NCBI GenBank assembly: GCA_024398105.1
Contig: JAKSJP010000005.1
Span: 55,384-119,383 of the forward strand
Source of the DNA: Bacteroidales bacterium
Lineage (GTDB): Bacteria; Bacteroidota; Bacteroidia; Bacteroidales; UBA932
DNA: 64,000 nt
Direction of reading: 5' to 3'
Notes under the pieces: generated by a model
Database searches by the model: none
What the model saw: the letters and a program-made list of their open reading frames with translations, nothing else
What the model was told of the DNA's origin: nothing
Program-made: the position numbers and the translations under genes
Shown here: in pieces, positions 1 through 64,000 of the stretch
Numbering within the stretch: position 1 is the first letter of the stretch
Layout of the letters: each line of letters opens with the position of its first letter

Positions 1-990
1 TACCCTAAGAACGTACTGCAGACATCTACTCCTGAGCTTACCATGACCGACACCCAGCAAGTCATGTATGCCCTCAACCTGCAGCCTGACAAGTTCAAGA
101 CCTCGGTCAACGACTCGATCAACCTCGACCGTATCGAGATCAACGACTGCGGCAGGTTCAGAGGCTTCAGGAGGGTGGTGTCGACATGGGACTACACAAA
201 CATGCGCATAGTGGACTCGGCGACTCCGGAAGGACCTAAGTTCGTGACTTTCGCGCATATACTGAAATACAACGTCTTCCCGCTCCCTGCGATCCTCAAG
301 GAGCTTCTGCGTATCGCCCACGAGGAGATGAAGTGCCCTGTGGAGATCGAGTTCGCCGCCGACCTCGAAGGAGGGGATGACGCTCCGGCCATGTTCAACG
401 TCCTCCAGATCCGTCCTATCTCGGCGGACAGCTGCGACGCCAACGTGGACTGGACCAGCATCGATGACTCCGATTCCATCATCGTGACAGACAATGCGCT
501 GGGCACAGGATGGATCAAGGGCGTCTCTGACGTCGTCTACCTCAAGGAGAGCACCTTCGATGTGCTGAGGACCAAGGAGATGGCTGCCCAGATCACCGAG
601 CTCAACACCCGTATGAGGCAGGAGGGAAGGAACTACGTTCTCGTCGGCTACGGCCGCTGGGGATCGAGCATCGACTCTCTTGGCGTCCCTGTGCAGTGGG
701 GCAACATCTCCGAGGCCAAGGTGATAGTCGAGACCTGCCTGAAGGACTTCCGTGTGGACCCTAGCCAGGGAACCCACTTCTTCCAGAACATGACCTCGTT
801 CAACGTAGGCTACATCAACGTCAATCCTTATACCCGTCGTCGCGACAGCTTCGACATCGAGAAGCTTGACGCGATGCCTGCGGTCTACGAGACCGAGTTC
901 GTAAGGCACGTCCGCTTCGACCGTCCTCTCAGGATCTGCATCGACGGCCGTAAGAACCGTGCGATGGTCAAGGAAGACCAGGTTTCTTAG
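1..990 (+). CDS. C-terminal part of a PEP/pyruvate-binding (PPDK N-domain) protein, cut by the window edge
   Basis: The frame is open from base 1, so the gene begins upstream; only the last 329 residues are present and the ATG at 43 is internal. Residues encoded around 340-420 (VEIEFAADLEG ... VLQIRPI) match the end of the PEP synthase/pyruvate phosphate dikinase nucleotide-binding domain, whose closing strand is typically a QxRP motif. It is followed by about 190 residues with YVLVGYGRWGSS and GTHFFQN, seen in the long Bacteroidota proteins annotated as PEP/pyruvate-binding domain proteins. The His-swivel and PEP domains of true PEP synthase are absent from the visible part. This is probably a phosphotransfer enzyme of unknown substrate. 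Family confident, function not. Confidence 0.75.
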   Translation, partial: YPKNVLQTSTPELTMTDTQQVMYALNLQPDKFKTSVNDSINLDRIEINDCGRFRGFRRVVSTWDYTNMRIVDSATPEGPKFVTFAHILKYNVFPLPAILKELLRIAHEEMKCPVEIEFAADLEGGDDAPAMFNVLQIRPISADSCDANVDWTSIDDSDSIIVTDNALGTGWIKGVSDVVYLKESTFDVLRTKEMAAQITELNTRMRQEGRNYVLVGYGRWGSSIDSLGVPVQWGNISEAKVIVETCLKDFRVDPSQGTHFFQNMTSFNVGYINVNPYTRRRDSFDIEKLDAMPAVYETEFVRHVRFDRPLRICIDGRKNRAMVKEDQVS

Positions 991-1147
991 TTTTCGTCAG
1001 CGTTTTGCTTTGCTTACGATTTGTAAGTATAAACTGATTTAGGTCCAGAAAAATGTTATTGCCCATATCCTATTTTGGACTATTATAAGGATTTAAAAGA
1101 CTGAATATCAGAGATTTAAACTTTTAACTATTCCTATACTTGTGTCA

Positions 1148-1212
1148 TATGAAAAATGTAAGCAAATAATTGAAAAATGCCTTGCATTTATAGATTTCAT
1201 TTCATAGTTTTG
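1148..1212 (+). promoter_or_regulatory. Promoter of the gltBD leader with a conserved upstream box
   Basis: The -33 element TTG is at 1182-1184 and the -7 element TAGTTTTG at 1205-1212, with a 20-base spacer. This is the canonical Bacteroidota promoter, placing the start of transcription near 1219. Just upstream (about 1148-1176) is an element of the form TGTAAGCAAAWAATTGAAAAA that recurs at the same place before the glnN promoter (about 15046-15067). Confidence 0.8.
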
Positions 1213-1232
1213 CTGAAGATATAGAACAAAGT

Positions 1233-1307
1233 ATGTCCTTCTGGTCAAATAATAAGGGTAATAAGCAGAACCTCAATAAGGCTCTGAGCCGTTCCTTATG
1301 CAGATAA
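1233..1307 (+). CDS. Asn/Gln-rich leader peptide of gltBD (24 aa)
   Basis: The ATG at 1233 follows an A-rich start context (GAACAAAGT). The 24 codons begin MSFWSNN and contain 5 Asn (four AAT, one AAC) and 1 Gln, with Asn/Gln between codons 6 and 15, ending in TAA at 1305-1307. The first seven residues are identical to the glnN leader peptide. The ORF lies between a good promoter and a terminator-like hairpin in front of gltB, which is the arrangement of an amino-acid biosynthesis attenuator. The role as stalling sensor is inferred from layout, not shown. Confidence 0.65.
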   Translation: MSFWSNNKGNKQNLNKALSRSLCR

Positions 1308-1308
1308 A

Positions 1309-1396
1309 GACCAGCCGGGCTGGCATAGGAAAAAATGAAAGTTCAATAAAACACAATAAAAGGGGCTGGCCAAGAGGTGACCAGCCCCCTTTATTG
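1309..1396 (+). terminator. Attenuator of gltBD: anti-terminator strand and terminator hairpin
   Basis: The hairpin has 15-base arms at 1355-1369 and 1381-1395 (core GGGGCTGG/CCAGCCCC, one mismatch), an 11-base loop, and a short AT-rich tail with a weak U-tract, ending 21 bases before gltB. The strand GACCAGCC (1309-1316) starts one base after the leader stop codon and complements GGCTGG of the 5' arm, so it can compete with hairpin formation. A ribosome that reaches the stop would cover it. A second GGGCTGGC (1317-1324) could also pair with the 3' arm. Confidence 0.65.
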
Positions 1397-1416
1397 TATA
1401 ATTCATCATCAATATT

Positions 1417-4400
1417 ATGCATCAGCATGGTTTATATTCACCATCATACGAGCACGACGCGTGTGGCGTCTCAATGGTGGTCAACATCAACGGTGGAAAG
1501 ACCCACCAGCTGGTAGACAACGCCCTCAAGGTCCTCGAGAACATGGAGCACCGTGGAGCCGAGACCCGCGACAAGACGGGTGACGGAGCTGGTATCCTCC
1601 TCCAGATTCCTCATGAATTCATTCTTCTCCAGGGTATTCCAGTCCCTGAGAAAGGCCATTATGGAACAGGACTTGTCTTCCTTCCTAAGGATCAGAAACG
1701 TCAGAGCGAGCTTCTCGCTGTCATGATCGAGGAGATAGAGAACGCAGGTCTGTCTCTCATGCACCTCAGGACCGTCCCTACGAACTCGGATGTACTGGGT
1801 GTTGGAGCAAGGGAGGTGGAACCTGACATCAAGCAGGTGTTCATCACCGGAGTCAAGGAGGAGGACCTCGAGTTCTTCGAGAGGACTCTCTACAAGATCA
1901 GGAAGAAGATCGAGAGCAGGATCAGCGATGAGGACTTCTACATCTGCTCTCTCTCAAGCAAGGACATCATCTACAAGGGAATGCTTACCTCAGGCCAGCT
2001 GAGAAGATATTTCCCTGACCTGAGCAACGCATACTTCACAAGCGGCCTTGCTCTTGTCCACTCACGTTTCTCGACCAACACCTTCCCTAAGTGGAAGCTT
2101 GCGCAGCCTTTCCGCTACCTCTGCCATAACGGTGAGATCAACACCATACGTGGTAACAGAGGCTGGCTCCAGGCCCGTGAGAGCGTGCTCTCAAGCGATT
2201 ATCTCGGCAACGTGAAGGACATCCGTCCTATCCTCGAGCCTGACATGAGCGACTCTGCCAGCCTTGACAACGTCTTCGAGTTTCTCGTGATGAGCGGCTT
2301 CAGCCTTCCTAAGGCGATGAGCATCCTCGTCCCTGAGTCATTCAACGACAAGAACCCTATCAGCGAGGACCTCAAGGCATTCTACGAGTACCACTCCATC
2401 CTCATGGAACCATGGGACGGTCCTGCGGCACTCCTCTTCTCTGACGGACGCTATGTCGGCGGCATGCTCGACCGCAACGGTCTCCGTCCTGCACGTTACA
2501 CCATCACCAAGAACGGTCTGATGGTAGTAGCCAGTGAGGTAGGTGTCATGGACTTCGACCCTTCGGAGGTCGTTTCCAAGGGCAAGCTCCAGCCAGGTAA
2601 GATCCTCCTTGTCGACACATTGGAGGGCAAGGTGTACTACGACGGCGAGATCAAGCAGCAGCTTGCAAGCGAACATCCATACAGGCAGTGGCTGTCGACC
2701 AACTGCATCCAGCTCGAGAAGATCAAGAGCGGACGTCACGTCGACAACTCAGTCAGCGATCTTGAGCGCAAGCTCGTATGCTTCGGCTACGGCCAGGAGG
2801 ATATCGACAGGACGATCGTACCTATGTGCGAGGGTGCATCGGAGCCTGTGGCATCGATGGGTAACGACACTCCTCTTGCAGTGCTCAGCGACAGGGCCCA
2901 GATATTCTTCAACTATTTCCGCCAGCAGTTCGCCCAGGTGACCAACCCTGCGATCGACCCTATCAGGGAGGAGCTCGTCATGTCCCTCACCGAGTACATC
3001 GGCTCGGTAGGTCCTGGCATCCTCGTCCCGGACGAGTCTAACTGCAAGAAGGTAAGGCTTCCTCAGCCGGTCCTGACGAACACCCAGCTCGACATTCTCT
3101 GCAACATCAGATACAAGGGCTTCAAGTCAGTGAAGCTTCCTATGCTCTTTGAGGTCAGCGGTGGCGAGAAGGCTCTCAAGAGAGCGATCGACGATCTCTG
3201 CCGCAAGGCCGAGGAGTCAGTCGACGAGGGCTACAGCTACATCATCCTCAGCGACAGGGACATCGACGCACAGCACGCTGCGATCCCTTCGCTCCTCGCT
3301 GTCAGCGCCGTCCACCATTACCTCATCTCAGTGCAGAAGCGTGTACAGACCGCGCTCATCGTCGAGTCAGGTGAGATCCGTGAGGTCATGCATGCCGCTC
3401 TGCTCCTCGGTTACGGAGCATCTGCGATCTGCCCATACCTCACGTTCGCAGTCCTCGACGACCTCGTGAAGAAGCACAAGATCCAGGAGGAGTACCAAAC
3501 CGCGGAGAAGAACTATATCAAGGCAGTCGACAAAGGTCTCAAGAAGATCCTTTCAAAGATGGGTATCTCTACCATCAGGTCATACCGTGGAGCAAAGATC
3601 TTCGAGAGCATCGGTCTCAGCGAGGACCTTCTCAGGACATACTTCGGAACCGAGATCTCTACCATCGGCGGTGTCGGCCTGAGGGATATCGCGAAGGATG
3701 CCATCAAGTTCCACGCAGAGGCGTTCAAGCCTGCTGTCATCAACGAGTTCCTTGCAAACAACGGCCAGTTCAGCTACCGCAAGGACGGTATCAAGCACGC
3801 ATGGAACCCTGATACCATCGCCAACCTCCAGATCGCGACCAGGATCGGTTCATATAAGAAGTTCCAGGAGTGGGAGCGCATAGTCGACGAGAAGGAGTCT
3901 CCTATCTTCCTCCGTGACTACATGCATTTCAAGAAGGCTCCCGTGGCGGTTCCTATCGACGAGGTGGAGCCTGTTGAGAGCATCGTTAAGCATTTCGTGA
4001 CCGGTGCGATGTCATTCGGCGCATTGAGCATCGAGGCACATGAGGCCATGGCGATTGCCATGAACCGTCTCGGGACCCGAAGCAATACCGGTGAGGGCGG
4101 CGAGGACAACGAGCGCTACCATTCAGAGCACGAGGGCGTCAGCCTCTCAAGCAAGACCAAGCAGATCGCGTCAGGCCGTTTCGGTGTGACCGCCGAGTAT
4201 CTTGTGAACGCTGAGGAGATCCAGATCAAGGTCGCACAGGGTGCGAAGCCTGGAGAGGGTGGCCAGCTTCCTGGATTCAAGGTCAACAAGATCATCGCGA
4301 AGACCAGGAACTCCATCCCTGGAATCTCCCTGATCTCGCCGCCGCCTCACCATGACATCTATTCTATCGAGGACCTTGCACAGCTGATCTTCGACCTCAA

Positions 4401-5901
4401 GAACGTCAACCCTAAGGCTGCAGTGTCAGTGAAGCTCGTAGCAGAGAGCGGAGTCGGCACCATCGCTGCCGGTGTGGCAAAGGCTAAGGCAGACCTCATC
4501 GTCATCTCCGGTGCGGAGGGCGGTACAGGTGCATCTCCTGCAAGCTCTATGAGATTCGCAGGTATTTCTCCTGAGATCGGTCTCTCCGAGACCCAGCAGA
4601 CCCTTGTGCTCAACGGTCTCCGTGGCCAGGTCCGTCTCCAGACAGACGGCCAGCTCAAGACAGCGAAGGACGTAGTCATCATGGCGATGCTAGGTGCGGA
4701 CGAGTTCTCGTTCGGTACCCTCCCGCTCATCCTCCTCGGATGCGTCATGATGAGGAAGTGCAGCACCAACACCTGCCCTGTCGGCGTGGCTACACAGGAC
4801 GAGAGGCTCCGCAGCCGCTTCACAGGCAAGGCCGACTATATCGTGAACTACTTCACCTTCCTCGCCCAGCATGTACGTGAGTACCTCAGCCAGATCGGTG
4901 TAAGGAAGTTCAAGGACATCATAGGAAGGACAGACCTCATTGAGGTCGACAAGCTTGATCCTGCCACGAAGCAGGGTACCATAGACTTCAGCAGGCTTCT
5001 CTGCTCAGTCGACACTGACAAGCCGCTCCACTGGGACAGAGGCGAATTCACCTCAGTCTCAGGAGTCAAGGACGAGCTCATCATCCAGCAAGCATGGTCG
5101 GCGATCGAGAACGCAGAGGAGATCAACCTCGACTATTCTATCAGGAACACCGACAGAGCGCTTTGTACAATGCTCTCAGGTACCATCGCCAAGAAGTATG
5201 GCGAGCAGGGTCTTCCTGATTCGACCATCAACATCAAGTTCAAGGGCTCGGCAGGCCAGTCGTTCGGCGCATTCGCCGTGAAGGGTCTGAACCTCAAGCT
5301 CGAGGGCGAGTGCAACGACTACTTCGGCAAGGGCCTCTCAGGAGGTAGGATATCTATCCTCCCGCCAGTAAGGAGCAACAGGGACTTTGTCGCTGAGGAC
5401 AACATCATCGCCGGCAACACCGGTATGTACGGTGCCACAAGCGGAGAGATCTATGTCAACGGCCGAGTAGGTGAGAGATTCTGCGTGCGTAACTCAGGAG
5501 CTATCGCCGTCGTCGAGGGCACAGGTGACCACTGCTGCGAGTACATGACAGGAGGTAGGGTAGTTGTTCTCGGCAAGACCGGCAGGAACTTCGCTGCAGG
5601 TATGTCAGGAGGTGTCGCTTACGTCTGGGACAAGGACCATGACTTCGACTACTACTGCAACATGGACATGGTGGAGATCAACCTCGTGGAGGACACAGCA
5701 TACCGCAAGGAGCTTCACGAGCTCATCCGCCAGCACTATCTCTATACAGGCTCAAGGCTCGCAGGCAAGATGCTTGACAACTGGAGCAAGTATGTCGAGG
5801 AATTCATCCAGGTGGTTCCTATCGAGTACAAGAAGGTTCTCCAGGAGGAGCAGATGGCCAAGCTTCAGCAGAAGATCGCCCAGGTTCAGATTGATTATTA
5901 A
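1417..5901 (+). CDS. gltB: Glutamate synthase large subunit
   Basis: The 1494-residue protein is full length for GltB. It transfers the amide nitrogen of glutamine to 2-oxoglutarate, giving two glutamates. The N-terminal Ntn-type glutaminase domain has its catalytic cysteine at residue 16 (EHDACGVS), so a 15-residue propeptide is expected to be removed; MEHRGAETRDKTGDGAG follows. The central and FMN-binding synthase domains span about 470-1200, with the 3Fe-4S cysteines 1109, 1115 and 1120. The C-terminal GXGXG beta-helix contains GNTGMYGAT, CEYMTGG and AAGMSGG. The start at 1417 leaves only one residue position before HQHGLYSPSYEHDAC, which fits the family. gltD follows 23 bases later, and both lie behind the Asn/Gln attenuator. 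Confidence 0.97.
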   Translation: MHQHGLYSPSYEHDACGVSMVVNINGGKTHQLVDNALKVLENMEHRGAETRDKTGDGAGILLQIPHEFILLQGIPVPEKGHYGTGLVFLPKDQKRQSELLAVMIEEIENAGLSLMHLRTVPTNSDVLGVGAREVEPDIKQVFITGVKEEDLEFFERTLYKIRKKIESRISDEDFYICSLSSKDIIYKGMLTSGQLRRYFPDLSNAYFTSGLALVHSRFSTNTFPKWKLAQPFRYLCHNGEINTIRGNRGWLQARESVLSSDYLGNVKDIRPILEPDMSDSASLDNVFEFLVMSGFSLPKAMSILVPESFNDKNPISEDLKAFYEYHSILMEPWDGPAALLFSDGRYVGGMLDRNGLRPARYTITKNGLMVVASEVGVMDFDPSEVVSKGKLQPGKILLVDTLEGKVYYDGEIKQQLASEHPYRQWLSTNCIQLEKIKSGRHVDNSVSDLERKLVCFGYGQEDIDRTIVPMCEGASEPVASMGNDTPLAVLSDRAQIFFNYFRQQFAQVTNPAIDPIREELVMSLTEYIGSVGPGILVPDESNCKKVRLPQPVLTNTQLDILCNIRYKGFKSVKLPMLFEVSGGEKALKRAIDDLCRKAEESVDEGYSYIILSDRDIDAQHAAIPSLLAVSAVHHYLISVQKRVQTALIVESGEIREVMHAALLLGYGASAICPYLTFAVLDDLVKKHKIQEEYQTAEKNYIKAVDKGLKKILSKMGISTIRSYRGAKIFESIGLSEDLLRTYFGTEISTIGGVGLRDIAKDAIKFHAEAFKPAVINEFLANNGQFSYRKDGIKHAWNPDTIANLQIATRIGSYKKFQEWERIVDEKESPIFLRDYMHFKKAPVAVPIDEVEPVESIVKHFVTGAMSFGALSIEAHEAMAIAMNRLGTRSNTGEGGEDNERYHSEHEGVSLSSKTKQIASGRFGVTAEYLVNAEEIQIKVAQGAKPGEGGQLPGFKVNKIIAKTRNSIPGISLISPPPHHDIYSIEDLAQLIFDLKNVNPKAAVSVKLVAESGVGTIAAGVAKAKADLIVISGAEGGTGASPASSMRFAGISPEIGLSETQQTLVLNGLRGQVRLQTDGQLKTAKDVVIMAMLGADEFSFGTLPLILLGCVMMRKCSTNTCPVGVATQDERLRSRFTGKADYIVNYFTFLAQHVREYLSQIGVRKFKDIIGRTDLIEVDKLDPATKQGTIDFSRLLCSVDTDKPLHWDRGEFTSVSGVKDELIIQQAWSAIENAEEINLDYSIRNTDRALCTMLSGTIAKKYGEQGLPDSTINIKFKGSAGQSFGAFAVKGLNLKLEGECNDYFGKGLSGGRISILPPVRSNRDFVAEDNIIAGNTGMYGATSGEIYVNGRVGERFCVRNSGAIAVVEGTGDHCCEYMTGGRVVVLGKTGRNFAAGMSGGVAYVWDKDHDFDYYCNMDMVEINLVEDTAYRKELHELIRQHYLYTGSRLAGKMLDNWSKYVEEFIQVVPIEYKKVLQEEQMAKLQQKIAQVQIDY

Positions 5902-5924
5902 CCTCTCTACAAGAATAATATATT

Positions 5925-7271
5925 ATGGGAAACCCAAAAGCATTTTTGACAGTGCCTCGCAAGGAGGCAGGTTACCGTCCTGTGCATGACCGTATCCACG
6001 ATTTCGGAGAGGTTGAACAGACCCTGAACAGCAAGGACCGACAGGAGCAGGCCAGCCGCTGCATGGATTGCGGCGTTCCGTTCTGCCACTGGGCATGTCC
6101 GCTTGGAAACAAGAACCCTGAGTGGAACGACGCCCTCTACAGAGGTGAGTGGGAGACCGCTTACAAGATCCTCAAGGAGACCAACGACTTCCCTGAGTTC
6201 ACCGGAAGAGTATGTCCGGCTCTCTGCGAGAAGGCATGCGTGCTCTATCTCTCTACCGGCAACGCAGTCACCAACAGGGAGAACGAGGCGGCGATCGCCG
6301 AGCGTGCATATCTCGAGGGATATGTCACCATCGAGAACCCTGTAAGGAACGGCAAGAAGGTCGCAGTCATCGGATCAGGCCCTTCAGGCCTCGCATCGGC
6401 CAACAGGCTCAACTACATGGGCTATGAGGTCACTGTCTTCGAGAAGAACGAAGCCGCAGGAGGTCTCCTCCGCTACGGCATTCCGAACTTCAAGCTCAAC
6501 AAGAAGATCATCGACAGACGTATTGACGTGATGGAGAAGGAAGGCGTGAAGTTCGTCTACAACACACCGGTCGACCTCGCTTCGCTCCCGGAGGGATTCG
6601 ATGCATACGTAGTCTCTACAGGTACTCCTGAGGCACGTGACCTCAAGGCTCCGGGAAGGGAGCTCAAGGGCATCCATCTCGCTCTTGAACTGCTCTCGCA
6701 GCAGAACAGGGTGCTTGCCGGCATGGAATTCAAGAAGGACGAGCTCGTGAACTGCAAGGGCAAGAAGGTCCTCGTCATCGGTGGTGGTGACACAGGCTCC
6801 GACTGTATCGGAACCGCACATCGCCAGGGCGCTACATGCGTGACACAGATCGAGATCATGCCTAAGCCGCCTGTAGGACACAACGACGCTACTCCATGGC
6901 CTAACTGGCCGGTCATCCTCAAGACCACATCCAGCCATGAGGAAGGATGCGACAGAAGATGGCTGCTCAACACCAACCGCTTCATCGGCGACGACAAGGG
7001 CCATGTAAGGCAGGTCGAGGTAGAAGGCGTCATCTGGGAGCCGAATCCGGAGGGAGGACGTCCTATCATGAAACTCGACGGCAAGAAGGAGATCATCGAG
7101 GCCGACATCGTGTTCCTCGCAATGGGATTCATCAAGCCAGTCCAGCCTGAGATGCCTGAGAACGTGTTCTTCGCTGGTGATGCCGCTTCAGGCGCCAGCC
7201 TTGTGGTAAGGGCTATCGCCAGCGGCCGTAAGACCGCGCAGGCAGTGGACAAGTATCTGAAGACCAGATAG
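5925..7271 (+). CDS. gltD: Glutamate synthase small subunit (NADPH)
   Basis: The 448-residue protein passes electrons from NADPH through FAD to the GltB iron-sulfur clusters. The N-terminal 4Fe-4S domain has cysteines 46, 49, 54 and 58 (CMDCG ... CHWACPLG) and a second group at 97, 101 and 105 (CPALCEKAC). The FAD Rossmann motif VAVIGSGPSGLASA is near residue 146 and the NADPH motif VLVIGGGDTGSDC near 284. The C-terminal FAD contact is NVFFAGDAASGASLVVRAI. Length is slightly below the ~470 of proteobacterial GltD. It is the second gene of the gltBD unit, followed by the palindromic terminators at 7341-7459. Confidence 0.96.
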   Translation: MGNPKAFLTVPRKEAGYRPVHDRIHDFGEVEQTLNSKDRQEQASRCMDCGVPFCHWACPLGNKNPEWNDALYRGEWETAYKILKETNDFPEFTGRVCPALCEKACVLYLSTGNAVTNRENEAAIAERAYLEGYVTIENPVRNGKKVAVIGSGPSGLASANRLNYMGYEVTVFEKNEAAGGLLRYGIPNFKLNKKIIDRRIDVMEKEGVKFVYNTPVDLASLPEGFDAYVVSTGTPEARDLKAPGRELKGIHLALELLSQQNRVLAGMEFKKDELVNCKGKKVLVIGGGDTGSDCIGTAHRQGATCVTQIEIMPKPPVGHNDATPWPNWPVILKTTSSHEEGCDRRWLLNTNRFIGDDKGHVRQVEVEGVIWEPNPEGGRPIMKLDGKKEIIEADIVFLAMGFIKPVQPEMPENVFFAGDAASGASLVVRAIASGRKTAQAVDKYLKTR

Positions 7272-7336
7272 GACAGACGGTCGGGACTGCCAGACAGGCC
7301 GATCAGGAAGGACTGAGACAGGTCCGGAAAAAGAGT

Positions 7337-7477
7337 GGGTGACCTAGGTCAGACAAAAGTGTCGCGACCTAGGTCATTCTCATTTTGTAAATAGTTGTGA
7401 TTCAGTGTGATATACAAAGAGGGCGACCTAGGTCGGGGGCATTTCGTCCGACCTAGGTCGCTTGCTGTTTTTTCTGC
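7337..7477. terminator. Two back-to-back hairpins built from four GACCTAGGTC palindromes
   Basis: The 10-base palindrome GACCTAGGTC occurs at 7341, 7366, 7425 and 7450. The copies form two pairs, each spaced exactly 25 bases. Within a pair the two copies can form a 10-bp stem (extendable to about 14 bp in the first pair using G-U pairs) around a 15-base loop. On the + strand the right-hand hairpin is followed by TTTTTT (gltBD side). On the - strand the left-hand hairpin is followed by CTCTTTTT (purF side). The region separates the convergent ends of gltD and purF, so opposed terminators are the simplest reading. Confidence 0.6.
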
Positions 7478-7493
7478 CTGGCGCGCCGATCTG

Positions 7494-9362
7494 TCAGCTG
7501 GCGCTCGCGCAGTAGTCGATGAAGGAGCGGAGGAGGAGCCTCAGGCCGCCGGGAGTAGGGTAGTGTCCGGTGAAGTACCAGTCGCCTGGGAAGTCTGGGA
7601 TGGCCTTGTGCAGGCCCTCGATGCTCTGGTAGACGAACTCGATAGGGGTGGTGACGCCTTCCGGACGAAGAAGCTCGATCATCTTGGCGTTGATCTCCTC
7701 GGCGGTGAACGGCTCGTAGAGCCTTCTGACCGGATTCTCGAGCTCCGAGCATGGGATCATGCTACCTGCTCTGCCGTCCGTGCCCTGGGCAGCCATCCGG
7801 CATTCGAGCTGGGCGAGGACCTTGCGGCAGGCACCATGGACCTCGTCGATGAGGTTCTCCATCCCGCGTTCCCTGAGCAGGGCCATGCAGGACTGGAAGG
7901 CGATGAAGTCTTCGATGCGGCTCATGTCGATTCCGTAGAAGTCCGGGTAGCGGACCTGAGGTGCCGAGCTGACGATGACTATCTTCTTGGGGTGAAGGCG
8001 GTCGAGGATCTTGATGATGCTTTCCCTGAGGGTGGTGCCGCGGACTATGCTGTCGTCGATGACGACCAGGTTGTCCTTGTATTCCTCGATGGCGCCGGTG
8101 GTGATGTCGTAGACGTGCGATGCGAGGTCGTTCCTGGAGTTGCCTTCGGTGATGAAGGTCCTGAGCTTGATGTCCTTCGATACGATCTTCTCGCATCGGA
8201 TAGTCGGGTCGACGGCCCTGAGAGCCTCAGAAAGGCCGTAATAGGCCACTTCGGCGGTGTTAGGGATGTAGGAGACGACAGTGTGCTTTGTATCGCCACC
8301 GACGGCATTGAGGACCTGCTGGGTGAGGTTGTGCCCGAGGGCTTTCCTCTCCTGGTAGATGTCACGGTCGTTTCCGCGGCTGAAGTATATCCTCTCGAAG
8401 CTGCACGGGAGGTACTCCTGCGCTTCCATGATCTGCCTGAAGCAGATCTCGCCCGCTGCGTTCACGATGAGAGCCTCGCCCGGCCTGATCGGGCAGACAT
8501 CCTCGCACTTGAGGTTGAACGCTGTCTGGAGCACCGGTCTCTCGCTTGCAATCGCTACGATCTCGTCGTCGGCATAGTAGAACGCAGGGCGGATTCCGTG
8601 CGGGTCCCTTACGCAGAAGAGCTCTCCGCTGCCTGTGAGTCCGCACATGACGTAGCCTCCGTCGAAGCGTGGCATGGTCGTACGGAGCACGTTGCTGATG
8701 TCTATGTGGCTGTCGATGTACTCGGTTATCCCGCTGCCTTCGAGGCCCAGCTGCGTGGCGATCTGGAAGTTCCTCTCGACTTCGCGGTCGAGCCTGTGGC
8801 CCATGTACTCGAGGGTTATGTAGCTGTCGTTGTAGACCCTCGGGCATTGTCCGAGCTCCGTCAGGTATCCGAAGACGTCGGAGATGTTGGTCATATTGAA
8901 GTTGCCGCAGATGCAGAGGTTCTTGGCCTTCCAGTTGTTCCTACGCAGGAAAGGGTGGACATATTTCAGTCCTCCCTTGCCGGTGGTGGAATATCTCAGG
9001 TGACCCATGTAGAGCTCGCCGATGAAAGGTGCGGATGCGTCCGGGGAGTCATCAGTGGTGGTGATCTCGGCCGGGCCGTCCTCGTATTCGCCGCTGAGCT
9101 GCTTGGCGATCGATGCGAACACCTTGGTGATGGCGTCCTTGCCTTCGGCCTTCTCCCTGTACATGTATTCATGTCCTGCAGGTTGGTTAAGCTTTACGCA
9201 TGCCATTCCTGCGCCTTCCTGTCCGCGGTTGTGCTGCTTCTCCATCATCAGATAGAGCTTGTCCAGCGCATACCTGTCGCTACCGTATTTCTCCTGATAG
9301 TACTCCAGAGGCTTGAGGAGCCGTATCATGGCGATACCACATTCGTGCTTGAGGGTTTCCAT
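7494..9362 (-). CDS. purF: Amidophosphoribosyltransferase family protein (PurF-like)
   Basis: The 622-residue protein would make phosphoribosylamine from PRPP and glutamine, the first step of purine synthesis. The Ntn glutaminase domain starts METLKHECGIA, making Cys8 the nucleophile after propeptide removal; KQHNRGQEGAG follows. The phosphoribosyltransferase domain carries the PRPP loop VVIDDSIVRGTTLR at about residues 436-450. The protein is about 120 residues longer than E. coli PurF, with insertions and a C-terminal extension; such long forms occur in Bacteroidota. It is the last gene of the asnB-pyrG-dapF-dapL-purF unit, 12 bases after dapL. A specialised paralogue cannot be excluded, since a second PurF could lie elsewhere in the genome. 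Confidence 0.85.
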   Translation of the reverse strand: METLKHECGIAMIRLLKPLEYYQEKYGSDRYALDKLYLMMEKQHNRGQEGAGMACVKLNQPAGHEYMYREKAEGKDAITKVFASIAKQLSGEYEDGPAEITTTDDSPDASAPFIGELYMGHLRYSTTGKGGLKYVHPFLRRNNWKAKNLCICGNFNMTNISDVFGYLTELGQCPRVYNDSYITLEYMGHRLDREVERNFQIATQLGLEGSGITEYIDSHIDISNVLRTTMPRFDGGYVMCGLTGSGELFCVRDPHGIRPAFYYADDEIVAIASERPVLQTAFNLKCEDVCPIRPGEALIVNAAGEICFRQIMEAQEYLPCSFERIYFSRGNDRDIYQERKALGHNLTQQVLNAVGGDTKHTVVSYIPNTAEVAYYGLSEALRAVDPTIRCEKIVSKDIKLRTFITEGNSRNDLASHVYDITTGAIEEYKDNLVVIDDSIVRGTTLRESIIKILDRLHPKKIVIVSSAPQVRYPDFYGIDMSRIEDFIAFQSCMALLRERGMENLIDEVHGACRKVLAQLECRMAAQGTDGRAGSMIPCSELENPVRRLYEPFTAEEINAKMIELLRPEGVTTPIEFVYQSIEGLHKAIPDFPGDWYFTGHYPTPGGLRLLLRSFIDYCASAS

Positions 9363-9374
9363 AGACTTGTGGGC

Positions 9375-10565
9375 TTAGATCTCCTTGAATCTTTCCATGG
9401 CCTTCTCGCAGTCCTCGTGCCTTCCGAAGGCCGTGAGGCGGACATACCCTTCGCCTGAAGGTCCGAATCCGGAACCAGGGGTGGTGACTATGCCGATCTT
9501 GTGGAGGATGAGGTCGAAGAACTCCCATGAGGTCACTCCCTCAGGTGTCTTGAGCCAGATGTAAGGCGCGTCGGTGCCGCCGAATACCTCGTATCCCATC
9601 TCGGTCAGCTTCCCGCGCATGAAGGCAGCGTTGTCCATGTAGTAGCCGATGGTCTTGCGTACCTGCTGCTTGCCTTCAGGGCTGTAGATGGCCTCCGCGG
9701 CACGCTGGGTGATGTAGCTTGTTCCGTTGAACTTGGTGCACTGCCTGCGGTTCCACAGGGCGTTGAGCTGTCCGAGGTCCTTAGGAACCACCGTGTAGCC
9801 GCATCTGATGCCTGTGAATCCTGCGGTCTTCGAGTAGCTACGGAGCTCGATGGCGCAGCTCTTGGCTCCCGGGATCTCGTAGATGCTGTGAGGGATGTCG
9901 TCGTGCTGGATGTATGCCTCGTATGCCGCGTCGAAGAGTATGAGGCTCTTCTCCCTGATCGCATATTCCACCCACTTGGCAAGCTGCTCCTTGGTGAGGA
10001 CCGTTCCGGTCGGGTTGTTAGGATAGCAGAGGTAGATTATGTCTATGTGTTCCTGAGGAAGCGCAGGGATGAACCTGTTCGCTGCAGAGACAGGGAGGAA
10101 GGTGATGTTGCTCCACTTTCCGTCCACGAAGTCGCCTGCGCGGCCGCACATCACGTTGCTGTCCACATATACAGGATATACAGGGTCGGTCACGCCGACC
10201 GAGCAGCGTGTGTCGAGTATGTCGCCGATGTTGCCGCAGTCGCTCTTCGCTCCGTCGCTGATGAACACCTCGTCCATGTCGAGCTGCACGCCGCGCGGGA
10301 TGTAGTCGTTCTCGATGATTGCCTTGCGGAGGAAGTCGTAGCCCTGCTCAGGGCCGTATCCTCTGAAGGTGTCGCTGCTTGACATCTCGTCCACGGCCTT
10401 GTGCATGGCCTCGAGGCACGCCTGAGGAAGCGGCTGTGTGACATCTCCGATGCCGAGGCTGATCACGTCGACCTCGGGATGCTCTGCCTTGAATGCCTTT
10501 ACCTTGCTTGCTATGGTCGAGAACAGATAGCTGCTCTGCAGTTTCAGAAAGTTTTCGTTTATCAT
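9375..10565 (-). CDS. dapL: LL-diaminopimelate aminotransferase
   Basis: The 396-residue fold-type I PLP enzyme converts tetrahydrodipicolinate to LL-diaminopimelate in one step for lysine and peptidoglycan synthesis. Characteristic stretches are [12 protein letters not shown], the phosphate-contact region [24 protein letters not shown] and the lysine motif [15 protein letters not shown] (Lys about 248). An open frame extends 91 codons further upstream, but that part overlaps dapF and has no family similarity. The start ATG at 10565 ([15 protein letters not shown]) gives the usual N-terminus. Two perfect 12-bp tandem repeats abut this ATG. It sits directly downstream of dapF, the next enzyme in the same pathway. 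Confidence 0.95.
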
Positions 10566-10589
10566 TGTCTGTCTTGTTGTCTGTCTTGT
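10566..10589 (-). repeat. Two perfect 12-bp tandem repeats immediately before the dapL start codon
   Basis: On the coding strand the unit ACAAGACAGACA occurs twice in tandem and ends exactly at the ATG. It occupies the ribosome-entry region of dapL. Confidence 0.85.
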
Positions 10590-10630
10590 TTGAAGTCCGT
10601 TGTCTTTTTTTGTCTGAAGCCCGCTGTCTC

Positions 10631-11467
10631 TCAGTCCTGGAGCTCGCCCTCGAAGGCGGTCTCCGCAGGGCCTGTCATCAGTACCGTTCCGTCGGCTTGC
10701 CTGTATGTGATGTCCAACTGGCCGCCGTCCATGAGGACCTTGCTGGAGCTTCCTGCGCGTCCTGTCAGGAAGGCTGCCACGGCTGTGGCGCATGCACCGG
10801 TTCCGCAGGCCTGGGTGATTCCCGAGCCACGCTCCCACACGCGCATCCTGAGGGTTCCGTCGGCGAGGACCTGCACGAACTCCACGTTCGTGCGCTCAGG
10901 GAACACAGGGTCGAACTCGATCTTCGAGCCTGCAGCCGCCACGTCGACCTTCGATATGTCATCCACGAAGATGACTGCATGAGGGTTTCCCATGCAGACA
11001 TATGTGGCCGTGTATTTCCTTCCGCATGCGACGAGCGGGGTGCCGCTGAGGTCGCCGGTCGGGGTGTCGACCTGCATGACGTTGCTCAGGAGGGCCTTGC
11101 CCATGTCGACCGTCGCCTTGTGTATCTCTCCGTCGGCATCGGGGATGAGGGTGATGTACTTGATGCCCGAGAGGGTCTCGAGGCTTATCTGGGTCTTGTC
11201 GGTGAGCTTCTTGTCGTAGACGTACTTGCCGACGCAGCGCGAACCGTTGCCACACATCATCGCCTCCGTTCCGTCGGCGTTGAAGATGCGCATGCGGAAG
11301 TCCGCCACGTCGCTCCGGCTGATCATGATCAGGCCGTCAGAGCCTATGCCTGTGTGAGGCTTGCTCCACTTGATGGAGAATCCTTCAGGATCCTGGATCG
11401 GGTACAGGTCGGTGTTGACATAGATGTAGTCGTTGCCAAGACCATGCATTTTCGTGAACTTTAACAT
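10631..11467 (-). CDS. dapF: Diaminopimelate epimerase
   Basis: The 278-residue protein interconverts LL- and meso-diaminopimelate, the step following DapL. Both catalytic cysteines are visible, each in its signature: Cys72 in MMCGNGSRC and about Cys222 in ACGTGACAT. The N-terminus [12 protein letters not shown] is typical. The start codon overlaps the end of pyrG by 7 bases, so the two are translationally coupled. Full length for the family. Confidence 0.97.
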
Positions 11468-13065
11468 TTCTCTGATGCTGCTTTGATGAATGACATGAAG
11501 AGTGGGTGAGGGTGGAGCACGGTGCTCTGGTACTCAGGATGGAACTGCGTTCCGATGAACCATCGGAGCTGAGGGATCTCTACGATCTCTACGAGGTCCG
11601 ACTCCTGGTTGCGGCCTGCGCACTTCATACCATGGTCCTCGTATTCCTTGAGGTACATGTTGTTGAACTCGTAGCGGTGGCGGTGGCGCTCGTGTACGAG
11701 GGTGCTGCCGTAGATCTGGGCAAGGCGGCCGCCTTCCTCAAGCTGGCAGGCGTATGCGCCAAGGCGCATGGTACCTCCCATGTTGGAGATGTTCTTCTGG
11801 TCCTCCATCATGTCGATGACGTTGTGAGGGGTCACCTCGTCCATCTCGCGGCTGTTCGCGTCCTTGTATCCCAGCACGTTGCGGGCGAACTCGATGACCA
11901 TCATCTGCATTCCGAGGCAGATTCCGAAGGTAGGGATGTCGTGGGTGCGGCAGTACTCGACCGCCACGATCTTGCCCTCGATTCCTCTGAGTCCGAAGCC
12001 CGGGCAGACACATACGCCGTCGAGCCCCTCGAGGGCCTGAGCTATGTTCCCGGATGTAATCTCCTCGCTGTTGACGAACCTGATCCTGACCTTCTTGTCG
12101 TTGTATACTCCTGCGAGATACATGCTCTCGCGTATGCTCTTGTAGGCGTCCTGCAGGTCGTATTTTCCTACCAGGCCGATAGTCACCTCGTCCTTTGCCG
12201 AGTGCATCCTTTCGAGGTAGTTGTTCCACCTGCTCATGTCAGGCTCGGCGACGGCAGGCATGCCTGTCTTCCTGAGGATGGCCTTGTCGAGGCCCTGGCG
12301 CTGCATGTTGACAGGGACATCGTAGATGCTTGGAAGGTCCTCGCTCTGGACGACACAGTCCAGGTCCACGTTGCAGAAGGACGCCACCTTCGCGAGCAGG
12401 CCGCCCTCGAGATGGTATTCCGTCCTGAGGATGAGAATGTCAGGCTGGATACCCATGCTCTGCATCTCCTTGACCGAATGCTGGGTAGGCTTTGTCTTGA
12501 ACTCGCCTGCAGCCTTGAGGTAAGGGACGTATGTGAGGTGGATGTTGACGGCGCGCTGTCCGAGCTCCCATCTGAGCTGGCGGATGGCCTCCATGAACGG
12601 TGCGCTCTCGATGTCTCCGATCGTGCCTCCGACCTCGGTGATGATGAAGTCGTAGTGCTCAGGATCGAACTCGCGTCTCATCCTTCGCTTGATCTCGTCG
12701 GTGATGTGAGGGACGACCTGGATGGTCTTTCCGAGGTAGTCGCCCTTGCGCTCCTTGTCGATGACGGCCTTGTAGATGCGTCCTGTGGTGACGGAGTTGT
12801 CACGGGTGGTCCTGATGCCTGTGAACCTCTCGTAGTGACCCAGGTCGAGGTCAGTCTCCATACCGTCCATGGTGACGTAGCACTCGCCGTGCTCATATGG
12901 ATTCAGCGTGCCCGGGTCGATGTTGATGTACGGGTCGAACTTCTGGATGGTAATCTTGTATCCATGAGCCATGAGCAGCCTTCCGATGCTGGAGGAGATG
13001 ATGCCCTTGCCCAGTGACGAAACCACGCCGCCCGTGACGAAAATATATCTTGTCTGTTGTTCCAT
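11461..13065 (-). CDS. pyrG: CTP synthase (glutamine hydrolysing)
   Basis: The 534-residue enzyme aminates UTP to CTP using glutamine and ATP. The amidoligase half begins [15 protein letters not shown] with the P-loop-like GKG. It contains the CTP/UTP-binding region [15 protein letters not shown] and the interface motif EYHLEGG. The class I glutaminase half has the nucleophile elbow [10 protein letters not shown] and the His-Glu pair in FHPEYQS. It follows asnB after 18 bases and overlaps dapF by 7. It is one of three glutamine amidotransferases in this operon. Confidence 0.98.
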
Positions 13066-13083
13066 AGTAGATGTATTACTCTG

Positions 13084-14751
13084 TTAATATGCACTCTCGT
13101 GTACGCCCTTGACTGCACGTCCGCTAGGGTCGTTGAGCTCCTTCCATGCTGCGTCCCACTCGAGTGCGATGGCTGTAGAGCATGCCACACTTGCCTCCTG
13201 AGGCACGCTCCTGGCAGCGCTCTCGCTTGGGAAGTGCTCCTCGAAGATGCTGCGGTAGTAGTACTCCTCCTTGTTGAGAGGCGGGTTGATAGGGAAGCGC
13301 TCAGCTGCATGTGCCATCATCTCGTCGCTGACAGCCTCCGAGGTGATATTCTTGAGAGTGTCGATCCATGAGTAGCCTACGCCGTCAGAGAACTGCTCCT
13401 TCTGCCTCCATGCAACGCTCTGCGGAAGCATGTCCTGGAACGCCTCGCGGACGATCTTCTTCTCCATTACCTGTCCTGGGCACATCTTGGCTGCAGGGTT
13501 GAGCCTCATGGCCACGTCGAGGAACTCCTTGTCGAGGAAAGGCACTCTGCCTTCCACGCCCCATGCGCAGAGCGACTTGTTGGCCCTGAGGCAGTCGTAC
13601 ATGTAGAGCTTCGAGAGCTTGCGGACGGTCTCCTTGTGGAACTCCTCGGCTGTAGGAGCCTTGTGGAAGTAGAGATACCCTCCGAATACCTCGTCGGCAC
13701 CCTCGCCTGAGAGCACCATCTTGATGCCCATGGACTTGATCACTCGGGCAAGGAGGTACATAGGCGTGCTGGCACGTATGGTGGTGACATCGTATGTCTC
13801 GATGTAGTAGATGACGTCCCTGATGGCGTCGAGACCTTCCTGTATGGTATAGTTCACCTCGTGGTGGACTGTTCCGATATGCTCTGCGACCTCCTTTGCC
13901 TTGGCAAGGTCAGGTGCGCCCTTGAGACCGACTGCGAATGAGTGGAGCTGAGGCCACCATGCATCAGCGGTGTCGCCTGTCTCGACTCTCTTCTTCGAAT
14001 ACTTCATGGCTACTGCGCTGGTGACTGAGCTGTCGAGACCTCCTGAGAGAAGGACTCCGTAAGGGACGTCGGACATGAGCTGGCGCTTCACGGCTGCCTC
14101 GAGGGCTTCCCTTACCTCCTCAGGTGAGGCTCCGTTCTCCTTGACTGCGTCGTACTCGCTCCAGTCGCGCTTGTACCATCTCTTCATGACGCCTTCCTTG
14201 CTGTAGAAGTAATGGCCAGGGAGGAAAGGCTCGTAGCTCTCGCAGAAGCCTTCGAGGGCCTTGAGCTCGCTTGCTACGTAGACCGTGCCGTCAGAGTCGC
14301 GTCCGATGTAGAGAGGTATGACTCCGATAGGGTCGCGTGCGATGAGGAACTCGTCCTTCTCGGCGTCGTAGAGCGCGAAGCCGAAGATTCCGCTGAGGTC
14401 CTCGAGGAAGTCGATGCCTTTCTCCTGATAGAGGGCGAGTATGACCTCACAGTCGCTGCCGGTCTGGAACTGGTAGCGGTACTTGTAGCGCTCCCTGATC
14501 TCCTGGTGGTTGTAGATCTCACCGTTCACTGCAAGGACGTGCAGTCCGTCTGGGGACTTCAGAGGCTGGCCTCCGGAAAGAGGATCGACGATGGAGAGGC
14601 GCTCATGGGCGAGGACGGCGTTCTTGCCTGTCCATATTCCGCTCCAGTCCGGTCCGCGGTGACGGAGTTTCTGTGACATCTTGAGGGCTTTGGCCCTGTA
14701 CTGGGAAGACTTGCTTTCGTCAAACGAGAAGATACATGCAATACCACACAT
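13084..14751 (-). CDS. asnB: Asparagine synthase B (glutamine hydrolysing)
   Basis: The 555-residue protein makes asparagine from aspartate, ATP and glutamine. It begins MCGIACIF, so Cys2 is the class II glutaminase nucleophile after Met removal. RHRGPDWSG and NGEIYNH complete the glutaminase site. The synthetase half has the ATP-binding loop LLSGGLDSSV near residues 232-241 and LSGEGADEVFGGY. It is the first gene of a five-gene unit (asnB-pyrG-dapF-dapL-purF), preceded by an attenuator whose leader peptide is very rich in Asn, the product of this enzyme. Confidence 0.98.
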   Translation of the reverse strand: MCGIACIFSFDESKSSQYRAKALKMSQKLRHRGPDWSGIWTGKNAVLAHERLSIVDPLSGGQPLKSPDGLHVLAVNGEIYNHQEIRERYKYRYQFQTGSDCEVILALYQEKGIDFLEDLSGIFGFALYDAEKDEFLIARDPIGVIPLYIGRDSDGTVYVASELKALEGFCESYEPFLPGHYFYSKEGVMKRWYKRDWSEYDAVKENGASPEEVREALEAAVKRQLMSDVPYGVLLSGGLDSSVTSAVAMKYSKKRVETGDTADAWWPQLHSFAVGLKGAPDLAKAKEVAEHIGTVHHEVNYTIQEGLDAIRDVIYYIETYDVTTIRASTPMYLLARVIKSMGIKMVLSGEGADEVFGGYLYFHKAPTAEEFHKETVRKLSKLYMYDCLRANKSLCAWGVEGRVPFLDKEFLDVAMRLNPAAKMCPGQVMEKKIVREAFQDMLPQSVAWRQKEQFSDGVGYSWIDTLKNITSEAVSDEMMAHAAERFPINPPLNKEEYYYRSIFEEHFPSESAARSVPQEASVACSTAIALEWDAAWKELNDPSGRAVKGVHESAY

Positions 14752-14775
14752 AATGATGATTTTTATTTTTCTAAC

Positions 14776-14861
14776 TAAATAAAGGGACTGGTCTTAAGAC
14801 CAGTCCCTTTAGGTTACTTTTTCGCTTATAAACTGTAAGTTATTTTGTATGTCCGGCTGGT
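14776..14861 (-). terminator. Attenuator hairpin of the asnB operon
   Basis: Bases 14781-14810 form a perfect 30-base palindrome. It folds as a 13-bp stem (core GGGACTGGTC/GACCAGTCCC) with a TTAA loop, 29 bases before asnB on the - strand, followed by a modest T-rich tail. The possible competing strand ACCAG (coded at 14857-14861, near the end of the leader ORF) pairs with CTGGT of the 5' arm over 5 bp. This is weaker than in the other three leaders. Confidence 0.6.
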
Positions 14862-14941
14862 AGAACAACACAATAAAGCGGCAGAATGTAATTATTATTC
14901 TGCATATAATTATTATTGTTATTATTGGCTCTGAACATCAT
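14840..14941 (-). CDS. Asn-rich leader peptide of the asnB operon (33 aa)
   Basis: The ORF starts with two ATG codons (14941 and 14938). It encodes six Asn in a row at codons 6-11, then Tyr-Met-Gln, then three more Asn at 15-17: nine Asn (eight AAT, one AAC) and a single Gln. TAA is at 14842-14840. It sits between a strong promoter and the asnB hairpin. The choice of amino acid matches the product of the downstream gene, as in classical his/leu/trp leaders. Translation of the ORF is inferred. Confidence 0.7.
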   Translation of the reverse strand: MMFRANNNNNNYMQNNNYILPLYCVVLPAGHTK

Positions 14942-14962
14942 AAATCATTGAATTATCGATGT

Positions 14963-14993
14963 CAAATGTAGAAAACAACTTTTTAAATACCAA
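14963..14993 (-). promoter_or_regulatory. Promoter of the asnB leader
   Basis: On the - strand TTG (14993-14991), a 20-base spacer and TACATTTG (14970-14963) match the Bacteroidota consensus. Transcription should begin near 14956, about 15 bases before the leader ATG. It is divergent from the glnN promoter at 15072-15102, and about 50 AT-rich bases separate the two control regions. Confidence 0.8.
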
Positions 14994-15045
14994 ATATTTT
15001 TTTGATTTTTTTAAGGGCGGATACCCTCGCGCGCTATATTATAAA

Positions 15046-15102
15046 GTGTAAGCAAAAAATTGAAAAAATTCTTGCATTTATGAAATCCAATATTTAGTTT
15101 TG
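15046..15102 (+). promoter_or_regulatory. Promoter of the glnN leader with conserved upstream box
   Basis: TTG at 15072-15074, a 20-base spacer and TAGTTTTG at 15095-15102 form the promoter. Both elements and the preceding TGTAAGCAAAWAATTGAAAAA-type box match the gltB promoter almost base for base. Confidence 0.8.
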
Positions 15103-15122
15103 CTCCCAGAAACGAACAAACA

Positions 15123-15200
15123 ATGTCATTCTGGTCAAATAACAATAACGATAATAAGCAGAACCTTAATCAGGCTCCGCTCATTCTTCGTATGCAGTAA
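15123..15200 (+). CDS. Asn/Gln-rich leader peptide of glnN-carAB (25 aa)
   Basis: The 25 codons begin MSFWSNNNN and contain 7 Asn (four AAT, three AAC) and 3 Gln, and end in TAA at 15198-15200. The start context GAACAAACA and the first seven residues match the gltB leader. It lies between the promoter at 15072-15102 and the hairpin at 15255-15287. Confidence 0.68.
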   Translation: MSFWSNNNNDNKQNLNQAPLILRMQ

Positions 15201-15201
15201 A

Positions 15202-15288
15202 GACCAGCCGCAGAGGCATATGGAAAGGATTGAAATTATAATAGAATAGAATTGAAAAGGGGCTGGTCAAGGAGACTGGCCCCTTTTT
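15202..15288 (+). terminator. Attenuator of glnN: anti-terminator strand and terminator
   Basis: The terminator stem is 14 bp (15255-15268 with 15274-15287, including two G-U pairs), has a 5-base loop AAGGA, and runs into TTTTT. The strand GACCAGCC at 15202-15209 begins one base after the leader stop and is perfectly complementary over 8 bp to GGCTGGTC of the 5' arm (15261-15268). The two structures are therefore mutually exclusive. Confidence 0.75.
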
Positions 15289-15318
15289 ATGTTTAACAAA
15301 AAAACAACGGTTAGAGTT

Positions 15319-17508
15319 ATGTCAGCAAAATTAAGACTTCAGGTAGTTGATGAGGCGTTCAAGCGTCACCCGGTCTTTGTGGATTCCCCAGTCGAGCGTC
15401 CTAGCGAGTACTTCGGCAAGTACGTGTTCGGAAGAGACAAGATGTTCAAGTATCTTCCTTCAGACGTTTACAAGAAGATGTGCGACGTGATCGACAACGG
15501 TGCTCCTTTCGAGAGAAGCATCGCAGATGCAGTGGCAGCAGGTATGGTCACCTGGGCAAAGGAGCTCGGTGTCACACATTACACCCACTGGTTCCAGCCT
15601 CTTACTGAAGGCACCGCTGAAAAGCATGATGGTTTCGTCGAGCATGACGGCAAGGGCGGCATGATGGAGGAGTTCACAGGAAAGCTTCTCATCCAGCAGG
15701 AGCCTGACGCAAGTTCATTCCCTTCAGGCGGTATCCGCAGCACCTTCGAGGCACGTGGATATTCAGCATGGGATCCTACGTCACCGGTATTCGTCATCGG
15801 TGACACATTGATGATCCCTACCATCTTCATCTCATATACAGGTGAGGCCCTTGACTACAAGGTTCCTCTGAAGAAGGCCCTCTATGCAGTTGACAAGGCG
15901 GCTACAGCAGTCTGCCAGTACTTCAACCCTGAGGTCAAGAAGGTAGTCAGCAACCTCGGATGGGAGCAGGAGTACTTCCTCGTGGACGAGGCTCTCTATG
16001 CTGCACGTCCTGACATGGTCATGACCGGCCGTACCCTCATGGGCCACGACTCTGCTAAGAACCAGCAGATGGAGGACCACTACTTCGGAAGCATCCCTGC
16101 ACGTGTCGAGGAGTTCATGAAGGACATCGAGATCACAGCACTCGAGCTCGGCATCCCTTGCAAGACACGCCACAACGAGGTGGCACCTAACCAGTTCGAG
16201 CTTGCTCCTATCTTCGAGGAGACCAATCTCGCGGTAGACCACAACATGCTCATGATGTCCATCATGAAGAGAGTTGCACGCAAGCATGGCTTCCGCTGCC
16301 TTCTCCATGAGAAGCCTTTCAAGGGCGTGAACGGATCAGGAAAGCACAACAACTGGTCTCTCTCCACAGATACAGGCATCCTTCTCCATGCTCCAGGAAA
16401 GACACCTCTGGACAACCTCCGTTTCGTGACCTTCGTCGTAGAGACCCTCAAGGGCGTGTATGACCACAACGGCCTCCTCAAGGCCAGCATCATGTCAGCA
16501 TCTAACGCACACCGTCTCGGTGCAAACGAGGCACCTCCAGCAATTATCTCATCATTCCTCGGAAGGACTGTGACCGCTCTCCTCGACCATGTCGAGAAGG
16601 CTGACGAGGACGCTCTCCGCGTGGATGGAAAGACAGCGTTCAAGCTTGACCTCCCTTCAATTCCTGAACTCTTCATCGACAACACCGACCGAAACAGGAC
16701 ATCTCCTTTCGCATTTACCGGAAACCGCTTCGAGTTCCGTGCGGTGGGTTCTGAGGCAAACTGTGCAAGCGCAATGCTCACCCTCAACGCAGCGGTGGCT
16801 GAGGCCCTCGTCGATTTCAAGGAGAGAGTTGACGCCCTCATCGCAGCAGGAGAGGACAAGGAGGCTGCGATCCTCAAGATCGTGCGCGAAGACATCAAGT
16901 ATATCCGCCCTATCATCTTCAACGGCAACGGTTATGGCGAGGAGTGGAAGGTAGAGGCCGCAAAGCGCGGACTTGACTGCGAGACATCGGCTCCTCTCAT
17001 CTTTGACTCATACCTCAAGGAGTCTTCTATAAAAATGTTTGAGAAGACCAAGGTCATGACTGCCCCTGAGCTCGAGGCCCGCAACGAGATCAAGTGGGAG
17101 ACCTACACAAAGAAGATCCAGATCGAGAGCCGTATCTTCGGCGACCTCTGTCTCAACCATATCATCCCTGTGGTCACAAAGTACCAGAGCATGCTCATCG
17201 ACAACGTCCACAAGGTGATGGAGATCTTCCCTGAGGAGAAAGCCAAGGCTATCTCGAAGGAGAACCTCCTCATCATCGAGCGCATCAGCGACCATGAGTC
17301 GTTCATCATCGAGAAGGTCGAGGCCATGGTTGATGCACGCCGAGTTGCAAACAAGATCGAGTCCGAGCGCGAGAAGGCTATCGCATACCACGATACAGTC
17401 GCTCCGCTCCTCGAGGAGATCCGCTATCACGTAGACAAGCTCGAGACCATCGTCGACGACGAGGCATGGCCGCTTCCTAAGTACCGCGAGCTTCTGTTCA
17501 TCAGATAG
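15319..17508 (+). CDS. glnN: Glutamine synthetase type III
   Basis: The enzyme makes glutamine from glutamate, ammonia and ATP. From the ATG at 15319 (MSAKLRLQVVDEAF) the protein is 729 residues, the known length of Bacteroides GSIII. An in-frame ATG at 15289 lies inside the U-tract of the attenuator and is unlikely to be used. GSIII signatures include SFPSGGIRSTFEARGYSAWD, ETNLAVDHNML, GVNGSGKHNNWSL and NRTSPFAFTGNRFEFRAVGS. The protein is much longer than GSI/GSII. carA follows after 24 bases, so glutamine synthesis is coupled to a major glutamine user. Confidence 0.97.
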   Translation: MSAKLRLQVVDEAFKRHPVFVDSPVERPSEYFGKYVFGRDKMFKYLPSDVYKKMCDVIDNGAPFERSIADAVAAGMVTWAKELGVTHYTHWFQPLTEGTAEKHDGFVEHDGKGGMMEEFTGKLLIQQEPDASSFPSGGIRSTFEARGYSAWDPTSPVFVIGDTLMIPTIFISYTGEALDYKVPLKKALYAVDKAATAVCQYFNPEVKKVVSNLGWEQEYFLVDEALYAARPDMVMTGRTLMGHDSAKNQQMEDHYFGSIPARVEEFMKDIEITALELGIPCKTRHNEVAPNQFELAPIFEETNLAVDHNMLMMSIMKRVARKHGFRCLLHEKPFKGVNGSGKHNNWSLSTDTGILLHAPGKTPLDNLRFVTFVVETLKGVYDHNGLLKASIMSASNAHRLGANEAPPAIISSFLGRTVTALLDHVEKADEDALRVDGKTAFKLDLPSIPELFIDNTDRNRTSPFAFTGNRFEFRAVGSEANCASAMLTLNAAVAEALVDFKERVDALIAAGEDKEAAILKIVREDIKYIRPIIFNGNGYGEEWKVEAAKRGLDCETSAPLIFDSYLKESSIKMFEKTKVMTAPELEARNEIKWETYTKKIQIESRIFGDLCLNHIIPVVTKYQSMLIDNVHKVMEIFPEEKAKAISKENLLIIERISDHESFIIEKVEAMVDARRVANKIESEREKAIAYHDTVAPLLEEIRYHVDKLETIVDDEAWPLPKYRELLFIR

Positions 17509-17532
17509 TAAGTATTTGAACGTAAATTATAT

Positions 17533-18591
17533 ATGACAAGAGCGAAACTCATCCTTGAAGATGGATCGGAATTCGTAGGAACGTCATTCGGATATGAGAA
17601 GTCTGTGTCAGGCGAACTGTGTTTCTATACGGCGATGACCGGTTACCCAGAGAGCCTCACAGACCCATCATACCGGGGACAGATCCTTGTTCCGACATAT
17701 CCGATGATCGGAAATTACGGAGTCCCGGAGGACGTGAAGGAGAACGGGATCTCCAAATTCTTTGAGTCTGACAGAATATGGTGCCAGGCGATGATAATAT
17801 CTGACTATTCCGAGAAGTACAGCCACTGGGACGGCGCACGCAGCCTGGGCGCATGGCTCAAGCAGCAGCAGATCCCGGCACTGTGCGACATCGACACCAG
17901 GGTGCTGACCAAGAAGCTCCGCGACAAGGGAGCATTGCTGGGAAAGATCGTCTTCGGAGAGGATGACGTCGAGCTCAAGGACCCTAATGCACGCAACCTT
18001 GTGTCCGAGGTGTCTACCGACACCGTGACCACCTACGGCAACGGAAGCAAGAAGGTGCTCATGGTCGACTGCGGAATGAAGAACAACATCCTTCGTTGCC
18101 TTCTCCGCTACGACGTCACCGTGAAGAGGGTACCATGGAACTATGATTTCAGGAATGAGGATTACGACGGACTGTTCATCTCGAACGGTCCGGGTGATCC
18201 TTCTCTTTGTACAGAGACCATCGAGCACATAAGGTGGGCACTCGGGCAGGACAAGCCGATCATGGGCATCTGCCTGGGCAACCAGCTGCTTGCGATCGCG
18301 GCCGGTGCGAAGACCTACAAGCTCAAGTACGGCCACCGCGGCCACAATGTCCCTGTCCGCAAGGAGGGCACGCGTTCATGTCTCATCACATCGCAGAACC
18401 ATGGTTTCGCCATTGACGAATCGACTCTTCCTTCAGAGTGGGAGACCCTGTTCTCCAACCTCAATGACGGTACGAACGAGGGCATCCGCCACAAGTCAAA
18501 GCCATTCTTCTCGACTCAGTTCCACCCTGAAGCCTCAAGCGGCCCTGTAGATTCGATGCAGCTGTTCGAGGAGTTCGTCAAATCACTTTAA
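17533..18591 (+). CDS. carA: Carbamoyl-phosphate synthase small subunit
   Basis: The 352-residue glutaminase subunit supplies ammonia to CarB for arginine and pyrimidine synthesis. The N-terminal interaction domain has LILEDGSEFVGTSFG and FYTAMTGYPESLTDPSY. The class I glutaminase has NGPGDPS, the nucleophile elbow GICLGNQLLA and FHPEASSGP. It is the second gene of glnN-carA-carB and ends 4 bases before carB. Confidence 0.97.
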   Translation: MTRAKLILEDGSEFVGTSFGYEKSVSGELCFYTAMTGYPESLTDPSYRGQILVPTYPMIGNYGVPEDVKENGISKFFESDRIWCQAMIISDYSEKYSHWDGARSLGAWLKQQQIPALCDIDTRVLTKKLRDKGALLGKIVFGEDDVELKDPNARNLVSEVSTDTVTTYGNGSKKVLMVDCGMKNNILRCLLRYDVTVKRVPWNYDFRNEDYDGLFISNGPGDPSLCTETIEHIRWALGQDKPIMGICLGNQLLAIAAGAKTYKLKYGHRGHNVPVRKEGTRSCLITSQNHGFAIDESTLPSEWETLFSNLNDGTNEGIRHKSKPFFSTQFHPEASSGPVDSMQLFEEFVKSL

Positions 18592-18595
18592 GAAT

Positions 18596-21500
18596 ATGGA
18601 AATGCAGAAAATACTGGTGCTCGGATCTGGTGCGCTGAAGATCGGTGAGTCCGGAGAGTTCGACTACTCAGGTTCACAGGCCCTCAAGGCGCTCCATGAG
18701 GAAGGGAAGTTCACTGTCCTCATCAACCCAAACATCGCCACCGTCCAGACTTCGGAAGGCATTGCTGACCATATCTATTATCTTCCGGTGACCCCCGAGT
18801 TCGTCGAGCGCGTCATCGAGAAGGAACGTCCTGACGGAATCATGCTCGCTTTCGGCGGACAGACCGCGCTCAACTGCGGCGTCGCGCTCTATGAGAGCGG
18901 TGTGCTTGAGAAATACAACGTCAAGGTGGTGGGTACTCCTGTGGAGGCCATCATCAACACCGAGGACCGTGAGCTCTTCGCGTCCATGATGCGCGAGATC
19001 GGGGTCAAGACCGCCCGCAGCGAGGCTGTCAGCTCGATCGAGGAGGCCCTGGAGGTCGTGCGTGAGATCGGATATCCTATCATCGTACGTGCCGCCTACA
19101 CCCTCGGAGGTCTTGGCTCGGGATTCTGCAACAATGACGACGAGCTCCGCCGTCTTGCCGCGTCAGCTTTCTCATACTCTCCCCAGATCCTCATCGAGGA
19201 GTCGTTGAAAGGCTGGAAAGAGATTGAATATGAAGTTGTCAGGGACAGGTTTGACAACTGCATCACAGTATGTAACATGGAGAACTTCGACCCTCTCGGA
19301 ATCCATACAGGAGAGAGCGTCGTGGTGGCTCCTTCGCAGACCTTGAGCGACCATGAGTACCATAAGCTCCGTGAGATCGCCATCAAGATCGCGCGCCGTG
19401 TAGGCATAGTGGGAGAGTGCAACGTGCAGTATGCGCTCGACCCTGACAGCGACGACTACCGCGTCATCGAGCTCAATGCCCGTCTTTCACGAAGCTCGGC
19501 CCTCGCATCGAAGGCTACCGGCTATCCGCTCGCTTTCGTGGCCGCGAAGCTCGGCCTGGGCTACGGCCTGGACGAGATCCAGAACTCCGTCACCAAGTGC
19601 ACCTCGGCCTTCTTCGAGCCTGCCCTCGACTATGTCGTCTGCAAGATTCCTCGCTGGGACCTCGGCAAGTTCGACGGCGTTTCGAAGCTCATCGGCTCCA
19701 GCATGAAGTCGGTAGGTGAGGTAATGGCCATCGGACGTACCTTCGAGGAGGCTATCCAGAAGGGCATGAGAATGGTCGGCCAGGGTCTCCATGGTTTCGT
19801 GGCCAATACCGTGAAGGTCCCGGACGTGGAATTCGAGCTCAGGAACCCTACAGACAAGCGTCTGCCTGCGATCGAGCTGGCGTTCGACATGGGATACACC
19901 ATCGACCAGCTCCATGAGATCACCAGGATCGACAGGTGGTTCCTCTTCCGCCTGCAGAACATCCATGAAGTGAAGACCCAGCTTGCCGCCTATGACAAGG
20001 CGGGCGACGTTCCTGCCGCCCTTCTCCGCCAGGCGAAGGAGATGGGCTTCTCAGACTACCAGATAGGAAAGATCGTCATCAAGGACGGCATGAATGCCCA
20101 TGACAAGTCGGACCTCGTCCGCGCCGCCCGCAAGCAGCTCGGCATCCTTCCTGTCGTCAAGCAGATCGATACCATGGCCGGAGAGTATCCTGCCATGACC
20201 AATTACCTCTATATGACATACAACGGCTCGGAGTCGGACGTGGAGTTCGCCCGTGACGGGAAGTCGGTGATCGTGCTCGGTTCAGGAGCCTACCGTATCG
20301 GCTCCAGCGTCGAGTTCGACTGGTGCGGCGTCGCTGCCGTGAAGAAGATCCAGGAGATGGGCTACCGCTCGATCATGATTAACTACAATCCGGAGACCGT
20401 GTCGACCGACTATGATATCTGCGACCGCCTCTTCTTCGACGAGCTCACCTTGGAGCGCGTGCTTGACGTTTGCGACCTGGAGATGCCGAAGGGAGTGATC
20501 GTCTGCACAGGTGGACAGATCCCTAACAACCTCGCGCTGCTCCTTGACAAGCAGGGAGTGAAGATCCTCGGTACGAGCGCCGAGTCCATCGACATCGCAG
20601 AGGACCGTCAGAAGTTCTCGACCATGTGCGACCGTCTGGGAATCGACCAGCCTAGGTGGAAGGAGCTTACCAAGATGGAGGAGATCTACGACTTCGTCAA
20701 GGAGGTGGGCCTCCCTGTCATGATCCGTCCTTCGTATGTGCTCTCGGGTGCTGCGATGAGGGTGGTTGAGAACATGGACGAGCTTGAGAACGCCCTCCAG
20801 AACGCGGCTGTAGTCAGTCAGGAGCACCCTGTCGTGGTTACCGAGTTCCTCCAGCGTGCGAAGGAGGTGGAGATCGACGCCGTCGCCCAGAACGGTGAGA
20901 TCAAGTGCTACGCCATCAGCGAGCACATCGAGTACGCCGGCGTGCACTCAGGAGACGCGACCGTCGTGTTCCCTGCGCAGAAGCTCTACTTCGAGACCAT
21001 ACGCCGAATCAAACATACCGCCCGCAAGATCGCGCAGACCCTGAACATCTCGGGACCTTTCAACATCCAGTTCCTCGCCAAGGACAACGAGCTGAGGGTC
21101 ATCGAGTGCAACCTCAGGGCGTCACGCTCGTTCCCGTTCGTGTCGAAGATCACCAAGTTCAACTTCATCGGCATGGCCACCGAGATCATGCTCGGCAAGG
21201 AGGTCGAGCCGTTCGGAAAGAGCTTCGCCGACATCGACTACGTGGGCATCAAGTCATCCCAGTTCTCGTTCGCTAGACTTCTCAAGGCCGACCCTATCCT
21301 CGGCGTGGACATGGCATCGACCGGTGAGGTCGCCTGCATCGGCGACAACTACTACGAGGCCCTGCTCAAGAGCATGCTGTCCGTCGGACACAGGATCCCG
21401 TCCAAGGACCATGGCATCCTCATCTCCTCAGGTGCGGCACGCTCCAAGGTGGAGATGCTCGAGGCGGCACGCACGCTCCAGAAGGCAGGCTATCTGATCT

Positions 21501-21814
21501 ACGCCACAGCAGGCACCGCGGACTTCCTCGCATCCAACGGGGTGGAGTCGACAGTGCTCCACTGGCCGGACTCGGAGCAGACTCCGAATGTCATCGACTA
21601 CATCCGTGACCACAGGATCGACCTCGTCGTCAACATCCCTAAGAACAACACGCCCCGTGAGCTCCAGAACGGATACAAGATCCGCAGGGCTGCGATCGAC
21701 TACAACGTGCCTCTCATCACAAATGCCCGTCTTGCAAGCGCCTTCATCAGCTCGTTCTGCAAGTATGACATCTCCGACCTCGAGATAAAGCACTGGGGAG
21801 AGTATAATTCCTAG
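18596..21814 (+). CDS. carB: Carbamoyl-phosphate synthase large subunit
   Basis: The 1072-residue protein is full length. Two homologous ATP-grasp halves each begin with a dinucleotide-like motif (LVLGSGALKIGESGEFDYSG near residue 7 and VIVLGSGAYRIGSSVEFDW near 558). It makes carbamoyl phosphate from bicarbonate, ammonia and two ATP. The last ~130 residues form the MGS-like allosteric domain (GYLIYATAGTADFLASNGVE). The ATG at 18596 is followed two codons later by another ATG; either gives a normal N-terminus. The unit ends at 21814 before the amtB leader. Confidence 0.98.
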   Translation: MEMQKILVLGSGALKIGESGEFDYSGSQALKALHEEGKFTVLINPNIATVQTSEGIADHIYYLPVTPEFVERVIEKERPDGIMLAFGGQTALNCGVALYESGVLEKYNVKVVGTPVEAIINTEDRELFASMMREIGVKTARSEAVSSIEEALEVVREIGYPIIVRAAYTLGGLGSGFCNNDDELRRLAASAFSYSPQILIEESLKGWKEIEYEVVRDRFDNCITVCNMENFDPLGIHTGESVVVAPSQTLSDHEYHKLREIAIKIARRVGIVGECNVQYALDPDSDDYRVIELNARLSRSSALASKATGYPLAFVAAKLGLGYGLDEIQNSVTKCTSAFFEPALDYVVCKIPRWDLGKFDGVSKLIGSSMKSVGEVMAIGRTFEEAIQKGMRMVGQGLHGFVANTVKVPDVEFELRNPTDKRLPAIELAFDMGYTIDQLHEITRIDRWFLFRLQNIHEVKTQLAAYDKAGDVPAALLRQAKEMGFSDYQIGKIVIKDGMNAHDKSDLVRAARKQLGILPVVKQIDTMAGEYPAMTNYLYMTYNGSESDVEFARDGKSVIVLGSGAYRIGSSVEFDWCGVAAVKKIQEMGYRSIMINYNPETVSTDYDICDRLFFDELTLERVLDVCDLEMPKGVIVCTGGQIPNNLALLLDKQGVKILGTSAESIDIAEDRQKFSTMCDRLGIDQPRWKELTKMEEIYDFVKEVGLPVMIRPSYVLSGAAMRVVENMDELENALQNAAVVSQEHPVVVTEFLQRAKEVEIDAVAQNGEIKCYAISEHIEYAGVHSGDATVVFPAQKLYFETIRRIKHTARKIAQTLNISGPFNIQFLAKDNELRVIECNLRASRSFPFVSKITKFNFIGMATEIMLGKEVEPFGKSFADIDYVGIKSSQFSFARLLKADPILGVDMASTGEVACIGDNYYEALLKSMLSVGHRIPSKDHGILISSGAARSKVEMLEAARTLQKAGYLIYATAGTADFLASNGVESTVLHWPDSEQTPNVIDYIRDHRIDLVVNIPKNNTPRELQNGYKIRRAAIDYNVPLITNARLASAFISSFCKYDISDLEIKHWGEYNS

Positions 21815-21844
21815 GGGGTATGTCAGTTTAAACGATAAAGTATT

Positions 21845-21874
21845 TTGATTTGTTTTTCAAGTATCCTAACTTGG
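21845..21874 (+). promoter_or_regulatory. Promoter of the porin-glnK-amtB leader
   Basis: TTG at 21845-21847, a 19-base spacer and TAACTTGG at 21867-21874 resemble the Bacteroidota consensus with one deviation in the -7 box. The upstream box shared by gltB and glnN is not evident here. Confidence 0.55.
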
Positions 21875-21902
21875 CATCAGTAAACATACAGAACATCATC
21901 AG

Positions 21903-22025
21903 ATGAACGGTCTTCGTACATACGCATCTGCAAATAATCAGCAGAATAATAATCAGAGCCAGAATAATAATCAGGCTCAGAATAAGCGTGTGTACATATC
22001 AGAGGGACCAGACATGAGGTGGTAG
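21903..22025 (+). CDS. Asn/Gln-rich leader peptide of porin-glnK-amtB (40 aa)
   Basis: From the ATG at 21903, the segment of codons 11-27 is made almost only of Asn and Gln (NNQQNNNQSQNNNQAQN). In total there are 10 Asn (nine AAT) and 6 Gln (all CAG) in 40 codons, and TAG is at 22023-22025. It is the most extreme of the four leaders. It sits between a promoter and a strong terminator in front of the ammonium-uptake genes. Confidence 0.72.
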   Translation: MNGLRTYASANNQQNNNQSQNNNQAQNKRVYISEGPDMRW

Positions 22026-22095
22026 GATAGAAGAAGAGAGAATCAATTTACAGTATAGGGCTGGTCCAAGGTTTTGGGCCGGCCTTTTTCTTTTT
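22004..22095 (+). terminator. Attenuator of porin-glnK-amtB
   Basis: The hairpin pairs 22057-22067 with 22076-22086 (11 bp with G-U pairs, loop AAGGTTTT) and is followed by TTTTTCTTTTT, a strong intrinsic terminator 45 bases before the porin ATG. The strand GGACCAG at 22005-22011, inside leader codons 35-37, is perfectly complementary over 7 bp to CTGGTCC (22061-22067) of the 5' arm. Confidence 0.75.
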
Positions 22096-22139
22096 AACCA
22101 ATATCAATATTAGTAGTGTTTTTAAAAATTATCAGAGTT

Positions 22140-22832
22140 ATGAGAAAGTATTTCATCATCCTTGCCTCCACAGTGAGCGCATCTCTCGGACTTTCTTTCA
22201 GCGCGATGGCATCTGAGCCGGTGACGGCCAGCATCGGCGCGGACCTCGTCAGCAACTATCTCTGGCGCGGCCAGAAGCTTGACGCGTTCTCGATCCAGCC
22301 TTCAATGGGCCTCGAGTGGGGCGGTCTCTCGCTCAGCGCATGGGGCTCACACGGTCTGACAGGATCGTTCGGTGAGGTAGACTTCACCCTTGCCTACACG
22401 GCAGGCGGGTTCACAGTCGGTGTGACCGACTATTTCTGCGCCGACAGCTTCGACGGCTTCTTCGACTACAGCGAGGCTACCCCTCACGTTGCGGAAGTGA
22501 ACCTCGGCTATGACTTCGGATTCCTTTCACTCAACTGGTACACCAACTTCTGGGGTGCCATGGGAGTGACACCTGAGGACAAGAAGTCATTCTCCTCTTA
22601 TTTCGAGATCGCGGCTCCGTTCTCGCTCGGCGGGCTCGAATGGAGCGCCGCTGTAGGATGCTCGCCATGGGCGAACGACTTCTACGGCACAGAAGGTTTC
22701 GGAGTAGTCAACTGCAGCCTCTCTGCTTCGAAGGACATCGAGATCGGCTCAGTCACCATCCCTGCATTCGTGCAGCTCATGGCAAACCCTGTGGACAACC
22801 ACCTCTTCATGTGCGTGGGCGTCTCTTTCTAG
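22140..22832 (+). CDS. TorF-like outer-membrane protein linked to ammonium transport
   Basis: The ATG at 22140 gives 230 residues with a signal peptide ending near SAMASEP; an open frame starts 24 bases earlier but adds only hydrophilic residues before the signal. The mature protein alternates short beta strands (NYLWRGQKLDAFSIQPSMG, DFTLAYTAGGFTVGVTDYF) and ends in an aromatic residue (VGVSF), as expected for an outer-membrane barrel of the TorF putative porin type. It is co-oriented with glnK (27-base gap) and amtB behind a nitrogen attenuator. An outer-membrane channel for nitrogenous solutes is therefore plausible but unproven. Confidence 0.7.
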   Translation: MRKYFIILASTVSASLGLSFSAMASEPVTASIGADLVSNYLWRGQKLDAFSIQPSMGLEWGGLSLSAWGSHGLTGSFGEVDFTLAYTAGGFTVGVTDYFCADSFDGFFDYSEATPHVAEVNLGYDFGFLSLNWYTNFWGAMGVTPEDKKSFSSYFEIAAPFSLGGLEWSAAVGCSPWANDFYGTEGFGVVNCSLSASKDIEIGSVTIPAFVQLMANPVDNHLFMCVGVSF

Positions 22833-22859
22833 AACAATGAACTAAACAGATGACATATT

Positions 22860-23207
22860 ATGAAAAAGATTGAAGCAATCATCCGCAAGACCCGCTTTGA
22901 AGATGTCAAGGAGGCTCTTTTCGAGGCAGACATCAACTGGTTCTCGTATTCCGAGGTCCATGCTATCGGCCAGGACCGTGAGGACCGTATCTACCGTGGT
23001 GTGATGTACAGCACCGACATCATCTCCAGAATTGAAATCACCATCATCTGCCGCGACCAGTTCGTGCAGTCGACAGTCGACGCCATCCTCAAGGCGGCGC
23101 ATACCGGAGAGGTAGGAGATGGACGAATCTTCGTAAGCCCTGTCGATGACACATGGTCAATCAGGACAGGGGAACATGGTGACAGTGTATTGGCAGATAA
23201 AAAGTAG
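22860..23207 (+). CDS. glnK: PII nitrogen regulatory protein GlnK
   Basis: The 115-residue trimeric PII protein reads 2-oxoglutarate and ATP/ADP and gates AmtB. The N-terminus MKKIEAIIRKTRFEDVKEAL and the C-terminal signature TGEVGDGRIFVSPVDD are canonical. The T-loop (IGQDREDRIYRGVMY) keeps a tyrosine at position 50, equivalent to Tyr51 of E. coli GlnB, and Tyr45 equivalent to Tyr46. Its sequence departs from the proteobacterial GRQKGH, so uridylylation cannot be assumed. It lies 6 bases before amtB. Confidence 0.95.
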   Translation: MKKIEAIIRKTRFEDVKEALFEADINWFSYSEVHAIGQDREDRIYRGVMYSTDIISRIEITIICRDQFVQSTVDAILKAAHTGEVGDGRIFVSPVDDTWSIRTGEHGDSVLADKK

Positions 23208-23213
23208 TGTGTT

Positions 23214-24443
23214 ATGGAAACAGCAATTTCAACAATCAACAGTCTTGATACCGTATGGGTTCTCATCGCAGCGATGCTCGTGTTCTTCATGCAGCCAGGT
23301 TTCGCACTCGTCGAGGCAGGCTTCACGAGATCAAAGAACTCAGCTAACATCCTCATGAAGAACTTCGTGGACTTCATGCTCGGATCAATCCTCTTCTGGT
23401 TCATCGGCTTCGGCCTCATGCATGGCACAGGCAACGGCTTCATCGGTGAGCTCCACCTTTTCGACTGGTCTTTCGTCGGTGACTCGAACATCCCTGCCGA
23501 GTGTACCCTCATCTTCCAGACAGTGTTCTGCGCGACCGCTGCGACCATCGTGTCCGGAGGTATGGCAGAGAGGACCAAGTTCTCGATGTACATTGTGATC
23601 TCAGTCCTCATCTCAGTCCTCATCTACCCTGTAGAGGGTCACTGGACCTGGGGCGGCGGCTGGCTCGCAGAGATGGGCTTCCATGATTTCGCAGGCTCGA
23701 CTGTTGTACACGCATGCGGCGGTGTGATCGCTCTTGCAGGTGCAATGGTGCTCGGACCAAGAATCGGCAAGTACACCAAGTCAGGAAAGGCAGTCGCTAT
23801 CCCTGGCCACAACCTTACCTTCGGTGTCCTCGGTGTGTTCATCCTCTGGATGGGATGGTTCGGATTCAACCCTGGTTCGCAGCTCGCTGCAGCCGGTCCT
23901 GAGAACGCTACAGCCATCGCCCACGTGATGTGCACCACCAACATGGCAGCTGCATGCGGCGGTACTGCGGTTCTCTTCCTCACCTGGCTGTGCTACGGCA
24001 AGCCATCTCTCTCACTCGTCTGCAACGGTATCCTCGCAGGTCTCGTAGGCATCACTGCAGGCTGTGACATGGTATCCATCGGCGGTTCAGCAATCATCGG
24101 TACGGTCTGTGGCTGTGTCATGGTAGGTTCAGTTGCCCTCATCGACAAGGTCCTCAAGATCGACGACCCTGTAGGTGCAGTATCAGTGCACGGCGTCTGC
24201 GGTTTCCTCGGAACAGTGATGACAGGTCTCTTCGCACTTGACGGAGGCCTCTTCTACGGCGGCGGCTGGAAGTTCCTCGGTGTCGAGACCCTCGGCGTAT
24301 GCGTCACCATCGCATGGTCATTCGCACTCGGATACGCGATCTTCAAGATTCTCGACATGCTCTTCGGCATCCGCGTGGAGCCTAGGGTCGAGGAAGAGGG
24401 ACTTGACGTATACGAGCACGGAGAGTCAGCTTACAACGCATAA
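23214..24443 (+). CDS. amtB: Ammonium transporter
   Basis: The 409-residue inner-membrane protein has about 11 hydrophobic helices. Amt family signatures include MQPGFALVEAGFTRSKN near the N-terminus, the first pore histidine region STVVHACGGVIALAGA and the second pore histidine region GAVSVHGVCGFLGTVMTG. The cytoplasmic C-terminal tail IRVEPRVEEEGLDVYEHGE is the conserved GlnK-contact segment. It ends the porin-glnK-amtB unit; a terminator follows at 24497-24540. Confidence 0.98.
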   Translation: METAISTINSLDTVWVLIAAMLVFFMQPGFALVEAGFTRSKNSANILMKNFVDFMLGSILFWFIGFGLMHGTGNGFIGELHLFDWSFVGDSNIPAECTLIFQTVFCATAATIVSGGMAERTKFSMYIVISVLISVLIYPVEGHWTWGGGWLAEMGFHDFAGSTVVHACGGVIALAGAMVLGPRIGKYTKSGKAVAIPGHNLTFGVLGVFILWMGWFGFNPGSQLAAAGPENATAIAHVMCTTNMAAACGGTAVLFLTWLCYGKPSLSLVCNGILAGLVGITAGCDMVSIGGSAIIGTVCGCVMVGSVALIDKVLKIDDPVGAVSVHGVCGFLGTVMTGLFALDGGLFYGGGWKFLGVETLGVCVTIAWSFALGYAIFKILDMLFGIRVEPRVEEEGLDVYEHGESAYNA

Positions 24444-24496
24444 TATCCCGCAATACTAAACTATCTTCAACTACTTCAACCGACATTATACCACCA

Positions 24497-24545
24497 GGCC
24501 GCCGGATAGGGGATTCCCCGTTCCGGCGGCCTTCTTTCTCTGTTT
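24497..24545 (+). terminator. Terminator after amtB
   Basis: GGCCGCCGGA (24497-24506) pairs with TTCCGGCGGCC (24521-24531) around a 14-base loop, followed by TTCTTTCTCTGTTT. Confidence 0.75.
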
Positions 24546-24553
24546 GCCTGCAC

Positions 24554-27763
<3,210 letters not shown>

Positions 27764-27786
27764 TTAATGCGTGTGTGTGGTTATGA

Positions 27787-27812
27787 CAAATATACAAATA
27801 TTACTATATTTG
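27787..27812. promoter_or_regulatory. Divergent -7 elements between GH2 and the lipoprotein gene
   Basis: TATATTTG occurs on the - strand (27794-27787, towards the GH2 gene) and on the + strand (27805-27812, towards the lipoprotein). No clear TTG is found at the -33 position of either, so these are weaker calls. Confidence 0.45.
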
Positions 27813-27849
27813 CCGTGGCTATCCGGCCCTCACAAGATTGAATAATATT

Positions 27850-28647
27850 ATGAAGATAAGAAATTTCCTCCTGCACGCTGCCGTAGCGCTCGCTGCAGTC
27901 TTTGTCCTCGCCACCGGCTGCGGCCGTAACCGTCAGACTGTCCATGGCGTGATTCCGGACCTCTCGATGTTCGCTCCTGAGATCCAGTATGTCGACAGCC
28001 TCCGTTACCTGACGGTCGAGCCTAACCAGGTCAGCGCGCTCGGCATCAGCGAGGACGCGAACGAGACCTCATGGTTCGGTTTCGCTGACCTCTATACCCA
28101 GAGGAAGTTCGACGAGGCCTACCAGTTCGTGATGGACGGCGACAACTACGCCAACATCCTCGTGTACCTCAAGAACACCACCGCGCAGTACCAGTTCATC
28201 AACGTCATCCTCTCGCCGCTGATGAGGCTCTACATCAAGGACGACAAGGAGTACTTCAAGGAGGTCGAAGGTGCGCTCGCATACAATCTCTTCACTCTCA
28301 AGCAGGTGATCGTCATGGGCGGCGACAACCCGTATATCCCGCCTCACTACCTCGACCTCGTGATGGACCTCGAGCACCTCTACTTCGAGGAGGGAGACCT
28401 TGACAAGGCCGAGGCCAACCTCGCGGAGATCGCTTTCGCATGCGAGGCCAGCAACTACAACCCGATCGCGACAAGGCTTCTCTGCCTTGAGTATCGCTGC
28501 AACATCTACAAGCAGAGGGGGAACATGGCAGGTGCAAAGGCCGCCATCCAGGAGTTCAAGGACGACATCCTTCCTCTCGCCCAGTCGGACGAGGAGCTCC
28601 AGACACTCGCCAACGCCATCCGCAACGTGGAGATGAGAGTGCTCTAG
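27850..28647 (+). CDS. Hypothetical lipoprotein with helical repeats
   Basis: The ATG at 27850 gives 265 residues. The signal peptide ends in the lipobox LATGC (Cys about 24), so the protein is probably membrane-anchored. The remainder is mostly alpha-helical, with TPR-like spacing around FADLYTQRKFDEAYQFVMDG and LEHLYFEEGDLDKAEANLAEIA. I do not recognise a family. It stands alone between a divergent GH2 gene and a strong terminator at 28698-28727. Confidence 0.7.
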   Translation: MKIRNFLLHAAVALAAVFVLATGCGRNRQTVHGVIPDLSMFAPEIQYVDSLRYLTVEPNQVSALGISEDANETSWFGFADLYTQRKFDEAYQFVMDGDNYANILVYLKNTTAQYQFINVILSPLMRLYIKDDKEYFKEVEGALAYNLFTLKQVIVMGGDNPYIPPHYLDLVMDLEHLYFEEGDLDKAEANLAEIAFACEASNYNPIATRLLCLEYRCNIYKQRGNMAGAKAAIQEFKDDILPLAQSDEELQTLANAIRNVEMRVL

Positions 28648-28697
28648 TGAGGGGCTGAAAGTCCCCCCCCCGATTCTCATATTCCAGTGAAATACAG

Positions 28698-28730
28698 CCC
28701 GTCGGCCCTCCGGTCGACGGGTTTTTTGTT
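28698..28730 (+). terminator. Terminator after the lipoprotein gene
   Basis: CCCGTCG (28698-28704) pairs with CGACGGG (28715-28721) and is followed by TTTTTT. Confidence 0.85.
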
Positions 28731-28853
28731 GATATGCAAGACCTTATTTGACGATATGCGAGGATAATCGCCGCTACATGTGCCAACTTTGCATCGGCGG
28801 TTAGCACTGAAGCTTGGCCGTGGAAAAACTATTCATTTCTAAATGTTTCAGTT

Positions 28854-29282
28854 ATGTCTGTAGTATTATATCAATGTCTCAGCTGCGGGAACATCGTTTT
28901 CATGGTTGAGAACTCCGGAGTGACACCAGTCTGCTGCGGGGAACAGATGATGAGGCTCGAACCGAAGTTGAAGGACAACGGCTTGGAGAAGCATCTCCCG
29001 GATGTCACATGGTTGGACGACTGCACCCTGAGGGTGACCATAGGAAGCCAGCCACACCCCATGGAGGAGGGACACCACGTCGTGTTCGTAGCCCTCGAGA
29101 TGAAGGACGGCGTCGTTATAAGATGCCTGAAAGGGAAGTGCAAGGCCAAGGTCGACTTCTACTGCTGCAGGACCGACGCGGTCGCGGTGTACGCATGGTG
29201 CAATATCCATGGACTATGGAAAACTTCCCTCGAGGCCGAAAAAGTCAAGGGAGCGATGACAACGGAAGGCTGTAAACGCTAA
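28854..29282 (+). CDS. dfx: Desulfoferrodoxin (superoxide reductase)
   Basis: The 142-residue protein reduces superoxide to peroxide in anaerobes. The N-terminal desulforedoxin-like centre I has CLSCGN and CCGEQM. Centre II keeps the His/Cys iron ligands in KHLPDV, QPHPMEEGHHV and WCNIHGLWK. Both centres are present, so it is a class I (two-iron) enzyme. It ends 12 bases before the AraC regulator at 29295, suggesting co-transcription. Together with rubrerythrin at 44846 it supports an anaerobic lifestyle. Confidence 0.93.
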   Translation: MSVVLYQCLSCGNIVFMVENSGVTPVCCGEQMMRLEPKLKDNGLEKHLPDVTWLDDCTLRVTIGSQPHPMEEGHHVVFVALEMKDGVVIRCLKGKCKAKVDFYCCRTDAVAVYAWCNIHGLWKTSLEAEKVKGAMTTEGCKR

Positions 29283-29294
29283 CTTTGCAGAAGT

Positions 29295-30356
29295 ATGGTA
29301 GCCGATATGTTGATAACAGTCCTGCCATTCTTCGTTGGCTTGGTCTGGTCTGCGATACTCAGCTTGGAGTACCGCAGGTCGGATCCGGCCAGAAAGATGC
29401 TCCTGTGGTTCATACTCTCGAACACAGGGCTCATGTTCATAAGGACACTGATCGTAGCCGCAGACCGGGAATCGTTTGATCTTATCCGATGTCTGTATAT
29501 TTTTTTCCTTCTTGTGGTATTCCCGGTCGGCTACATCTATATACGACGCCTGACGTCACCTGTGCCCCCCAGGAAACGGGAGCTATGGCTGCTTTTACCT
29601 GCCGTAGGAGCCAGCGCTGCTGGAGTCATCGCCTATTTCATCGCCCTTGTTGACTGGCATCCGGTGGAGATATTCGCCCGGGTCATCCTTCCGATCGAGG
29701 TCGTCTTGATGGCTGTCTTCGGGGAGATGGCCATCCGCGACTACCGACATAGCATAGAGAACTACTATTCTGATACAAGCGGCAAGAAACAGAAACCGAT
29801 GTACAGACTGCTGTCCGCATACATCATATTCTCACTCGTCAAGTCCGTCGCCCTCAGTCTGGGAGCGCCGCTTAACACAGACATGTTTCTTGTCACGGTC
29901 ATCTCGCTAAGCTATTCAATCCTTCTCTTTGCCATTGCCTATGTCGGCTCCAAGGCCAGCTTCAATGCCGGATACTTCGCGATGGACATCAGGAAAGACG
30001 AGGAAATGGTACAGGACCATGGTACCACGATGCGTATTTCAGAGCTCATGCGGCAGAAGCAGCTTTATCTGAGGCCCGGCCTCAAGATCTCAGACGTAGC
30101 CATGGAACTCTGCACCAACCGCAGCTACGTCTCCGAATACATCAACCGTCAGTTCGGCATGTCCTTCTGCGACTACATCAACAGCCTGAGGGTCGAGCAC
30201 GCCCGCAGCCTCATCGCCCAGGACCCCGACACCGACATGACGGCCATCTACATAGACTCCGGCTTCGCCAGCGAGGCCTCCTTCTACCGCAACTTCAAGA
30301 AGTTCTCCGGAATGACCCCTAACTCCTTCCGCAGCGAGCGCCAGAAGGGCGCCTGA
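29295..30356 (+). CDS. Membrane-anchored AraC-family transcriptional regulator
   Basis: The 353-residue protein has about seven transmembrane segments in residues 5-215, then a cytoplasmic linker and an AraC double helix-turn-helix at about 245-350 (LKISDVAMELCTNRSYVSEY, SGFASEASFYRNFKKFSGMTP). This 7TM-HTH layout is common in Bacteroidota and is thought to couple membrane signals to transcription; the ligand is unknown. It follows desulfoferrodoxin after 12 bases. The C-terminal third has a higher GC content than the membrane half. Confidence 0.88.
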   Translation: MVADMLITVLPFFVGLVWSAILSLEYRRSDPARKMLLWFILSNTGLMFIRTLIVAADRESFDLIRCLYIFFLLVVFPVGYIYIRRLTSPVPPRKRELWLLLPAVGASAAGVIAYFIALVDWHPVEIFARVILPIEVVLMAVFGEMAIRDYRHSIENYYSDTSGKKQKPMYRLLSAYIIFSLVKSVALSLGAPLNTDMFLVTVISLSYSILLFAIAYVGSKASFNAGYFAMDIRKDEEMVQDHGTTMRISELMRQKQLYLRPGLKISDVAMELCTNRSYVSEYINRQFGMSFCDYINSLRVEHARSLIAQDPDTDMTAIYIDSGFASEASFYRNFKKFSGMTPNSFRSERQKGA

Positions 30357-30420
30357 GCGCCTCCGGCGGGCTGAGGCGGGTTTTGCTTTGCGTTTCTAAC
30401 CGATTGACATACAGTGATAT

Positions 30421-30484
30421 AACAGAAATCCCTTCGGCTTCACGGCCGAAGGGATTTCTGTTAAACACCTGGTTTTTACCAGGT
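30421..30484. terminator. Perfect 18-bp hairpin plus a second hairpin between convergent genes
   Basis: Bases 30421-30438 pair perfectly with 30445-30462 around a 6-base loop. A 7-bp hairpin ACCTGGT/ACCAGGT follows at 30467-30484. Neither has a clear U-tract on either strand. They separate the AraC gene (+) from the GH9 gene (-), so a bidirectional terminator is likely. Confidence 0.6.
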
Positions 30485-30497
30485 TATGTCTGCCGGA

Positions 30498-33113
30498 TTA
30501 CTTCTTCTTGTTGAGGTACTCGGCGATCTCGTTTGCTGCGAGGCAGAGGAGTACATACTGAGGAGCGGTGTTGATACAGCACTCGTTCTCGCCCCAGTGG
30601 AATGGGTAGTCATCCTTGTTCTCAAGGAAGTCAGGACCCTTCACGAGGAGACCAGGAACGATACCGCCAGGGATGACTGAGTAGTCAGCTCTGTTGTTGC
30701 TGTAGGCAACCTTCTTGGTGTTGACACCGACTGCGGTAACGAATGATACGTTGCTGTATGGGTGGCATCCGAGGATGTAGTTCATACCTGCGAGGACGAA
30801 CTCTGGGTCGATGAGGTCAGGGAAGAGCTTCCATACCTTGTAGCAGTTGTATGCGTTTGTGATGACGCCTGCGTTGCCTGCCCAGTTTGCACCTGAGATG
30901 GCTACGCCGTAAGGGTTGTCCTTTCCTGTGCTGGTGATTGCCTTCACGTAGTCAGGCATGGCCGCCCTTACCTTCTGCTGGAACTTCTTGTCCATGTAAG
31001 GATAAACGCGGAGAGCCGGACCGAGGTTAGGACCTGCGTATCTGCCGCTGAGCTGAGCTCTCTGCCTCTGCTCATCAGAAAGCTGAGGGACGTTGGTGAG
31101 CATTGCCTCGATGATAGGGGTGAAGAATGCCTTGTACTTGTTGTCGCCTGTAGCGAACCAGAGCTCGATGGCTGCGTTGAGCCTAGGGTCGTTTGCACCT
31201 GTGCGGTAGTTCTGTGCACCTGCGTTGGCCTGCTTTGCAGGGTCTGCGGCGTCAGCCCACTTGTCCCAGAGCATGATTGCGTTCTTGATAGAGCGCTCAG
31301 CCTCCTCAGGATAGTACTCCTTGAGGCCAGGGTAAGCTGCTGCGAGTGAGACGATGTCCTGCATCGTGCCGGCAGGGCTGAAGCGGCTTGTGAAGACGTA
31401 TCTGTCATCAGGTGTACCGCTGCGGAGACCGTCAGCAGAGACCTCGTAAGGCTTGAGTGAAGGGTCGTAGAGAAGACCGTCGGTAAGTGTCATGGCATCA
31501 CCGAGGTGGTGGTAGTTGTGCATCTGAGGCTGGCCGATCACCTGTGCGACGAAGCCGATGTTCTCGACCTGTGCGTTGATGTTGAGGGTACCGTGCATCA
31601 TGAGCTCGACTACATCCGGAACTCCGTCAGGAACGTGGATGTCGGCGAACTTGGTCTTCTGGTCGATGAGGGTCTGGTCTCTCTCTGGACGGAAGGTGTT
31701 CCAGATCTGGCCGAGTGACTCTGTGGTGTTGAGCACTGAGTTTGCCTGGATGTCGAAGTCACCTGCGTCATACCATCCACCGACTGCGAGTCCTGGGATG
31801 TGCTCGAGCGGCTTGTAAGGGTCGTTGGTCTCGCTGCCCTGGTTGTAACCGTCGTGGAGACGTACGTTTGCAGGAGCCTGGAGAGCATCGTCCATGTTAG
31901 CACGTCCGTGCCATACGCGGTAAGCCTCGTTGACCTCCATGTGGTCCATGTTGACTACGAGGGAGATGTCCATTGAAGGATGCCACTTGTCAGCATATAC
32001 GTTCATGTCGACAGGGAAGGCGTTTGTCTCGACACCGTTGTACTCGATAGAGTATAGACCTGGCTGCTTGAGGGCAGAGAAGTCGATCTGTACGTAGTTG
32101 TAGCGGTGGTAGAACACACCCCATTCCTTTGCAGGGACGGTCATTGCGACTGACTTGCTGCCGTCTGCGTTCATCTTGAGGATCTTAGCGGTAGGAGATA
32201 CCTTGTCGTTCTTGTCAAGCTCCACGACAGCGACCTTCTTCTGTGCAGGAGTGTAACCTACCTGTGAGAAGCCGATGTTAGGCTTGCGTACCCAGTCGTT
32301 GGACGAGCTAGGCTCGAGATACCACTCGAGGACCTTTCCTGTCTTGTTTCCAGGGAGGATTGAACGTACTACGAAGGTACCGTTCTGTGCGAGGTGGCGG
32401 CCGTCGTAGATGCCGATCTCGAGGTCAGAGGTGATACCTACGCGGAGGTCGTCGTCCTCCGGTGCCATGACGATCTGGTGACCTGTAGACATAGGGTGGT
32501 TCACAAGGAAGTCGCCACGGCCTCTGTCGTCGAAGGTAGACTCGCCGAAGTACTGAGGGATCTTCTCAGCGACTGGACGTACCTCGTTGTCGTGCATAGG
32601 GTACTTAGGAAGGATGCGGCCCATGCCGTCGCAGAGATATGTCTTTCCGAAATATGAAGCAGGGAAGAACTCGAGGTTCATGCCGGCTTTTCCTACGAGA
32701 GCTGCAGGGACAGGCTTGTCGAGAATGACCTGGAGCACGACGCCCTTGCCCTTAGGGGACATCTTGATCTTCGATACGAAGTCGTAGTCCTCGTAGGTGA
32801 GCTCGACGGTGATGCTGTTGTCGCTGCGGTCGACGGTCTTGTTGGTCATGATGCCGAAGATGTCCCACTGCTCAGGAGTGTTCATGAGACGGATACCGCC
32901 GCCTGTACCGATTCTCTCGCCTCTCTGGACGATCTCGATGCCGGCGAACTTCTCGTCGTAGAAGCTTCCGTTGTAGAGATTGTTGTAGACAAGCACGTTT
33001 GTGCCTCTTGCCTCGAAATAGTCGAGGTCGTTGAGCTTCATGCTCTGTGCATTCGCACTGAGTGAAGCCAATGCTGCCAGGGCGCTCAAGGTCAAAAGCC
33101 TGTGACTTTTCAT
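30498..33113 (-). CDS. Secreted GH9 family glycoside hydrolase (cellulase-like)
   Basis: The 871-residue protein has signal peptide residues 1-22 (ASLSANAQS). A beta-rich N-terminal region of about 280 residues precedes an Ig-like CelD_N domain (NIGFSQVGYTPAQKKVAVVE). The (alpha/alpha)6 GH9 catalytic domain contains GGWYDAGDFD (catalytic Asp pair about 451-455), NYILGCHPYSNVSFVTAVG, and the acid region HWGENECCINTAP (Glu about 844). The canonical NEVAINWNAP is altered to NECCINTAP. Endo- or exo-beta-glucanase or related activity is likely. The extra N-terminal region is of unknown function and no SusCD pair is adjacent. Confidence 0.88.
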   Translation of the reverse strand: MKSHRLLTLSALAALASLSANAQSMKLNDLDYFEARGTNVLVYNNLYNGSFYDEKFAGIEIVQRGERIGTGGGIRLMNTPEQWDIFGIMTNKTVDRSDNSITVELTYEDYDFVSKIKMSPKGKGVVLQVILDKPVPAALVGKAGMNLEFFPASYFGKTYLCDGMGRILPKYPMHDNEVRPVAEKIPQYFGESTFDDRGRGDFLVNHPMSTGHQIVMAPEDDDLRVGITSDLEIGIYDGRHLAQNGTFVVRSILPGNKTGKVLEWYLEPSSSNDWVRKPNIGFSQVGYTPAQKKVAVVELDKNDKVSPTAKILKMNADGSKSVAMTVPAKEWGVFYHRYNYVQIDFSALKQPGLYSIEYNGVETNAFPVDMNVYADKWHPSMDISLVVNMDHMEVNEAYRVWHGRANMDDALQAPANVRLHDGYNQGSETNDPYKPLEHIPGLAVGGWYDAGDFDIQANSVLNTTESLGQIWNTFRPERDQTLIDQKTKFADIHVPDGVPDVVELMMHGTLNINAQVENIGFVAQVIGQPQMHNYHHLGDAMTLTDGLLYDPSLKPYEVSADGLRSGTPDDRYVFTSRFSPAGTMQDIVSLAAAYPGLKEYYPEEAERSIKNAIMLWDKWADAADPAKQANAGAQNYRTGANDPRLNAAIELWFATGDNKYKAFFTPIIEAMLTNVPQLSDEQRQRAQLSGRYAGPNLGPALRVYPYMDKKFQQKVRAAMPDYVKAITSTGKDNPYGVAISGANWAGNAGVITNAYNCYKVWKLFPDLIDPEFVLAGMNYILGCHPYSNVSFVTAVGVNTKKVAYSNNRADYSVIPGGIVPGLLVKGPDFLENKDDYPFHWGENECCINTAPQYVLLCLAANEIAEYLNKKK

Positions 33114-33263
33114 GATTGAGTTTATTTAGTGATTAATTATATGTGTCGTCAATGTGTCCGCATAATACGGATGTTAAGGGTAAATTTAACAAAAACAATC
33201 AATTATAAGAAAGGAATTTTCCCTAAATTTGTCTGTCCTGACATATCGGGGGACATTTTGCTT

Positions 33264-34088
33264 ATGGACAGAAAGGTGATTCTTATAACCGGAGGCAGCA
33301 GCGGGATCGGATTCGAAACGGCCGGGACGCTTGCTTCCATGGGACATGTCGTATATGCGGCGGCGCGCCGCACGGACAGGATGGAGGCTCTCCGGCAGCA
33401 TGGGGTGAGCATCCTTCCGCTTGACGTGACTGACGACGCCTCCATGCAGAGATGCGTCAGCACCATCCTTGAGGAACAGGGAAGGATAGACATCCTTGTC
33501 AACAACGCCGGCTACGGCTACTTCGGGGCAGTTGAGAATGTGTCCATGGAGGAGGCCAGACGTCAGCTCGAGGTCAATGTCTTCGGTCTTGCCAGGCTTA
33601 CCCAGCTCGTGCTTCCTGCCATGCGTGCACAGGGAAGCGGCCGTATCATCAACGTTTCTTCCGTCGCCGGGAAGGTCGTGCTCTCCTACGGAGGATGGTA
33701 CCATGTGTCGAAGTTCGCTGTGGAGGCGCTTTCGGATTCGCTCCGTATGGAGACGAAGCCCTTCGGCATCGACGTGGTGCTGATCGAGCCCAGCGGCATC
33801 AAGACCGACTGGGGGATCATCGCGGCTGACAACCTCTCGGAATGCTCTGCCGGGACCGTATACCAGAAGACGGCGGAGAATGAGGCGAGGATCATGCGCT
33901 TCGCATATTCTTCGGACTTCCTGTCCGGACCGTCTGCCGTCCGGAAGGCTATCTGCCGTGCCGTGACAGCCAGACGTCCCCGCCTGAGGTACAGGCCAGG
34001 CCGCGGCGCATGCCTGCTGCTCGCGGCGCATGCCCTGCTTCCAGCAAGATGGTGGGACGCGCTCAACCGTGCGGCGGTCAGCCACTGA
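33264..34088 (+). CDS. Short-chain dehydrogenase/reductase
   Basis: From the ATG at 33264 (MDRKVILITGGSSGIG) the protein is 274 residues. The open frame reaches 135 bases further upstream, but that part contains a TAAATTTG -7-like box (33224-33231) and has no SDR similarity. The cofactor motif TGGSSGIG, the NNAG motif (VNNAGYGYFG), the Ser of INVSSVAGK and the YHVSK catalytic pair are all present: a classical SDR. Arg at ARRTDR after the second strand suggests NADP preference. The C-terminus has a hydrophobic patch (ACLLLAAHALLP). Substrate unknown. Confidence 0.88.
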   Translation: MDRKVILITGGSSGIGFETAGTLASMGHVVYAAARRTDRMEALRQHGVSILPLDVTDDASMQRCVSTILEEQGRIDILVNNAGYGYFGAVENVSMEEARRQLEVNVFGLARLTQLVLPAMRAQGSGRIINVSSVAGKVVLSYGGWYHVSKFAVEALSDSLRMETKPFGIDVVLIEPSGIKTDWGIIAADNLSECSAGTVYQKTAENEARIMRFAYSSDFLSGPSAVRKAICRAVTARRPRLRYRPGRGACLLLAAHALLPARWWDALNRAAVSH

Positions 34089-34151
34089 GAAGCGGCGGAT
34101 CGTCAGGTACCATGGACATCAGGATTACTACATCAATAACACTATACTGAC

Positions 34152-35480
34152 ATGAGAAAGCAAATACTTGCAGCCGTGGCACTCATGTGCCTGCCTTTCA
34201 TGGCATCGGCCCAGCGTCCGCGTCCTACGGCGGACCTTCCTAAGTGGGAACATGTGGCTGACACCCCTCAGATGGGATGGAGCTCATGGAACTGTTTCAT
34301 GACCGACATCAACGAGGACCTCATCAAGGCCACCGCCGACGCGATGGTCGAGCTCGGACTCGTGGATGCGGGCTACGTCTACCTCAACCTTGACGACGGC
34401 TGGCATGGCGAGAGAGACGCCAACGGCTTCGTGCATGAGGACCTCGAGAAGTTCCCTTCAGGAATCAAGGCGCTCGCCGACTACCTCCATTCGAAGGGAA
34501 TGAAGCTGGGAATCTACAGCGATGCAGGCGACTTCACCTGTGCATGCTACACCGGCAGCCGCGGACATGAGTACCAGGACGCCATCACATACGCATCATG
34601 GGGAGTTGACTACCTGAAATATGACTGGTGCTTCACCAGCAACGCCAATCCGAAGGGCTCCTACATATTGATGAGGAACGCCCTCAGGAAGGCCGGACGC
34701 CCTATACTCTTCAGCATCTGCGAGTGGGGAAGCAACAAGCCATGGGAATGGGCAGAGGAGGTCGGACACTCATGGAGGACCACCGGGGACATCGGTCCTG
34801 CCTTCCTTCCTGTGCCGACGACCTACAACGAACAGGGCAGACCTAACTGGAAGCCGCAGAGCGTGATAGACATCATCGAGAAGAACGAGCCTCTCCGCAG
34901 GTACGCCGGACCTGGCCACTGGAACGACCCTGACATGCTCGAGGTCGGCAACAGCATCACGGTCGACGGAGTATACTACGAGATGACCGACAGCGAGGAC
35001 CGTGCGCACTTCACCATCTGGTGCATGATGGCGGCTCCTCTCATCCTCGGCAACGACCTCACCAAGATCACAGATGAGACACTTGCCATAATCAAGAACA
35101 AGGAGATGATCGCGGTCGACCAGGACCCTCTCGGAATCCAGGGCCTCAGGCTCAAGACCGAAGGCGACCTCCAGTACTGGTTCAAGCCTCTCTCTGACGG
35201 CGACTGGGCATTCTGCGTGATGAACATCGGTGAGGCAGACGTGCCTCTTGCCATCGACTGGTCTACGCTCGAGGTCGACGACGAGCTCAGCGGAAGGAAG
35301 ACCTCGTTCAGCAAGGTGAACTATTCAGTCAAGGATATCTGGAACGGAGGCGCTCCGGTCAACACCCTCGTCAAGGGAAAGGGCAGGAACAAGGGCCAGA
35401 TGGTCACCAACGTGCTCAACACCACGGTCGGTTCGCACGACGTAGTTGCCTACAGGCTTACTCCGGTGGCGACGAAGTAG
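34152..35480 (+). CDS. Secreted GH27 alpha-galactosidase
   Basis: The 442-residue protein has signal residues 1-20 (FMASAQRP). The GH27 barrel carries TPQMGWSSWNCF, the LNLDDGWHG strand, the nucleophile Asp in LKYDWC (about 158) and the acid/base Asp in SWRTTGDI (about 211), then PGHWNDPDMLEVGN. A short C-terminal beta domain follows. It would release alpha-linked galactose from oligosaccharides or galactomannan. It follows the SDR by 63 bases and meets trkH end to end. Confidence 0.93.
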   Translation: MRKQILAAVALMCLPFMASAQRPRPTADLPKWEHVADTPQMGWSSWNCFMTDINEDLIKATADAMVELGLVDAGYVYLNLDDGWHGERDANGFVHEDLEKFPSGIKALADYLHSKGMKLGIYSDAGDFTCACYTGSRGHEYQDAITYASWGVDYLKYDWCFTSNANPKGSYILMRNALRKAGRPILFSICEWGSNKPWEWAEEVGHSWRTTGDIGPAFLPVPTTYNEQGRPNWKPQSVIDIIEKNEPLRRYAGPGHWNDPDMLEVGNSITVDGVYYEMTDSEDRAHFTIWCMMAAPLILGNDLTKITDETLAIIKNKEMIAVDQDPLGIQGLRLKTEGDLQYWFKPLSDGDWAFCVMNIGEADVPLAIDWSTLEVDDELSGRKTSFSKVNYSVKDIWNGGAPVNTLVKGKGRNKGQMVTNVLNTTVGSHDVVAYRLTPVATK

Positions 35481-35492
35481 TCCCGGACCGGT

Positions 35493-36941
35493 CTATCGCA
35501 TCCTGAATCCCAGGAGATACAGGACAGGGAAGATCTCCAGACGGCCGAGTATCATCAGTGCCATGGAATTGTACTTGATGATGTCCGGCAGGGCGGCGTA
35601 GTTGCTGACGGAACCGACCAGTCCGAATCCAGGACCGACATTCCCGGCACACGCAACGGCCGCCGTCAGGCCTGTCCTCATGTCAGCGCCGAATGTCACG
35701 TTGACCATCGAGCCGACTGCGATGAGGGCCACATAGAGCACAAGGAACACGAACACTCTCCTGGATACGTCACCCTGGAGGACCCTTCCGTTGAGCTTGA
35801 CGCTCCTGACCTCGTTCGGCCTTCGGAGCAGGTGTATCTCGTTGACGCAGTTCTTGAAGGTGATGACCAGGCGGTCCATCTTGAATCCTCCGGCGGTCGA
35901 GCCTGAGCATCCGCAGAATATCGAGATCGTAACGAGGATGAGTATGCTCAGCGCAGGCCATGTGTCCGTGTCGGCGGTGGCGAATCCCGTCGTCGTTATC
36001 AGCGAGCAGACCTGGAAGGCAGACTCCCTCAGGGACTGCCAGAAGCCTTCGTCAGTGCGGCTCACCATGAGGTCGGCCGTGATGAGGGCCGTGGCGACGG
36101 CTATGATGGTCAGGTATGTCTTGATTATCTCGTTCTTTATCAGGCGGTTGTTCCTGCGGTTCCTGAGGAAGTTGTAGATATGCACGAAGCTGATACCGCA
36201 GGTCACCATGAACACCATCATCACTATCTCGGCAGCGACGTTGTCATATGCGGCGATGCTCGCATTCCTTATGCAGAAGCCGCAGGTGCTGCATGTCGAC
36301 ATGGCGCAGGTGACGGCGTCGAACCATTCCAGGCCGGTGATCCACAGGAGGATGGAGCATATCACGGTCATTCCCACGTAGATGACGATCATCTTCCTCG
36401 CGAAGCCTGAGGACGAAGTGCTGCTGCTCTGGCTCCTGGCCAGGCCGGACAGCTCCGTGCCCGACAGGACTGAGTTTCGGTCGAACTTCTTGGAGATCAT
36501 CATGGAGAACAGGGTCACGATCCCGATGCCTCCTACCCATGCGGTGGACATCCTCCAGAAGTGGAGTCCCATGGGCAGGGCCTCGATGTCGTCGAGGATG
36601 GAAGCGCCTGTGGTCGTGAATCCGGACACGCTCTCGAACAGGGCGTCGGTGAAGCTGAAGGTGTTCCCGTAGAACAGGTATGGCAGCATTCCGAACAGGC
36701 AGCAGGTGATCCAGGAGAGGACGACGATGTAGTAGCCTTCACGTGTCTCGATCTGGCCTCGCTGCCTGACGAAGATCAGCGGGTATGCGCCGGTGATGAA
36801 GGTCACGCCGGCCGAATAGAACAGCGGTACCATGCTTCTGTCGCCTCCGTTCATGGCTGCGACGAGCCCTGACACCGCCATCAGGAAGGCGAGCATCAGG
36901 AGGGAGATTCCGATGTATCTAAGTATGACTGTCCATCTCAT
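35493..36941 (-). CDS. trkH: Trk-type potassium uptake membrane subunit TrkH
   Basis: The chosen ATG (36941, MRWTVILRYIGISLL) gives 482 residues with multiple membrane helices and the K+ selectivity-loop repeats (SGFTTTGASILDDIEALP, TCSTCGFC, TTTGFATADTDTWP, CAGNVGPGFGLVG). An ATG 30 bases upstream would add MINAEITLPT, but the promoter -7 box lies inside that stretch, so the shorter start is preferred. The cytoplasmic NAD-binding partner TrkA is not in the window. Confidence 0.92.
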   Translation of the reverse strand: MRWTVILRYIGISLLMLAFLMAVSGLVAAMNGGDRSMVPLFYSAGVTFITGAYPLIFVRQRGQIETREGYYIVVLSWITCCLFGMLPYLFYGNTFSFTDALFESVSGFTTTGASILDDIEALPMGLHFWRMSTAWVGGIGIVTLFSMMISKKFDRNSVLSGTELSGLARSQSSSTSSSGFARKMIVIYVGMTVICSILLWITGLEWFDAVTCAMSTCSTCGFCIRNASIAAYDNVAAEIVMMVFMVTCGISFVHIYNFLRNRRNNRLIKNEIIKTYLTIIAVATALITADLMVSRTDEGFWQSLRESAFQVCSLITTTGFATADTDTWPALSILILVTISIFCGCSGSTAGGFKMDRLVITFKNCVNEIHLLRRPNEVRSVKLNGRVLQGDVSRRVFVFLVLYVALIAVGSMVNVTFGADMRTGLTAAVACAGNVGPGFGLVGSVSNYAALPDIIKYNSMALMILGRLEIFPVLYLLGFRMR

Positions 36942-36947
36942 GGTTGG

Positions 36948-36978
36948 CAAAGTTATTTCGGCATTAATCATTTATCAA
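36948..36978 (-). promoter_or_regulatory. Promoter of trkH, probably leaderless
   Basis: On the - strand TTG (36978-36976), a 20-base spacer and TAACTTTG (36955-36948) lie only 6 bases before the ATG at 36941. The transcript should therefore begin at or next to the start codon. Confidence 0.7.
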
Positions 36979-37019
36979 TTCAATTTTGTTTATATTTGCA
37001 TTGATAAAATCTATTGGAA

Positions 37020-37949
37020 ATGACACTTCAGCAACTGGAGTACATACGCGCCGTGGAGGAGTACGGACATTTCGGCAAGGCGGCTGATGCCTGTGGCGTC
37101 ACGCAGCCGACCCTGAGCCTGATGGTCAAGAAACTGGAGGAGGAACTGGACGTCCGCATCTTCGACAGGGAGGTGCATCCGGTCGTGCCTACGTCCATGG
37201 GAAGGAAGATCATCGAGAAGGCGGGACAGGTGCTCTATTCGGCCAACCAGATCGTCGAGTTCACCCGTTCGGAGAAGCAGCTCTCCTCGGGCCCGGTCAG
37301 CATCGCGATGATCGCGACGGTCGCCCCCGTGCTCATCCCGGGGATGTTCACATTCCTGGGCAAGAAGTATCCTGACATCCTTCCTCAGGTTCAGGAGATG
37401 CTCACCTCGACTATCATCCAGAAGCTGAAGAAGGCCGAGGTCGACATGGGGATCATGGTATCTCCGGTGAACGATCCTGACCTCATGGAGATACCGCTGT
37501 ACCACGAGCGCTTCCTTGCGTACGTGTCGCCGGATTACAGGGAACTCTATGATTGTGAGGAGATCCAGGCATATGAGCTGCTGGACCATCCTATCTGGAT
37601 CATCAAGGATGGACTGCGTCGTTTCGACAAGTCTATGCTGGCTGAGGGTGAGAGGTTCAGCTATGACAGGATGTATGAGGGAGGAAGGGCCGGCACCCTG
37701 ATCTACATAGTGAACCAGAACGGTGGAGCTACCATAGTCCCGGAACTCCATAGGGGCATGATCCTGCTGAGCATGCAGAAGAACCTCAGGCCGATCGTCA
37801 ATCCGGACGTGTCAAGGACGGTTTGCCTCGTGGTAAGGAAGGACTATGTCCACGAGCATATGCTCAACATCATCATCGAGTCCATCAGGCAGTCGATCCC
37901 GGCGGACAATCTGGAGGACATGGTTAAGAACGGACCGCTTGTCCTGTAG
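37020..37949 (+). CDS. LysR-family regulator related to OxyR but without the peroxide-sensing cysteines
   Basis: The ATG at 37020 (MTLQQLEYIRAVEEYGHFGKA) gives 309 residues. The winged HTH occupies 1-65 (CGVTQPTLSLMVKKLEEEL) and a LysR substrate-binding domain follows. The N-terminus and overall order follow Bacteroidota OxyR. However, the segment that in OxyR carries the redox cysteine (DEGHCFRDQ type) reads IIKDGLRRFDKS with no Cys. A -7 box TATATTTG lies at 36991-36998, and the gene is divergent from trkH. It could have acquired another signal. Confidence 0.82.
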   Translation: MTLQQLEYIRAVEEYGHFGKAADACGVTQPTLSLMVKKLEEELDVRIFDREVHPVVPTSMGRKIIEKAGQVLYSANQIVEFTRSEKQLSSGPVSIAMIATVAPVLIPGMFTFLGKKYPDILPQVQEMLTSTIIQKLKKAEVDMGIMVSPVNDPDLMEIPLYHERFLAYVSPDYRELYDCEEIQAYELLDHPIWIIKDGLRRFDKSMLAEGERFSYDRMYEGGRAGTLIYIVNQNGGATIVPELHRGMILLSMQKNLRPIVNPDVSRTVCLVVRKDYVHEHMLNIIIESIRQSIPADNLEDMVKNGPLVL

Positions 37950-37950
37950 G

Positions 37951-38691
37951 CTATGTCTCGTGGATGAGCCTGTAGGCGATGGATCCTGGCTGAGGGCTTG
38001 CGGGGCACTCGTCCCTGCTGAACCATCTGGCCTCTGAGATCTCGTCGTCCTGAAGCTTCATGTCGCCGCTCTCATATTCTGCCGTGAAGCCCAGCATCAG
38101 CTGTGAAGGGAAGGGCCAGCTCTGGCTTCCGAAGTATCGTATGTTCTTGACAGTGATACCGGTTTCCTCCTTTATTTCACGTGCTACTGCATGTTCCGCA
38201 CTCTCTCCGGCTTCCATGAAACCGGCGATGCAGGCGTAGATGTCCTGGTTCCTCTGGACATGGCGGGCGAGCAGTATCTTGTCGTCTTTGTGGACCAGCA
38301 CGATGATGCACGGCTCGATTCGTGGGAAGATCAGATTCCCGCAGTCCGGGCAGATCCTGGCGGTCAGCTCGGTGTGTTCCTCAAGTGGCTTTCCGCAGCG
38401 TCCGCAGAACTTCGTGCCGGCTCTCCACTCGAGCAGAGCCTTCGCCCTTGCCAGGCGGAAACATCCTTCCTCGTCCATCGCCGCGAAGCTGAGACGTATG
38501 AGTGTCTTCGTGTAGCCTTCAGGGACCATGTCGTCCTTGGAGAATCCGAGGACCTCGATGCCTCCGGCCTCCTCCGTGAAGCGCTCGGTGACGGTGAGCT
38601 GTCCTTCAAGTATGTCGAGATCTTCCTTCGTGAGAGGGCTACCGTCCTCGCGCAGGATCATCTCCCTGTTATATAGAGCGTAATATTCCAT
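37951..38691 (-). CDS. nudC: NADH pyrophosphatase (Nudix hydrolase NudC)
   Basis: The ATG at 38691 (MEYYALYNREMIL) gives 246 residues. The zinc ribbon CGRCGKPL ... ICPDCG is followed by the Nudix box GFMEAGESAEHAVAREIKEE (matching GX5EX7REUXEEXGU) and the NudC-specific SQSWPFPSQLM. It hydrolyses NAD(H) and possibly decaps NAD-RNA. Its stop lies one base from the end of the LysR gene. It is downstream of the small gene at 38718 (26-base gap, likely co-transcribed). Confidence 0.94.
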   Translation of the reverse strand: MEYYALYNREMILREDGSPLTKEDLDILEGQLTVTERFTEEAGGIEVLGFSKDDMVPEGYTKTLIRLSFAAMDEEGCFRLARAKALLEWRAGTKFCGRCGKPLEEHTELTARICPDCGNLIFPRIEPCIIVLVHKDDKILLARHVQRNQDIYACIAGFMEAGESAEHAVAREIKEETGITVKNIRYFGSQSWPFPSQLMLGFTAEYESGDMKLQDDEISEARWFSRDECPASPQPGSIAYRLIHET

Positions 38692-38717
38692 AAATAATAT
38701 AGTGTCTCGATTATGGA

Positions 38718-39167
38718 CTAAAGCTTCTCTGCGACGTCGGAGAGGCTGGCTGCACATGCGAGCACCTCGTCGCGTAGATTCTGCTGATTGATGTACTGCA
38801 CCTGGCAGGCGAGGGCTGAAGCCTCGAGGATGACGCAGAGCATGAGTCCGTACATGTCCGACGACTGGGAGAGGTATGCGTTAGCCGCATCCGCGAGTCG
38901 TCCATAGAAATCGTCGCGTCCGATCGAGAGGATCACGTCCGGTATCCCGTCCTTGAACTGGCGGAAGACCCAGCTGAGCTGCTGGGCGTACTCTGTCTCG
39001 ATGAAGGTGATCTGTACACCAGGTCTGACGAATTCTTCCTCTGCGTCCTCTGTGATGCAGACTCCGTTCTCGCTGAAAAGCATTCCTCCTGCCGACAGTC
39101 TTGTAAGAGTGCCTGAAAGCACCTTCTCCCGAAGTGCCAAGATGAATTCGTGCGCAGTTGTCTTCAT
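38718..39167 (-). CDS. Hypothetical cytoplasmic protein
   Basis: From the ATG at 39167 (MKTTAHEFILALREKV) the protein is 149 residues, acidic, mixed alpha/beta, without signal peptide or membrane segment. The run FSENGVCITEDAEEEFVRPG is followed by helices through QLSWVFRQFKDG. I do not recognise a family. It is the first gene of a unit with nudC and has a clear promoter. Confidence 0.65.
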   Translation of the reverse strand: MKTTAHEFILALREKVLSGTLTRLSAGGMLFSENGVCITEDAEEEFVRPGVQITFIETEYAQQLSWVFRQFKDGIPDVILSIGRDDFYGRLADAANAYLSQSSDMYGLMLCVILEASALACQVQYINQQNLRDEVLACAASLSDVAEKL

Positions 39168-39191
39168 TCTGTTCCTTGATGTTTGATTAGG

Positions 39192-39222
39192 CAAAGATTG
39201 CTATTTCATACGAGAATACAAA
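39192..39222 (-). promoter_or_regulatory. Promoter of the 39167-nudC unit
   Basis: On the - strand TTTG (39222-39219), a 19-base spacer and AATCTTTG (39199-39192). The -7 box has A in place of the first T. Confidence 0.6.
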
Positions 39223-40776
39223 ATGATGATAGGGTAGGGGAGTGACGGTTATGGGGTGAAAAAAGACGAAATCTTTAAAGTGTTGATTTATGTTGAAGAT
39301 GTTAATACATTGGTAAATAACAATGTGCATATCTTATGCAGTATTGTTACTTTAGATAAATGCCGTAAAATGGATTTTTGCTTGTCGTGGTGCGTGTTTT
39401 TATGTCGTTTAATACTCGTCGGGAATGGTTTCGGGCCTACTTGAAGCGATACTTTTGTCGCGGTATATATGTAACTGTTGATAACTGGCAATATGTCGGG
39501 GGTATTTGCCTGCAGATCTCGGACAGGCCAGGGAGATGTGTGGGAATTCGAAGGTTTTTACGATTGAGTACGGCTGTTAACCGTTGGTCTGTCCCGGTAG
39601 AGTGTAAATAGATCCTAGGGCTGATGAACATGGGCAGATGGGCTCGAATGCTTTGTGGATTTATAAATGATGCGAAAAATATTCAATATCTGGAGCTGTG
39701 GTCGTAGGGTATTGGGTCAGGCTGTCTTTTTGTTGCATGTCTTCCGATGTTGGATGTCGTGTGTCTACTGTGATGTAATATGGGATAGTTTAGTAGTCTA
39801 AACAATTTTGTTATTAAATTTGTCTGAATTTGGACTAATGTTAAAATAGTCTAAATAGTGAAATTATATGAAAAAGTAGATAAAAGTGACATTAGTACTG
39901 CTTAACTATGCATTCAATGAAAAGACCTGGACTTGCCCTCGATTGGTATAACAAAATTGTTATTGTATCTATGGTGTTCTATGGCTTAATATTTGGCTAT
40001 AATAGGGGTTTAAAGTCTTGGTCTTGTCTCTGGATGGTATTTAATGAAGAATGTTAATAATGTCTATTGTAATTGAAATAAAGTACAAAGTAGGATAAAA
40101 ATAAAATTTCTTGTATATTTGTCTTATGAAATGGATGTTTCTACTGGATCTCGACGAAGTCTTTCCTAGCTCTGGCTCTAGCTGTCCTTTGTGTGGGTTT
40201 TATAAATGAATATTTTGTAAAATATGCAGAATATTTGCAATTATATCTAGACGTTGTGCTACGGGCTTTGTTGTCGGTTTCTCTGGCTGGAAGTCGTCGT
40301 CTTGACGCTTTATTTACTTCGCGAGATGCTTGATATCTCGTTGAGATTTTGATTCTGGATCTCAAGGCTGTACGGGATCAAGAATCCGTACGGTTTTGTT
40401 GATAAATGTGGCATGTTTTAGTTTTGTAAACATGCTGCAATCCTTGTTCTGTGCATCTCAGGCCTTGGTTTTGTCTTCAGATATTTCGATTCTGTCCTGT
40501 CCTGGATTTTTGAAGTTCCAGCTCAATTGAAGTATTTCTTCAGCATATTTCTCTTCTAATCTACTTCCGATCGAGTCAAAAATGCTGTTTCTTAAGTATA
40601 TATTTAACTAAAGTATGAAATATCACTTAATATCAACATTATAGCATATGATATCTTTGTTTTTGATATAGATTATCTATCATCTATCTTATTTCGGCGT
40701 ATTTGTCTTCGATTTTCGGACAGGCTTTCAATATTATGCCTTCATTTTGCTATCTTCGCCTTGTTATTTGATCGCT
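39223..40776. other. AT-rich stretch of about 1.5 kb without a convincing gene
   Basis: Base composition falls sharply compared with both flanks. All open frames are under 80 codons, use codons unlike the neighbours and encode nothing recognisable. Within it I see a nonamer of the form TAGTCYAAA at 39794-39802, 39847-39855 and inverted at 39829-39837, and a possible short transcription unit at 40114-40400. No tRNA, transposase or repeat array is visible. Confidence 0.6.
40114..40400 (+). ncRNA. Possible short transcript (sRNA or 27-aa ORF)
   Basis: A -7 box TATATTTG (40114-40121) is followed at once by a 27-codon ORF at 40126-40209 (starts MKWMFLLDLDEVF, contains CPLC). Two hairpins come next: TTGAGAT/ATCTCAA, and GTACGG/CCGTAC ending near 40400 with TTTTG. 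No TTG at -33. Weak evidence only. Confidence 0.25.
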
Positions 40777-41355
40777 ATGACTGTCGAGACCCATCCTCTA
40801 GAGCCTTTTCTTCCGGCTGATGCCAAGGTACTTTTCCTTGGCAGTTTCCCTCCGCCTAAGGAGAAATGGAGTATGGATTTCTTCTATCCTAACTGGATAA
40901 ACGATTTCTGGAGAATCATAGGACTTATCTATTATGACGACAAGTCTTTCTTTGAGATAAGTGGTTCCAAGGCTTTCGACAGAGAAAGGATAGTGGATTT
41001 CTGTGAAACTAACGGACTTGCCTTCTTTGACAGTGCTGTCAAGGTGTGCAGGCTCAAGGACAATGCCAGCGACAATTTCCTTGAGATACTAGAACCGACT
41101 GACGTTCCTGCGTTGTTGTCCCGTATTCCTCTCTGTGAGTCGATAGTGACGACCGGAGGGAAGTCCTCTGAGGAGCTTGCTTCTATCCTTGGTGCGGACA
41201 CAGTGCCGGGTGTCGGCGGGTCTGTGAGGCTTATGGTTTGCAGCAGGGAAATAACCTGGTACCGGGTTCCTTCGAGCTCACGCGCCTTCCCCATGAAGAT
41301 AGACAGGAAGGCGGGATACTATCGGGATGTCTTGGGCTCTATTGGTGTCCTCTGA
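40777..41355 (+). CDS. Uracil-DNA glycosylase family protein
   Basis: The ATG at 40777 (MTVETHPLEPFLP) gives 192 residues. The N-terminal LFLGSFPPPKEKW and FFYPNWINDFWRIIG resemble the active-site and following helix of the Mug/UDG-like superfamily members common in Bacteroidota. The C-terminal VPSSSRAFPMKIDRKAGYYR corresponds to the second active-site loop region. It probably excises a damaged or mismatched base, but the substrate cannot be told. Composition is intermediate between the AT-rich stretch upstream and the GC-rich genes downstream. Confidence 0.72.
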   Translation: MTVETHPLEPFLPADAKVLFLGSFPPPKEKWSMDFFYPNWINDFWRIIGLIYYDDKSFFEISGSKAFDRERIVDFCETNGLAFFDSAVKVCRLKDNASDNFLEILEPTDVPALLSRIPLCESIVTTGGKSSEELASILGADTVPGVGGSVRLMVCSREITWYRVPSSSRAFPMKIDRKAGYYRDVLGSIGVL

Positions 41356-41368
41356 TTGATATAGAAAG

Positions 41369-41398
41369 CCCTGGATCCAGTCGGGTCCAGGGCTTTTC
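41369..41398. terminator. Terminator between the glycosylase and GH3 genes
   Basis: AGCCCTGGATC pairs with GGTCCAGGGCT and is followed by TTTTC on the + strand. Confidence 0.75.
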
Positions 41399-41416
41399 AT
41401 TTGTTGAAGTATTTCT

Positions 41417-43738
41417 TTAGATGGTCTTTGCAATTGCAAAGTATTCATCGCGTATAGGCTTTTCCACGGCCTTTCCTGTGATGCTGCAGATACCGTTCAG
41501 CTCTGTGTCTGCAGATGAGCCTCCGATGCAGAAGCCATAGTCGCCAGGAGTGATCGTCCAGACGGTCTTCGCATTCTTCTCGCTCCACCATGCGAGCTGG
41601 TCAAGAGCGACCTGGAAGGTCACTTTCCTGGACTCTCCTGCAGCCAGGCTTATCCTCTTGTATCCCTTCAGCTGGATAGGCTTAAGCGGCTGTCCTGAAA
41701 GCGGTGAGGCGTAGAGCTGAGCGACTTCGTCGCCTGCCTTCGAGCCTGTGTTCCTTACTGTGCAGCTGACTGTGATGTACTTGTCCGATGTCTTTGCTGA
41801 AGGCTGTACCTCGATGTCGCTGTACTCGAACGTTGTATATGAGAGACCGTAGCCGAAAGGATATGCCACGAGGGACTCTGAAGGCTTCTCGTTGTAGCAG
41901 AAGAGCTCCTCTGCCTCAGTCTTAGGGTAGCTTACGCAGAGCTTTCCTGAAGGGTTGACCTTGCCGGTGATGATGTCGGTGAGGGCACGTCCGCCCTCTT
42001 CGCCTGGGAACCAGGCCTGGATCACGGCCGCACATCCGTCAGCGACGGCGTCGATGACCTGCGGATGGCCTCCGAACACCACGAGGATGACAGGTTTTCC
42101 GGTGGCGATGAGATCCTTAACGAACTCTTCCTGCTCGCCTGGGAGGCGGATGCCGTTGCGGGTGCGGTTCTCGCCGGAGAGGTAGATGTTCTCACCCATG
42201 GCGGCCACGATCACGTCGCTTGCGGCAGCGGTCCTGACGGCGGTCTTCCAGTCTGTAGGGTCCTCAGATTCGATCTTGCGTACCCTCATTCCCGCTACGC
42301 GTGCGTCGCCGCCCTCGAGGATGCGGATGTCGCTGAGCGAGCTCCAGTCGACACCGCGGCTGTACTCGATATTCCCCTGATAACCAGCCTTGAAGGCTTC
42401 GAGGAAGGTCGGAACGTTGAGAGATGAAGGATCGACCGGATGACGGTGGAAGAACAGCTGCATGGACTGGAACGTGTAGTCTCCGAGCATGCTCCAGTAT
42501 GAGTTCGCGTCTGGTCCGACCATGGCCACGTCAAGGCCCTCGGCGAGAGGGAGGATGCCGTCGTTCTTGAGGAGGACGGCCGATTCAGTGGCGATCCTGT
42601 ATGCCAGCTCGCGGGATTCCTTCGAGTCGAGCTCGAGCGGTCCGTCTGCGCATATCCTTGGGTTAGGCTCCAGCAGGCCTGCCTTCGCCTTTAGCATGAG
42701 GGCGCGCTTGACGGCCTTCTCGAACGCCTCCTCGGTGATCCTTCCCTCCCTGACGAGCTCAGGGATGTATACGGAGCTGGTAGGCGAGCAGAGCTCGATG
42801 TCGTTGCCGGTCATGATGGCGTCCACTGCACACTTCTTGAGGAACTCCGGGCTGCGGTCCCTGCTGTCCTGCTGCACTGAGCCATAGTCACTTATGACTG
42901 CGCCCTGGTACTCGAGATAGCCTCTGAGGATGACGTTGAGCAGGGTGTCGCTGCAGACTGCGGGATCGCCGCGGAAGTTGTTGTACGAGGTCATCACGGA
43001 CTCGCTTCCGAGCTTGCGGATGATGGCCTCGTGAGGGAGGAGCACCTCTTCGTAGATCTCTTTCCATGGAAGCGTGTTGGCTCCGCCGTAGCCGAGGAAA
43101 TGCTTGGTGGTGGCAGCTACGCCCTCCTTGAATCCCTTGCTCTGGAGACCGTCCACGAACGCGTAGCCGAGCGTCGCCGTGAGATATCCGTCCTCTCCGC
43201 ATGATTCCTCTATACGGGTCCAGTTCGCGTTGCGGATGACGTCGAGCATAGGGGAGAGGGCTAGCTGCTGTCCCATGTTCCTCATGAGGTCCGCGGTCAT
43301 GGCGGTCTTCTGGTATACGAGCTCTGGATCCCAGCTGCAGGCGGTCGCGATGGCCTGCGGGAACGCCGTGGCGCCGCGTGCGGTGAGGCCTGTGAGGCAT
43401 TCCTCGTGGAAGATCGCAGGGATTCCTGCGCTGGTCTCGTTCATCAGGTAGTCCTGGATGTCACGTACCATCTCGCGGATCTCGTCCGCGTCCTTGTCCT
43501 GGGAACTGGTAGGCTGGCAGATGTGTCCTACGCCGTAAGGGATGATCTCGCGGCACTTCTCGAGCGAGATCTTGCCGTCTACCATGAGGTTGGATGGATA
43601 GATGCCGTAGAGCTGTGCGGCCTTCTCCTCGAGGCTGAGGCGGGCATAGACCTCGTCTACCTGCTTCTGGAGCGGATCGGTGCCGCATGAGCAGGCCATG
43701 ATGGCAACGGCTGCCAATGGGAGCAATAACTTCTTCAT
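41417..43738 (-). CDS. GH3 beta-glucosidase/xylosidase, probable lipoprotein
   Basis: The 773-residue protein has a signal peptide with lipobox-like IMAC (Cys about 16). GH3 N-terminal barrel motifs are IPAIFHEECLTG, TTKHFLGYGG and the nucleophile Asp in AVISDYGSV (about 280). The alpha/beta sandwich domain has NDGILPL and MGENIYLSGENRTR, and the C-terminal fibronectin-III-like domain starts near FEYSDIEVQ. It releases terminal glucose or xylose residues. It follows the lytic transglycosylase by 38 bases on the same strand. Confidence 0.94.
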   Translation of the reverse strand: MKKLLLPLAAVAIMACSCGTDPLQKQVDEVYARLSLEEKAAQLYGIYPSNLMVDGKISLEKCREIIPYGVGHICQPTSSQDKDADEIREMVRDIQDYLMNETSAGIPAIFHEECLTGLTARGATAFPQAIATACSWDPELVYQKTAMTADLMRNMGQQLALSPMLDVIRNANWTRIEESCGEDGYLTATLGYAFVDGLQSKGFKEGVAATTKHFLGYGGANTLPWKEIYEEVLLPHEAIIRKLGSESVMTSYNNFRGDPAVCSDTLLNVILRGYLEYQGAVISDYGSVQQDSRDRSPEFLKKCAVDAIMTGNDIELCSPTSSVYIPELVREGRITEEAFEKAVKRALMLKAKAGLLEPNPRICADGPLELDSKESRELAYRIATESAVLLKNDGILPLAEGLDVAMVGPDANSYWSMLGDYTFQSMQLFFHRHPVDPSSLNVPTFLEAFKAGYQGNIEYSRGVDWSSLSDIRILEGGDARVAGMRVRKIESEDPTDWKTAVRTAAASDVIVAAMGENIYLSGENRTRNGIRLPGEQEEFVKDLIATGKPVILVVFGGHPQVIDAVADGCAAVIQAWFPGEEGGRALTDIITGKVNPSGKLCVSYPKTEAEELFCYNEKPSESLVAYPFGYGLSYTTFEYSDIEVQPSAKTSDKYITVSCTVRNTGSKAGDEVAQLYASPLSGQPLKPIQLKGYKRISLAAGESRKVTFQVALDQLAWWSEKNAKTVWTITPGDYGFCIGGSSADTELNGICSITGKAVEKPIRDEYFAIAKTI

Positions 43739-43776
43739 ATCGTTTCTTTTAAAAGGCGTTATCTAAATAAAAGATG

Positions 43777-44634
43777 CTAGCGGATTACATCAGGGATGAT
43801 GATCTTGTACTCCCTGTGGGAGGCGTTGTTGAGCTTGTCCTCCCTGAGCCAGAGGTTCTCGTTCTTGAGCTCCATGTAGCTCACGCCATGGTTGTTGGCG
43901 AAGTTGACGAGGTTGGCGATCTCGTTCCTGGTGGTCACGATCTCCTTTGGAGGGTTCCTGCGGTACTTGTCGGCCTCGAGCACGATGAAGCCGAATGACG
44001 CAGGGTTCTCGAACATCATCTTGGCCGCCATGATCCTGAACATGTACCTGGAGGTCTCCTCGACGAGCCACAGGTCGGTGGCCTTGCTCTCGTTCTGGTC
44101 CGTCATCCTCTTGCTGATGCCTCCCTGGCCGGCGTTGTACGCCGCAGCTACGGTCAGCCAGTCACCGTACTTGGCGTATGACGCCTTGAGTATCTTGCAG
44201 GCCGCGCGTGTGGCCTTCTCGATGTGGTAGCGCTCGTCGACGTTGGCGTTGACCTCGAGGCCCTGCTCCTTCGCAGTGGCCGTCATCAGCTGCCACAGTC
44301 CTGCCGCGCCTGCGGATGACCTCGCCTTGGGGTCGAGGTTGCTCTCGATGACCATTATGTACTTGAGGTCGTCCGGAAGCCCGTACTCCTTGAGGATGGG
44401 CTCTACGACGGGGAAGTAGATGGCTGACCTCTTGAGCATCAGGATCGAGGTCGTGTGCATGTAGGTGAAGGTGATGATCTCCCTGTCCATGCGCTCGTAC
44501 ATGTCCTGTCTTGTCAGTTCCACCGTCTGTCCTGCGAAGGTGTACCTTTCAGGGACCTTCACTGTCTGGGCCGTCGCGGTGGCGCACAGGATCAGTGCTG
44601 CCGCCCCGCTGAGAATCGTCTTTCTTATGTCCAT
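43777..44634 (-). CDS. Lytic murein transglycosylase (SLT/MltD type)
   Basis: The 285-residue protein has signal residues 1-22 (LCATATAQT). The SLT domain carries the catalytic Glu in VIESNLDPKARSSAGAAG (about 95), the LWQLM motif and the AAAYNAGQGGI motif. The C-terminal ~70 residues (NEIANLVNFANNHGVSYMEL) look like a single LysM-like or peptidoglycan-binding segment. It cleaves peptidoglycan glycan strands in the periplasm. A -7-like TATATTTG lies on the - strand at 44689-44682. Confidence 0.9.
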   Translation of the reverse strand: MDIRKTILSGAAALILCATATAQTVKVPERYTFAGQTVELTRQDMYERMDREIITFTYMHTTSILMLKRSAIYFPVVEPILKEYGLPDDLKYIMVIESNLDPKARSSAGAAGLWQLMTATAKEQGLEVNANVDERYHIEKATRAACKILKASYAKYGDWLTVAAAYNAGQGGISKRMTDQNESKATDLWLVEETSRYMFRIMAAKMMFENPASFGFIVLEADKYRRNPPKEIVTTRNEIANLVNFANNHGVSYMELKNENLWLREDKLNNASHREYKIIIPDVIR

Positions 44635-44786
44635 GGTATGTTTCTTCTTTATAGTGTCCTGGAATCAGGACCGTCATGATGCAAATATAGCAATCCTCGG
44701 TCAAAACTCCCACATCTACAGGTACATGGTGAATTGTTATATTTAATTAAAGATATATTTAAATAAATATAAAATAACGGACAGCA

Positions 44787-44816
44787 AATAAAAAAGCCAG
44801 GCGTGAGGCCTGGCTT
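44787..44816 (-). terminator. Terminator after rubrerythrin
   Basis: AAGCCAGGC/GCCTGGCTT hairpin with a 4-base loop, followed on the - strand by TTTTTTATTTG. Confidence 0.85.
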
Positions 44817-44845
44817 AATGGTCCGTTCCGGTCCACGGCAGGGGA

Positions 44846-45385
44846 CTAGAAGTTCTCTTTGTGAACCTCGAAGTAAGCCTGTGGGTGGAGACATGTAGGG
44901 CATGTCTCAGGAGCCTTGGTGCCTACTACGATATGGCCGCAGTTGCGGCACTCCCATACCTTCACCTCTGACTTCTCGAACACCTGTGCGGTCTCGACGT
45001 TCTTGAGAAGTGCGCGGTAGCGCTCCTCGTGTCTCTTCTCGATAGCGGCTACGAGACGGAACTTGACAGCGAGAGTCTGGAAGCCTTCCTCCTCTGCGGT
45101 CTTTGCGAAAGCCTCGTACATGTCTGTCCACTCATAGTTCTCGCCAGCAGCTGCAGCTGCGAGGTTCTGTGCTGTGTCGCCGATGCCCTCGAGCTCCTTG
45201 AACCACATCTTAGCGTGCTCCTTCTCGTTGTCGGCTGTCTCAAGGAAGAGAGCTGCGATCTGCTCGTATCCCTCCTTCTTTGCCTTTGAAGCGAAGTATG
45301 TGTACTTGTTGCGAGCCTGTGACTCGCCTGCGAATGCAGCCTCGAGATTCTTCTCGGTCTGTGTTCCTGCGTATTTGTTTGCCAT
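44846..45385 (-). CDS. rbr: Rubrerythrin
   Basis: The 179-residue protein is a four-helix diiron domain ([43 protein letters not shown]) fused to a C-terminal rubredoxin (WECRNCG ... CPTCLHPQ). It is a peroxide reductase of anaerobes. It is monocistronic, with a near-perfect promoter and a strong terminator. Confidence 0.97.
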
Positions 45386-45423
45386 ACCTGTTTGAGATTA
45401 GATTGTTGAAATATTGTTCTATA

Positions 45424-45454
45424 CAAAGGTACTCATATATTCTCCCCGTACAAA
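45424..45454 (-). promoter_or_regulatory. Promoter of rubrerythrin
   Basis: On the - strand TTTG (45454-45451), a 19-base spacer and TACCTTTG (45431-45424), a consensus Bacteroidota promoter. Confidence 0.82.
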
Positions 45455-45502
45455 GCCTAATTACGAGAAAAAGTGGTATCTTGCGCTTCTAATACTGTAG
45501 AT

Positions 45503-46093
45503 ATGAGAAAATTCCTATATTCGATCGCCTCCCTGATTGTGCTGGGCTCATGCGCAGGAGGCGGCAGCACCGCCGGCACTGACGTGGATGCGGCCGTAGC
45601 GGCAGTGGACAATGTGATCATGACCAGGCGCAGCATACGCCAGTACAAGGACCAGGAGATAAGCCGCGAGACGCTCCAGGCGATCGCCGACGCCGGCATC
45701 AACGCACCTAACGGGCAGGGCCGCCAGGCCTATGAGGTCAGGATCGTCAGGGATCCTCAGCCCGGAGGCGAGGGTCCTCAGTTCAGGGGCCTCTTCAAGG
45801 GAGCGCCGTATGTCGCCTTCATCGCCGCCGACACCAGCTACGACATGTCCCATGTCGACTGCGGCCTGCTCGGTGAGAACATGATACTCGCTGCCTGGGC
45901 GAGGGGCATAGGCTCATGCTGCCTTGCACAGCCGGTCCGTCTCATGAAGGGCACCCCTGAGTGCAGGCCGTTCCTCGACTCCCTTGACTTCAGCGAGGGC
46001 TACGAGCTCCTGTACTGCATAGCCTTCGGCTATCCTGCGGAGGAGCCTGACGCCAGGCCGAGGAAGGCTGAGAAGGTCAGGATAATCGAATAG
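45503..46093 (+). CDS. Nitroreductase-family lipoprotein
   Basis: From the ATG at 45503 (MRKFLYSIASLIVLGSC) the protein is 196 residues with a lipobox VLGSC (Cys17). It is therefore an exported flavoprotein, unusual for nitroreductases. The fold is shown by IMTRRSIRQYKDQEISRE, APNGQGRQAYEV, GENMILAAWARGIGSCC and FGYPAEEPDARPRK. FMN binding is expected. It is first in a row of four + strand genes (45503-48340) with short gaps. Confidence 0.85.
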   Translation: MRKFLYSIASLIVLGSCAGGGSTAGTDVDAAVAAVDNVIMTRRSIRQYKDQEISRETLQAIADAGINAPNGQGRQAYEVRIVRDPQPGGEGPQFRGLFKGAPYVAFIAADTSYDMSHVDCGLLGENMILAAWARGIGSCCLAQPVRLMKGTPECRPFLDSLDFSEGYELLYCIAFGYPAEEPDARPRKAEKVRIIE

Positions 46094-46126
46094 GGCAGGT
46101 CCACGGCAATACATAAGACAACCGAT

Positions 46127-46315
46127 ATGAGAAAGATACAGTACACAGGCCTGAATTTCGACGAGATCCAGGCATTCACGGACAACAAGGCCCTTGCACC
46201 GTACGAGGGCATCGGCACATCCATGCTCTCCATCCTCACCGACGACGGTCTCCTTACCGTCAATGAGGGAGACTGGCTCGTATGCGATGACGAGGGCTGC
46301 TATTCGGTAGAATAG
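46127..46315 (+). CDS. Small protein resembling phage-type small ORFs
   Basis: The protein has 62 residues with pattern IQYTGLNFDEIQAF then LTDDGLLTVNEGDWLVCDDE. This layout resembles small proteins found in many phages and prophages that end in a GDWxxxG-type strand. It is located 33 bases after the nitroreductase and 26 before the acetyltransferase. Function unknown; the resemblance is from memory of the pattern only. Confidence 0.55.
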   Translation: MRKIQYTGLNFDEIQAFTDNKALAPYEGIGTSMLSILTDDGLLTVNEGDWLVCDDEGCYSVE

Positions 46316-46341
46316 GCGACGGACGATAAATAATACCACCC

Positions 46342-46944
46342 ATGACCAGGAAAGAGGAACTGATAGCGAGTCCGTCCCTGCAGGACGAGCTCAGGAGGAT
46401 GCAGAGCGGCCAGGCCTACGACGCCCACACCCCGGAGATGAGGGCTTGGCGTGACGAGACCAAGAAGCTGCTCAACCGTCTGAACAACACGGAGTACCAT
46501 GGCGAGAACATGGTGGCGATCACCCGTGAGCTGCTTCCGAACGCAGCCCCGGACATCTATGTCGAGTCGCCGTTCTATTGTGACTATGGTGACCTCATCC
46601 ATGCTGAGGAAGGCGTGTTCATCAACTTCGGATGCACCATCCTTGACGGAGGAGGAGTCCATATAGGCCGCAGGACGCTCATCGCTCCGGGTGTCCATAT
46701 CTATACCGCTGAGCATCCGCTGGATGCCGACGACAGGGACGAGTACGAGATGTGCCGTCCGGTCAGGATAGGCGAGAGGTGCTGGATCGGCGGGCATGCT
46801 ACCATATGCCCCGGGGTCACGATCGGTGACAGGTGCGTCATAGGAGCGGGCTCGGTGGTCGTGAAGGACATCCCTTCCGACTCGCTTGCGGTAGGAAACC
46901 CTGCCAGGGTCGTGCGCAGGCTTAACCAGGATAAGGACTGCTAG
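46342..46944 (+). CDS. Sugar O-acetyltransferase (maltose/galactoside acetyltransferase family)
   Basis: The 200-residue left-handed beta-helix enzyme transfers acetyl from acetyl-CoA. An N-terminal helical segment (MQSGQAYDAHTPEM) typical of Maa/LacA precedes hexapeptide repeats (IHAEEGVFINFGC, IGRRTLIAPGVHIYT). The catalytic His is in TAEHPLD and the CoA-binding end is IGAGSVVVKDIPSDSLAVGN. It lies 37 bases before the GltD-like gene. Confidence 0.93.
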   Translation: MTRKEELIASPSLQDELRRMQSGQAYDAHTPEMRAWRDETKKLLNRLNNTEYHGENMVAITRELLPNAAPDIYVESPFYCDYGDLIHAEEGVFINFGCTILDGGGVHIGRRTLIAPGVHIYTAEHPLDADDRDEYEMCRPVRIGERCWIGGHATICPGVTIGDRCVIGAGSVVVKDIPSDSLAVGNPARVVRRLNQDKDC

Positions 46945-46981
46945 GTCCGGATTGACGATTTAACCATGTTTCAAGAGATCT

Positions 46982-48340
46982 ATGAACAGTTTTGACGAAG
47001 TAAACGAAAGCTATACTCTTGCGGAAGCTATCAAGGAGGCGCAGAGATGCCTCCACTGTAAGGTGCCCATGTGCCAGAAGGGATGCCCTATCGGGAATGA
47101 CATCCCTGAATGGATCCATGAGCTCAGGAAAGGAAATCTGGGAAATGCCATAAAGATAATCAGGACCAAGAGCAATCTCCCTGCGGTCTGCGGACGAGTC
47201 TGCGGCCACGAGAGGCAGTGCGAAGGCTCCTGCGTGCTCGGCAAGACCGGAAAGCATATAAACATCGGCAAGCTCGAGAGGTTCGTGGCGGACTTCGACG
47301 CGGAGGCGGGCCTCACCCATGAGGACGTCGCCCCGAAGAGCCGCGGCAAGGTCGCAGTCATCGGTTCCGGCCCAGCCGGGCTCACCGTCGCGGGAGACCT
47401 TGCCAGGAAGGGCTTCTCGGTCGAGGTGTACGAGGTGGAGAGCGAGGCAGGCGGAATGCTCATGTACGGCATCCCTGAGTACAGGCTCCCTAAGGAGGTA
47501 GTAAGGCGCGAGGCGAAGTATGTCGAAGAACTTGGAGTGGCATTCCACTTTAATTCACATGCCGGCAAGGACTTCACCATCGATGACCTGTTCAAGTCGG
47601 GGTTCGACGCGGTGTTCATCGGAATCGGAGCGGGCAAGCCACGTACCCTTGACGTCCCTGTCTTCATCGAGGGAAGGGAGAAGGCCGTGTCAAGCACCAG
47701 CGGCATGCCTGGAGTGCGCCATGCCACCCATTTCCTCCGCCGTGCGCAGATGAACCTTGAAGGTACCATGGCCTCGAAGGAGGTCGATGTCCAGCCTGGC
47801 GACAGGGTGTTCGTCGTCGGCTGCGGCAATACTGCCATGGACGCCGCCCGTACGGCCCTCAGGTACGGTGCGGAAAGCGTCGAGGTGGTGTACCATAGGA
47901 CCATAGACCGTATGGCCGCGCTCCGCGCAGAGTATGACGATGCCGTCAAGGAAGGCGTCGCGTTCAACTGGAACTCATCGATAGTCGAGATATATACCGA
48001 CTCCCGCAAGAAGATGAAGAGGATAGTCATCGAGACGAGGAATCCGGATGAGGAGCCCGTCAGGAGGACGGTCGAGGCGGACAAGATCCTCATGGCCGTG
48101 GGCGCCGTGCCTTCAACAAGGATCCCGAGCACCACGACAGGCATCAAGATGGACGAAAAGGGCTATCTCCGCACACGTGACGTGCCTTATGGCATGACCA
48201 CCCGCAAGGGCGTGTTCGCAGGCGGTGACGTCGCTGCCAGGACCGCGACGGTCGTCCACGCCATGCGTGACGCCAAGATGGTCGCCGAGGGCATCGCACA
48301 GTACGTCGACGCCGTCAAGCTGATCGAGATGATCGGCTAG
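46982..48340 (+). CDS. GltD-like NADPH-dependent oxidoreductase (GltA/NfnB type)
   Basis: The 452-residue flavoprotein has the GltD architecture: N-terminal 4Fe-4S domain (CLHCKVPMCQKGCPIG, CGRVCGHERQCEGSC), FAD motif VAVIGSGPAGLTVAGDLA, and NAD(P) motif VFVVGCGNTAMDAARTAL. It is clearly distinct from gltD at 5925. Relatives are described either as homotetrameric glutamate synthase or as the large subunit of the bifurcating NfnAB transhydrogenase. No NfnA-like partner and no GltB partner are adjacent, so the physiological role stays open. No Asn/Gln leader precedes it. Its stop codon overlaps that of the convergent nitroreductase. Confidence 0.85.
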   Translation: MNSFDEVNESYTLAEAIKEAQRCLHCKVPMCQKGCPIGNDIPEWIHELRKGNLGNAIKIIRTKSNLPAVCGRVCGHERQCEGSCVLGKTGKHINIGKLERFVADFDAEAGLTHEDVAPKSRGKVAVIGSGPAGLTVAGDLARKGFSVEVYEVESEAGGMLMYGIPEYRLPKEVVRREAKYVEELGVAFHFNSHAGKDFTIDDLFKSGFDAVFIGIGAGKPRTLDVPVFIEGREKAVSSTSGMPGVRHATHFLRRAQMNLEGTMASKEVDVQPGDRVFVVGCGNTAMDAARTALRYGAESVEVVYHRTIDRMAALRAEYDDAVKEGVAFNWNSSIVEIYTDSRKKMKRIVIETRNPDEEPVRRTVEADKILMAVGAVPSTRIPSTTTGIKMDEKGYLRTRDVPYGMTTRKGVFAGGDVAARTATVVHAMRDAKMVAEGIAQYVDAVKLIEMIG

Positions 48341-48849
48341 AGCTTCTCTACGATCTGCTCGAGAGGCTTGCGGGTCTTGGCCCTCTGGCCTTCGTAGCCC
48401 GGGTAGCCGAGAGGCAGGAGGATGACGGGCTCTAGGTTCTCAGGGAGCGAGAAGGCCTCTGCCATCGCCTTCGTGTCGAATGAGCAGATCCAGCATGTGC
48501 CGAGACCCTGCTCAGTCGCTGCGAGGCAGATGTGCTCAGCGACGATCGCCGCGTCGATGTCTCCATGGTGCTTGCCGTCAAGGCTGCGTACCCATTCCTG
48601 GCTGTGGTCGACGCAGATCAGGATCTGCACTGGAGCCTGCTGGATCCATGCGAACCTGGTCACGATGCCGCCTACCTTTGCCCTGGCCTGGGGTGATTCG
48701 AGCACCATGATCCTGTATGGCTGCCTGTTGCAGGCTGACGGTGCGAGGCGTGCTGCCTCGAGGATGTAGGCGAGCTTGCCGGACTCTATCGGAGTCGTCG
48801 CAAAGTCGCGGACGGACTCTCTGGTATTGCAGATTTCGTTAAGATTCAT
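48337..48849 (-). CDS. Nitroreductase family protein
   Basis: The 170-residue cytoplasmic flavoprotein shows the fold markers TRESVRDFATTPIE, APSACNRQPYRI, EHICLAATEQGLGTCWI and LGYPGYEGQRAKTRKPLEQI. No signal peptide is seen, unlike the nitroreductase at 45503. Substrate unknown. Convergent with the GltD-like gene (stop codons overlap by a few bases), and 29 bases downstream of the small gene at 48879. Confidence 0.92.
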   Translation of the reverse strand: MNLNEICNTRESVRDFATTPIESGKLAYILEAARLAPSACNRQPYRIMVLESPQARAKVGGIVTRFAWIQQAPVQILICVDHSQEWVRSLDGKHHGDIDAAIVAEHICLAATEQGLGTCWICSFDTKAMAEAFSLPENLEPVILLPLGYPGYEGQRAKTRKPLEQIVEKL

Positions 48850-48878
48850 ATGGCTGAATGGTAATTGTTTACAGATTG

Positions 48879-49151
48879 TCAGCTCAACAGGGACTGAAGG
48901 TTCTCGCTGATGGCTGTGAAATGTTCCATGACCACTTCAGGGTCGAGCTTCCTGGCTTCGCACTCCTCGTAGAGAAGGTCCTCCATCTGCTCGTCAGTGG
49001 CGTCTTCCTTCATGTTCGCGATGATGAGGCTCCGGAGCAGTTCCTGAAGCTTGTTGGGAAGGTCCTTGCCTTCCGCGTATGCACCGACAGCCCTGGCTGC
49101 CATGAGCTTGATAGCAAGGCCCTCGCCCTGCATTGCATTTCCTAGATCCAT
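48879..49151 (-). CDS. Small helical hypothetical protein
   Basis: The 90-residue acidic, almost entirely alpha-helical protein has no Cys-based motif or signal (MDLGNAMQGEGLAIKLMAAR start). I do not recognise it. It is probably co-transcribed with the nitroreductase downstream. Confidence 0.6.
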   Translation of the reverse strand: MDLGNAMQGEGLAIKLMAARAVGAYAEGKDLPNKLQELLRSLIIANMKEDATDEQMEDLLYEECEARKLDPEVVMEHFTAISENLQSLLS

Positions 49152-49261
49152 GCTGTAAATATAGCAAAAAGTATTCTCGGCTGCCTAGTAAAATTTGACT
49201 ATCTTTGTCATTCTTTAAAGATCAATAGTTCAATCGATATGGCAAAGAAACTTCTAGCACC

Positions 49262-50371
49262 ATGGAATTCACGTTGCAGTCATATGAGATTCTGATCATC
49301 GGCCTGATGGTGATGGGTCTTTTCCTGGCAATCATACCGGTCAGGCCTGTAGACACCCGTCTGAGGGGTTACAGGATCTCCTTGATCCTGATGGCCCTGT
49401 CGTTCATTTTCCTGGGGACATATTGTGTCTTCAAGGCACGCCTGCCAAGAGAACTGCTGTTCATTCCTTTCTTCGTCTCGTCGCATCTGCAGGTCTGCCT
49501 GCTTGGTCTGGCCCACCTGAATCTGCTGAACCTGAACATAGTACGCAGGAAACAGATACTGCTCAATTTCTGTCCTATGCTTGCCTGCGCTGCGGTCTAC
49601 CTGGCGGTGCAGCTGCTGTGTCCTTTCGTACGCCTGACGTCATGGCATATCTTGTTCCACTCCCTGACGAATCCGGGCGTCGTGGTCCGCGTGGTCTGGC
49701 TCTTCGTCTACATAGGCCAGATAATCTACTACGCCGTCGTGTTCTTCCGTCAGGAGAGGATATACAGCGAGGAACTGGGCAACTTCCTCTCGGACGCACC
49801 GGATTCCAGGTATCGCCTCGCGCTATACAGCTTCATAGGGGCGCTTGCGGCGGGATTCGACTCAGTGTGCATCTGTCTGACCCTTGACAAGTTCTGGGGC
49901 GGCCTTTTCAACCTGGTCATGCTGGCTCTCTATGCCGTCATGTGCGCCTTGTTCGTGCAGTATCCGTCGATCTTCTTCAAGATCTCCAGCATCGTGGCAG
50001 GGGCGCCTGAAAGGACGCCTTCAGGAGGCAGGGCAGATGACTCATGGCCTGTCCTGAAGGAGAGGATCTCCGCGGAGAAGCTTTTCATTGTCGAGGGGCT
50101 CACCTTGGAACAGCTCGCCGGTACCCTGCGCGTGAGCAAGGACTCGCTGTCAAAGATGATCAATACCAAGGAGGGAGTCAACTTCAATACCTTCATCGGC
50201 GCTCTCCGTGTCGCGGAGGCCCAGTCAAGGATGCAGGAGCATCCTGAGATGTCCTTTTCCGATCTTGCCACTGCTGTCGGATACAGCGAACAGAGCAATT
50301 TCTCGCGCCAGTTCAAGGCCATCACCGGCTTCACTCCGGGAGAGTACCGAAAGCGTATCCAGATGGGCTGA
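49262..50371 (+). CDS. Second membrane-anchored AraC-family regulator
   Basis: The 369-residue protein has about seven hydrophobic segments in residues 8-245, a short hydrophilic linker (GAPERTPSGGRADD), and an AraC HTH at about 270-368 (LTLEQLAGTLRVSKDSLSKM, VGYSEQSNFSRQFKAITGFTP). It shares the layout of the regulator at 29295 but little sequence in the membrane part. A -7-like TATCTTTG lies near 49200. A 18-codon ORF (49239-49295) overlaps its start in another frame. Confidence 0.87.
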   Translation: MEFTLQSYEILIIGLMVMGLFLAIIPVRPVDTRLRGYRISLILMALSFIFLGTYCVFKARLPRELLFIPFFVSSHLQVCLLGLAHLNLLNLNIVRRKQILLNFCPMLACAAVYLAVQLLCPFVRLTSWHILFHSLTNPGVVVRVVWLFVYIGQIIYYAVVFFRQERIYSEELGNFLSDAPDSRYRLALYSFIGALAAGFDSVCICLTLDKFWGGLFNLVMLALYAVMCALFVQYPSIFFKISSIVAGAPERTPSGGRADDSWPVLKERISAEKLFIVEGLTLEQLAGTLRVSKDSLSKMINTKEGVNFNTFIGALRVAEAQSRMQEHPEMSFSDLATAVGYSEQSNFSRQFKAITGFTPGEYRKRIQMG

Positions 50372-50402
50372 AAATTATAAAAATCGTGTAAATATACCCG
50401 TT

Positions 50403-50441
50403 TTTATCAATTCGGAGGGGTTTTTCCGGTAAATTGATAAA
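50403..50441. other. Inverted repeat TTTATCAATT/AATTGATAAA
   Basis: A perfect 10-bp inverted repeat (50403-50412 with 50432-50441) with an inner CGG/CCG pair, between the AraC gene and the surface operon. It could be a hairpin or an operator. Confidence 0.5.
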
Positions 50442-50451
50442 GAGTTTAGAG

Positions 50452-50484
50452 ACGTGTATACATATTTTTGTATACACGTTTTTT
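50452..50484 (+). terminator. Hairpin with U-tract 17 bases before the surface operon
   Basis: ACGTGTATAC (50452-50461) pairs perfectly with GTATACACGT (50470-50479), with an 8-base loop and TTTTTT. It could end the AraC transcript. Alternatively the loop contains TATTTTTG (50463-50470), a TAnnTTTG-type -7 box, so the palindrome may be an operator over the promoter of the downstream operon. Confidence 0.65.
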
Positions 50485-50500
50485 GCTAACTCATCAATTT

Positions 50501-53494
50501 ATGCGAATTCATCTCAAGTATCTTTATGTCCTGGCCCTTGTGGCTGCCATCGTAGGATGCGTAAAGCCATCGAACGACGATGGACCAGGAAACAAGCCTG
50601 GGACCGAGAATCCAGGAAACACAGACCCGGGAAACACTGATCCGGGCAACGCGGACATCCCGCAGTGGAACACCACAGGAGAATACATTGTGCCGGAAGA
50701 GACGGCCAAGATCAATCCGAACATCTTCGTCCTCAAGACAGAGGAGACGAAGGTAGTCAGCTCGGACAAGGAAGCCATGACTGTAAGGCTACGCTTCGAG
50801 AAGGCCGTCCCGAAGCTATATGGCGGAGCATTGATCCAGTATACAGACAAGGACGGCGAGTCATGCCTCCATTTCGTGAGGAAGGTCAGCTTCTCAGGCA
50901 ACGAGGCGGACATTACCTACCGCAACGTCCTGATCAACGAAGTCTTCTATAACCAGAGATTCGTAATCTCGACCGATCCATCTGGCTCCTATTTCAAGGC
51001 AGAGGACATGTATTCGCCAGGGCCGAAGACCAAGGCTGATGATAACACTTCCTTCGCCGTTGACTTCGTTGACCTGATCTGCAACGGTGTGGAAATCGTC
51101 CCCGGTGTACATTTCACGCATGATACCGAAATGAAACTCGATATCGACATCATTTACGATTCAGGAAAGCCTGTCAAGAAGGATGATCTCCTGAACGAGG
51201 ATGGGGAAGAAGATCTATTTGAGAAATTATTGAGGGAGAACCAGGAACAATGGCTGGAGGACAACAAGGATATCATAGGTGATTTAAAGGGAGACGAGCC
51301 TCCTACTAGTTTCGCCCAGATCAAGGAACTGGGTGCAGTACTGCATGGAAAGCTCAAGTTGTCAGATATCCTGGAAATCGCCGTGAACGATTCAGTGACC
51401 GCAGATGGAACCAAGGATCTGGGGACCCCTGTGAATAAATGGATCAAACCTACCATCGTGATACATGGTCTTCCTGTGCCAATTCATTTCAAGCTTTCAT
51501 TCGGACTTTCAGGCTCTGCAGGAATAACCACTACATACCTTGCGATGAAATACGGTCTGGAAACGACAGTCACAAGCAAGTTCGGTGTCATCTACCACAA
51601 AGATAGTGATATCGAAGTCGTCAAGGATTTCAACTATGGCTTTAATCCGATCAGTGAGAATCCTGATCTGGCCAACCTGGAACTGGAGCTCAAAGCCTCA
51701 GTCGACATGGACATGACGGTCGCAGCCTATGGTACACTTGGTATCAAGGTAGGTGTCAGTCCATTCGTAAAGCTGAAAGCCAACGCGTTCCTTGACAGAG
51801 ACAAGAATCTTGGATTTGAAGGACTGCTATGCAGCGGCTGGATACTAAGGGGAAGCCTGGTCACCAGAGCTCTGCTCTCCAAAGATGAGGATCCGTACAC
51901 GATGCGTCTCAAGATTCCTGACATCACACTCAATGAATTGCCGATTTACAAATTACCAGACTCCATGGAACCAGTAGAACCCTTGAAAGCATCCGACCTC
52001 ACCATGGGCTACTCCAACAAGGAGACCGTCAAGATGAAGGTGAACGACAAGGACGTCGCGAATGATGTCAAGGTGCCTACGAAGAAGGCACTCGTCAAGG
52101 TCGAGGTCCTTTCCAACATGCCGGAAGGCACCAAGGGGACCACTAAGACCAAGGACGGCATAACCAGTCACGGAGTGCTCTTCTACGATGCAGACGGGAA
52201 TGGTGAGGTCTCTCCTGAATTCAAGGTTCCGGGCCCGATGCAGTACGACTTCACGTTTAAGACCAGCATAGTCGGTGGCGACAAGGACAAGGATGGCGAA
52301 GGTGACGACATCTATGTGAAGAAGTTCTATCCGATCAACCGGTTCAAGAGCTACACTGCGACCTACAGCGCTTCAGACTGCGCAGGCACCACAACTATCA
52401 CAGTGGACAGCTATGGAGAGAAGATAACAGAGAAAGGCAAGCTCAAGCGCACAGCCTTCTATGACGGATACCCTGTCGTACAGACATACGTGGTAGATTC
52501 GGATTTCGACGAACTCTTCGAGATCACCGACGTACAGATAGGCGACGGCATAACCTACGTCACCGCAAATCTGAAGTACTATGCAGGTGAATGTCTCTAT
52601 GATCCCGTAATCGAGAAGCTCGACTACATAAGATGGGACCAGGATGAGAACGGCAATCGAAAGGGATTCACCTTCACGGAATGCAACTACCAGGGCTTCG
52701 AAAAATGCGTCCACGCGATCGGAGGCAGCTGTTCACCGTTTTTCGCCGAGACCGACATCATCTACTGGCAGAACATCCCTGTGCATGTGGCGACTGGCTA
52801 TCTCGATCCTGATTGCACCGAGTACAGCTATCTCTCCATCGAGGACTACACCATCCTTGATGACGGCAGCAAGGACCGCGAGGCCAACGACGGCGACACA
52901 AACCATGAGATACGCCCTGATATTCCTGCCGATGCTCTTGAAGACGACGGCCTCTGGGGCGGCTTCATAGGAGGCGGAGGTGATGACGATGACAAGCTGT
53001 CCGGATATTACGTGCGTGTGGATTCAGAGCCGGAGAGCTGGGAAGGCAAGTACCTCATCGTCTACGACGAGACGAAAGCCAACAGCTGGGAGGAATACGA
53101 CTCCCTCCTTCCTGGTAACCTCTCGAACATCTACAGCAGCTGGAACGGCCAGGGTACATACGCTGAGAACGGGCGCATACTCGTGACATCGGCAAATGAG
53201 AACTCCTACTTCACCATCAGCCGCCTGCCTGACGGCAAATACGCCATCTACTCGTCCAAGGACTTCTATCTCGGCTGCAAGGACAGCGAGAACGCCGCGT
53301 TCGACAAATGGGCCGAGGATCCTGTGCCGAACTCCATCACTTACGATGCGGCCAACAAATGCGTCCTCATCCAGGGCTACTACAACCACACCCTCTGCTA
53401 TGACACAAAATGGCATCAGTTCGTCTACGTGCCATGGACCAGCTACAGCGCCGGTGAATACATGCCGATCCAACTTTTCAAACTCCACGAATAA
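50501..53494 (+). CDS. Large surface lipoprotein of unknown function
   Basis: From the ATG at 50501 (MRIHLKYLYVLALVAA) the protein is 997 residues with lipobox AIVGC (Cys20). A Pro-Gly-Asn repeat linker (PGNKPGTENPGNTDPGN) is followed by long beta-rich domains. An acidic region occurs near residues 220-265, and a Gly/Asp linker (GGGGDDDDK near 830) leads to a C-terminal domain starting YYVRVDSEPESWEGKYLIVY, a module also met at the ends of other Bacteroidales secreted proteins. No enzyme signature. It is the first gene of a six-gene + strand operon to 58552. Confidence 0.75.
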   Translation: MRIHLKYLYVLALVAAIVGCVKPSNDDGPGNKPGTENPGNTDPGNTDPGNADIPQWNTTGEYIVPEETAKINPNIFVLKTEETKVVSSDKEAMTVRLRFEKAVPKLYGGALIQYTDKDGESCLHFVRKVSFSGNEADITYRNVLINEVFYNQRFVISTDPSGSYFKAEDMYSPGPKTKADDNTSFAVDFVDLICNGVEIVPGVHFTHDTEMKLDIDIIYDSGKPVKKDDLLNEDGEEDLFEKLLRENQEQWLEDNKDIIGDLKGDEPPTSFAQIKELGAVLHGKLKLSDILEIAVNDSVTADGTKDLGTPVNKWIKPTIVIHGLPVPIHFKLSFGLSGSAGITTTYLAMKYGLETTVTSKFGVIYHKDSDIEVVKDFNYGFNPISENPDLANLELELKASVDMDMTVAAYGTLGIKVGVSPFVKLKANAFLDRDKNLGFEGLLCSGWILRGSLVTRALLSKDEDPYTMRLKIPDITLNELPIYKLPDSMEPVEPLKASDLTMGYSNKETVKMKVNDKDVANDVKVPTKKALVKVEVLSNMPEGTKGTTKTKDGITSHGVLFYDADGNGEVSPEFKVPGPMQYDFTFKTSIVGGDKDKDGEGDDIYVKKFYPINRFKSYTATYSASDCAGTTTITVDSYGEKITEKGKLKRTAFYDGYPVVQTYVVDSDFDELFEITDVQIGDGITYVTANLKYYAGECLYDPVIEKLDYIRWDQDENGNRKGFTFTECNYQGFEKCVHAIGGSCSPFFAETDIIYWQNIPVHVATGYLDPDCTEYSYLSIEDYTILDDGSKDREANDGDTNHEIRPDIPADALEDDGLWGGFIGGGGDDDDKLSGYYVRVDSEPESWEGKYLIVYDETKANSWEEYDSLLPGNLSNIYSSWNGQGTYAENGRILVTSANENSYFTISRLPDGKYAIYSSKDFYLGCKDSENAAFDKWAEDPVPNSITYDAANKCVLIQGYYNHTLCYDTKWHQFVYVPWTSYSAGEYMPIQLFKLHE

Positions 53495-53511
53495 ACAATA
53501 AAGAGTAAAAT

Positions 53512-54183
53512 ATGCTAAGAAAATCTGCAATCACCATCGCCCTGGCAGTGCTGACCCTTCCGTCAGCACTGCACGCGCAGGCACCATATGCCTGCGTCAC
53601 CAAAGGGGCTACACTCGAGTACGCCAACTACAACGAGGCAGACAAGCTCCAGGGCTACACAAGACGTGACATAGTCGAAGTGAGCGACCTGTCCGGCGGC
53701 AACTATGACCTGCGCATCGAGAATTCAAGGGTCAAGAAGCCGGGCAAGAAGAAACCGGGCAAGAACATGCAGCTCACCGTCCATGAGATACGTCAGGGCT
53801 GTGCCCAGGCCTTCCCGATGGACTCTGAGGGCACTGTCAGCGTCATGGAGGGCAAGGATGTGTTCCTCCTGCCAGAAAGGCTGGCCGTAGGCTATCAGCT
53901 GCCTGTCGGCGACGTACGCCTCGACACTGGCGGAGTCCCATCGGTCGCCACTGTGACCGAGAATGAGGTCATAGGACGCGAGGAAGTGACCACCCCGGCC
54001 GGAACGTTCAGGTGCTATGTGCTAAGGCAGACGATGACCTCCTCTCTGATGGGCGTGACCGGAATGGCCATGACCACAAAGAGCTGGTACTGCCGCGGTG
54101 TAGGCGTCGTCAAGTCGGAGACCATGATGGGCAACCATCTCATGCATCGCGAGGAACTTGTAACATATAAACAGAAAAAATAA
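53512..54183 (+). CDS. Secreted protein resembling the TapB/DUF3108-like family
   Basis: The 223-residue protein has signal residues 1-22 (ALHAQAPY). The pattern AGTFRCYVLRQTMTSS ... MAMTTKSWYCRGVGVVKSE is typical of periplasmic beta proteins in which a cleaved substrate-like barrel ends in a GVGxVK strand. A Lys/Pro/Gly-rich insert (KKPGKKKPGKN) is notable. It begins 17 bases after the lipoprotein, and its stop overlaps the next ATG by one base. Function unknown. Confidence 0.6.
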   Translation: MLRKSAITIALAVLTLPSALHAQAPYACVTKGATLEYANYNEADKLQGYTRRDIVEVSDLSGGNYDLRIENSRVKKPGKKKPGKNMQLTVHEIRQGCAQAFPMDSEGTVSVMEGKDVFLLPERLAVGYQLPVGDVRLDTGGVPSVATVTENEVIGREEVTTPAGTFRCYVLRQTMTSSLMGVTGMAMTTKSWYCRGVGVVKSETMMGNHLMHREELVTYKQKK

Positions 54184-54563
54184 TGAAGAAGATAATCACC
54201 ATACTCTTTGCAGCCGTCCTTTTCTCAGCTCCCGTCCATGCCCAGGCGCTGGGCGAACTCGGCAAGGCCCTTGGCACGTTGGTAGGCCAGAAAGTGGTCA
54301 ACTCCATAACCAACAAAGTGGAGCAGAAAGCCTCGGAGATCGGCAACAACACCATAGTGCAGACCCTTGCTGCCCAGGCGGATTCCACCGGGACTGCCCC
54401 GGATGTGGAAGGGCTGGGAGGCATAGGAAAGGCGCTCTCCGGCCTGAACGCCCTTGTAGAGAACAGCAAGACCGCCGGCATGGCTCCGCTCCGTGACTTC
54501 AGGGAGCAGAATGCCGCACGCAAGGAACACAACCTCACGCTCGTCTACGACGACTGGGATTGA
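54183..54563 (+). CDS. Small secreted hypothetical protein
   Basis: The 126-residue protein has signal residues 1-20 (APVHAQALG), then Gly/Ala-rich amphipathic helices (LGKALGTLVGQKVVNSITNK) and a polar tail ending VYDDWD. Its start overlaps the stop of the previous gene (TAATG), indicating translational coupling. I do not recognise a family. The LGELGKALGTL/GGIGKALSGL repeats faintly resemble the start of the barrel protein at 57719. Confidence 0.6.
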   Translation: MKKIITILFAAVLFSAPVHAQALGELGKALGTLVGQKVVNSITNKVEQKASEIGNNTIVQTLAAQADSTGTAPDVEGLGGIGKALSGLNALVENSKTAGMAPLRDFREQNAARKEHNLTLVYDDWD

Positions 54564-54608
54564 CAAGACAGCAATCAATTCAATAATCAGTGCTAACTAA
54601 ATAACATC

Positions 54609-54767
54609 ATGTTAAGAACAAATGAAAAAGACAAGGTGCAGACATATACAGCACCGAAAGCGAAGGTATTCGAGGTAAGAATACAGAGCTGTATCCTCAG
54701 CAACAATGGTTTCAACAACCAGAACGGTACTGAGACTTTTGGCTATGACGAAGATGAGGATCTTTAA
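54609..54767 (+). CDS. 52-residue small protein upstream of the fimbrillin-like gene
   Basis: The ORF runs ATG 54609 to TAA 54767. The peptide begins MLRTNEKDKVQTYTAPKAKV, continues with FEVRIQSCILSNN, and has an acidic end (GYDEDEDL). The pattern Tyr-x-Ala-Pro ... Glu-Val ... Leu-Ser is shared by short ORFs often seen before surface lipoprotein genes in Bacteroidales. It lies 45 bases after the preceding gene and 12 before the next, within the same operon. No signal peptide. Confidence 0.6.
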   Translation: MLRTNEKDKVQTYTAPKAKVFEVRIQSCILSNNGFNNQNGTETFGYDEDEDL

Positions 54768-54779
54768 TCTGTGCAGGCT

Positions 54780-57722
54780 ATGAAAAAGTATTTCAAGTAT
54801 CTAGTGGCAGTTGCCGCAGCGGCATTGTCATTCGCATCCTGTCAGAAAGAGATTGAAAAGATTGAAGATAAGATTCCGGAAGCAAAGTACAGCTATACTT
54901 TCGCTCTGGATGAGACTGCTACCAAGGCCATCCTTGAGTCAGACGAGACCGGAACCTACACGAAATGGGAGGCTACGGACGAGATAGGTGTGTTCACCAA
55001 GGATGCAGATGGGAAATATTTGGCACATACCAAGGCAACTATCGATGTGACTACATCTCCTGTCACATTCAAGATCAGCTGCGAGACGCCACTCAAAGCA
55101 GGCGATATGGTGTATTGCTATTATCCATATTTCTGGGACAACGGATCCGGTCCAGCTCATACAAACATTGAGGCAAGAGAATACCAGGACGGGAAGATGA
55201 ACGCGATGCCTATGGTAGCCATTCCTGTCACCCTCGAGGGTGATGTCGAAGCCAATACTGACCACAGCGTTGCCAGCATCAAGATGCAGAATCTTGGTGG
55301 TATCTTCCAGTTCAATATGTTCTCGACCAATAAAGACTATCAGGGCGAGGTCGTTGAGAAGGTGACCTTCAACGCAGGCAACAACGGGATTTCAGGCACA
55401 TTCAAGTTTGACATTACCCAGAATGACGATCTCTCGATTCCTGAAGACAGGACTCGTCTCTCCAACACTGCAACAGTCGGCGGCCAGTCGGCCGAAGTAG
55501 GAACCGGCAAGGAAGATGCATCGAAAGTCAATATGGTAGTGCTGCCTGGTTCATACAGTGGAACATTGACCGTTATTACCAACAAGGCTGAGTATGTATT
55601 CGAGGTAAATACACCTAAGACGGTAGAACGCTCCCACATCAAGCCGCTCAATGTCGACCTTGCCAAGGCTGCGAGCAGGACAGAGATCGTCTCTACCATA
55701 GACTTCCATGAAACATTCAATACCAACAATGGAACCGGCGGCAATGATGGGGCATGGGGAGGTAGTAATATAGCGATCTCTTCAGTCAAAACAGACAGCA
55801 AAGGATGGACATTTGAATCTGCAAAAGGCGCATCCCGGTGTATCAAGCTTGGAACAAGCAATGAAGGTGGCTCGGCTACAACTCCTGAACTATCCATCGG
55901 CAGCGGACATGCTGTACTGACTTTCATGGCAGCTGCGTGGAATAATGACAAGGAAAGCACAGTTATCAACCTTTCCGCTACCAACGCAGAGTTGTCAATG
56001 TCGACCATAAATCTGGAAAAAGGACAGTGGACGACCTATACTGTTGATGTCACAAATGTAACCGGCCCTGTCAATATTAAGTTTGCATCTGCGAACGGTG
56101 GCGGCAACCGCTTCTTCCTTGACGAAGTGTCCGTCTCTGATAAGGCCATATCCAGGATAGAGCCTTGGAGCACTGTGACAAACCTTATCAGGTCTCAGGG
56201 TGATGGGTTCCTCTTCGTGGCATGGAATGCCGTAATCAACAATAAGAATCTGATGATATCCGTATCTGAAACTGATGCAAATGCGTCGACTCCATCATGG
56301 CTCCGTGCAGAACTTGATCCTGAAGGACATGTACTATATGAAGTCGATGAGAATACAGGTGACAACAGAACTGCCTATATCCATCTCAGTGGCTCTGATG
56401 CCGTGGGCAATGCCCGCACAGCCGTAGTCAAGGTTGTACAGACTTCAGCATTGATGGCCGTTAGTTTTGGCGGTAAGATGGATTCTGATGCCAAAGAAGG
56501 TACCTGGACCGTAATGCGCGAAGGCATGTCACCATGGGTAGATGTTGTCAATCTTACTGCTGAAGACCGCTATTCTCCGGCAGGCCCGGAATCACAGTGG
56601 CTCAAGGTTTCCATCGATCAAGACAGGAACATCCATTACAAGGCGACTGAAAACACGGACTCGCATGATAGGTCGGTATACGTTTCTTTGGGTGGTCTAA
56701 CGGCTGATGGCCTATGGGTGACAAATACATTTATGGTTACTCAGAAAGCATATTCTGCCATTACCGTGACCGATTCCTACCTGAACCTTCTCAGGTCAGA
56801 GGATGACAGTTTCTTCCATGTATCATGGAGAGAAGCCATAAATGACAAGAATGTCTGGATTTCCGCCAGAGCGGATGCAGATGACAAATCTGCAGTTTCT
56901 TGGGCAAGAGCAGAGCTAAGAGATGATGACATCGTCCTCGTAGAGGCAATTGAGGAGAATTTGACCGGTCAGAAGAGGATAGCTTATGCTCATGTAAGCG
57001 CCAAAGATTCTCATGGTGTCACTCACCATCAAGCAGTGGAAATCAGGCAGACAACGGCCGACATAGTAATGGAAAGCGGACTTACAAATTTACCTGCAAA
57101 CGAGAAAGACGGCGACTGGTCGTTTACATGCGAAGGATTGACAGGCTCACCTCTCTATTCATACACGAATCCTGACAGATGTGACGGACCTGTAAGCGAT
57201 GCTGACGGATGGCTGGATGTATATTCAAAAGAAAGCAACATTCTTCACTATGCCGCACAGGAGAATACGTCTACCAGCCCAAGGGAACTGTATGTCACTG
57301 TATTCGGTTATACTACTGACCTTGAATATGTGACCAGGACCTTCCTCGTAACTCAGAATGGCAAGCCATCGATCGAATGCGAAACCGAGATAGAAGTATC
57401 TGCGGAAGGTGGTGAGGGTATGATACCTGTCATTTGGAAGAATATACTCAGTGGTCCTTCTTGTCGAGGAATAGTAACGATCAACAACGAAATAACTTCA
57501 GGTGAGGGTTTTTCGCTTTTTATGGAAGACTGGTTTGATGTTTACATCGGTGATGGAAAGGGTAACTTTACACCTGACTGCGATGTTCATTATACAGTTA
57601 AACCTAATACAACCGGCGAAGATAGGACTGTATTTCTGCATATATGGGGATATTATGAAGACGGCCTGCACAGATATCCACACAAGAGTGCTGTAGTAAA
57701 GGTAACACAGAAACATTCATGA
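54780..57722 (+). CDS. Fimbrillin-like lipoprotein with jelly-roll and BACON repeats
   Basis: The ATG at 54780 (MKKYFKYLVAVAAAALSFAS) gives 980 residues with lipobox FASC. Residues 40-310 have the fimbrillin/Mfa-like pattern (TFALDETATKAILESDETGTYT, WEATDEIGVF, LPGSYSGTLTV). About 320-465 look like a carbohydrate-binding jelly-roll (FHETFNTNNGTGGNDGAWGG). From 465 on, about five BACON-type beta domains each end in a strand like VKVVQTSA, FMVTQKA, EIRQTTA, FLVTQNG and VKVTQKH. Surface adhesion or glycan binding is the likely role. The stop overlaps the next start by 4 bases. Confidence 0.82.
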   Translation: MKKYFKYLVAVAAAALSFASCQKEIEKIEDKIPEAKYSYTFALDETATKAILESDETGTYTKWEATDEIGVFTKDADGKYLAHTKATIDVTTSPVTFKISCETPLKAGDMVYCYYPYFWDNGSGPAHTNIEAREYQDGKMNAMPMVAIPVTLEGDVEANTDHSVASIKMQNLGGIFQFNMFSTNKDYQGEVVEKVTFNAGNNGISGTFKFDITQNDDLSIPEDRTRLSNTATVGGQSAEVGTGKEDASKVNMVVLPGSYSGTLTVITNKAEYVFEVNTPKTVERSHIKPLNVDLAKAASRTEIVSTIDFHETFNTNNGTGGNDGAWGGSNIAISSVKTDSKGWTFESAKGASRCIKLGTSNEGGSATTPELSIGSGHAVLTFMAAAWNNDKESTVINLSATNAELSMSTINLEKGQWTTYTVDVTNVTGPVNIKFASANGGGNRFFLDEVSVSDKAISRIEPWSTVTNLIRSQGDGFLFVAWNAVINNKNLMISVSETDANASTPSWLRAELDPEGHVLYEVDENTGDNRTAYIHLSGSDAVGNARTAVVKVVQTSALMAVSFGGKMDSDAKEGTWTVMREGMSPWVDVVNLTAEDRYSPAGPESQWLKVSIDQDRNIHYKATENTDSHDRSVYVSLGGLTADGLWVTNTFMVTQKAYSAITVTDSYLNLLRSEDDSFFHVSWREAINDKNVWISARADADDKSAVSWARAELRDDDIVLVEAIEENLTGQKRIAYAHVSAKDSHGVTHHQAVEIRQTTADIVMESGLTNLPANEKDGDWSFTCEGLTGSPLYSYTNPDRCDGPVSDADGWLDVYSKESNILHYAAQENTSTSPRELYVTVFGYTTDLEYVTRTFLVTQNGKPSIECETEIEVSAEGGEGMIPVIWKNILSGPSCRGIVTINNEITSGEGFSLFMEDWFDVYIGDGKGNFTPDCDVHYTVKPNTTGEDRTVFLHIWGYYEDGLHRYPHKSAVVKVTQKHS

Positions 57723-58552
57723 AAAAAATAATCATTCTTACATTTGCGTCACTTCTCGTGTCGTCGTATGCGTCAGCGCAGAACTTCCTTTCACAGCTCC
57801 AGGGGAGCCTTGGTTCCTTAAGCGGCATCAGTTCCATGGCAGGAGCAGGCGAAGAGCAGACTGAGTCTGCGGAGCCACTTGCCATGAACCTTCTCGACGG
57901 CCTCAGGGGGACGACGGTGGCGGGCATCGTGGTCGGCGTGAATTTCGGAGGCGAGGCCGAGGAGGGAAAGACAGGCAGCGCCCTTGAGAGGTTCAACGTG
58001 GGATTCGCGACGAGGGTCGGCCTTCCGCTCGGATTCGCGCTCCAGCCTTCAATCATGTACACCACCAAGAAGCTCAGCGTCAAGGGCATGGTGGACAAGA
58101 CTTCGCTTCTGACGTCGGTGGGCTTCATCGAGGTACCTGTCCAGCTCCAGTGGGGCGTTACGATAAAGAAGAGCTTCAGGCCGTTCATCTTCGCCGAGCC
58201 TTTCATCGGCTACGGAATCACGCAGAAGAACAGGCTCTTCGGCGACTTCAGCCTTGAAGGCATGCTCTCGGGCTCCATGGATGCTCAGGAGGGCGAGGAG
58301 GTCGCGATCCCGGAGATCCCTGACATGAAGGAGATCAAGGAGCAGATAGTCAACAAGCTGGAGTACGGCATCGGCGGTGGCGTAGGCGTGTCATACGGCC
58401 CGGCCCAGCTTTCCCTGAAGTATTACAGGAACATGGGCAACCTCTACATCGACGAGACCAATATCGGATCGTTAGGGGAGGCCATCAAGACCGCGATGAA
58501 GGAGAAGGACTACATCAGCGGCATCACCCTGTCGCTCGGTCTGGTGTTCTAG
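57719..58552 (+). CDS. Outer-membrane beta-barrel protein
   Basis: The 277-residue protein has signal residues 1-21 (SYASAQNF), then a low-complexity Leu/Gly/Ser stretch. An eight-to-ten strand barrel follows (GTTVAGIVVGVNFGG, FATRVGLPLGFALQPSIMY, FIEVPVQLQWGVTI, PFIFAEPFIGYGI) and the protein ends in phenylalanine (LSLGLVF), as required for Bam recognition. It resembles the PorT/OMP_b-brl_2 group. It closes the six-gene surface operon and may be the membrane anchor or exporter for its lipoproteins (inference). Confidence 0.78.
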   Translation: MKKIIILTFASLLVSSYASAQNFLSQLQGSLGSLSGISSMAGAGEEQTESAEPLAMNLLDGLRGTTVAGIVVGVNFGGEAEEGKTGSALERFNVGFATRVGLPLGFALQPSIMYTTKKLSVKGMVDKTSLLTSVGFIEVPVQLQWGVTIKKSFRPFIFAEPFIGYGITQKNRLFGDFSLEGMLSGSMDAQEGEEVAIPEIPDMKEIKEQIVNKLEYGIGGGVGVSYGPAQLSLKYYRNMGNLYIDETNIGSLGEAIKTAMKEKDYISGITLSLGLVF

Positions 58553-58633
58553 TGTCGGAGCTCCTCCGGCTCCTTCGTTTCGATCCCGTTCTATTCCAGC
58601 ATCGGATACGCTGTTACTGTCGTCTGTATTCTG

Positions 58634-58641
58634 TATCTTTG
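58634..58641 (+). promoter_or_regulatory. -7 box before the Y-family polymerase, possibly leaderless
   Basis: TATCTTTG ends 5 bases before the ATG at 58647. No TTG at the -33 position (CTG instead). Confidence 0.5.
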
Positions 58642-58646
58642 CAGAC

Positions 58647-60035
58647 ATGGACCGCAGGACATACATAGCCATAGACCTGAAGTCGTTCTACGCATCGGCG
58701 GAGTGCGTTGCCAGAGGGCTGGACCCGCTGACGACGAACCTCGTGGTGGCCGACGCGTCCAGGACGGAGAAGACGATCTGCCTGGCGGTCTCGCCTTCGC
58801 TGAAGTCCTACGGCATCCCGGGCCGCGCGAGGCTCTTCGAGGTGGTCCAGAAGGTGAGGGAGATAAACAAGTCAGACCCGTCCCTTGCTCTCGACTACAT
58901 AGTCGCGCCGCCCAGGATGCGCATGTACATGGACGTGAGCTCGAAGGTCTATGCGACCTACCTCAAGTATGTCTCTGCCGAGGACATCCACGTCTATTCC
59001 ATCGATGAGGTGTTCATGGACGTGACGTCGTATCTGGGCAGCTATGGATGCACTGCGCATGAGCTGGCCATGAGGATGATACGCGACGTCCTGAAGAACA
59101 CGGGCATCACCGCTACGGCGGGGATCGGCCCCAACATGTACCTCGCGAAGATCGCCATGGACATAGAGGCGAAGCACTCGCCGGCCGACGCCGACGGTGT
59201 GAGGATCGCCGAGCTGGACGAGCGCAGCTACCGTCTCAAGTACTGGGACCACACGCCTCTGACCGACTTCTGGCGGGTTGGACGCGGCCTTGCTGCGAGG
59301 CTTGAGGCCAACGGGATGCGTACCATGGGAGACGTGGCCATGATGTCGGAGCGCAGCGAGGAGTTCCTGTACAGGCTCTTCGGAGTCAATGCCGAGCTGC
59401 TCATAGACCATGCGTGGGGATGGGAACCGTGCACGATAGCCGACATCAAGGCCTACAGGCCGTCGTCCAGCAGCATCAGCGTCGGGCAGGTGCTGACCGA
59501 GCCGTACACGTTCCCGAGGGCCCTGACGGTGGTCAAGGAGATGGCTGACAGCCTGTCCCTGGATCTGGTGGAAAAGAAGCTCGCATGCGACCAGATAGTG
59601 CTGACGGTGGGCTATGACGTCGAGAACCTTGGCCTCGGGAGCGCATATGCAGGCCCGGTGGTCAAGGACTACTACGGCCGCGCGGTACCGAAGCCGGCTC
59701 ATGGTACCATGAACCTGAAGAATCCCACGTCGTCGACTGGGGAGATCGTGGAGGCGGCCTCGGCGCTTTTCGGAAGGATAGTCGACAAGGACCTGCTGGT
59801 GAGACGTATGTACGTCGTGGCGAACCATACCGTGCCTGAGGATTCGGTCGCTGGCGTGCAGCTGGACCTGTTCGAGGAGCCCAGGGAGGACGGAGACAGG
59901 GAGCGCAGGCGTCAGGAGGCCATACTGGAGATAAAGAGGAAGTTCGGCAAGAACGCCATACTCAAGGGCATCAGCTTCGAGGATGGCGCAACGCAGAAGG
60001 AACGCAACGCCCAGGTGGGCGGTCACAAGGCATAG
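58647..60035 (+). CDS. Y-family DNA polymerase (UvrX/UmuC-like)
   Basis: The 462-residue translesion polymerase has palm catalytic motifs AIDLKSFYASAEC at the N-terminus (first Asp) and VYSIDEVFMDVT near 117 (Asp-Glu pair). A helix-hairpin-helix thumb (TPLTDFWRVGRGLAARLEANG) and the little-finger region follow. A QLDLFEE motif near residue 410 has the shape of a beta-clamp-binding peptide. The sequence style and partnership with a YolD-like gene are those of Gram-positive UvrX rather than Bacteroidota UmuDC. Its full-length catalytic residues suggest an active enzyme. Confidence 0.9.
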   Translation: MDRRTYIAIDLKSFYASAECVARGLDPLTTNLVVADASRTEKTICLAVSPSLKSYGIPGRARLFEVVQKVREINKSDPSLALDYIVAPPRMRMYMDVSSKVYATYLKYVSAEDIHVYSIDEVFMDVTSYLGSYGCTAHELAMRMIRDVLKNTGITATAGIGPNMYLAKIAMDIEAKHSPADADGVRIAELDERSYRLKYWDHTPLTDFWRVGRGLAARLEANGMRTMGDVAMMSERSEEFLYRLFGVNAELLIDHAWGWEPCTIADIKAYRPSSSSISVGQVLTEPYTFPRALTVVKEMADSLSLDLVEKKLACDQIVLTVGYDVENLGLGSAYAGPVVKDYYGRAVPKPAHGTMNLKNPTSSTGEIVEAASALFGRIVDKDLLVRRMYVVANHTVPEDSVAGVQLDLFEEPREDGDRERRRQEAILEIKRKFGKNAILKGISFEDGATQKERNAQVGGHKA

Positions 60036-60038
60036 GTT

Positions 60039-60455
60039 ATGGGAATTGAGAAGTACATGGGGATCATCGACCATGAGCATCATGTGTCGCAGAGGCATCC
60101 GAGGATGTCCCGGCTGGACCGTGCCGCCCAGTTCGCACCGTTCGCGGCGCTGACCGGCTATGACTCCGTGATCGCCGAGACAGGCAGGGAGACGACGCAG
60201 AGGGCTGAGCTTGACGAGATGCAGCTGCTGTGCCTCAACGAGGCGATGAGGACGATCCAGGAGAGGCTCTCGGAACGTCCCATGGTGAGGATCACGAGGT
60301 TCGTGCCTGACGCCCGCAAGGATGGAGGCAGCTATGAGGTCCTCGAAGGCCGCGTCCGCAACATCGACCATTCGGCAGGCATGCTGGTCCTCGCTGACGG
60401 CAGGTCCGTGCCGCTGGAGGATGTGTGCGGGATGGAGGTTTTATGCTTTGTGTAA
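60039..60455 (+). CDS. YolD-like protein
   Basis: The 138-residue protein begins 3 bases after the polymerase. The signature RMSRLDRAAQFAPFAALTGY matches YolD-like proteins that accompany UvrX-type polymerases in Firmicutes. A small SH3-like C-terminal region is seen (GRVRNIDHSAGMLVLADGRS). It is probably a polymerase partner. Its last codon and stop lie in the first 80-bp direct repeat. Confidence 0.85.
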   Translation: MGIEKYMGIIDHEHHVSQRHPRMSRLDRAAQFAPFAALTGYDSVIAETGRETTQRAELDEMQLLCLNEAMRTIQERLSERPMVRITRFVPDARKDGGSYEVLEGRVRNIDHSAGMLVLADGRSVPLEDVCGMEVLCFV

Positions 60456-60529
60456 CTGCTTGTTTGTCAGCGCGTTGTAAATTTACTTTCGGCTAATTGA
60501 CCGAAAGAGAAATTGTAAGTGGTTGATAG
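60450..60529 (+). repeat. 80-bp direct repeat, copy 1
   Basis: The repeat begins GTGTAACTGCTTGTTTGTCA and ends GGTTGATAG. It is 76/80 identical to copy 2 at 61964-62043. It contains the inverted repeat CTTTCGG/CCGAAAG and overlaps the yolD stop codon. Confidence 0.9.
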
Positions 60530-60675
60530 TGAGGGAGAAGGGTAATTCGGGAAAGTGTGCGGCCTTTGGGCGTACTCATTCCCGTTCCTGCTTCCGGCAG
60601 CATGGACCTTTATGCTGGATTCAAAAACAGAAACTGGCGTCTTGATAAAAGTTTTCAACAATTTGTAATACGGCA

Positions 60676-60706
60676 TTGTGGGGCGTCTGTAATAATGCTA
60701 AATTTG
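60676..60706 (+). promoter_or_regulatory. Promoter of the gene at 60725
   Basis: TTG at 60676-60678, a 20-base spacer and TAAATTTG at 60699-60706 match the consensus fully. Confidence 0.78.
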
Positions 60707-60724
60707 TGTAAATAGATTGAAGCG

Positions 60725-61207
60725 ATGGATAAGGAGAGAGAACGCTATTATTTAGACGACATGTTTGGTGAACATCTTCTGATTAGTAACCAGGCAGATG
60801 CAAGAGAGCTTGGAAGTAATGTAAGAGCTGCTCGTGCGATTCTGAACTCGTTTCCAGAGGTATATATTACGATTCGTCCTCATCGTATTCATTTACAGAC
60901 TAAGAATCCGGAATACACAATCTGCGAACAGATCGGAGATAGAAAAGGTATATGTAGCGAGAAGGGGGTTACTGCTGGTTTCAAGTCTGCCAAGAAGCAG
61001 GGATGTAAAGTTGTGGTCATTGATCTTGATGAACATTCCCTTCAAGTTGATGCTTTTGAACTGTCAAAGTATATTGCTCGAAGGAAGGCAGACTTTATAA
61101 CAGGTGCAATTTCAGAATGCTATGTGGTATTCCAAGGTAATGCTGTACGAGTGAATGGTGCGTCTATGACAAGAGTAATGATTGAACGAGAGCTGAACTT
61201 GTTGTAA
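60725..61207 (+). CDS. Hypothetical protein, possibly a BECR-type nuclease-fold domain
   Basis: The 160-residue protein has clearly lower GC and different codon use from the neighbours. After a helical N-terminus (ADARELGSNVRAARAIL) comes a segment (NPEYTICEQIGDRKG ... FKSAKKQGCKVVVIDLDEH) recalling the NPDY-IDG ... KK...VVNLDD arrangement of CdiA-type tRNase domains. That family assignment is tentative. It lies between two 80-bp direct repeats with its own promoter. No immunity-like partner is obvious on the same strand. Confidence 0.55.
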   Translation: MDKERERYYLDDMFGEHLLISNQADARELGSNVRAARAILNSFPEVYITIRPHRIHLQTKNPEYTICEQIGDRKGICSEKGVTAGFKSAKKQGCKVVVIDLDEHSLQVDAFELSKYIARRKADFITGAISECYVVFQGNAVRVNGASMTRVMIERELNLL

Positions 61208-61566
61208 AATGAAAAAGCCGCAATCCATTGGAATGCGGCTAAATCTCGGACGGCTGCGGAGCTTGAAGTTATCGCGCCTATATGCAACTCTCACCCATTG
61301 ATGCAAATATATACATTTTTGTTTACATATAGTGAATAAAGTTAACGATTTGTTCACCATCTGTTAGGTGACAAAAAACAGTGTACCTACTCGTAAGGAA
61401 TAAATGCACTGTAAATTGTTTGTCAACGACTGTGAGGCGCTAATCTCTCACACTTGACCATAATACCTGTTACAAAGATGCAACTTATTTAGAACAGCAA
61501 TATGTTAAGCGTTAAATGTTAAGCTAACGCTCTCCCATACTTCCTTGCGTTGCACTGTCCAGGTTC
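61208..61566. other. Gene-free stretch with a bidirectional hairpin and a possible short - strand RNA
   Basis: AGCCGCA/TGCGGCT hairpin at 61216-61241 is followed on the - strand by TTTTTC, a good terminator in that direction. A - strand -7 box TATATTTG (61311-61304) lies 65 bases before it, which would give a transcript of about 85 nt. No -33 element is seen. The remainder is AT-rich and has no convincing ORF. Confidence 0.4.
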
Positions 61567-61938
61567 TCATATGTTTCGGCTGTCTTCAGATTCCTTCTGT
61601 TCGTTCCAGAGCCTGACGGCCTTCTCAAAGGTCATGGCAGGGTCCATTTCGAACTGTTCCCGGATGAACTGGTTGTATTTGAACTGAGGCCAGATCGGAA
61701 GTCTGGCCGTCCTTGCAGCCCTGCTGATCTCCGGATACACCCTGCATGCATCCCCGAGTGTCTTCTCCGGGTTTGAATGCAGCCAGTCCTGGAAAGGGAC
61801 GATGAAGTGGAATCCCTTCCCAAGTCTGCCCTTGAAGAACTCCCTGAGTTCCTGGGAGCATTTCCTGTCTTTCCCTATGATGTCTGAATCCTGCATATCG
61901 AACTCAAAAATACGGATAATATCTGTAGATGCAATCAT
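61567..61938 (-). CDS. DUF6434-like protein
   Basis: The 123-residue protein has the pattern LREFFKGRLGKGFHFIVPFQ-DWLHSNPEKTLGDA, then FKYNQFIREQFEMDPAMTFE and RLWNEQKES. It follows the repeated GKxFxF..FQxWL..N..KT..DA and QFxYNxxIRDFF motifs of proteins carrying DUF6434, often linked to a SAP domain. The usual N-terminal SAP part is replaced by a short stretch. It sits inside the direct-repeat interval, with its ATG 25 bases from copy 2. Function unknown. Confidence 0.6.
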   Translation of the reverse strand: MIASTDIIRIFEFDMQDSDIIGKDRKCSQELREFFKGRLGKGFHFIVPFQDWLHSNPEKTLGDACRVYPEISRAARTARLPIWPQFKYNQFIREQFEMDPAMTFEKAVRLWNEQKESEDSRNI

Positions 61939-61963
61939 TCATGATTCCGTTGTTGCTATTTTG

Positions 61964-62043
61964 GTGTAACTGCTTGTTTGTCAGCGTGTTGTAATTTTAC
62001 TTTCGGCGAATTGACCGAAAGAGAAAATGTAAGTGGTTGATAG
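61964..62043 (+). repeat. 80-bp direct repeat, copy 2
   Basis: Same 80-bp unit as 60450-60529 with four substitutions and no gaps; start-to-start distance is 1514 bases. Confidence 0.9.
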
Positions 62044-62051
62044 ATAGTCAT

Positions 62052-62158
62052 CTAGATCCTCCTCCTGAAGGCCTGCGAAAAGATCGACCTGGACGAAATG
62101 AGACTTCTGCTCAGGGGTGAAATCCTAGTAATCAAACTCTACTCATGTCGATTTGAAT
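62052..62158 (+). pseudogene. Short remnant of a coding sequence
   Basis: Right after the second repeat, a + strand frame without start codon reads LLLKACEKIDLDEMRLLLRG before running into the WYL fragment. It looks like a piece of a real protein but is too short to name. Confidence 0.35.
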
Positions 62159-62731
62159 TTACAATTCATCCGGCCACTTATATGCCAGTTCTTCTTCCTC
62201 CAGGTGGATGAAATACTTGTATTCCATCTTCAGAGCGGTATCAGCGACCTTGTTCCTGAACTGCAATGGTTCAATGACCTCCATGGAATCTCCATAAGCG
62301 AGTATCTTCATCAAGAAGTCCATCGTCGGCCGCACATGGTATTCGAAAATGGCGTAGTCCTTCTCATCATTGCGCTCTATCATACGCTGAGACTCATGGA
62401 GGGGGAGAGAATCGACATATTTCTGCTGGTTGTTCGTGACCTTGATCCGTACTTTCTGGATGTCTCCCTGCCTTATCACTCCGCAGCAGCCCTCGAAGTA
62501 GGTATCTAGATTGAAGTCCTCGGGAAACTCGAATCTGCGCTCGGTTATGTCAATGTCTATGATCCTGTCCAAGCCGTAGACCCTTACTTCCTCATATTCC
62601 TCGACATATCCGATGAGGTACCATCTCCTGTCTGCCAGGCGGAGCCCGTATGGACGGATTTCCCTTATGGATGGTAGTCTTCCTCGAGAAGTTCTGGTAA
62701 AGGATATCAACCTATTGGAACAGATTCTATC
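62159..62731 (-). pseudogene. N-terminally truncated WYL-domain regulator
   Basis: The fragment encodes about 190 residues from an in-frame stop at 62734-62732. No ATG is available; only TTG at 62710. It retains most of a WYL domain (IRPYGLRLADRRWYLIGYVE, VRVYGLDRI) and the C-terminal WCX region (YHVRPTMDFLMKILAYGD). It lacks the N-terminal helix-turn-helix and the first WYL strands present in full-length proteins (about 320 residues). The break lies between about 62700 and 62735. Confidence 0.75.
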
Positions 62732-62845
62732 TCACTATGAACCAATTCCAAAGATATGTGACGATGGAGTGGAGCTTCAGGAAGCTCGTAAACTCATAGA
62801 CAGATTGTATTGGGAGATGAATTCGAAATGAAGCCGAATCCTCAT

Positions 62846-63580
62846 CTATGAACCGATTGTCTTGGGATGCCCTTTAGCTCGCTCTTCTAGAATGCTGAAA
62901 GCCATGCCGGAGACCTTCATCCCGCCAACACACTTGGAAATCTGATGAAGGTCATGCTCGTCCAGTGTATCCAGCAGAGAATGCAGTAGTGATGAGGGGA
63001 CAAGGCCAAGCATAGACCGGATGATGTCATAGACGGACTTGTCATGCAGTTTTTCAGCGGCGGAATCGGAGAACAAGATACGATAGTCCTCCACCATCCT
63101 GTCGATCTCCTCCCAGCTGGGAGAAAAGAAATCCTCTTCCTCCCGCAAACCGACGGGCGCATTTTTCCATAGCTCGCTGCGCCAGTCCTGAAGGGCTGAT
63201 TCGATGAACACCTCTTCCAACGAATAGTCTTCTTCCAAGGCCGCTATTTGGCATCCTTCATACATCTCATCGAACGCGATGAGGAAGGGGTGGAGTCCTC
63301 CGTCAGAAGGGACTTTCAGCATCCGCATGGCCTCCATACAGAATTGAGCCCCATCCTCAAACACATGGTAGGCAGCATGGTAGTCCTGCCGGGAAAGAAG
63401 GAACATGCCCCTCTCATGGATCATATGGGCAAGCCGCTCATAATCGGCCCAGGTCTTTTCCCCTTCATGGACATAGGCGTCATCCTCATACCATTCTCCC
63501 TGCTCCCAGGCGGCAAGCGGGGAAAAACAGACCTCGTTTTCTTCGGTCCAAGCATAGAGTTGGTAGATTGTTTCCGTCAT
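62846..63580 (-). CDS. Hypothetical protein, helical
   Basis: From the ATG at 63580 (MTETIYQLYAWTEENEVCFS) the protein is 244 residues, acidic and largely alpha-helical (DYHAAYHVFEDGAQFCMEAM, WEEIDRMVEDYRILFSD). The frame is open further upstream, but that part overlaps the promoter region. A 15-codon ORF (63624-63577) ends in an ATGA overlap with this start. I recognise no family. Confidence 0.68.
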   Translation of the reverse strand: MTETIYQLYAWTEENEVCFSPLAAWEQGEWYEDDAYVHEGEKTWADYERLAHMIHERGMFLLSRQDYHAAYHVFEDGAQFCMEAMRMLKVPSDGGLHPFLIAFDEMYEGCQIAALEEDYSLEEVFIESALQDWRSELWKNAPVGLREEEDFFSPSWEEIDRMVEDYRILFSDSAAEKLHDKSVYDIIRSMLGLVPSSLLHSLLDTLDEHDLHQISKCVGGMKVSGMAFSILEERAKGHPKTIGS

Positions 63581-63688
63581 AAAACACACAATAACACATT
63601 GAACAATACCGGATTCCCCGCCATGAAGGTACAGTTCTCCCTCTTGTGGCTTTTGTCCGGAGTTTTTGTGTGTTGGGATTTGGGATTG

Positions 63689-63718
63689 CAAATGTAGAGA
63701 TAAAAATGCAATAAACAA
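63689..63718 (-). promoter_or_regulatory. Promoter of the gene at 62846-63580
   Basis: On the - strand TTG (63718-63716), a 19-base spacer and TACATTTG (63696-63689). It implies a leader of about 100 bases. Confidence 0.72.
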
Positions 63719-64000
63719 GGAAAGACGAAAAGAAAAATGGCTAGCAGGAGGAATTGGGACATATTGGGAATATAGCGAAATAATAAAAGCGGCCACCTCA
63801 TTTCTGAAGTAGCCGCAGTTGCCCGGATTTTCCCTAGATGAAGCATTGTAGCCTCATTTCCCGGTCGTTCCTTTTATTTGTTGATGCAAATGTAAGGAGA
63901 CCATCAGGCCATGGCAATTCTCTACAAGGCTTGTAAGTAACTATGTTTAAGTTTCGCAAGTGATTTAGGCCACCAGTTGTAGTTGCTGGACTACGCCCAT
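63719..64000. other. Window end: terminator facing left, no complete gene
   Basis: GCGGC/GCCGC hairpin at 63789-63816 is followed on the - strand by TTTTATT, so it would end a - strand gene coming from beyond the window. A further - strand -7-like TACATTTG lies at 63894-63887. No frame longer than about 25 codons at the edge can be assigned. Confidence 0.45.

Follow-up and report, generated by a model that had tools for sequence, protein, structure and literature searches.

Asn/Gln-rich leader ORFs before nitrogen operons in a Bacteroidales family as candidate ribosome-mediated attenuators

Within a 64,000-nucleotide stretch of a Bacteroidales genome (the window; G000:C44:55384-119383, within a 2.43 Mb draft genome of 48 contigs), four nitrogen operons are each preceded by a short open reading frame rich in Asn and Gln codons (N/Q) and by a terminator-like hairpin. 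Are these leaders regulatory devices, and if so, what would they sense?

Four leaders in one window

Direct reading of the four sites (Table 1) agrees with an earlier note on this DNA. The leader ORFs carry the codon counts it had given (5/9/7/10 Asn and 1/1/3/6 Gln for gltBD, asnB, glnN and porin-glnK-amtB), the promoter boxes that it described are present at all four sites, with those of the porin operon one base off, and a terminator-like hairpin follows the leader ORF at 4/4 sites. The boxes resemble the −33/−7 consensus of the Bacteroidota. The claimed pairing between the 5′ arm of each terminator and a short upstream strand, hereafter strand 2, amounts to 6 bp for gltB, 5 bp for asnB, 8 bp for glnN and 7 bp for the porin gene when the longest ungapped duplex is taken. 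Of the five genes that the note placed in the asnB operon, asnB, pyrG, dapF and dapL were confirmed, but the fifth, named purF, is better described as purF-like (TIGR01134 is weak at 133 bits, with a cut-off of 350). The glnN gene was traced by homology, its NCBIfam glutamine-synthetase matches being weak, and the outer-membrane-type protein that we call the porin scores 23.3 bits for Gcw_chp, slightly below the cut-off of 24; its start is more likely the ATG at 22140 than the GTG at 22116.

Table 1. Leader features and downstream genes at the four sites, in window positions
Feature	Position	Strand	Basis
gltBD promoter-like TTG-N20-TAGTTTTG	1182..1212	+	read from sequence
gltBD leader ORF MSFWSNNKGNKQNLNKALSRSLCR, 24 codons, N5 Q1	1233..1307	+	read from sequence and ORF scan
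gltBD strand 2 CCAGCC, partner GGCTGG in terminator 5′ arm	1311..1316	+	pairing analysis
gltBD leader terminator hairpin	1353..1397	+	by sequence
gltB and gltD (glutamate synthase)	1417..7271	+	NCBIfam
asnB-pyrG-dapF-dapL-(purF-like) operon	7494..14751	-	NCBIfam: asnB, pyrG, dapL; Pfam: dapF
asnB leader terminator hairpin	14780..14811	-	by sequence
asnB strand 2 ACCAG	14857..14861	-	pairing analysis
asnB leader ORF (M)MFRANNNNNNYMQNNNYILPLYCVVLPAGHTK, 33 codons (32 from 14938), N9 Q1	14840..14941	-	sequence and ORF scan
asnB promoter-like TTG-N20-TACATTTG	14963..14993	-	read from sequence
glnN promoter-like TTG-N20-TAGTTTTG	15072..15102	+	read from sequence
glnN leader ORF MSFWSNNNNDNKQNLNQAPLILRMQ, 25 codons, N7 Q3	15123..15200	+	read from sequence
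glnN strand 2 GACCAGCC	15202..15209	+	pairing analysis
glnN leader terminator hairpin	15255..15288	+	by sequence
glnN-carA-carB	15289..21814	+	glnN homology; carA NCBIfam; carB by the earlier note's name and by position
porin-glnK-amtB promoter-like TTG-N19-TAACTTGG (1 base off)	21845..21874	+	read from sequence
porin-glnK-amtB leader ORF MNGLRTYASANNQQNNNQSQNNNQAQNKRVYISEGPDMRW, 40 codons, N10 Q6	21903..22025	+	sequence and ORF scan
porin strand 2 GGACCAG	22005..22011	+	pairing analysis
porin-glnK-amtB leader terminator hairpin and U-run	22057..22096	+	by sequence
outer-membrane-type protein, glnK, amtB	22140..24443	+	Pfam: glnK, amtB

A search of the whole window on both strands for ORFs of 14–70 codons with at least six N/Q in 20 codons yielded 12 N/Q-dense ORFs; a terminator follows four of them, and these are exactly the four sites. 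With 29 leaders from relatives, the window's four make up a set of 33 from 22 genomes. Their mean density, counted as N/Q residues in 20 codons, is 10.2, compared with 3.1 after dinucleotide shuffling of the 300 nt upstream. The shuffles reach a density of 6 in 4.2% of cases and a density of 9 in 0/3300; 32/33 leaders lie at the lowest attainable p of 0.0099, and the remaining one has p=0.07. A strict promoter pattern accompanies 7/33 leaders (0.22 expected) and a loose one 16/33 (5.6 expected), so the promoter is not uniform across the leaders.

The Asn codons of the 33 leaders are AAT (137) and AAC (61), and the Gln codons are CAG (150) and CAA (9). Leaders of asnB are the richer in Asn (one-sided Mann-Whitney p=0.0014, 6 vs 27, last 32 residues), with an Asn share of 0.56–0.92 (n=6) as compared with 0.12–0.83 in the other leaders (n=27); the glnN leader of G022, for example, has seven Gln and one Asn. 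For these Asn-rich asnB leaders the codons correspond to what the operon makes or uses, and the carAB, porin and ATP-grasp operons (the last described below) fit Asn/Gln codons solely through nitrogen status. The reading frame of one asnB leader (G012) is uncertain. Conservation of the Asn/Gln codons, which the earlier note had put forward as a test, was compared in 11 leader pairs and holds in part: in the four closest pairs 0/44 N/Q codons changed residue vs 15/79 others, but in the seven less close pairs there is no difference (31/85 vs 44/114).

Placement before operons and pairing with the terminator

We located glnN, gltB, asnB and amtB in genus-mates by protein search, which found gltB in 27/101 and amtB in 25/101 genus genomes and an asnB-like match, in several cases weak, in 36/101. 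Forty stretches were picked by gene position, for the most part where nitrogen genes cluster and in genomes that had matches to gltB, asnB or amtB, a choice that is biased toward the leader-bearing island; one stretch (G058) comes from another family. The window and these 40 stretches contain 96 N/Q-dense short ORFs. A terminator comes after 28 of these, all but one of which (27/28) stand directly before gltB, glnN, asnB, glnK, carA or the porin gene. If a gene is called operon-first when no ORF of at least 90 codons ends 130 nt or less upstream of it, an N/Q leader with a terminator precedes 32/37 operon-first nitrogen genes and 0/66 internal ones in the 41 chosen stretches, leaving out G058 and genes with less than 250 nt upstream (including the leader-bearing glnK of G083); the species are related, so that these and the other counts, those of pairing included, are not independent and the numbers are optimistic. 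The five leaderless operon-first genes are dapF in G030, gltB in G065, gltB and asnB in G013, and glnK in G104.

A fuller set comprises all fetched same-genus loci of glnN, asnB and gltB, minus partial or weak matches. Here a leader is found before 16/24 operon-first genes vs 0/43 internal ones; by gene, this is 7/11 for glnN, 8/9 for asnB and 1/4 for gltB. The eight without one are glnN in G017, G020, G023 and G033, where no gltB was found, gltB in G065, G013 and G083, and asnB in G013. A leader precedes glnK at 9/21 amtB loci, in a test window too short to include the porin leader of the window's own genome. Gene order varies by species, being asnB-glnN-gltBD in G001 and glnN-gltBD-glnK-amtB-asnB in G016, and across these rearranged orders the leader, where present, goes with the first gene of the operon. 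The glnN gene of G086, operon-first by eye and outside the list of 37, has a leader of a different type (FDFDY).

Strand 2 and the terminator change together. The leaders' own strand-2/terminator score is 16.5, compared with 14.4 (sd 0.41) for permuted partners (0/20,000 permutations), and the gain arises between pairing classes (GGCTGG 18, ACCGG 7, other 8). Compensatory changes between strand 2 and the terminator arm, another test named by the earlier note, are present: CCAGCC:GGCTGG, CCGGTC:GACCGG, ACGGCCT:AGGCCGT, GGACCAG:CTGGTCC, GTCGGC:GCCGGC and GCCGG:CCGGC. Eight N/Q leaders outside the permutation set pair by 6–10 bp, with arms chosen by eye and no shuffle control. Taken singly, the strand-2 duplexes are weak, mostly with p>0.05 against simple shuffles, and at one leader (G091 glnN) the pairing stops at 4 bp, too little for a good strand 2.

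The position of strand 2 is also informative. Counted from the first base of the stop codon, it starts either at +3 to +14 or, inside the end of the ORF, at −5 to −19, and relative to the stop codon it shifts together with the N/Q cluster (Spearman 0.82, n=32; G091 was excluded before this test, and G058 had been left out of the leader set as a false candidate). The distance between strand 2 and the cluster is 45 nt with an sd of 6.6, vs sds of 10.6 and 10.2 when the two are measured from the stop codon. Such a constant spacing is what a putative stalled-ribosome switch would need. Where strand 2 begins at −18 or −19 (asnB and porin in the window, glnN in G016 and G084), a ribosome that has reached the stop codon would mask strand 2 with no more than the ribosome's own rear edge.

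We found no general strand 1 that pairs with strand 2 as in E. coli trp: a 1:2 hairpin has p<0.05 in 2/33 leaders (glnN in the window and asnB in G001), and the mean score is 11.5 vs 11.6 in shuffles. A short hairpin after the stop codon is not general either; there, gltB in the window has p<0.05.

Probable attenuation and competing readings

The E. coli trp, his, thr, leu and phe operons are controlled by leader-peptide attenuators. The leaders described here share with them a short ORF ahead of the structural genes in which cognate codons are clustered, a prospective antiterminator strand by the stop codon, and, by sequence, an intrinsic terminator between the leader ORF and the first gene. 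They differ in that the cognate amino acids are Asn and Gln and that several nitrogen operons, including those of ammonium uptake and PII, carry them. They also differ from E. coli trp in having no conserved 1:2 pause hairpin, so in the absence of translation the antiterminator should form, and read-through is the predicted default.

The earlier note had interpreted the layout as attenuation, and both the operon-first placement and the compensatory strand changes argue for that interpretation; we consider it highly likely that the leaders are ribosome-mediated transcription attenuators that sense the charging of tRNA-Asn and tRNA-Gln. RNA polymerase would make a short leader mRNA in whose ORF Asn codons (AAT/AAC) and Gln codons (CAG) are clustered. 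Were charged tRNA-Asn or tRNA-Gln scarce, the ribosome would stall in this cluster. Strand 2, which lies some 45 nt further on, at the stop codon or beside it, would then remain free to pair with the terminator's 5′ arm, and transcription would continue into the operon. Were the tRNAs charged, the ribosome would reach the stop codon and cover strand 2, the terminator would fold and transcription would end. The genes so controlled would be those of ammonium assimilation (glnN, gltBD), of import and the signalling of its level (porin-glnK-amtB), and of making Asn or using Gln (asnB, carAB, pyrG), together with an ATP-grasp operon in another part of the genome; Asn/Gln charging would thus report nitrogen status. 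The genome encodes a glutaminyl-tRNA synthetase (glnS; 713.8 bits, family cut-off 425.8) and an asnS-like protein that resembles asparaginyl-tRNA synthetase over its initial 120 residues (fragment score 92 bits); both tRNAs can therefore probably be charged directly with the free amides.

Could the terminators instead obey a ligand or a protein, through a riboswitch, a T-box-like element or an RNA-binding regulator, with the N/Q ORFs incidental? The terminators are lineage-typical, with similar GGCTGG...CCAGCC terminators at the 3′ ends of genes too, and T-box elements for Asn genes exist elsewhere. T-box leaders and the cyanobacterial glutamine riboswitch, in which the RNA binds tRNA or glutamine directly, likewise place Asn/Gln or nitrogen genes under RNA control. 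Unlike them, however, the leaders gave no match to a T-box, glutamine riboswitch or other Rfam cis-regulator at the gathering score, either in the window or in 16 mostly leader-bearing loci; an Rfam search of 591 bases returned four matches, all far under that score. Moreover, what the leaders have in common is an N/Q-rich frame and a stop-codon strand whose position tracks the N/Q cluster, and RNAalifold on their 3′ parts gave the terminator only. We regard control by ligand or protein as improbable.

The chances are slimmer still that the translated leader acts as a peptide or stalled nascent chain that senses a metabolite independently of tRNA charging, in the manner of TnaC and ErmCL. Some C-termini are indeed alike among leaders of one group, as with SCLAGRIR in those of glnK, but this stretch encodes strand 2 (CCGGTC), and RNA pairing thus explains its conservation. 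Between groups little is shared besides the N/Q clusters, whereas a stalling peptide should keep specific residues. Least credible of all is that the N/Q richness is a by-product, devoid of regulatory meaning, of AAT/CAG-like repeats in A+T-rich upstream DNA: although the codons are mostly AAT and CAG, one leader has merely p=0.07 and the less close pairs keep N/Q codons no better than others, 32/33 leaders lie at the lowest p of 0.0099, AAC and AAT are mixed (61/137), 27/28 terminator-bearing N/Q ORFs precede nitrogen genes and the RNA strands co-vary.

From attenuation by Asn and Gln codons a wider proposal can be drawn, which we find plausible but hold tentatively. A main transcriptional nitrogen sensor of the family might be how far tRNA-Asn and tRNA-Gln are charged, and a portable, default-on attenuator would read this before the genes of uptake, PII, GS, GOGAT, AsnB, CarAB and the ATP-grasp operon. 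The codon mix would tune each operon to Asn or Gln, and after rearrangement the module would be found before whichever gene comes first. A direct prediction follows from the mix in each operon, which favours Asn in asnB and combines Gln with Asn in glnN and glnK.

Extent in the family and known systems

The scan of relatives with an RNA model that the earlier note had recommended did reveal new leaders. Model R1, made from 18 leaders and run on 101 genus genomes, ranks its training leaders high by construction; it newly found leaders before glnN in G113 (judged from the gene start), G117, G107, G098 and G025. In the window's own genome R1 recovered a fifth N/Q leader, on contig 3 and outside the window (MKSISRRNNNNNNQQQGNQNTLPLRYVLPGRDMVR, E 0.0016), which precedes an ATP-grasp gene of the circularly permuted type (PF14403, 450 bits). 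A second model, R2, includes the contig-3 leader, so its match there is by construction; of its 28 matches in this genome, the N/Q leaders recognised are the five known and no others. R1 matches that lack an N/Q ORF were set aside, being mostly 3′-end terminators (20 places read).

An R1 search of 119 genomes of the family, in which part of the weak matches were read, revealed N/Q leaders in two more genera, g93 (G244 glnN and G193 glnK-amtB) and g80 (G180 glnN). Conservation in relatives, for which the earlier note had proposed a scan of Bacteroidales genomes, thus extends to three genera of one family; no such leader was seen in the other Bacteroidales families tested. There, no clear N/Q leader stands before glnN at 15 loci, and none was recognised before 80 named glnN loci, largely from Prevotellaceae and Bacteroidaceae and three with little upstream DNA; ORFs at or above the density limit at 4/80 are, by eye, gene ends or repeats. 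No clear N/Q leader precedes amtB at 29 loci, one of them of the same genus; locus L309 passes the mechanical rule, yet resembles the end of a coding gene. Nor was a clear N/Q leader seen at the 17 loci read from an R1 search of 198 genomes of the order. Absence elsewhere is not proven by these results, because R1 captures family-specific sequence and the gene tests outside the genus covered glnN and amtB.

Within the phylum, small ORFs in long 5′ UTRs of B. thetaiotaomicron are putative leader peptides (PMC7366714), and in Flavobacterium psychrophilum there are clues to attenuation before amino-acid operons (PMC9723704). These systems share the phylum and the general proposed mechanism with the leaders described here but, unlike them, involve no nitrogen genes or Asn/Gln leaders in the accessible portions of the two papers. 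In Prevotella ruminicola 23, amtB, glnK, asnB, glnN and gltBD respond strongly to ammonium (amtB 69-fold; PMC5552732); these are the same genes as here, and the accessible portion of that paper names neither attenuation nor a transcription factor as the mechanism. The open-access literature, covered mostly at the level of titles and abstracts, yielded no account of attenuation through Asn/Gln leaders and none of a nitrogen regulon governed by leader peptides. Attenuation as a mechanism is known; what is new is the use of Asn and Gln as cognates, the placement ahead of several operons for nitrogen, and a simpler form that lacks strand 1. The leaders thus offer a sequence-derived, testable mechanism for nitrogen genes in one Bacteroidales family. 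If it is correct, leader-peptide attenuation takes in Asn and Gln as cognates as well as several operons within a single regulon, with the ribosome reading amide status beside any dedicated nitrogen regulator.

Upstream of a TrpB-like gene in g93, R1 also matched five leaders, which encode ...FFFWRAWFWQ... (or FFFWRTWFWQ). In the same test these have a weak strand 2 (3–5 bp, n=5), so the comparison is one of analogy only; by that analogy, the lineage seems to use the same leader and terminator plan with Trp codons.

Asn/Gln leaders beyond the window

The genome from which the window derives (G000) carries a fifth Asn/Gln leader, on contig 3, and its position before a gene for a circularly permuted ATP-grasp protein (PF14403) suggests that this operon is also part of nitrogen control. 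Two relatives, G010 and G079, have such leaders before asnB; these two leaders emerged only in the fuller count of glnN, asnB and gltB loci and are left out of the leader statistics.

Short ORFs before the genes discussed
Feature	Location	Strand	Downstream
Fifth Asn/Gln leader of G000	L290:1440-3030 (G000:C3, about 27440-29030)		circularly permuted ATP-grasp gene (PF14403)
Asn/Gln leader	L089 (G010)		asnB
Asn/Gln leader	L092 (G079)		asnB
Short ORF, FDFDY motif (Phe/Asp/Tyr)	L123:3900-4125 (G030)		dapF-dapL-glnN-gltBD-asnB
Short ORF, FDFDY motif (Phe/Asp/Tyr)	L125 (G086)	minus	glnN

Leaders of other composition and shared terminators

Reading of the upstream DNA revealed no Asn/Gln leader before the dapF-to-asnB operon of G030 or before glnN of G086; each has a short ORF with an FDFDY motif, followed in G030 by a clear hairpin. 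In genus g93 of the same family, a Trp/Phe-rich leader (FFFWRAWFWQ or similar) precedes a TrpB-like gene (L350, L351, L352, L353 and L355) and is accompanied by the same kind of terminator as the Asn/Gln leaders. Terminator cores resembling GGCTGG...CCAGCC also occur at gene 3′ ends at many loci in G000's genus, so a terminator of this sequence is not by itself a marker of the regulon.

Individual genes and a repeat in the window

The window's glnN (15289-17508) shares 84-87% identity with its counterparts in two genus-mates and 85-90% with three MAG proteins in public databases under the label Bacteroidaceae or Bacteroidales. Against other genus-mates the figure is mostly 51-65%, and against a second glnN, located on contig 33, it is 58%. 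On these sequence comparisons, the uneven identity to relatives may reflect gene exchange or an old duplication.

The glnK-amtB operon opens with a gene for a small outer-membrane-type protein (22140-22829; Gcw_chp match just under the cut-off), and some other species have a counterpart of this gene placed between amtB and asnB. The palindrome GACCTAGGTC occurs four times in the stretch where gltD and the purF-like gene converge (7340-7465).
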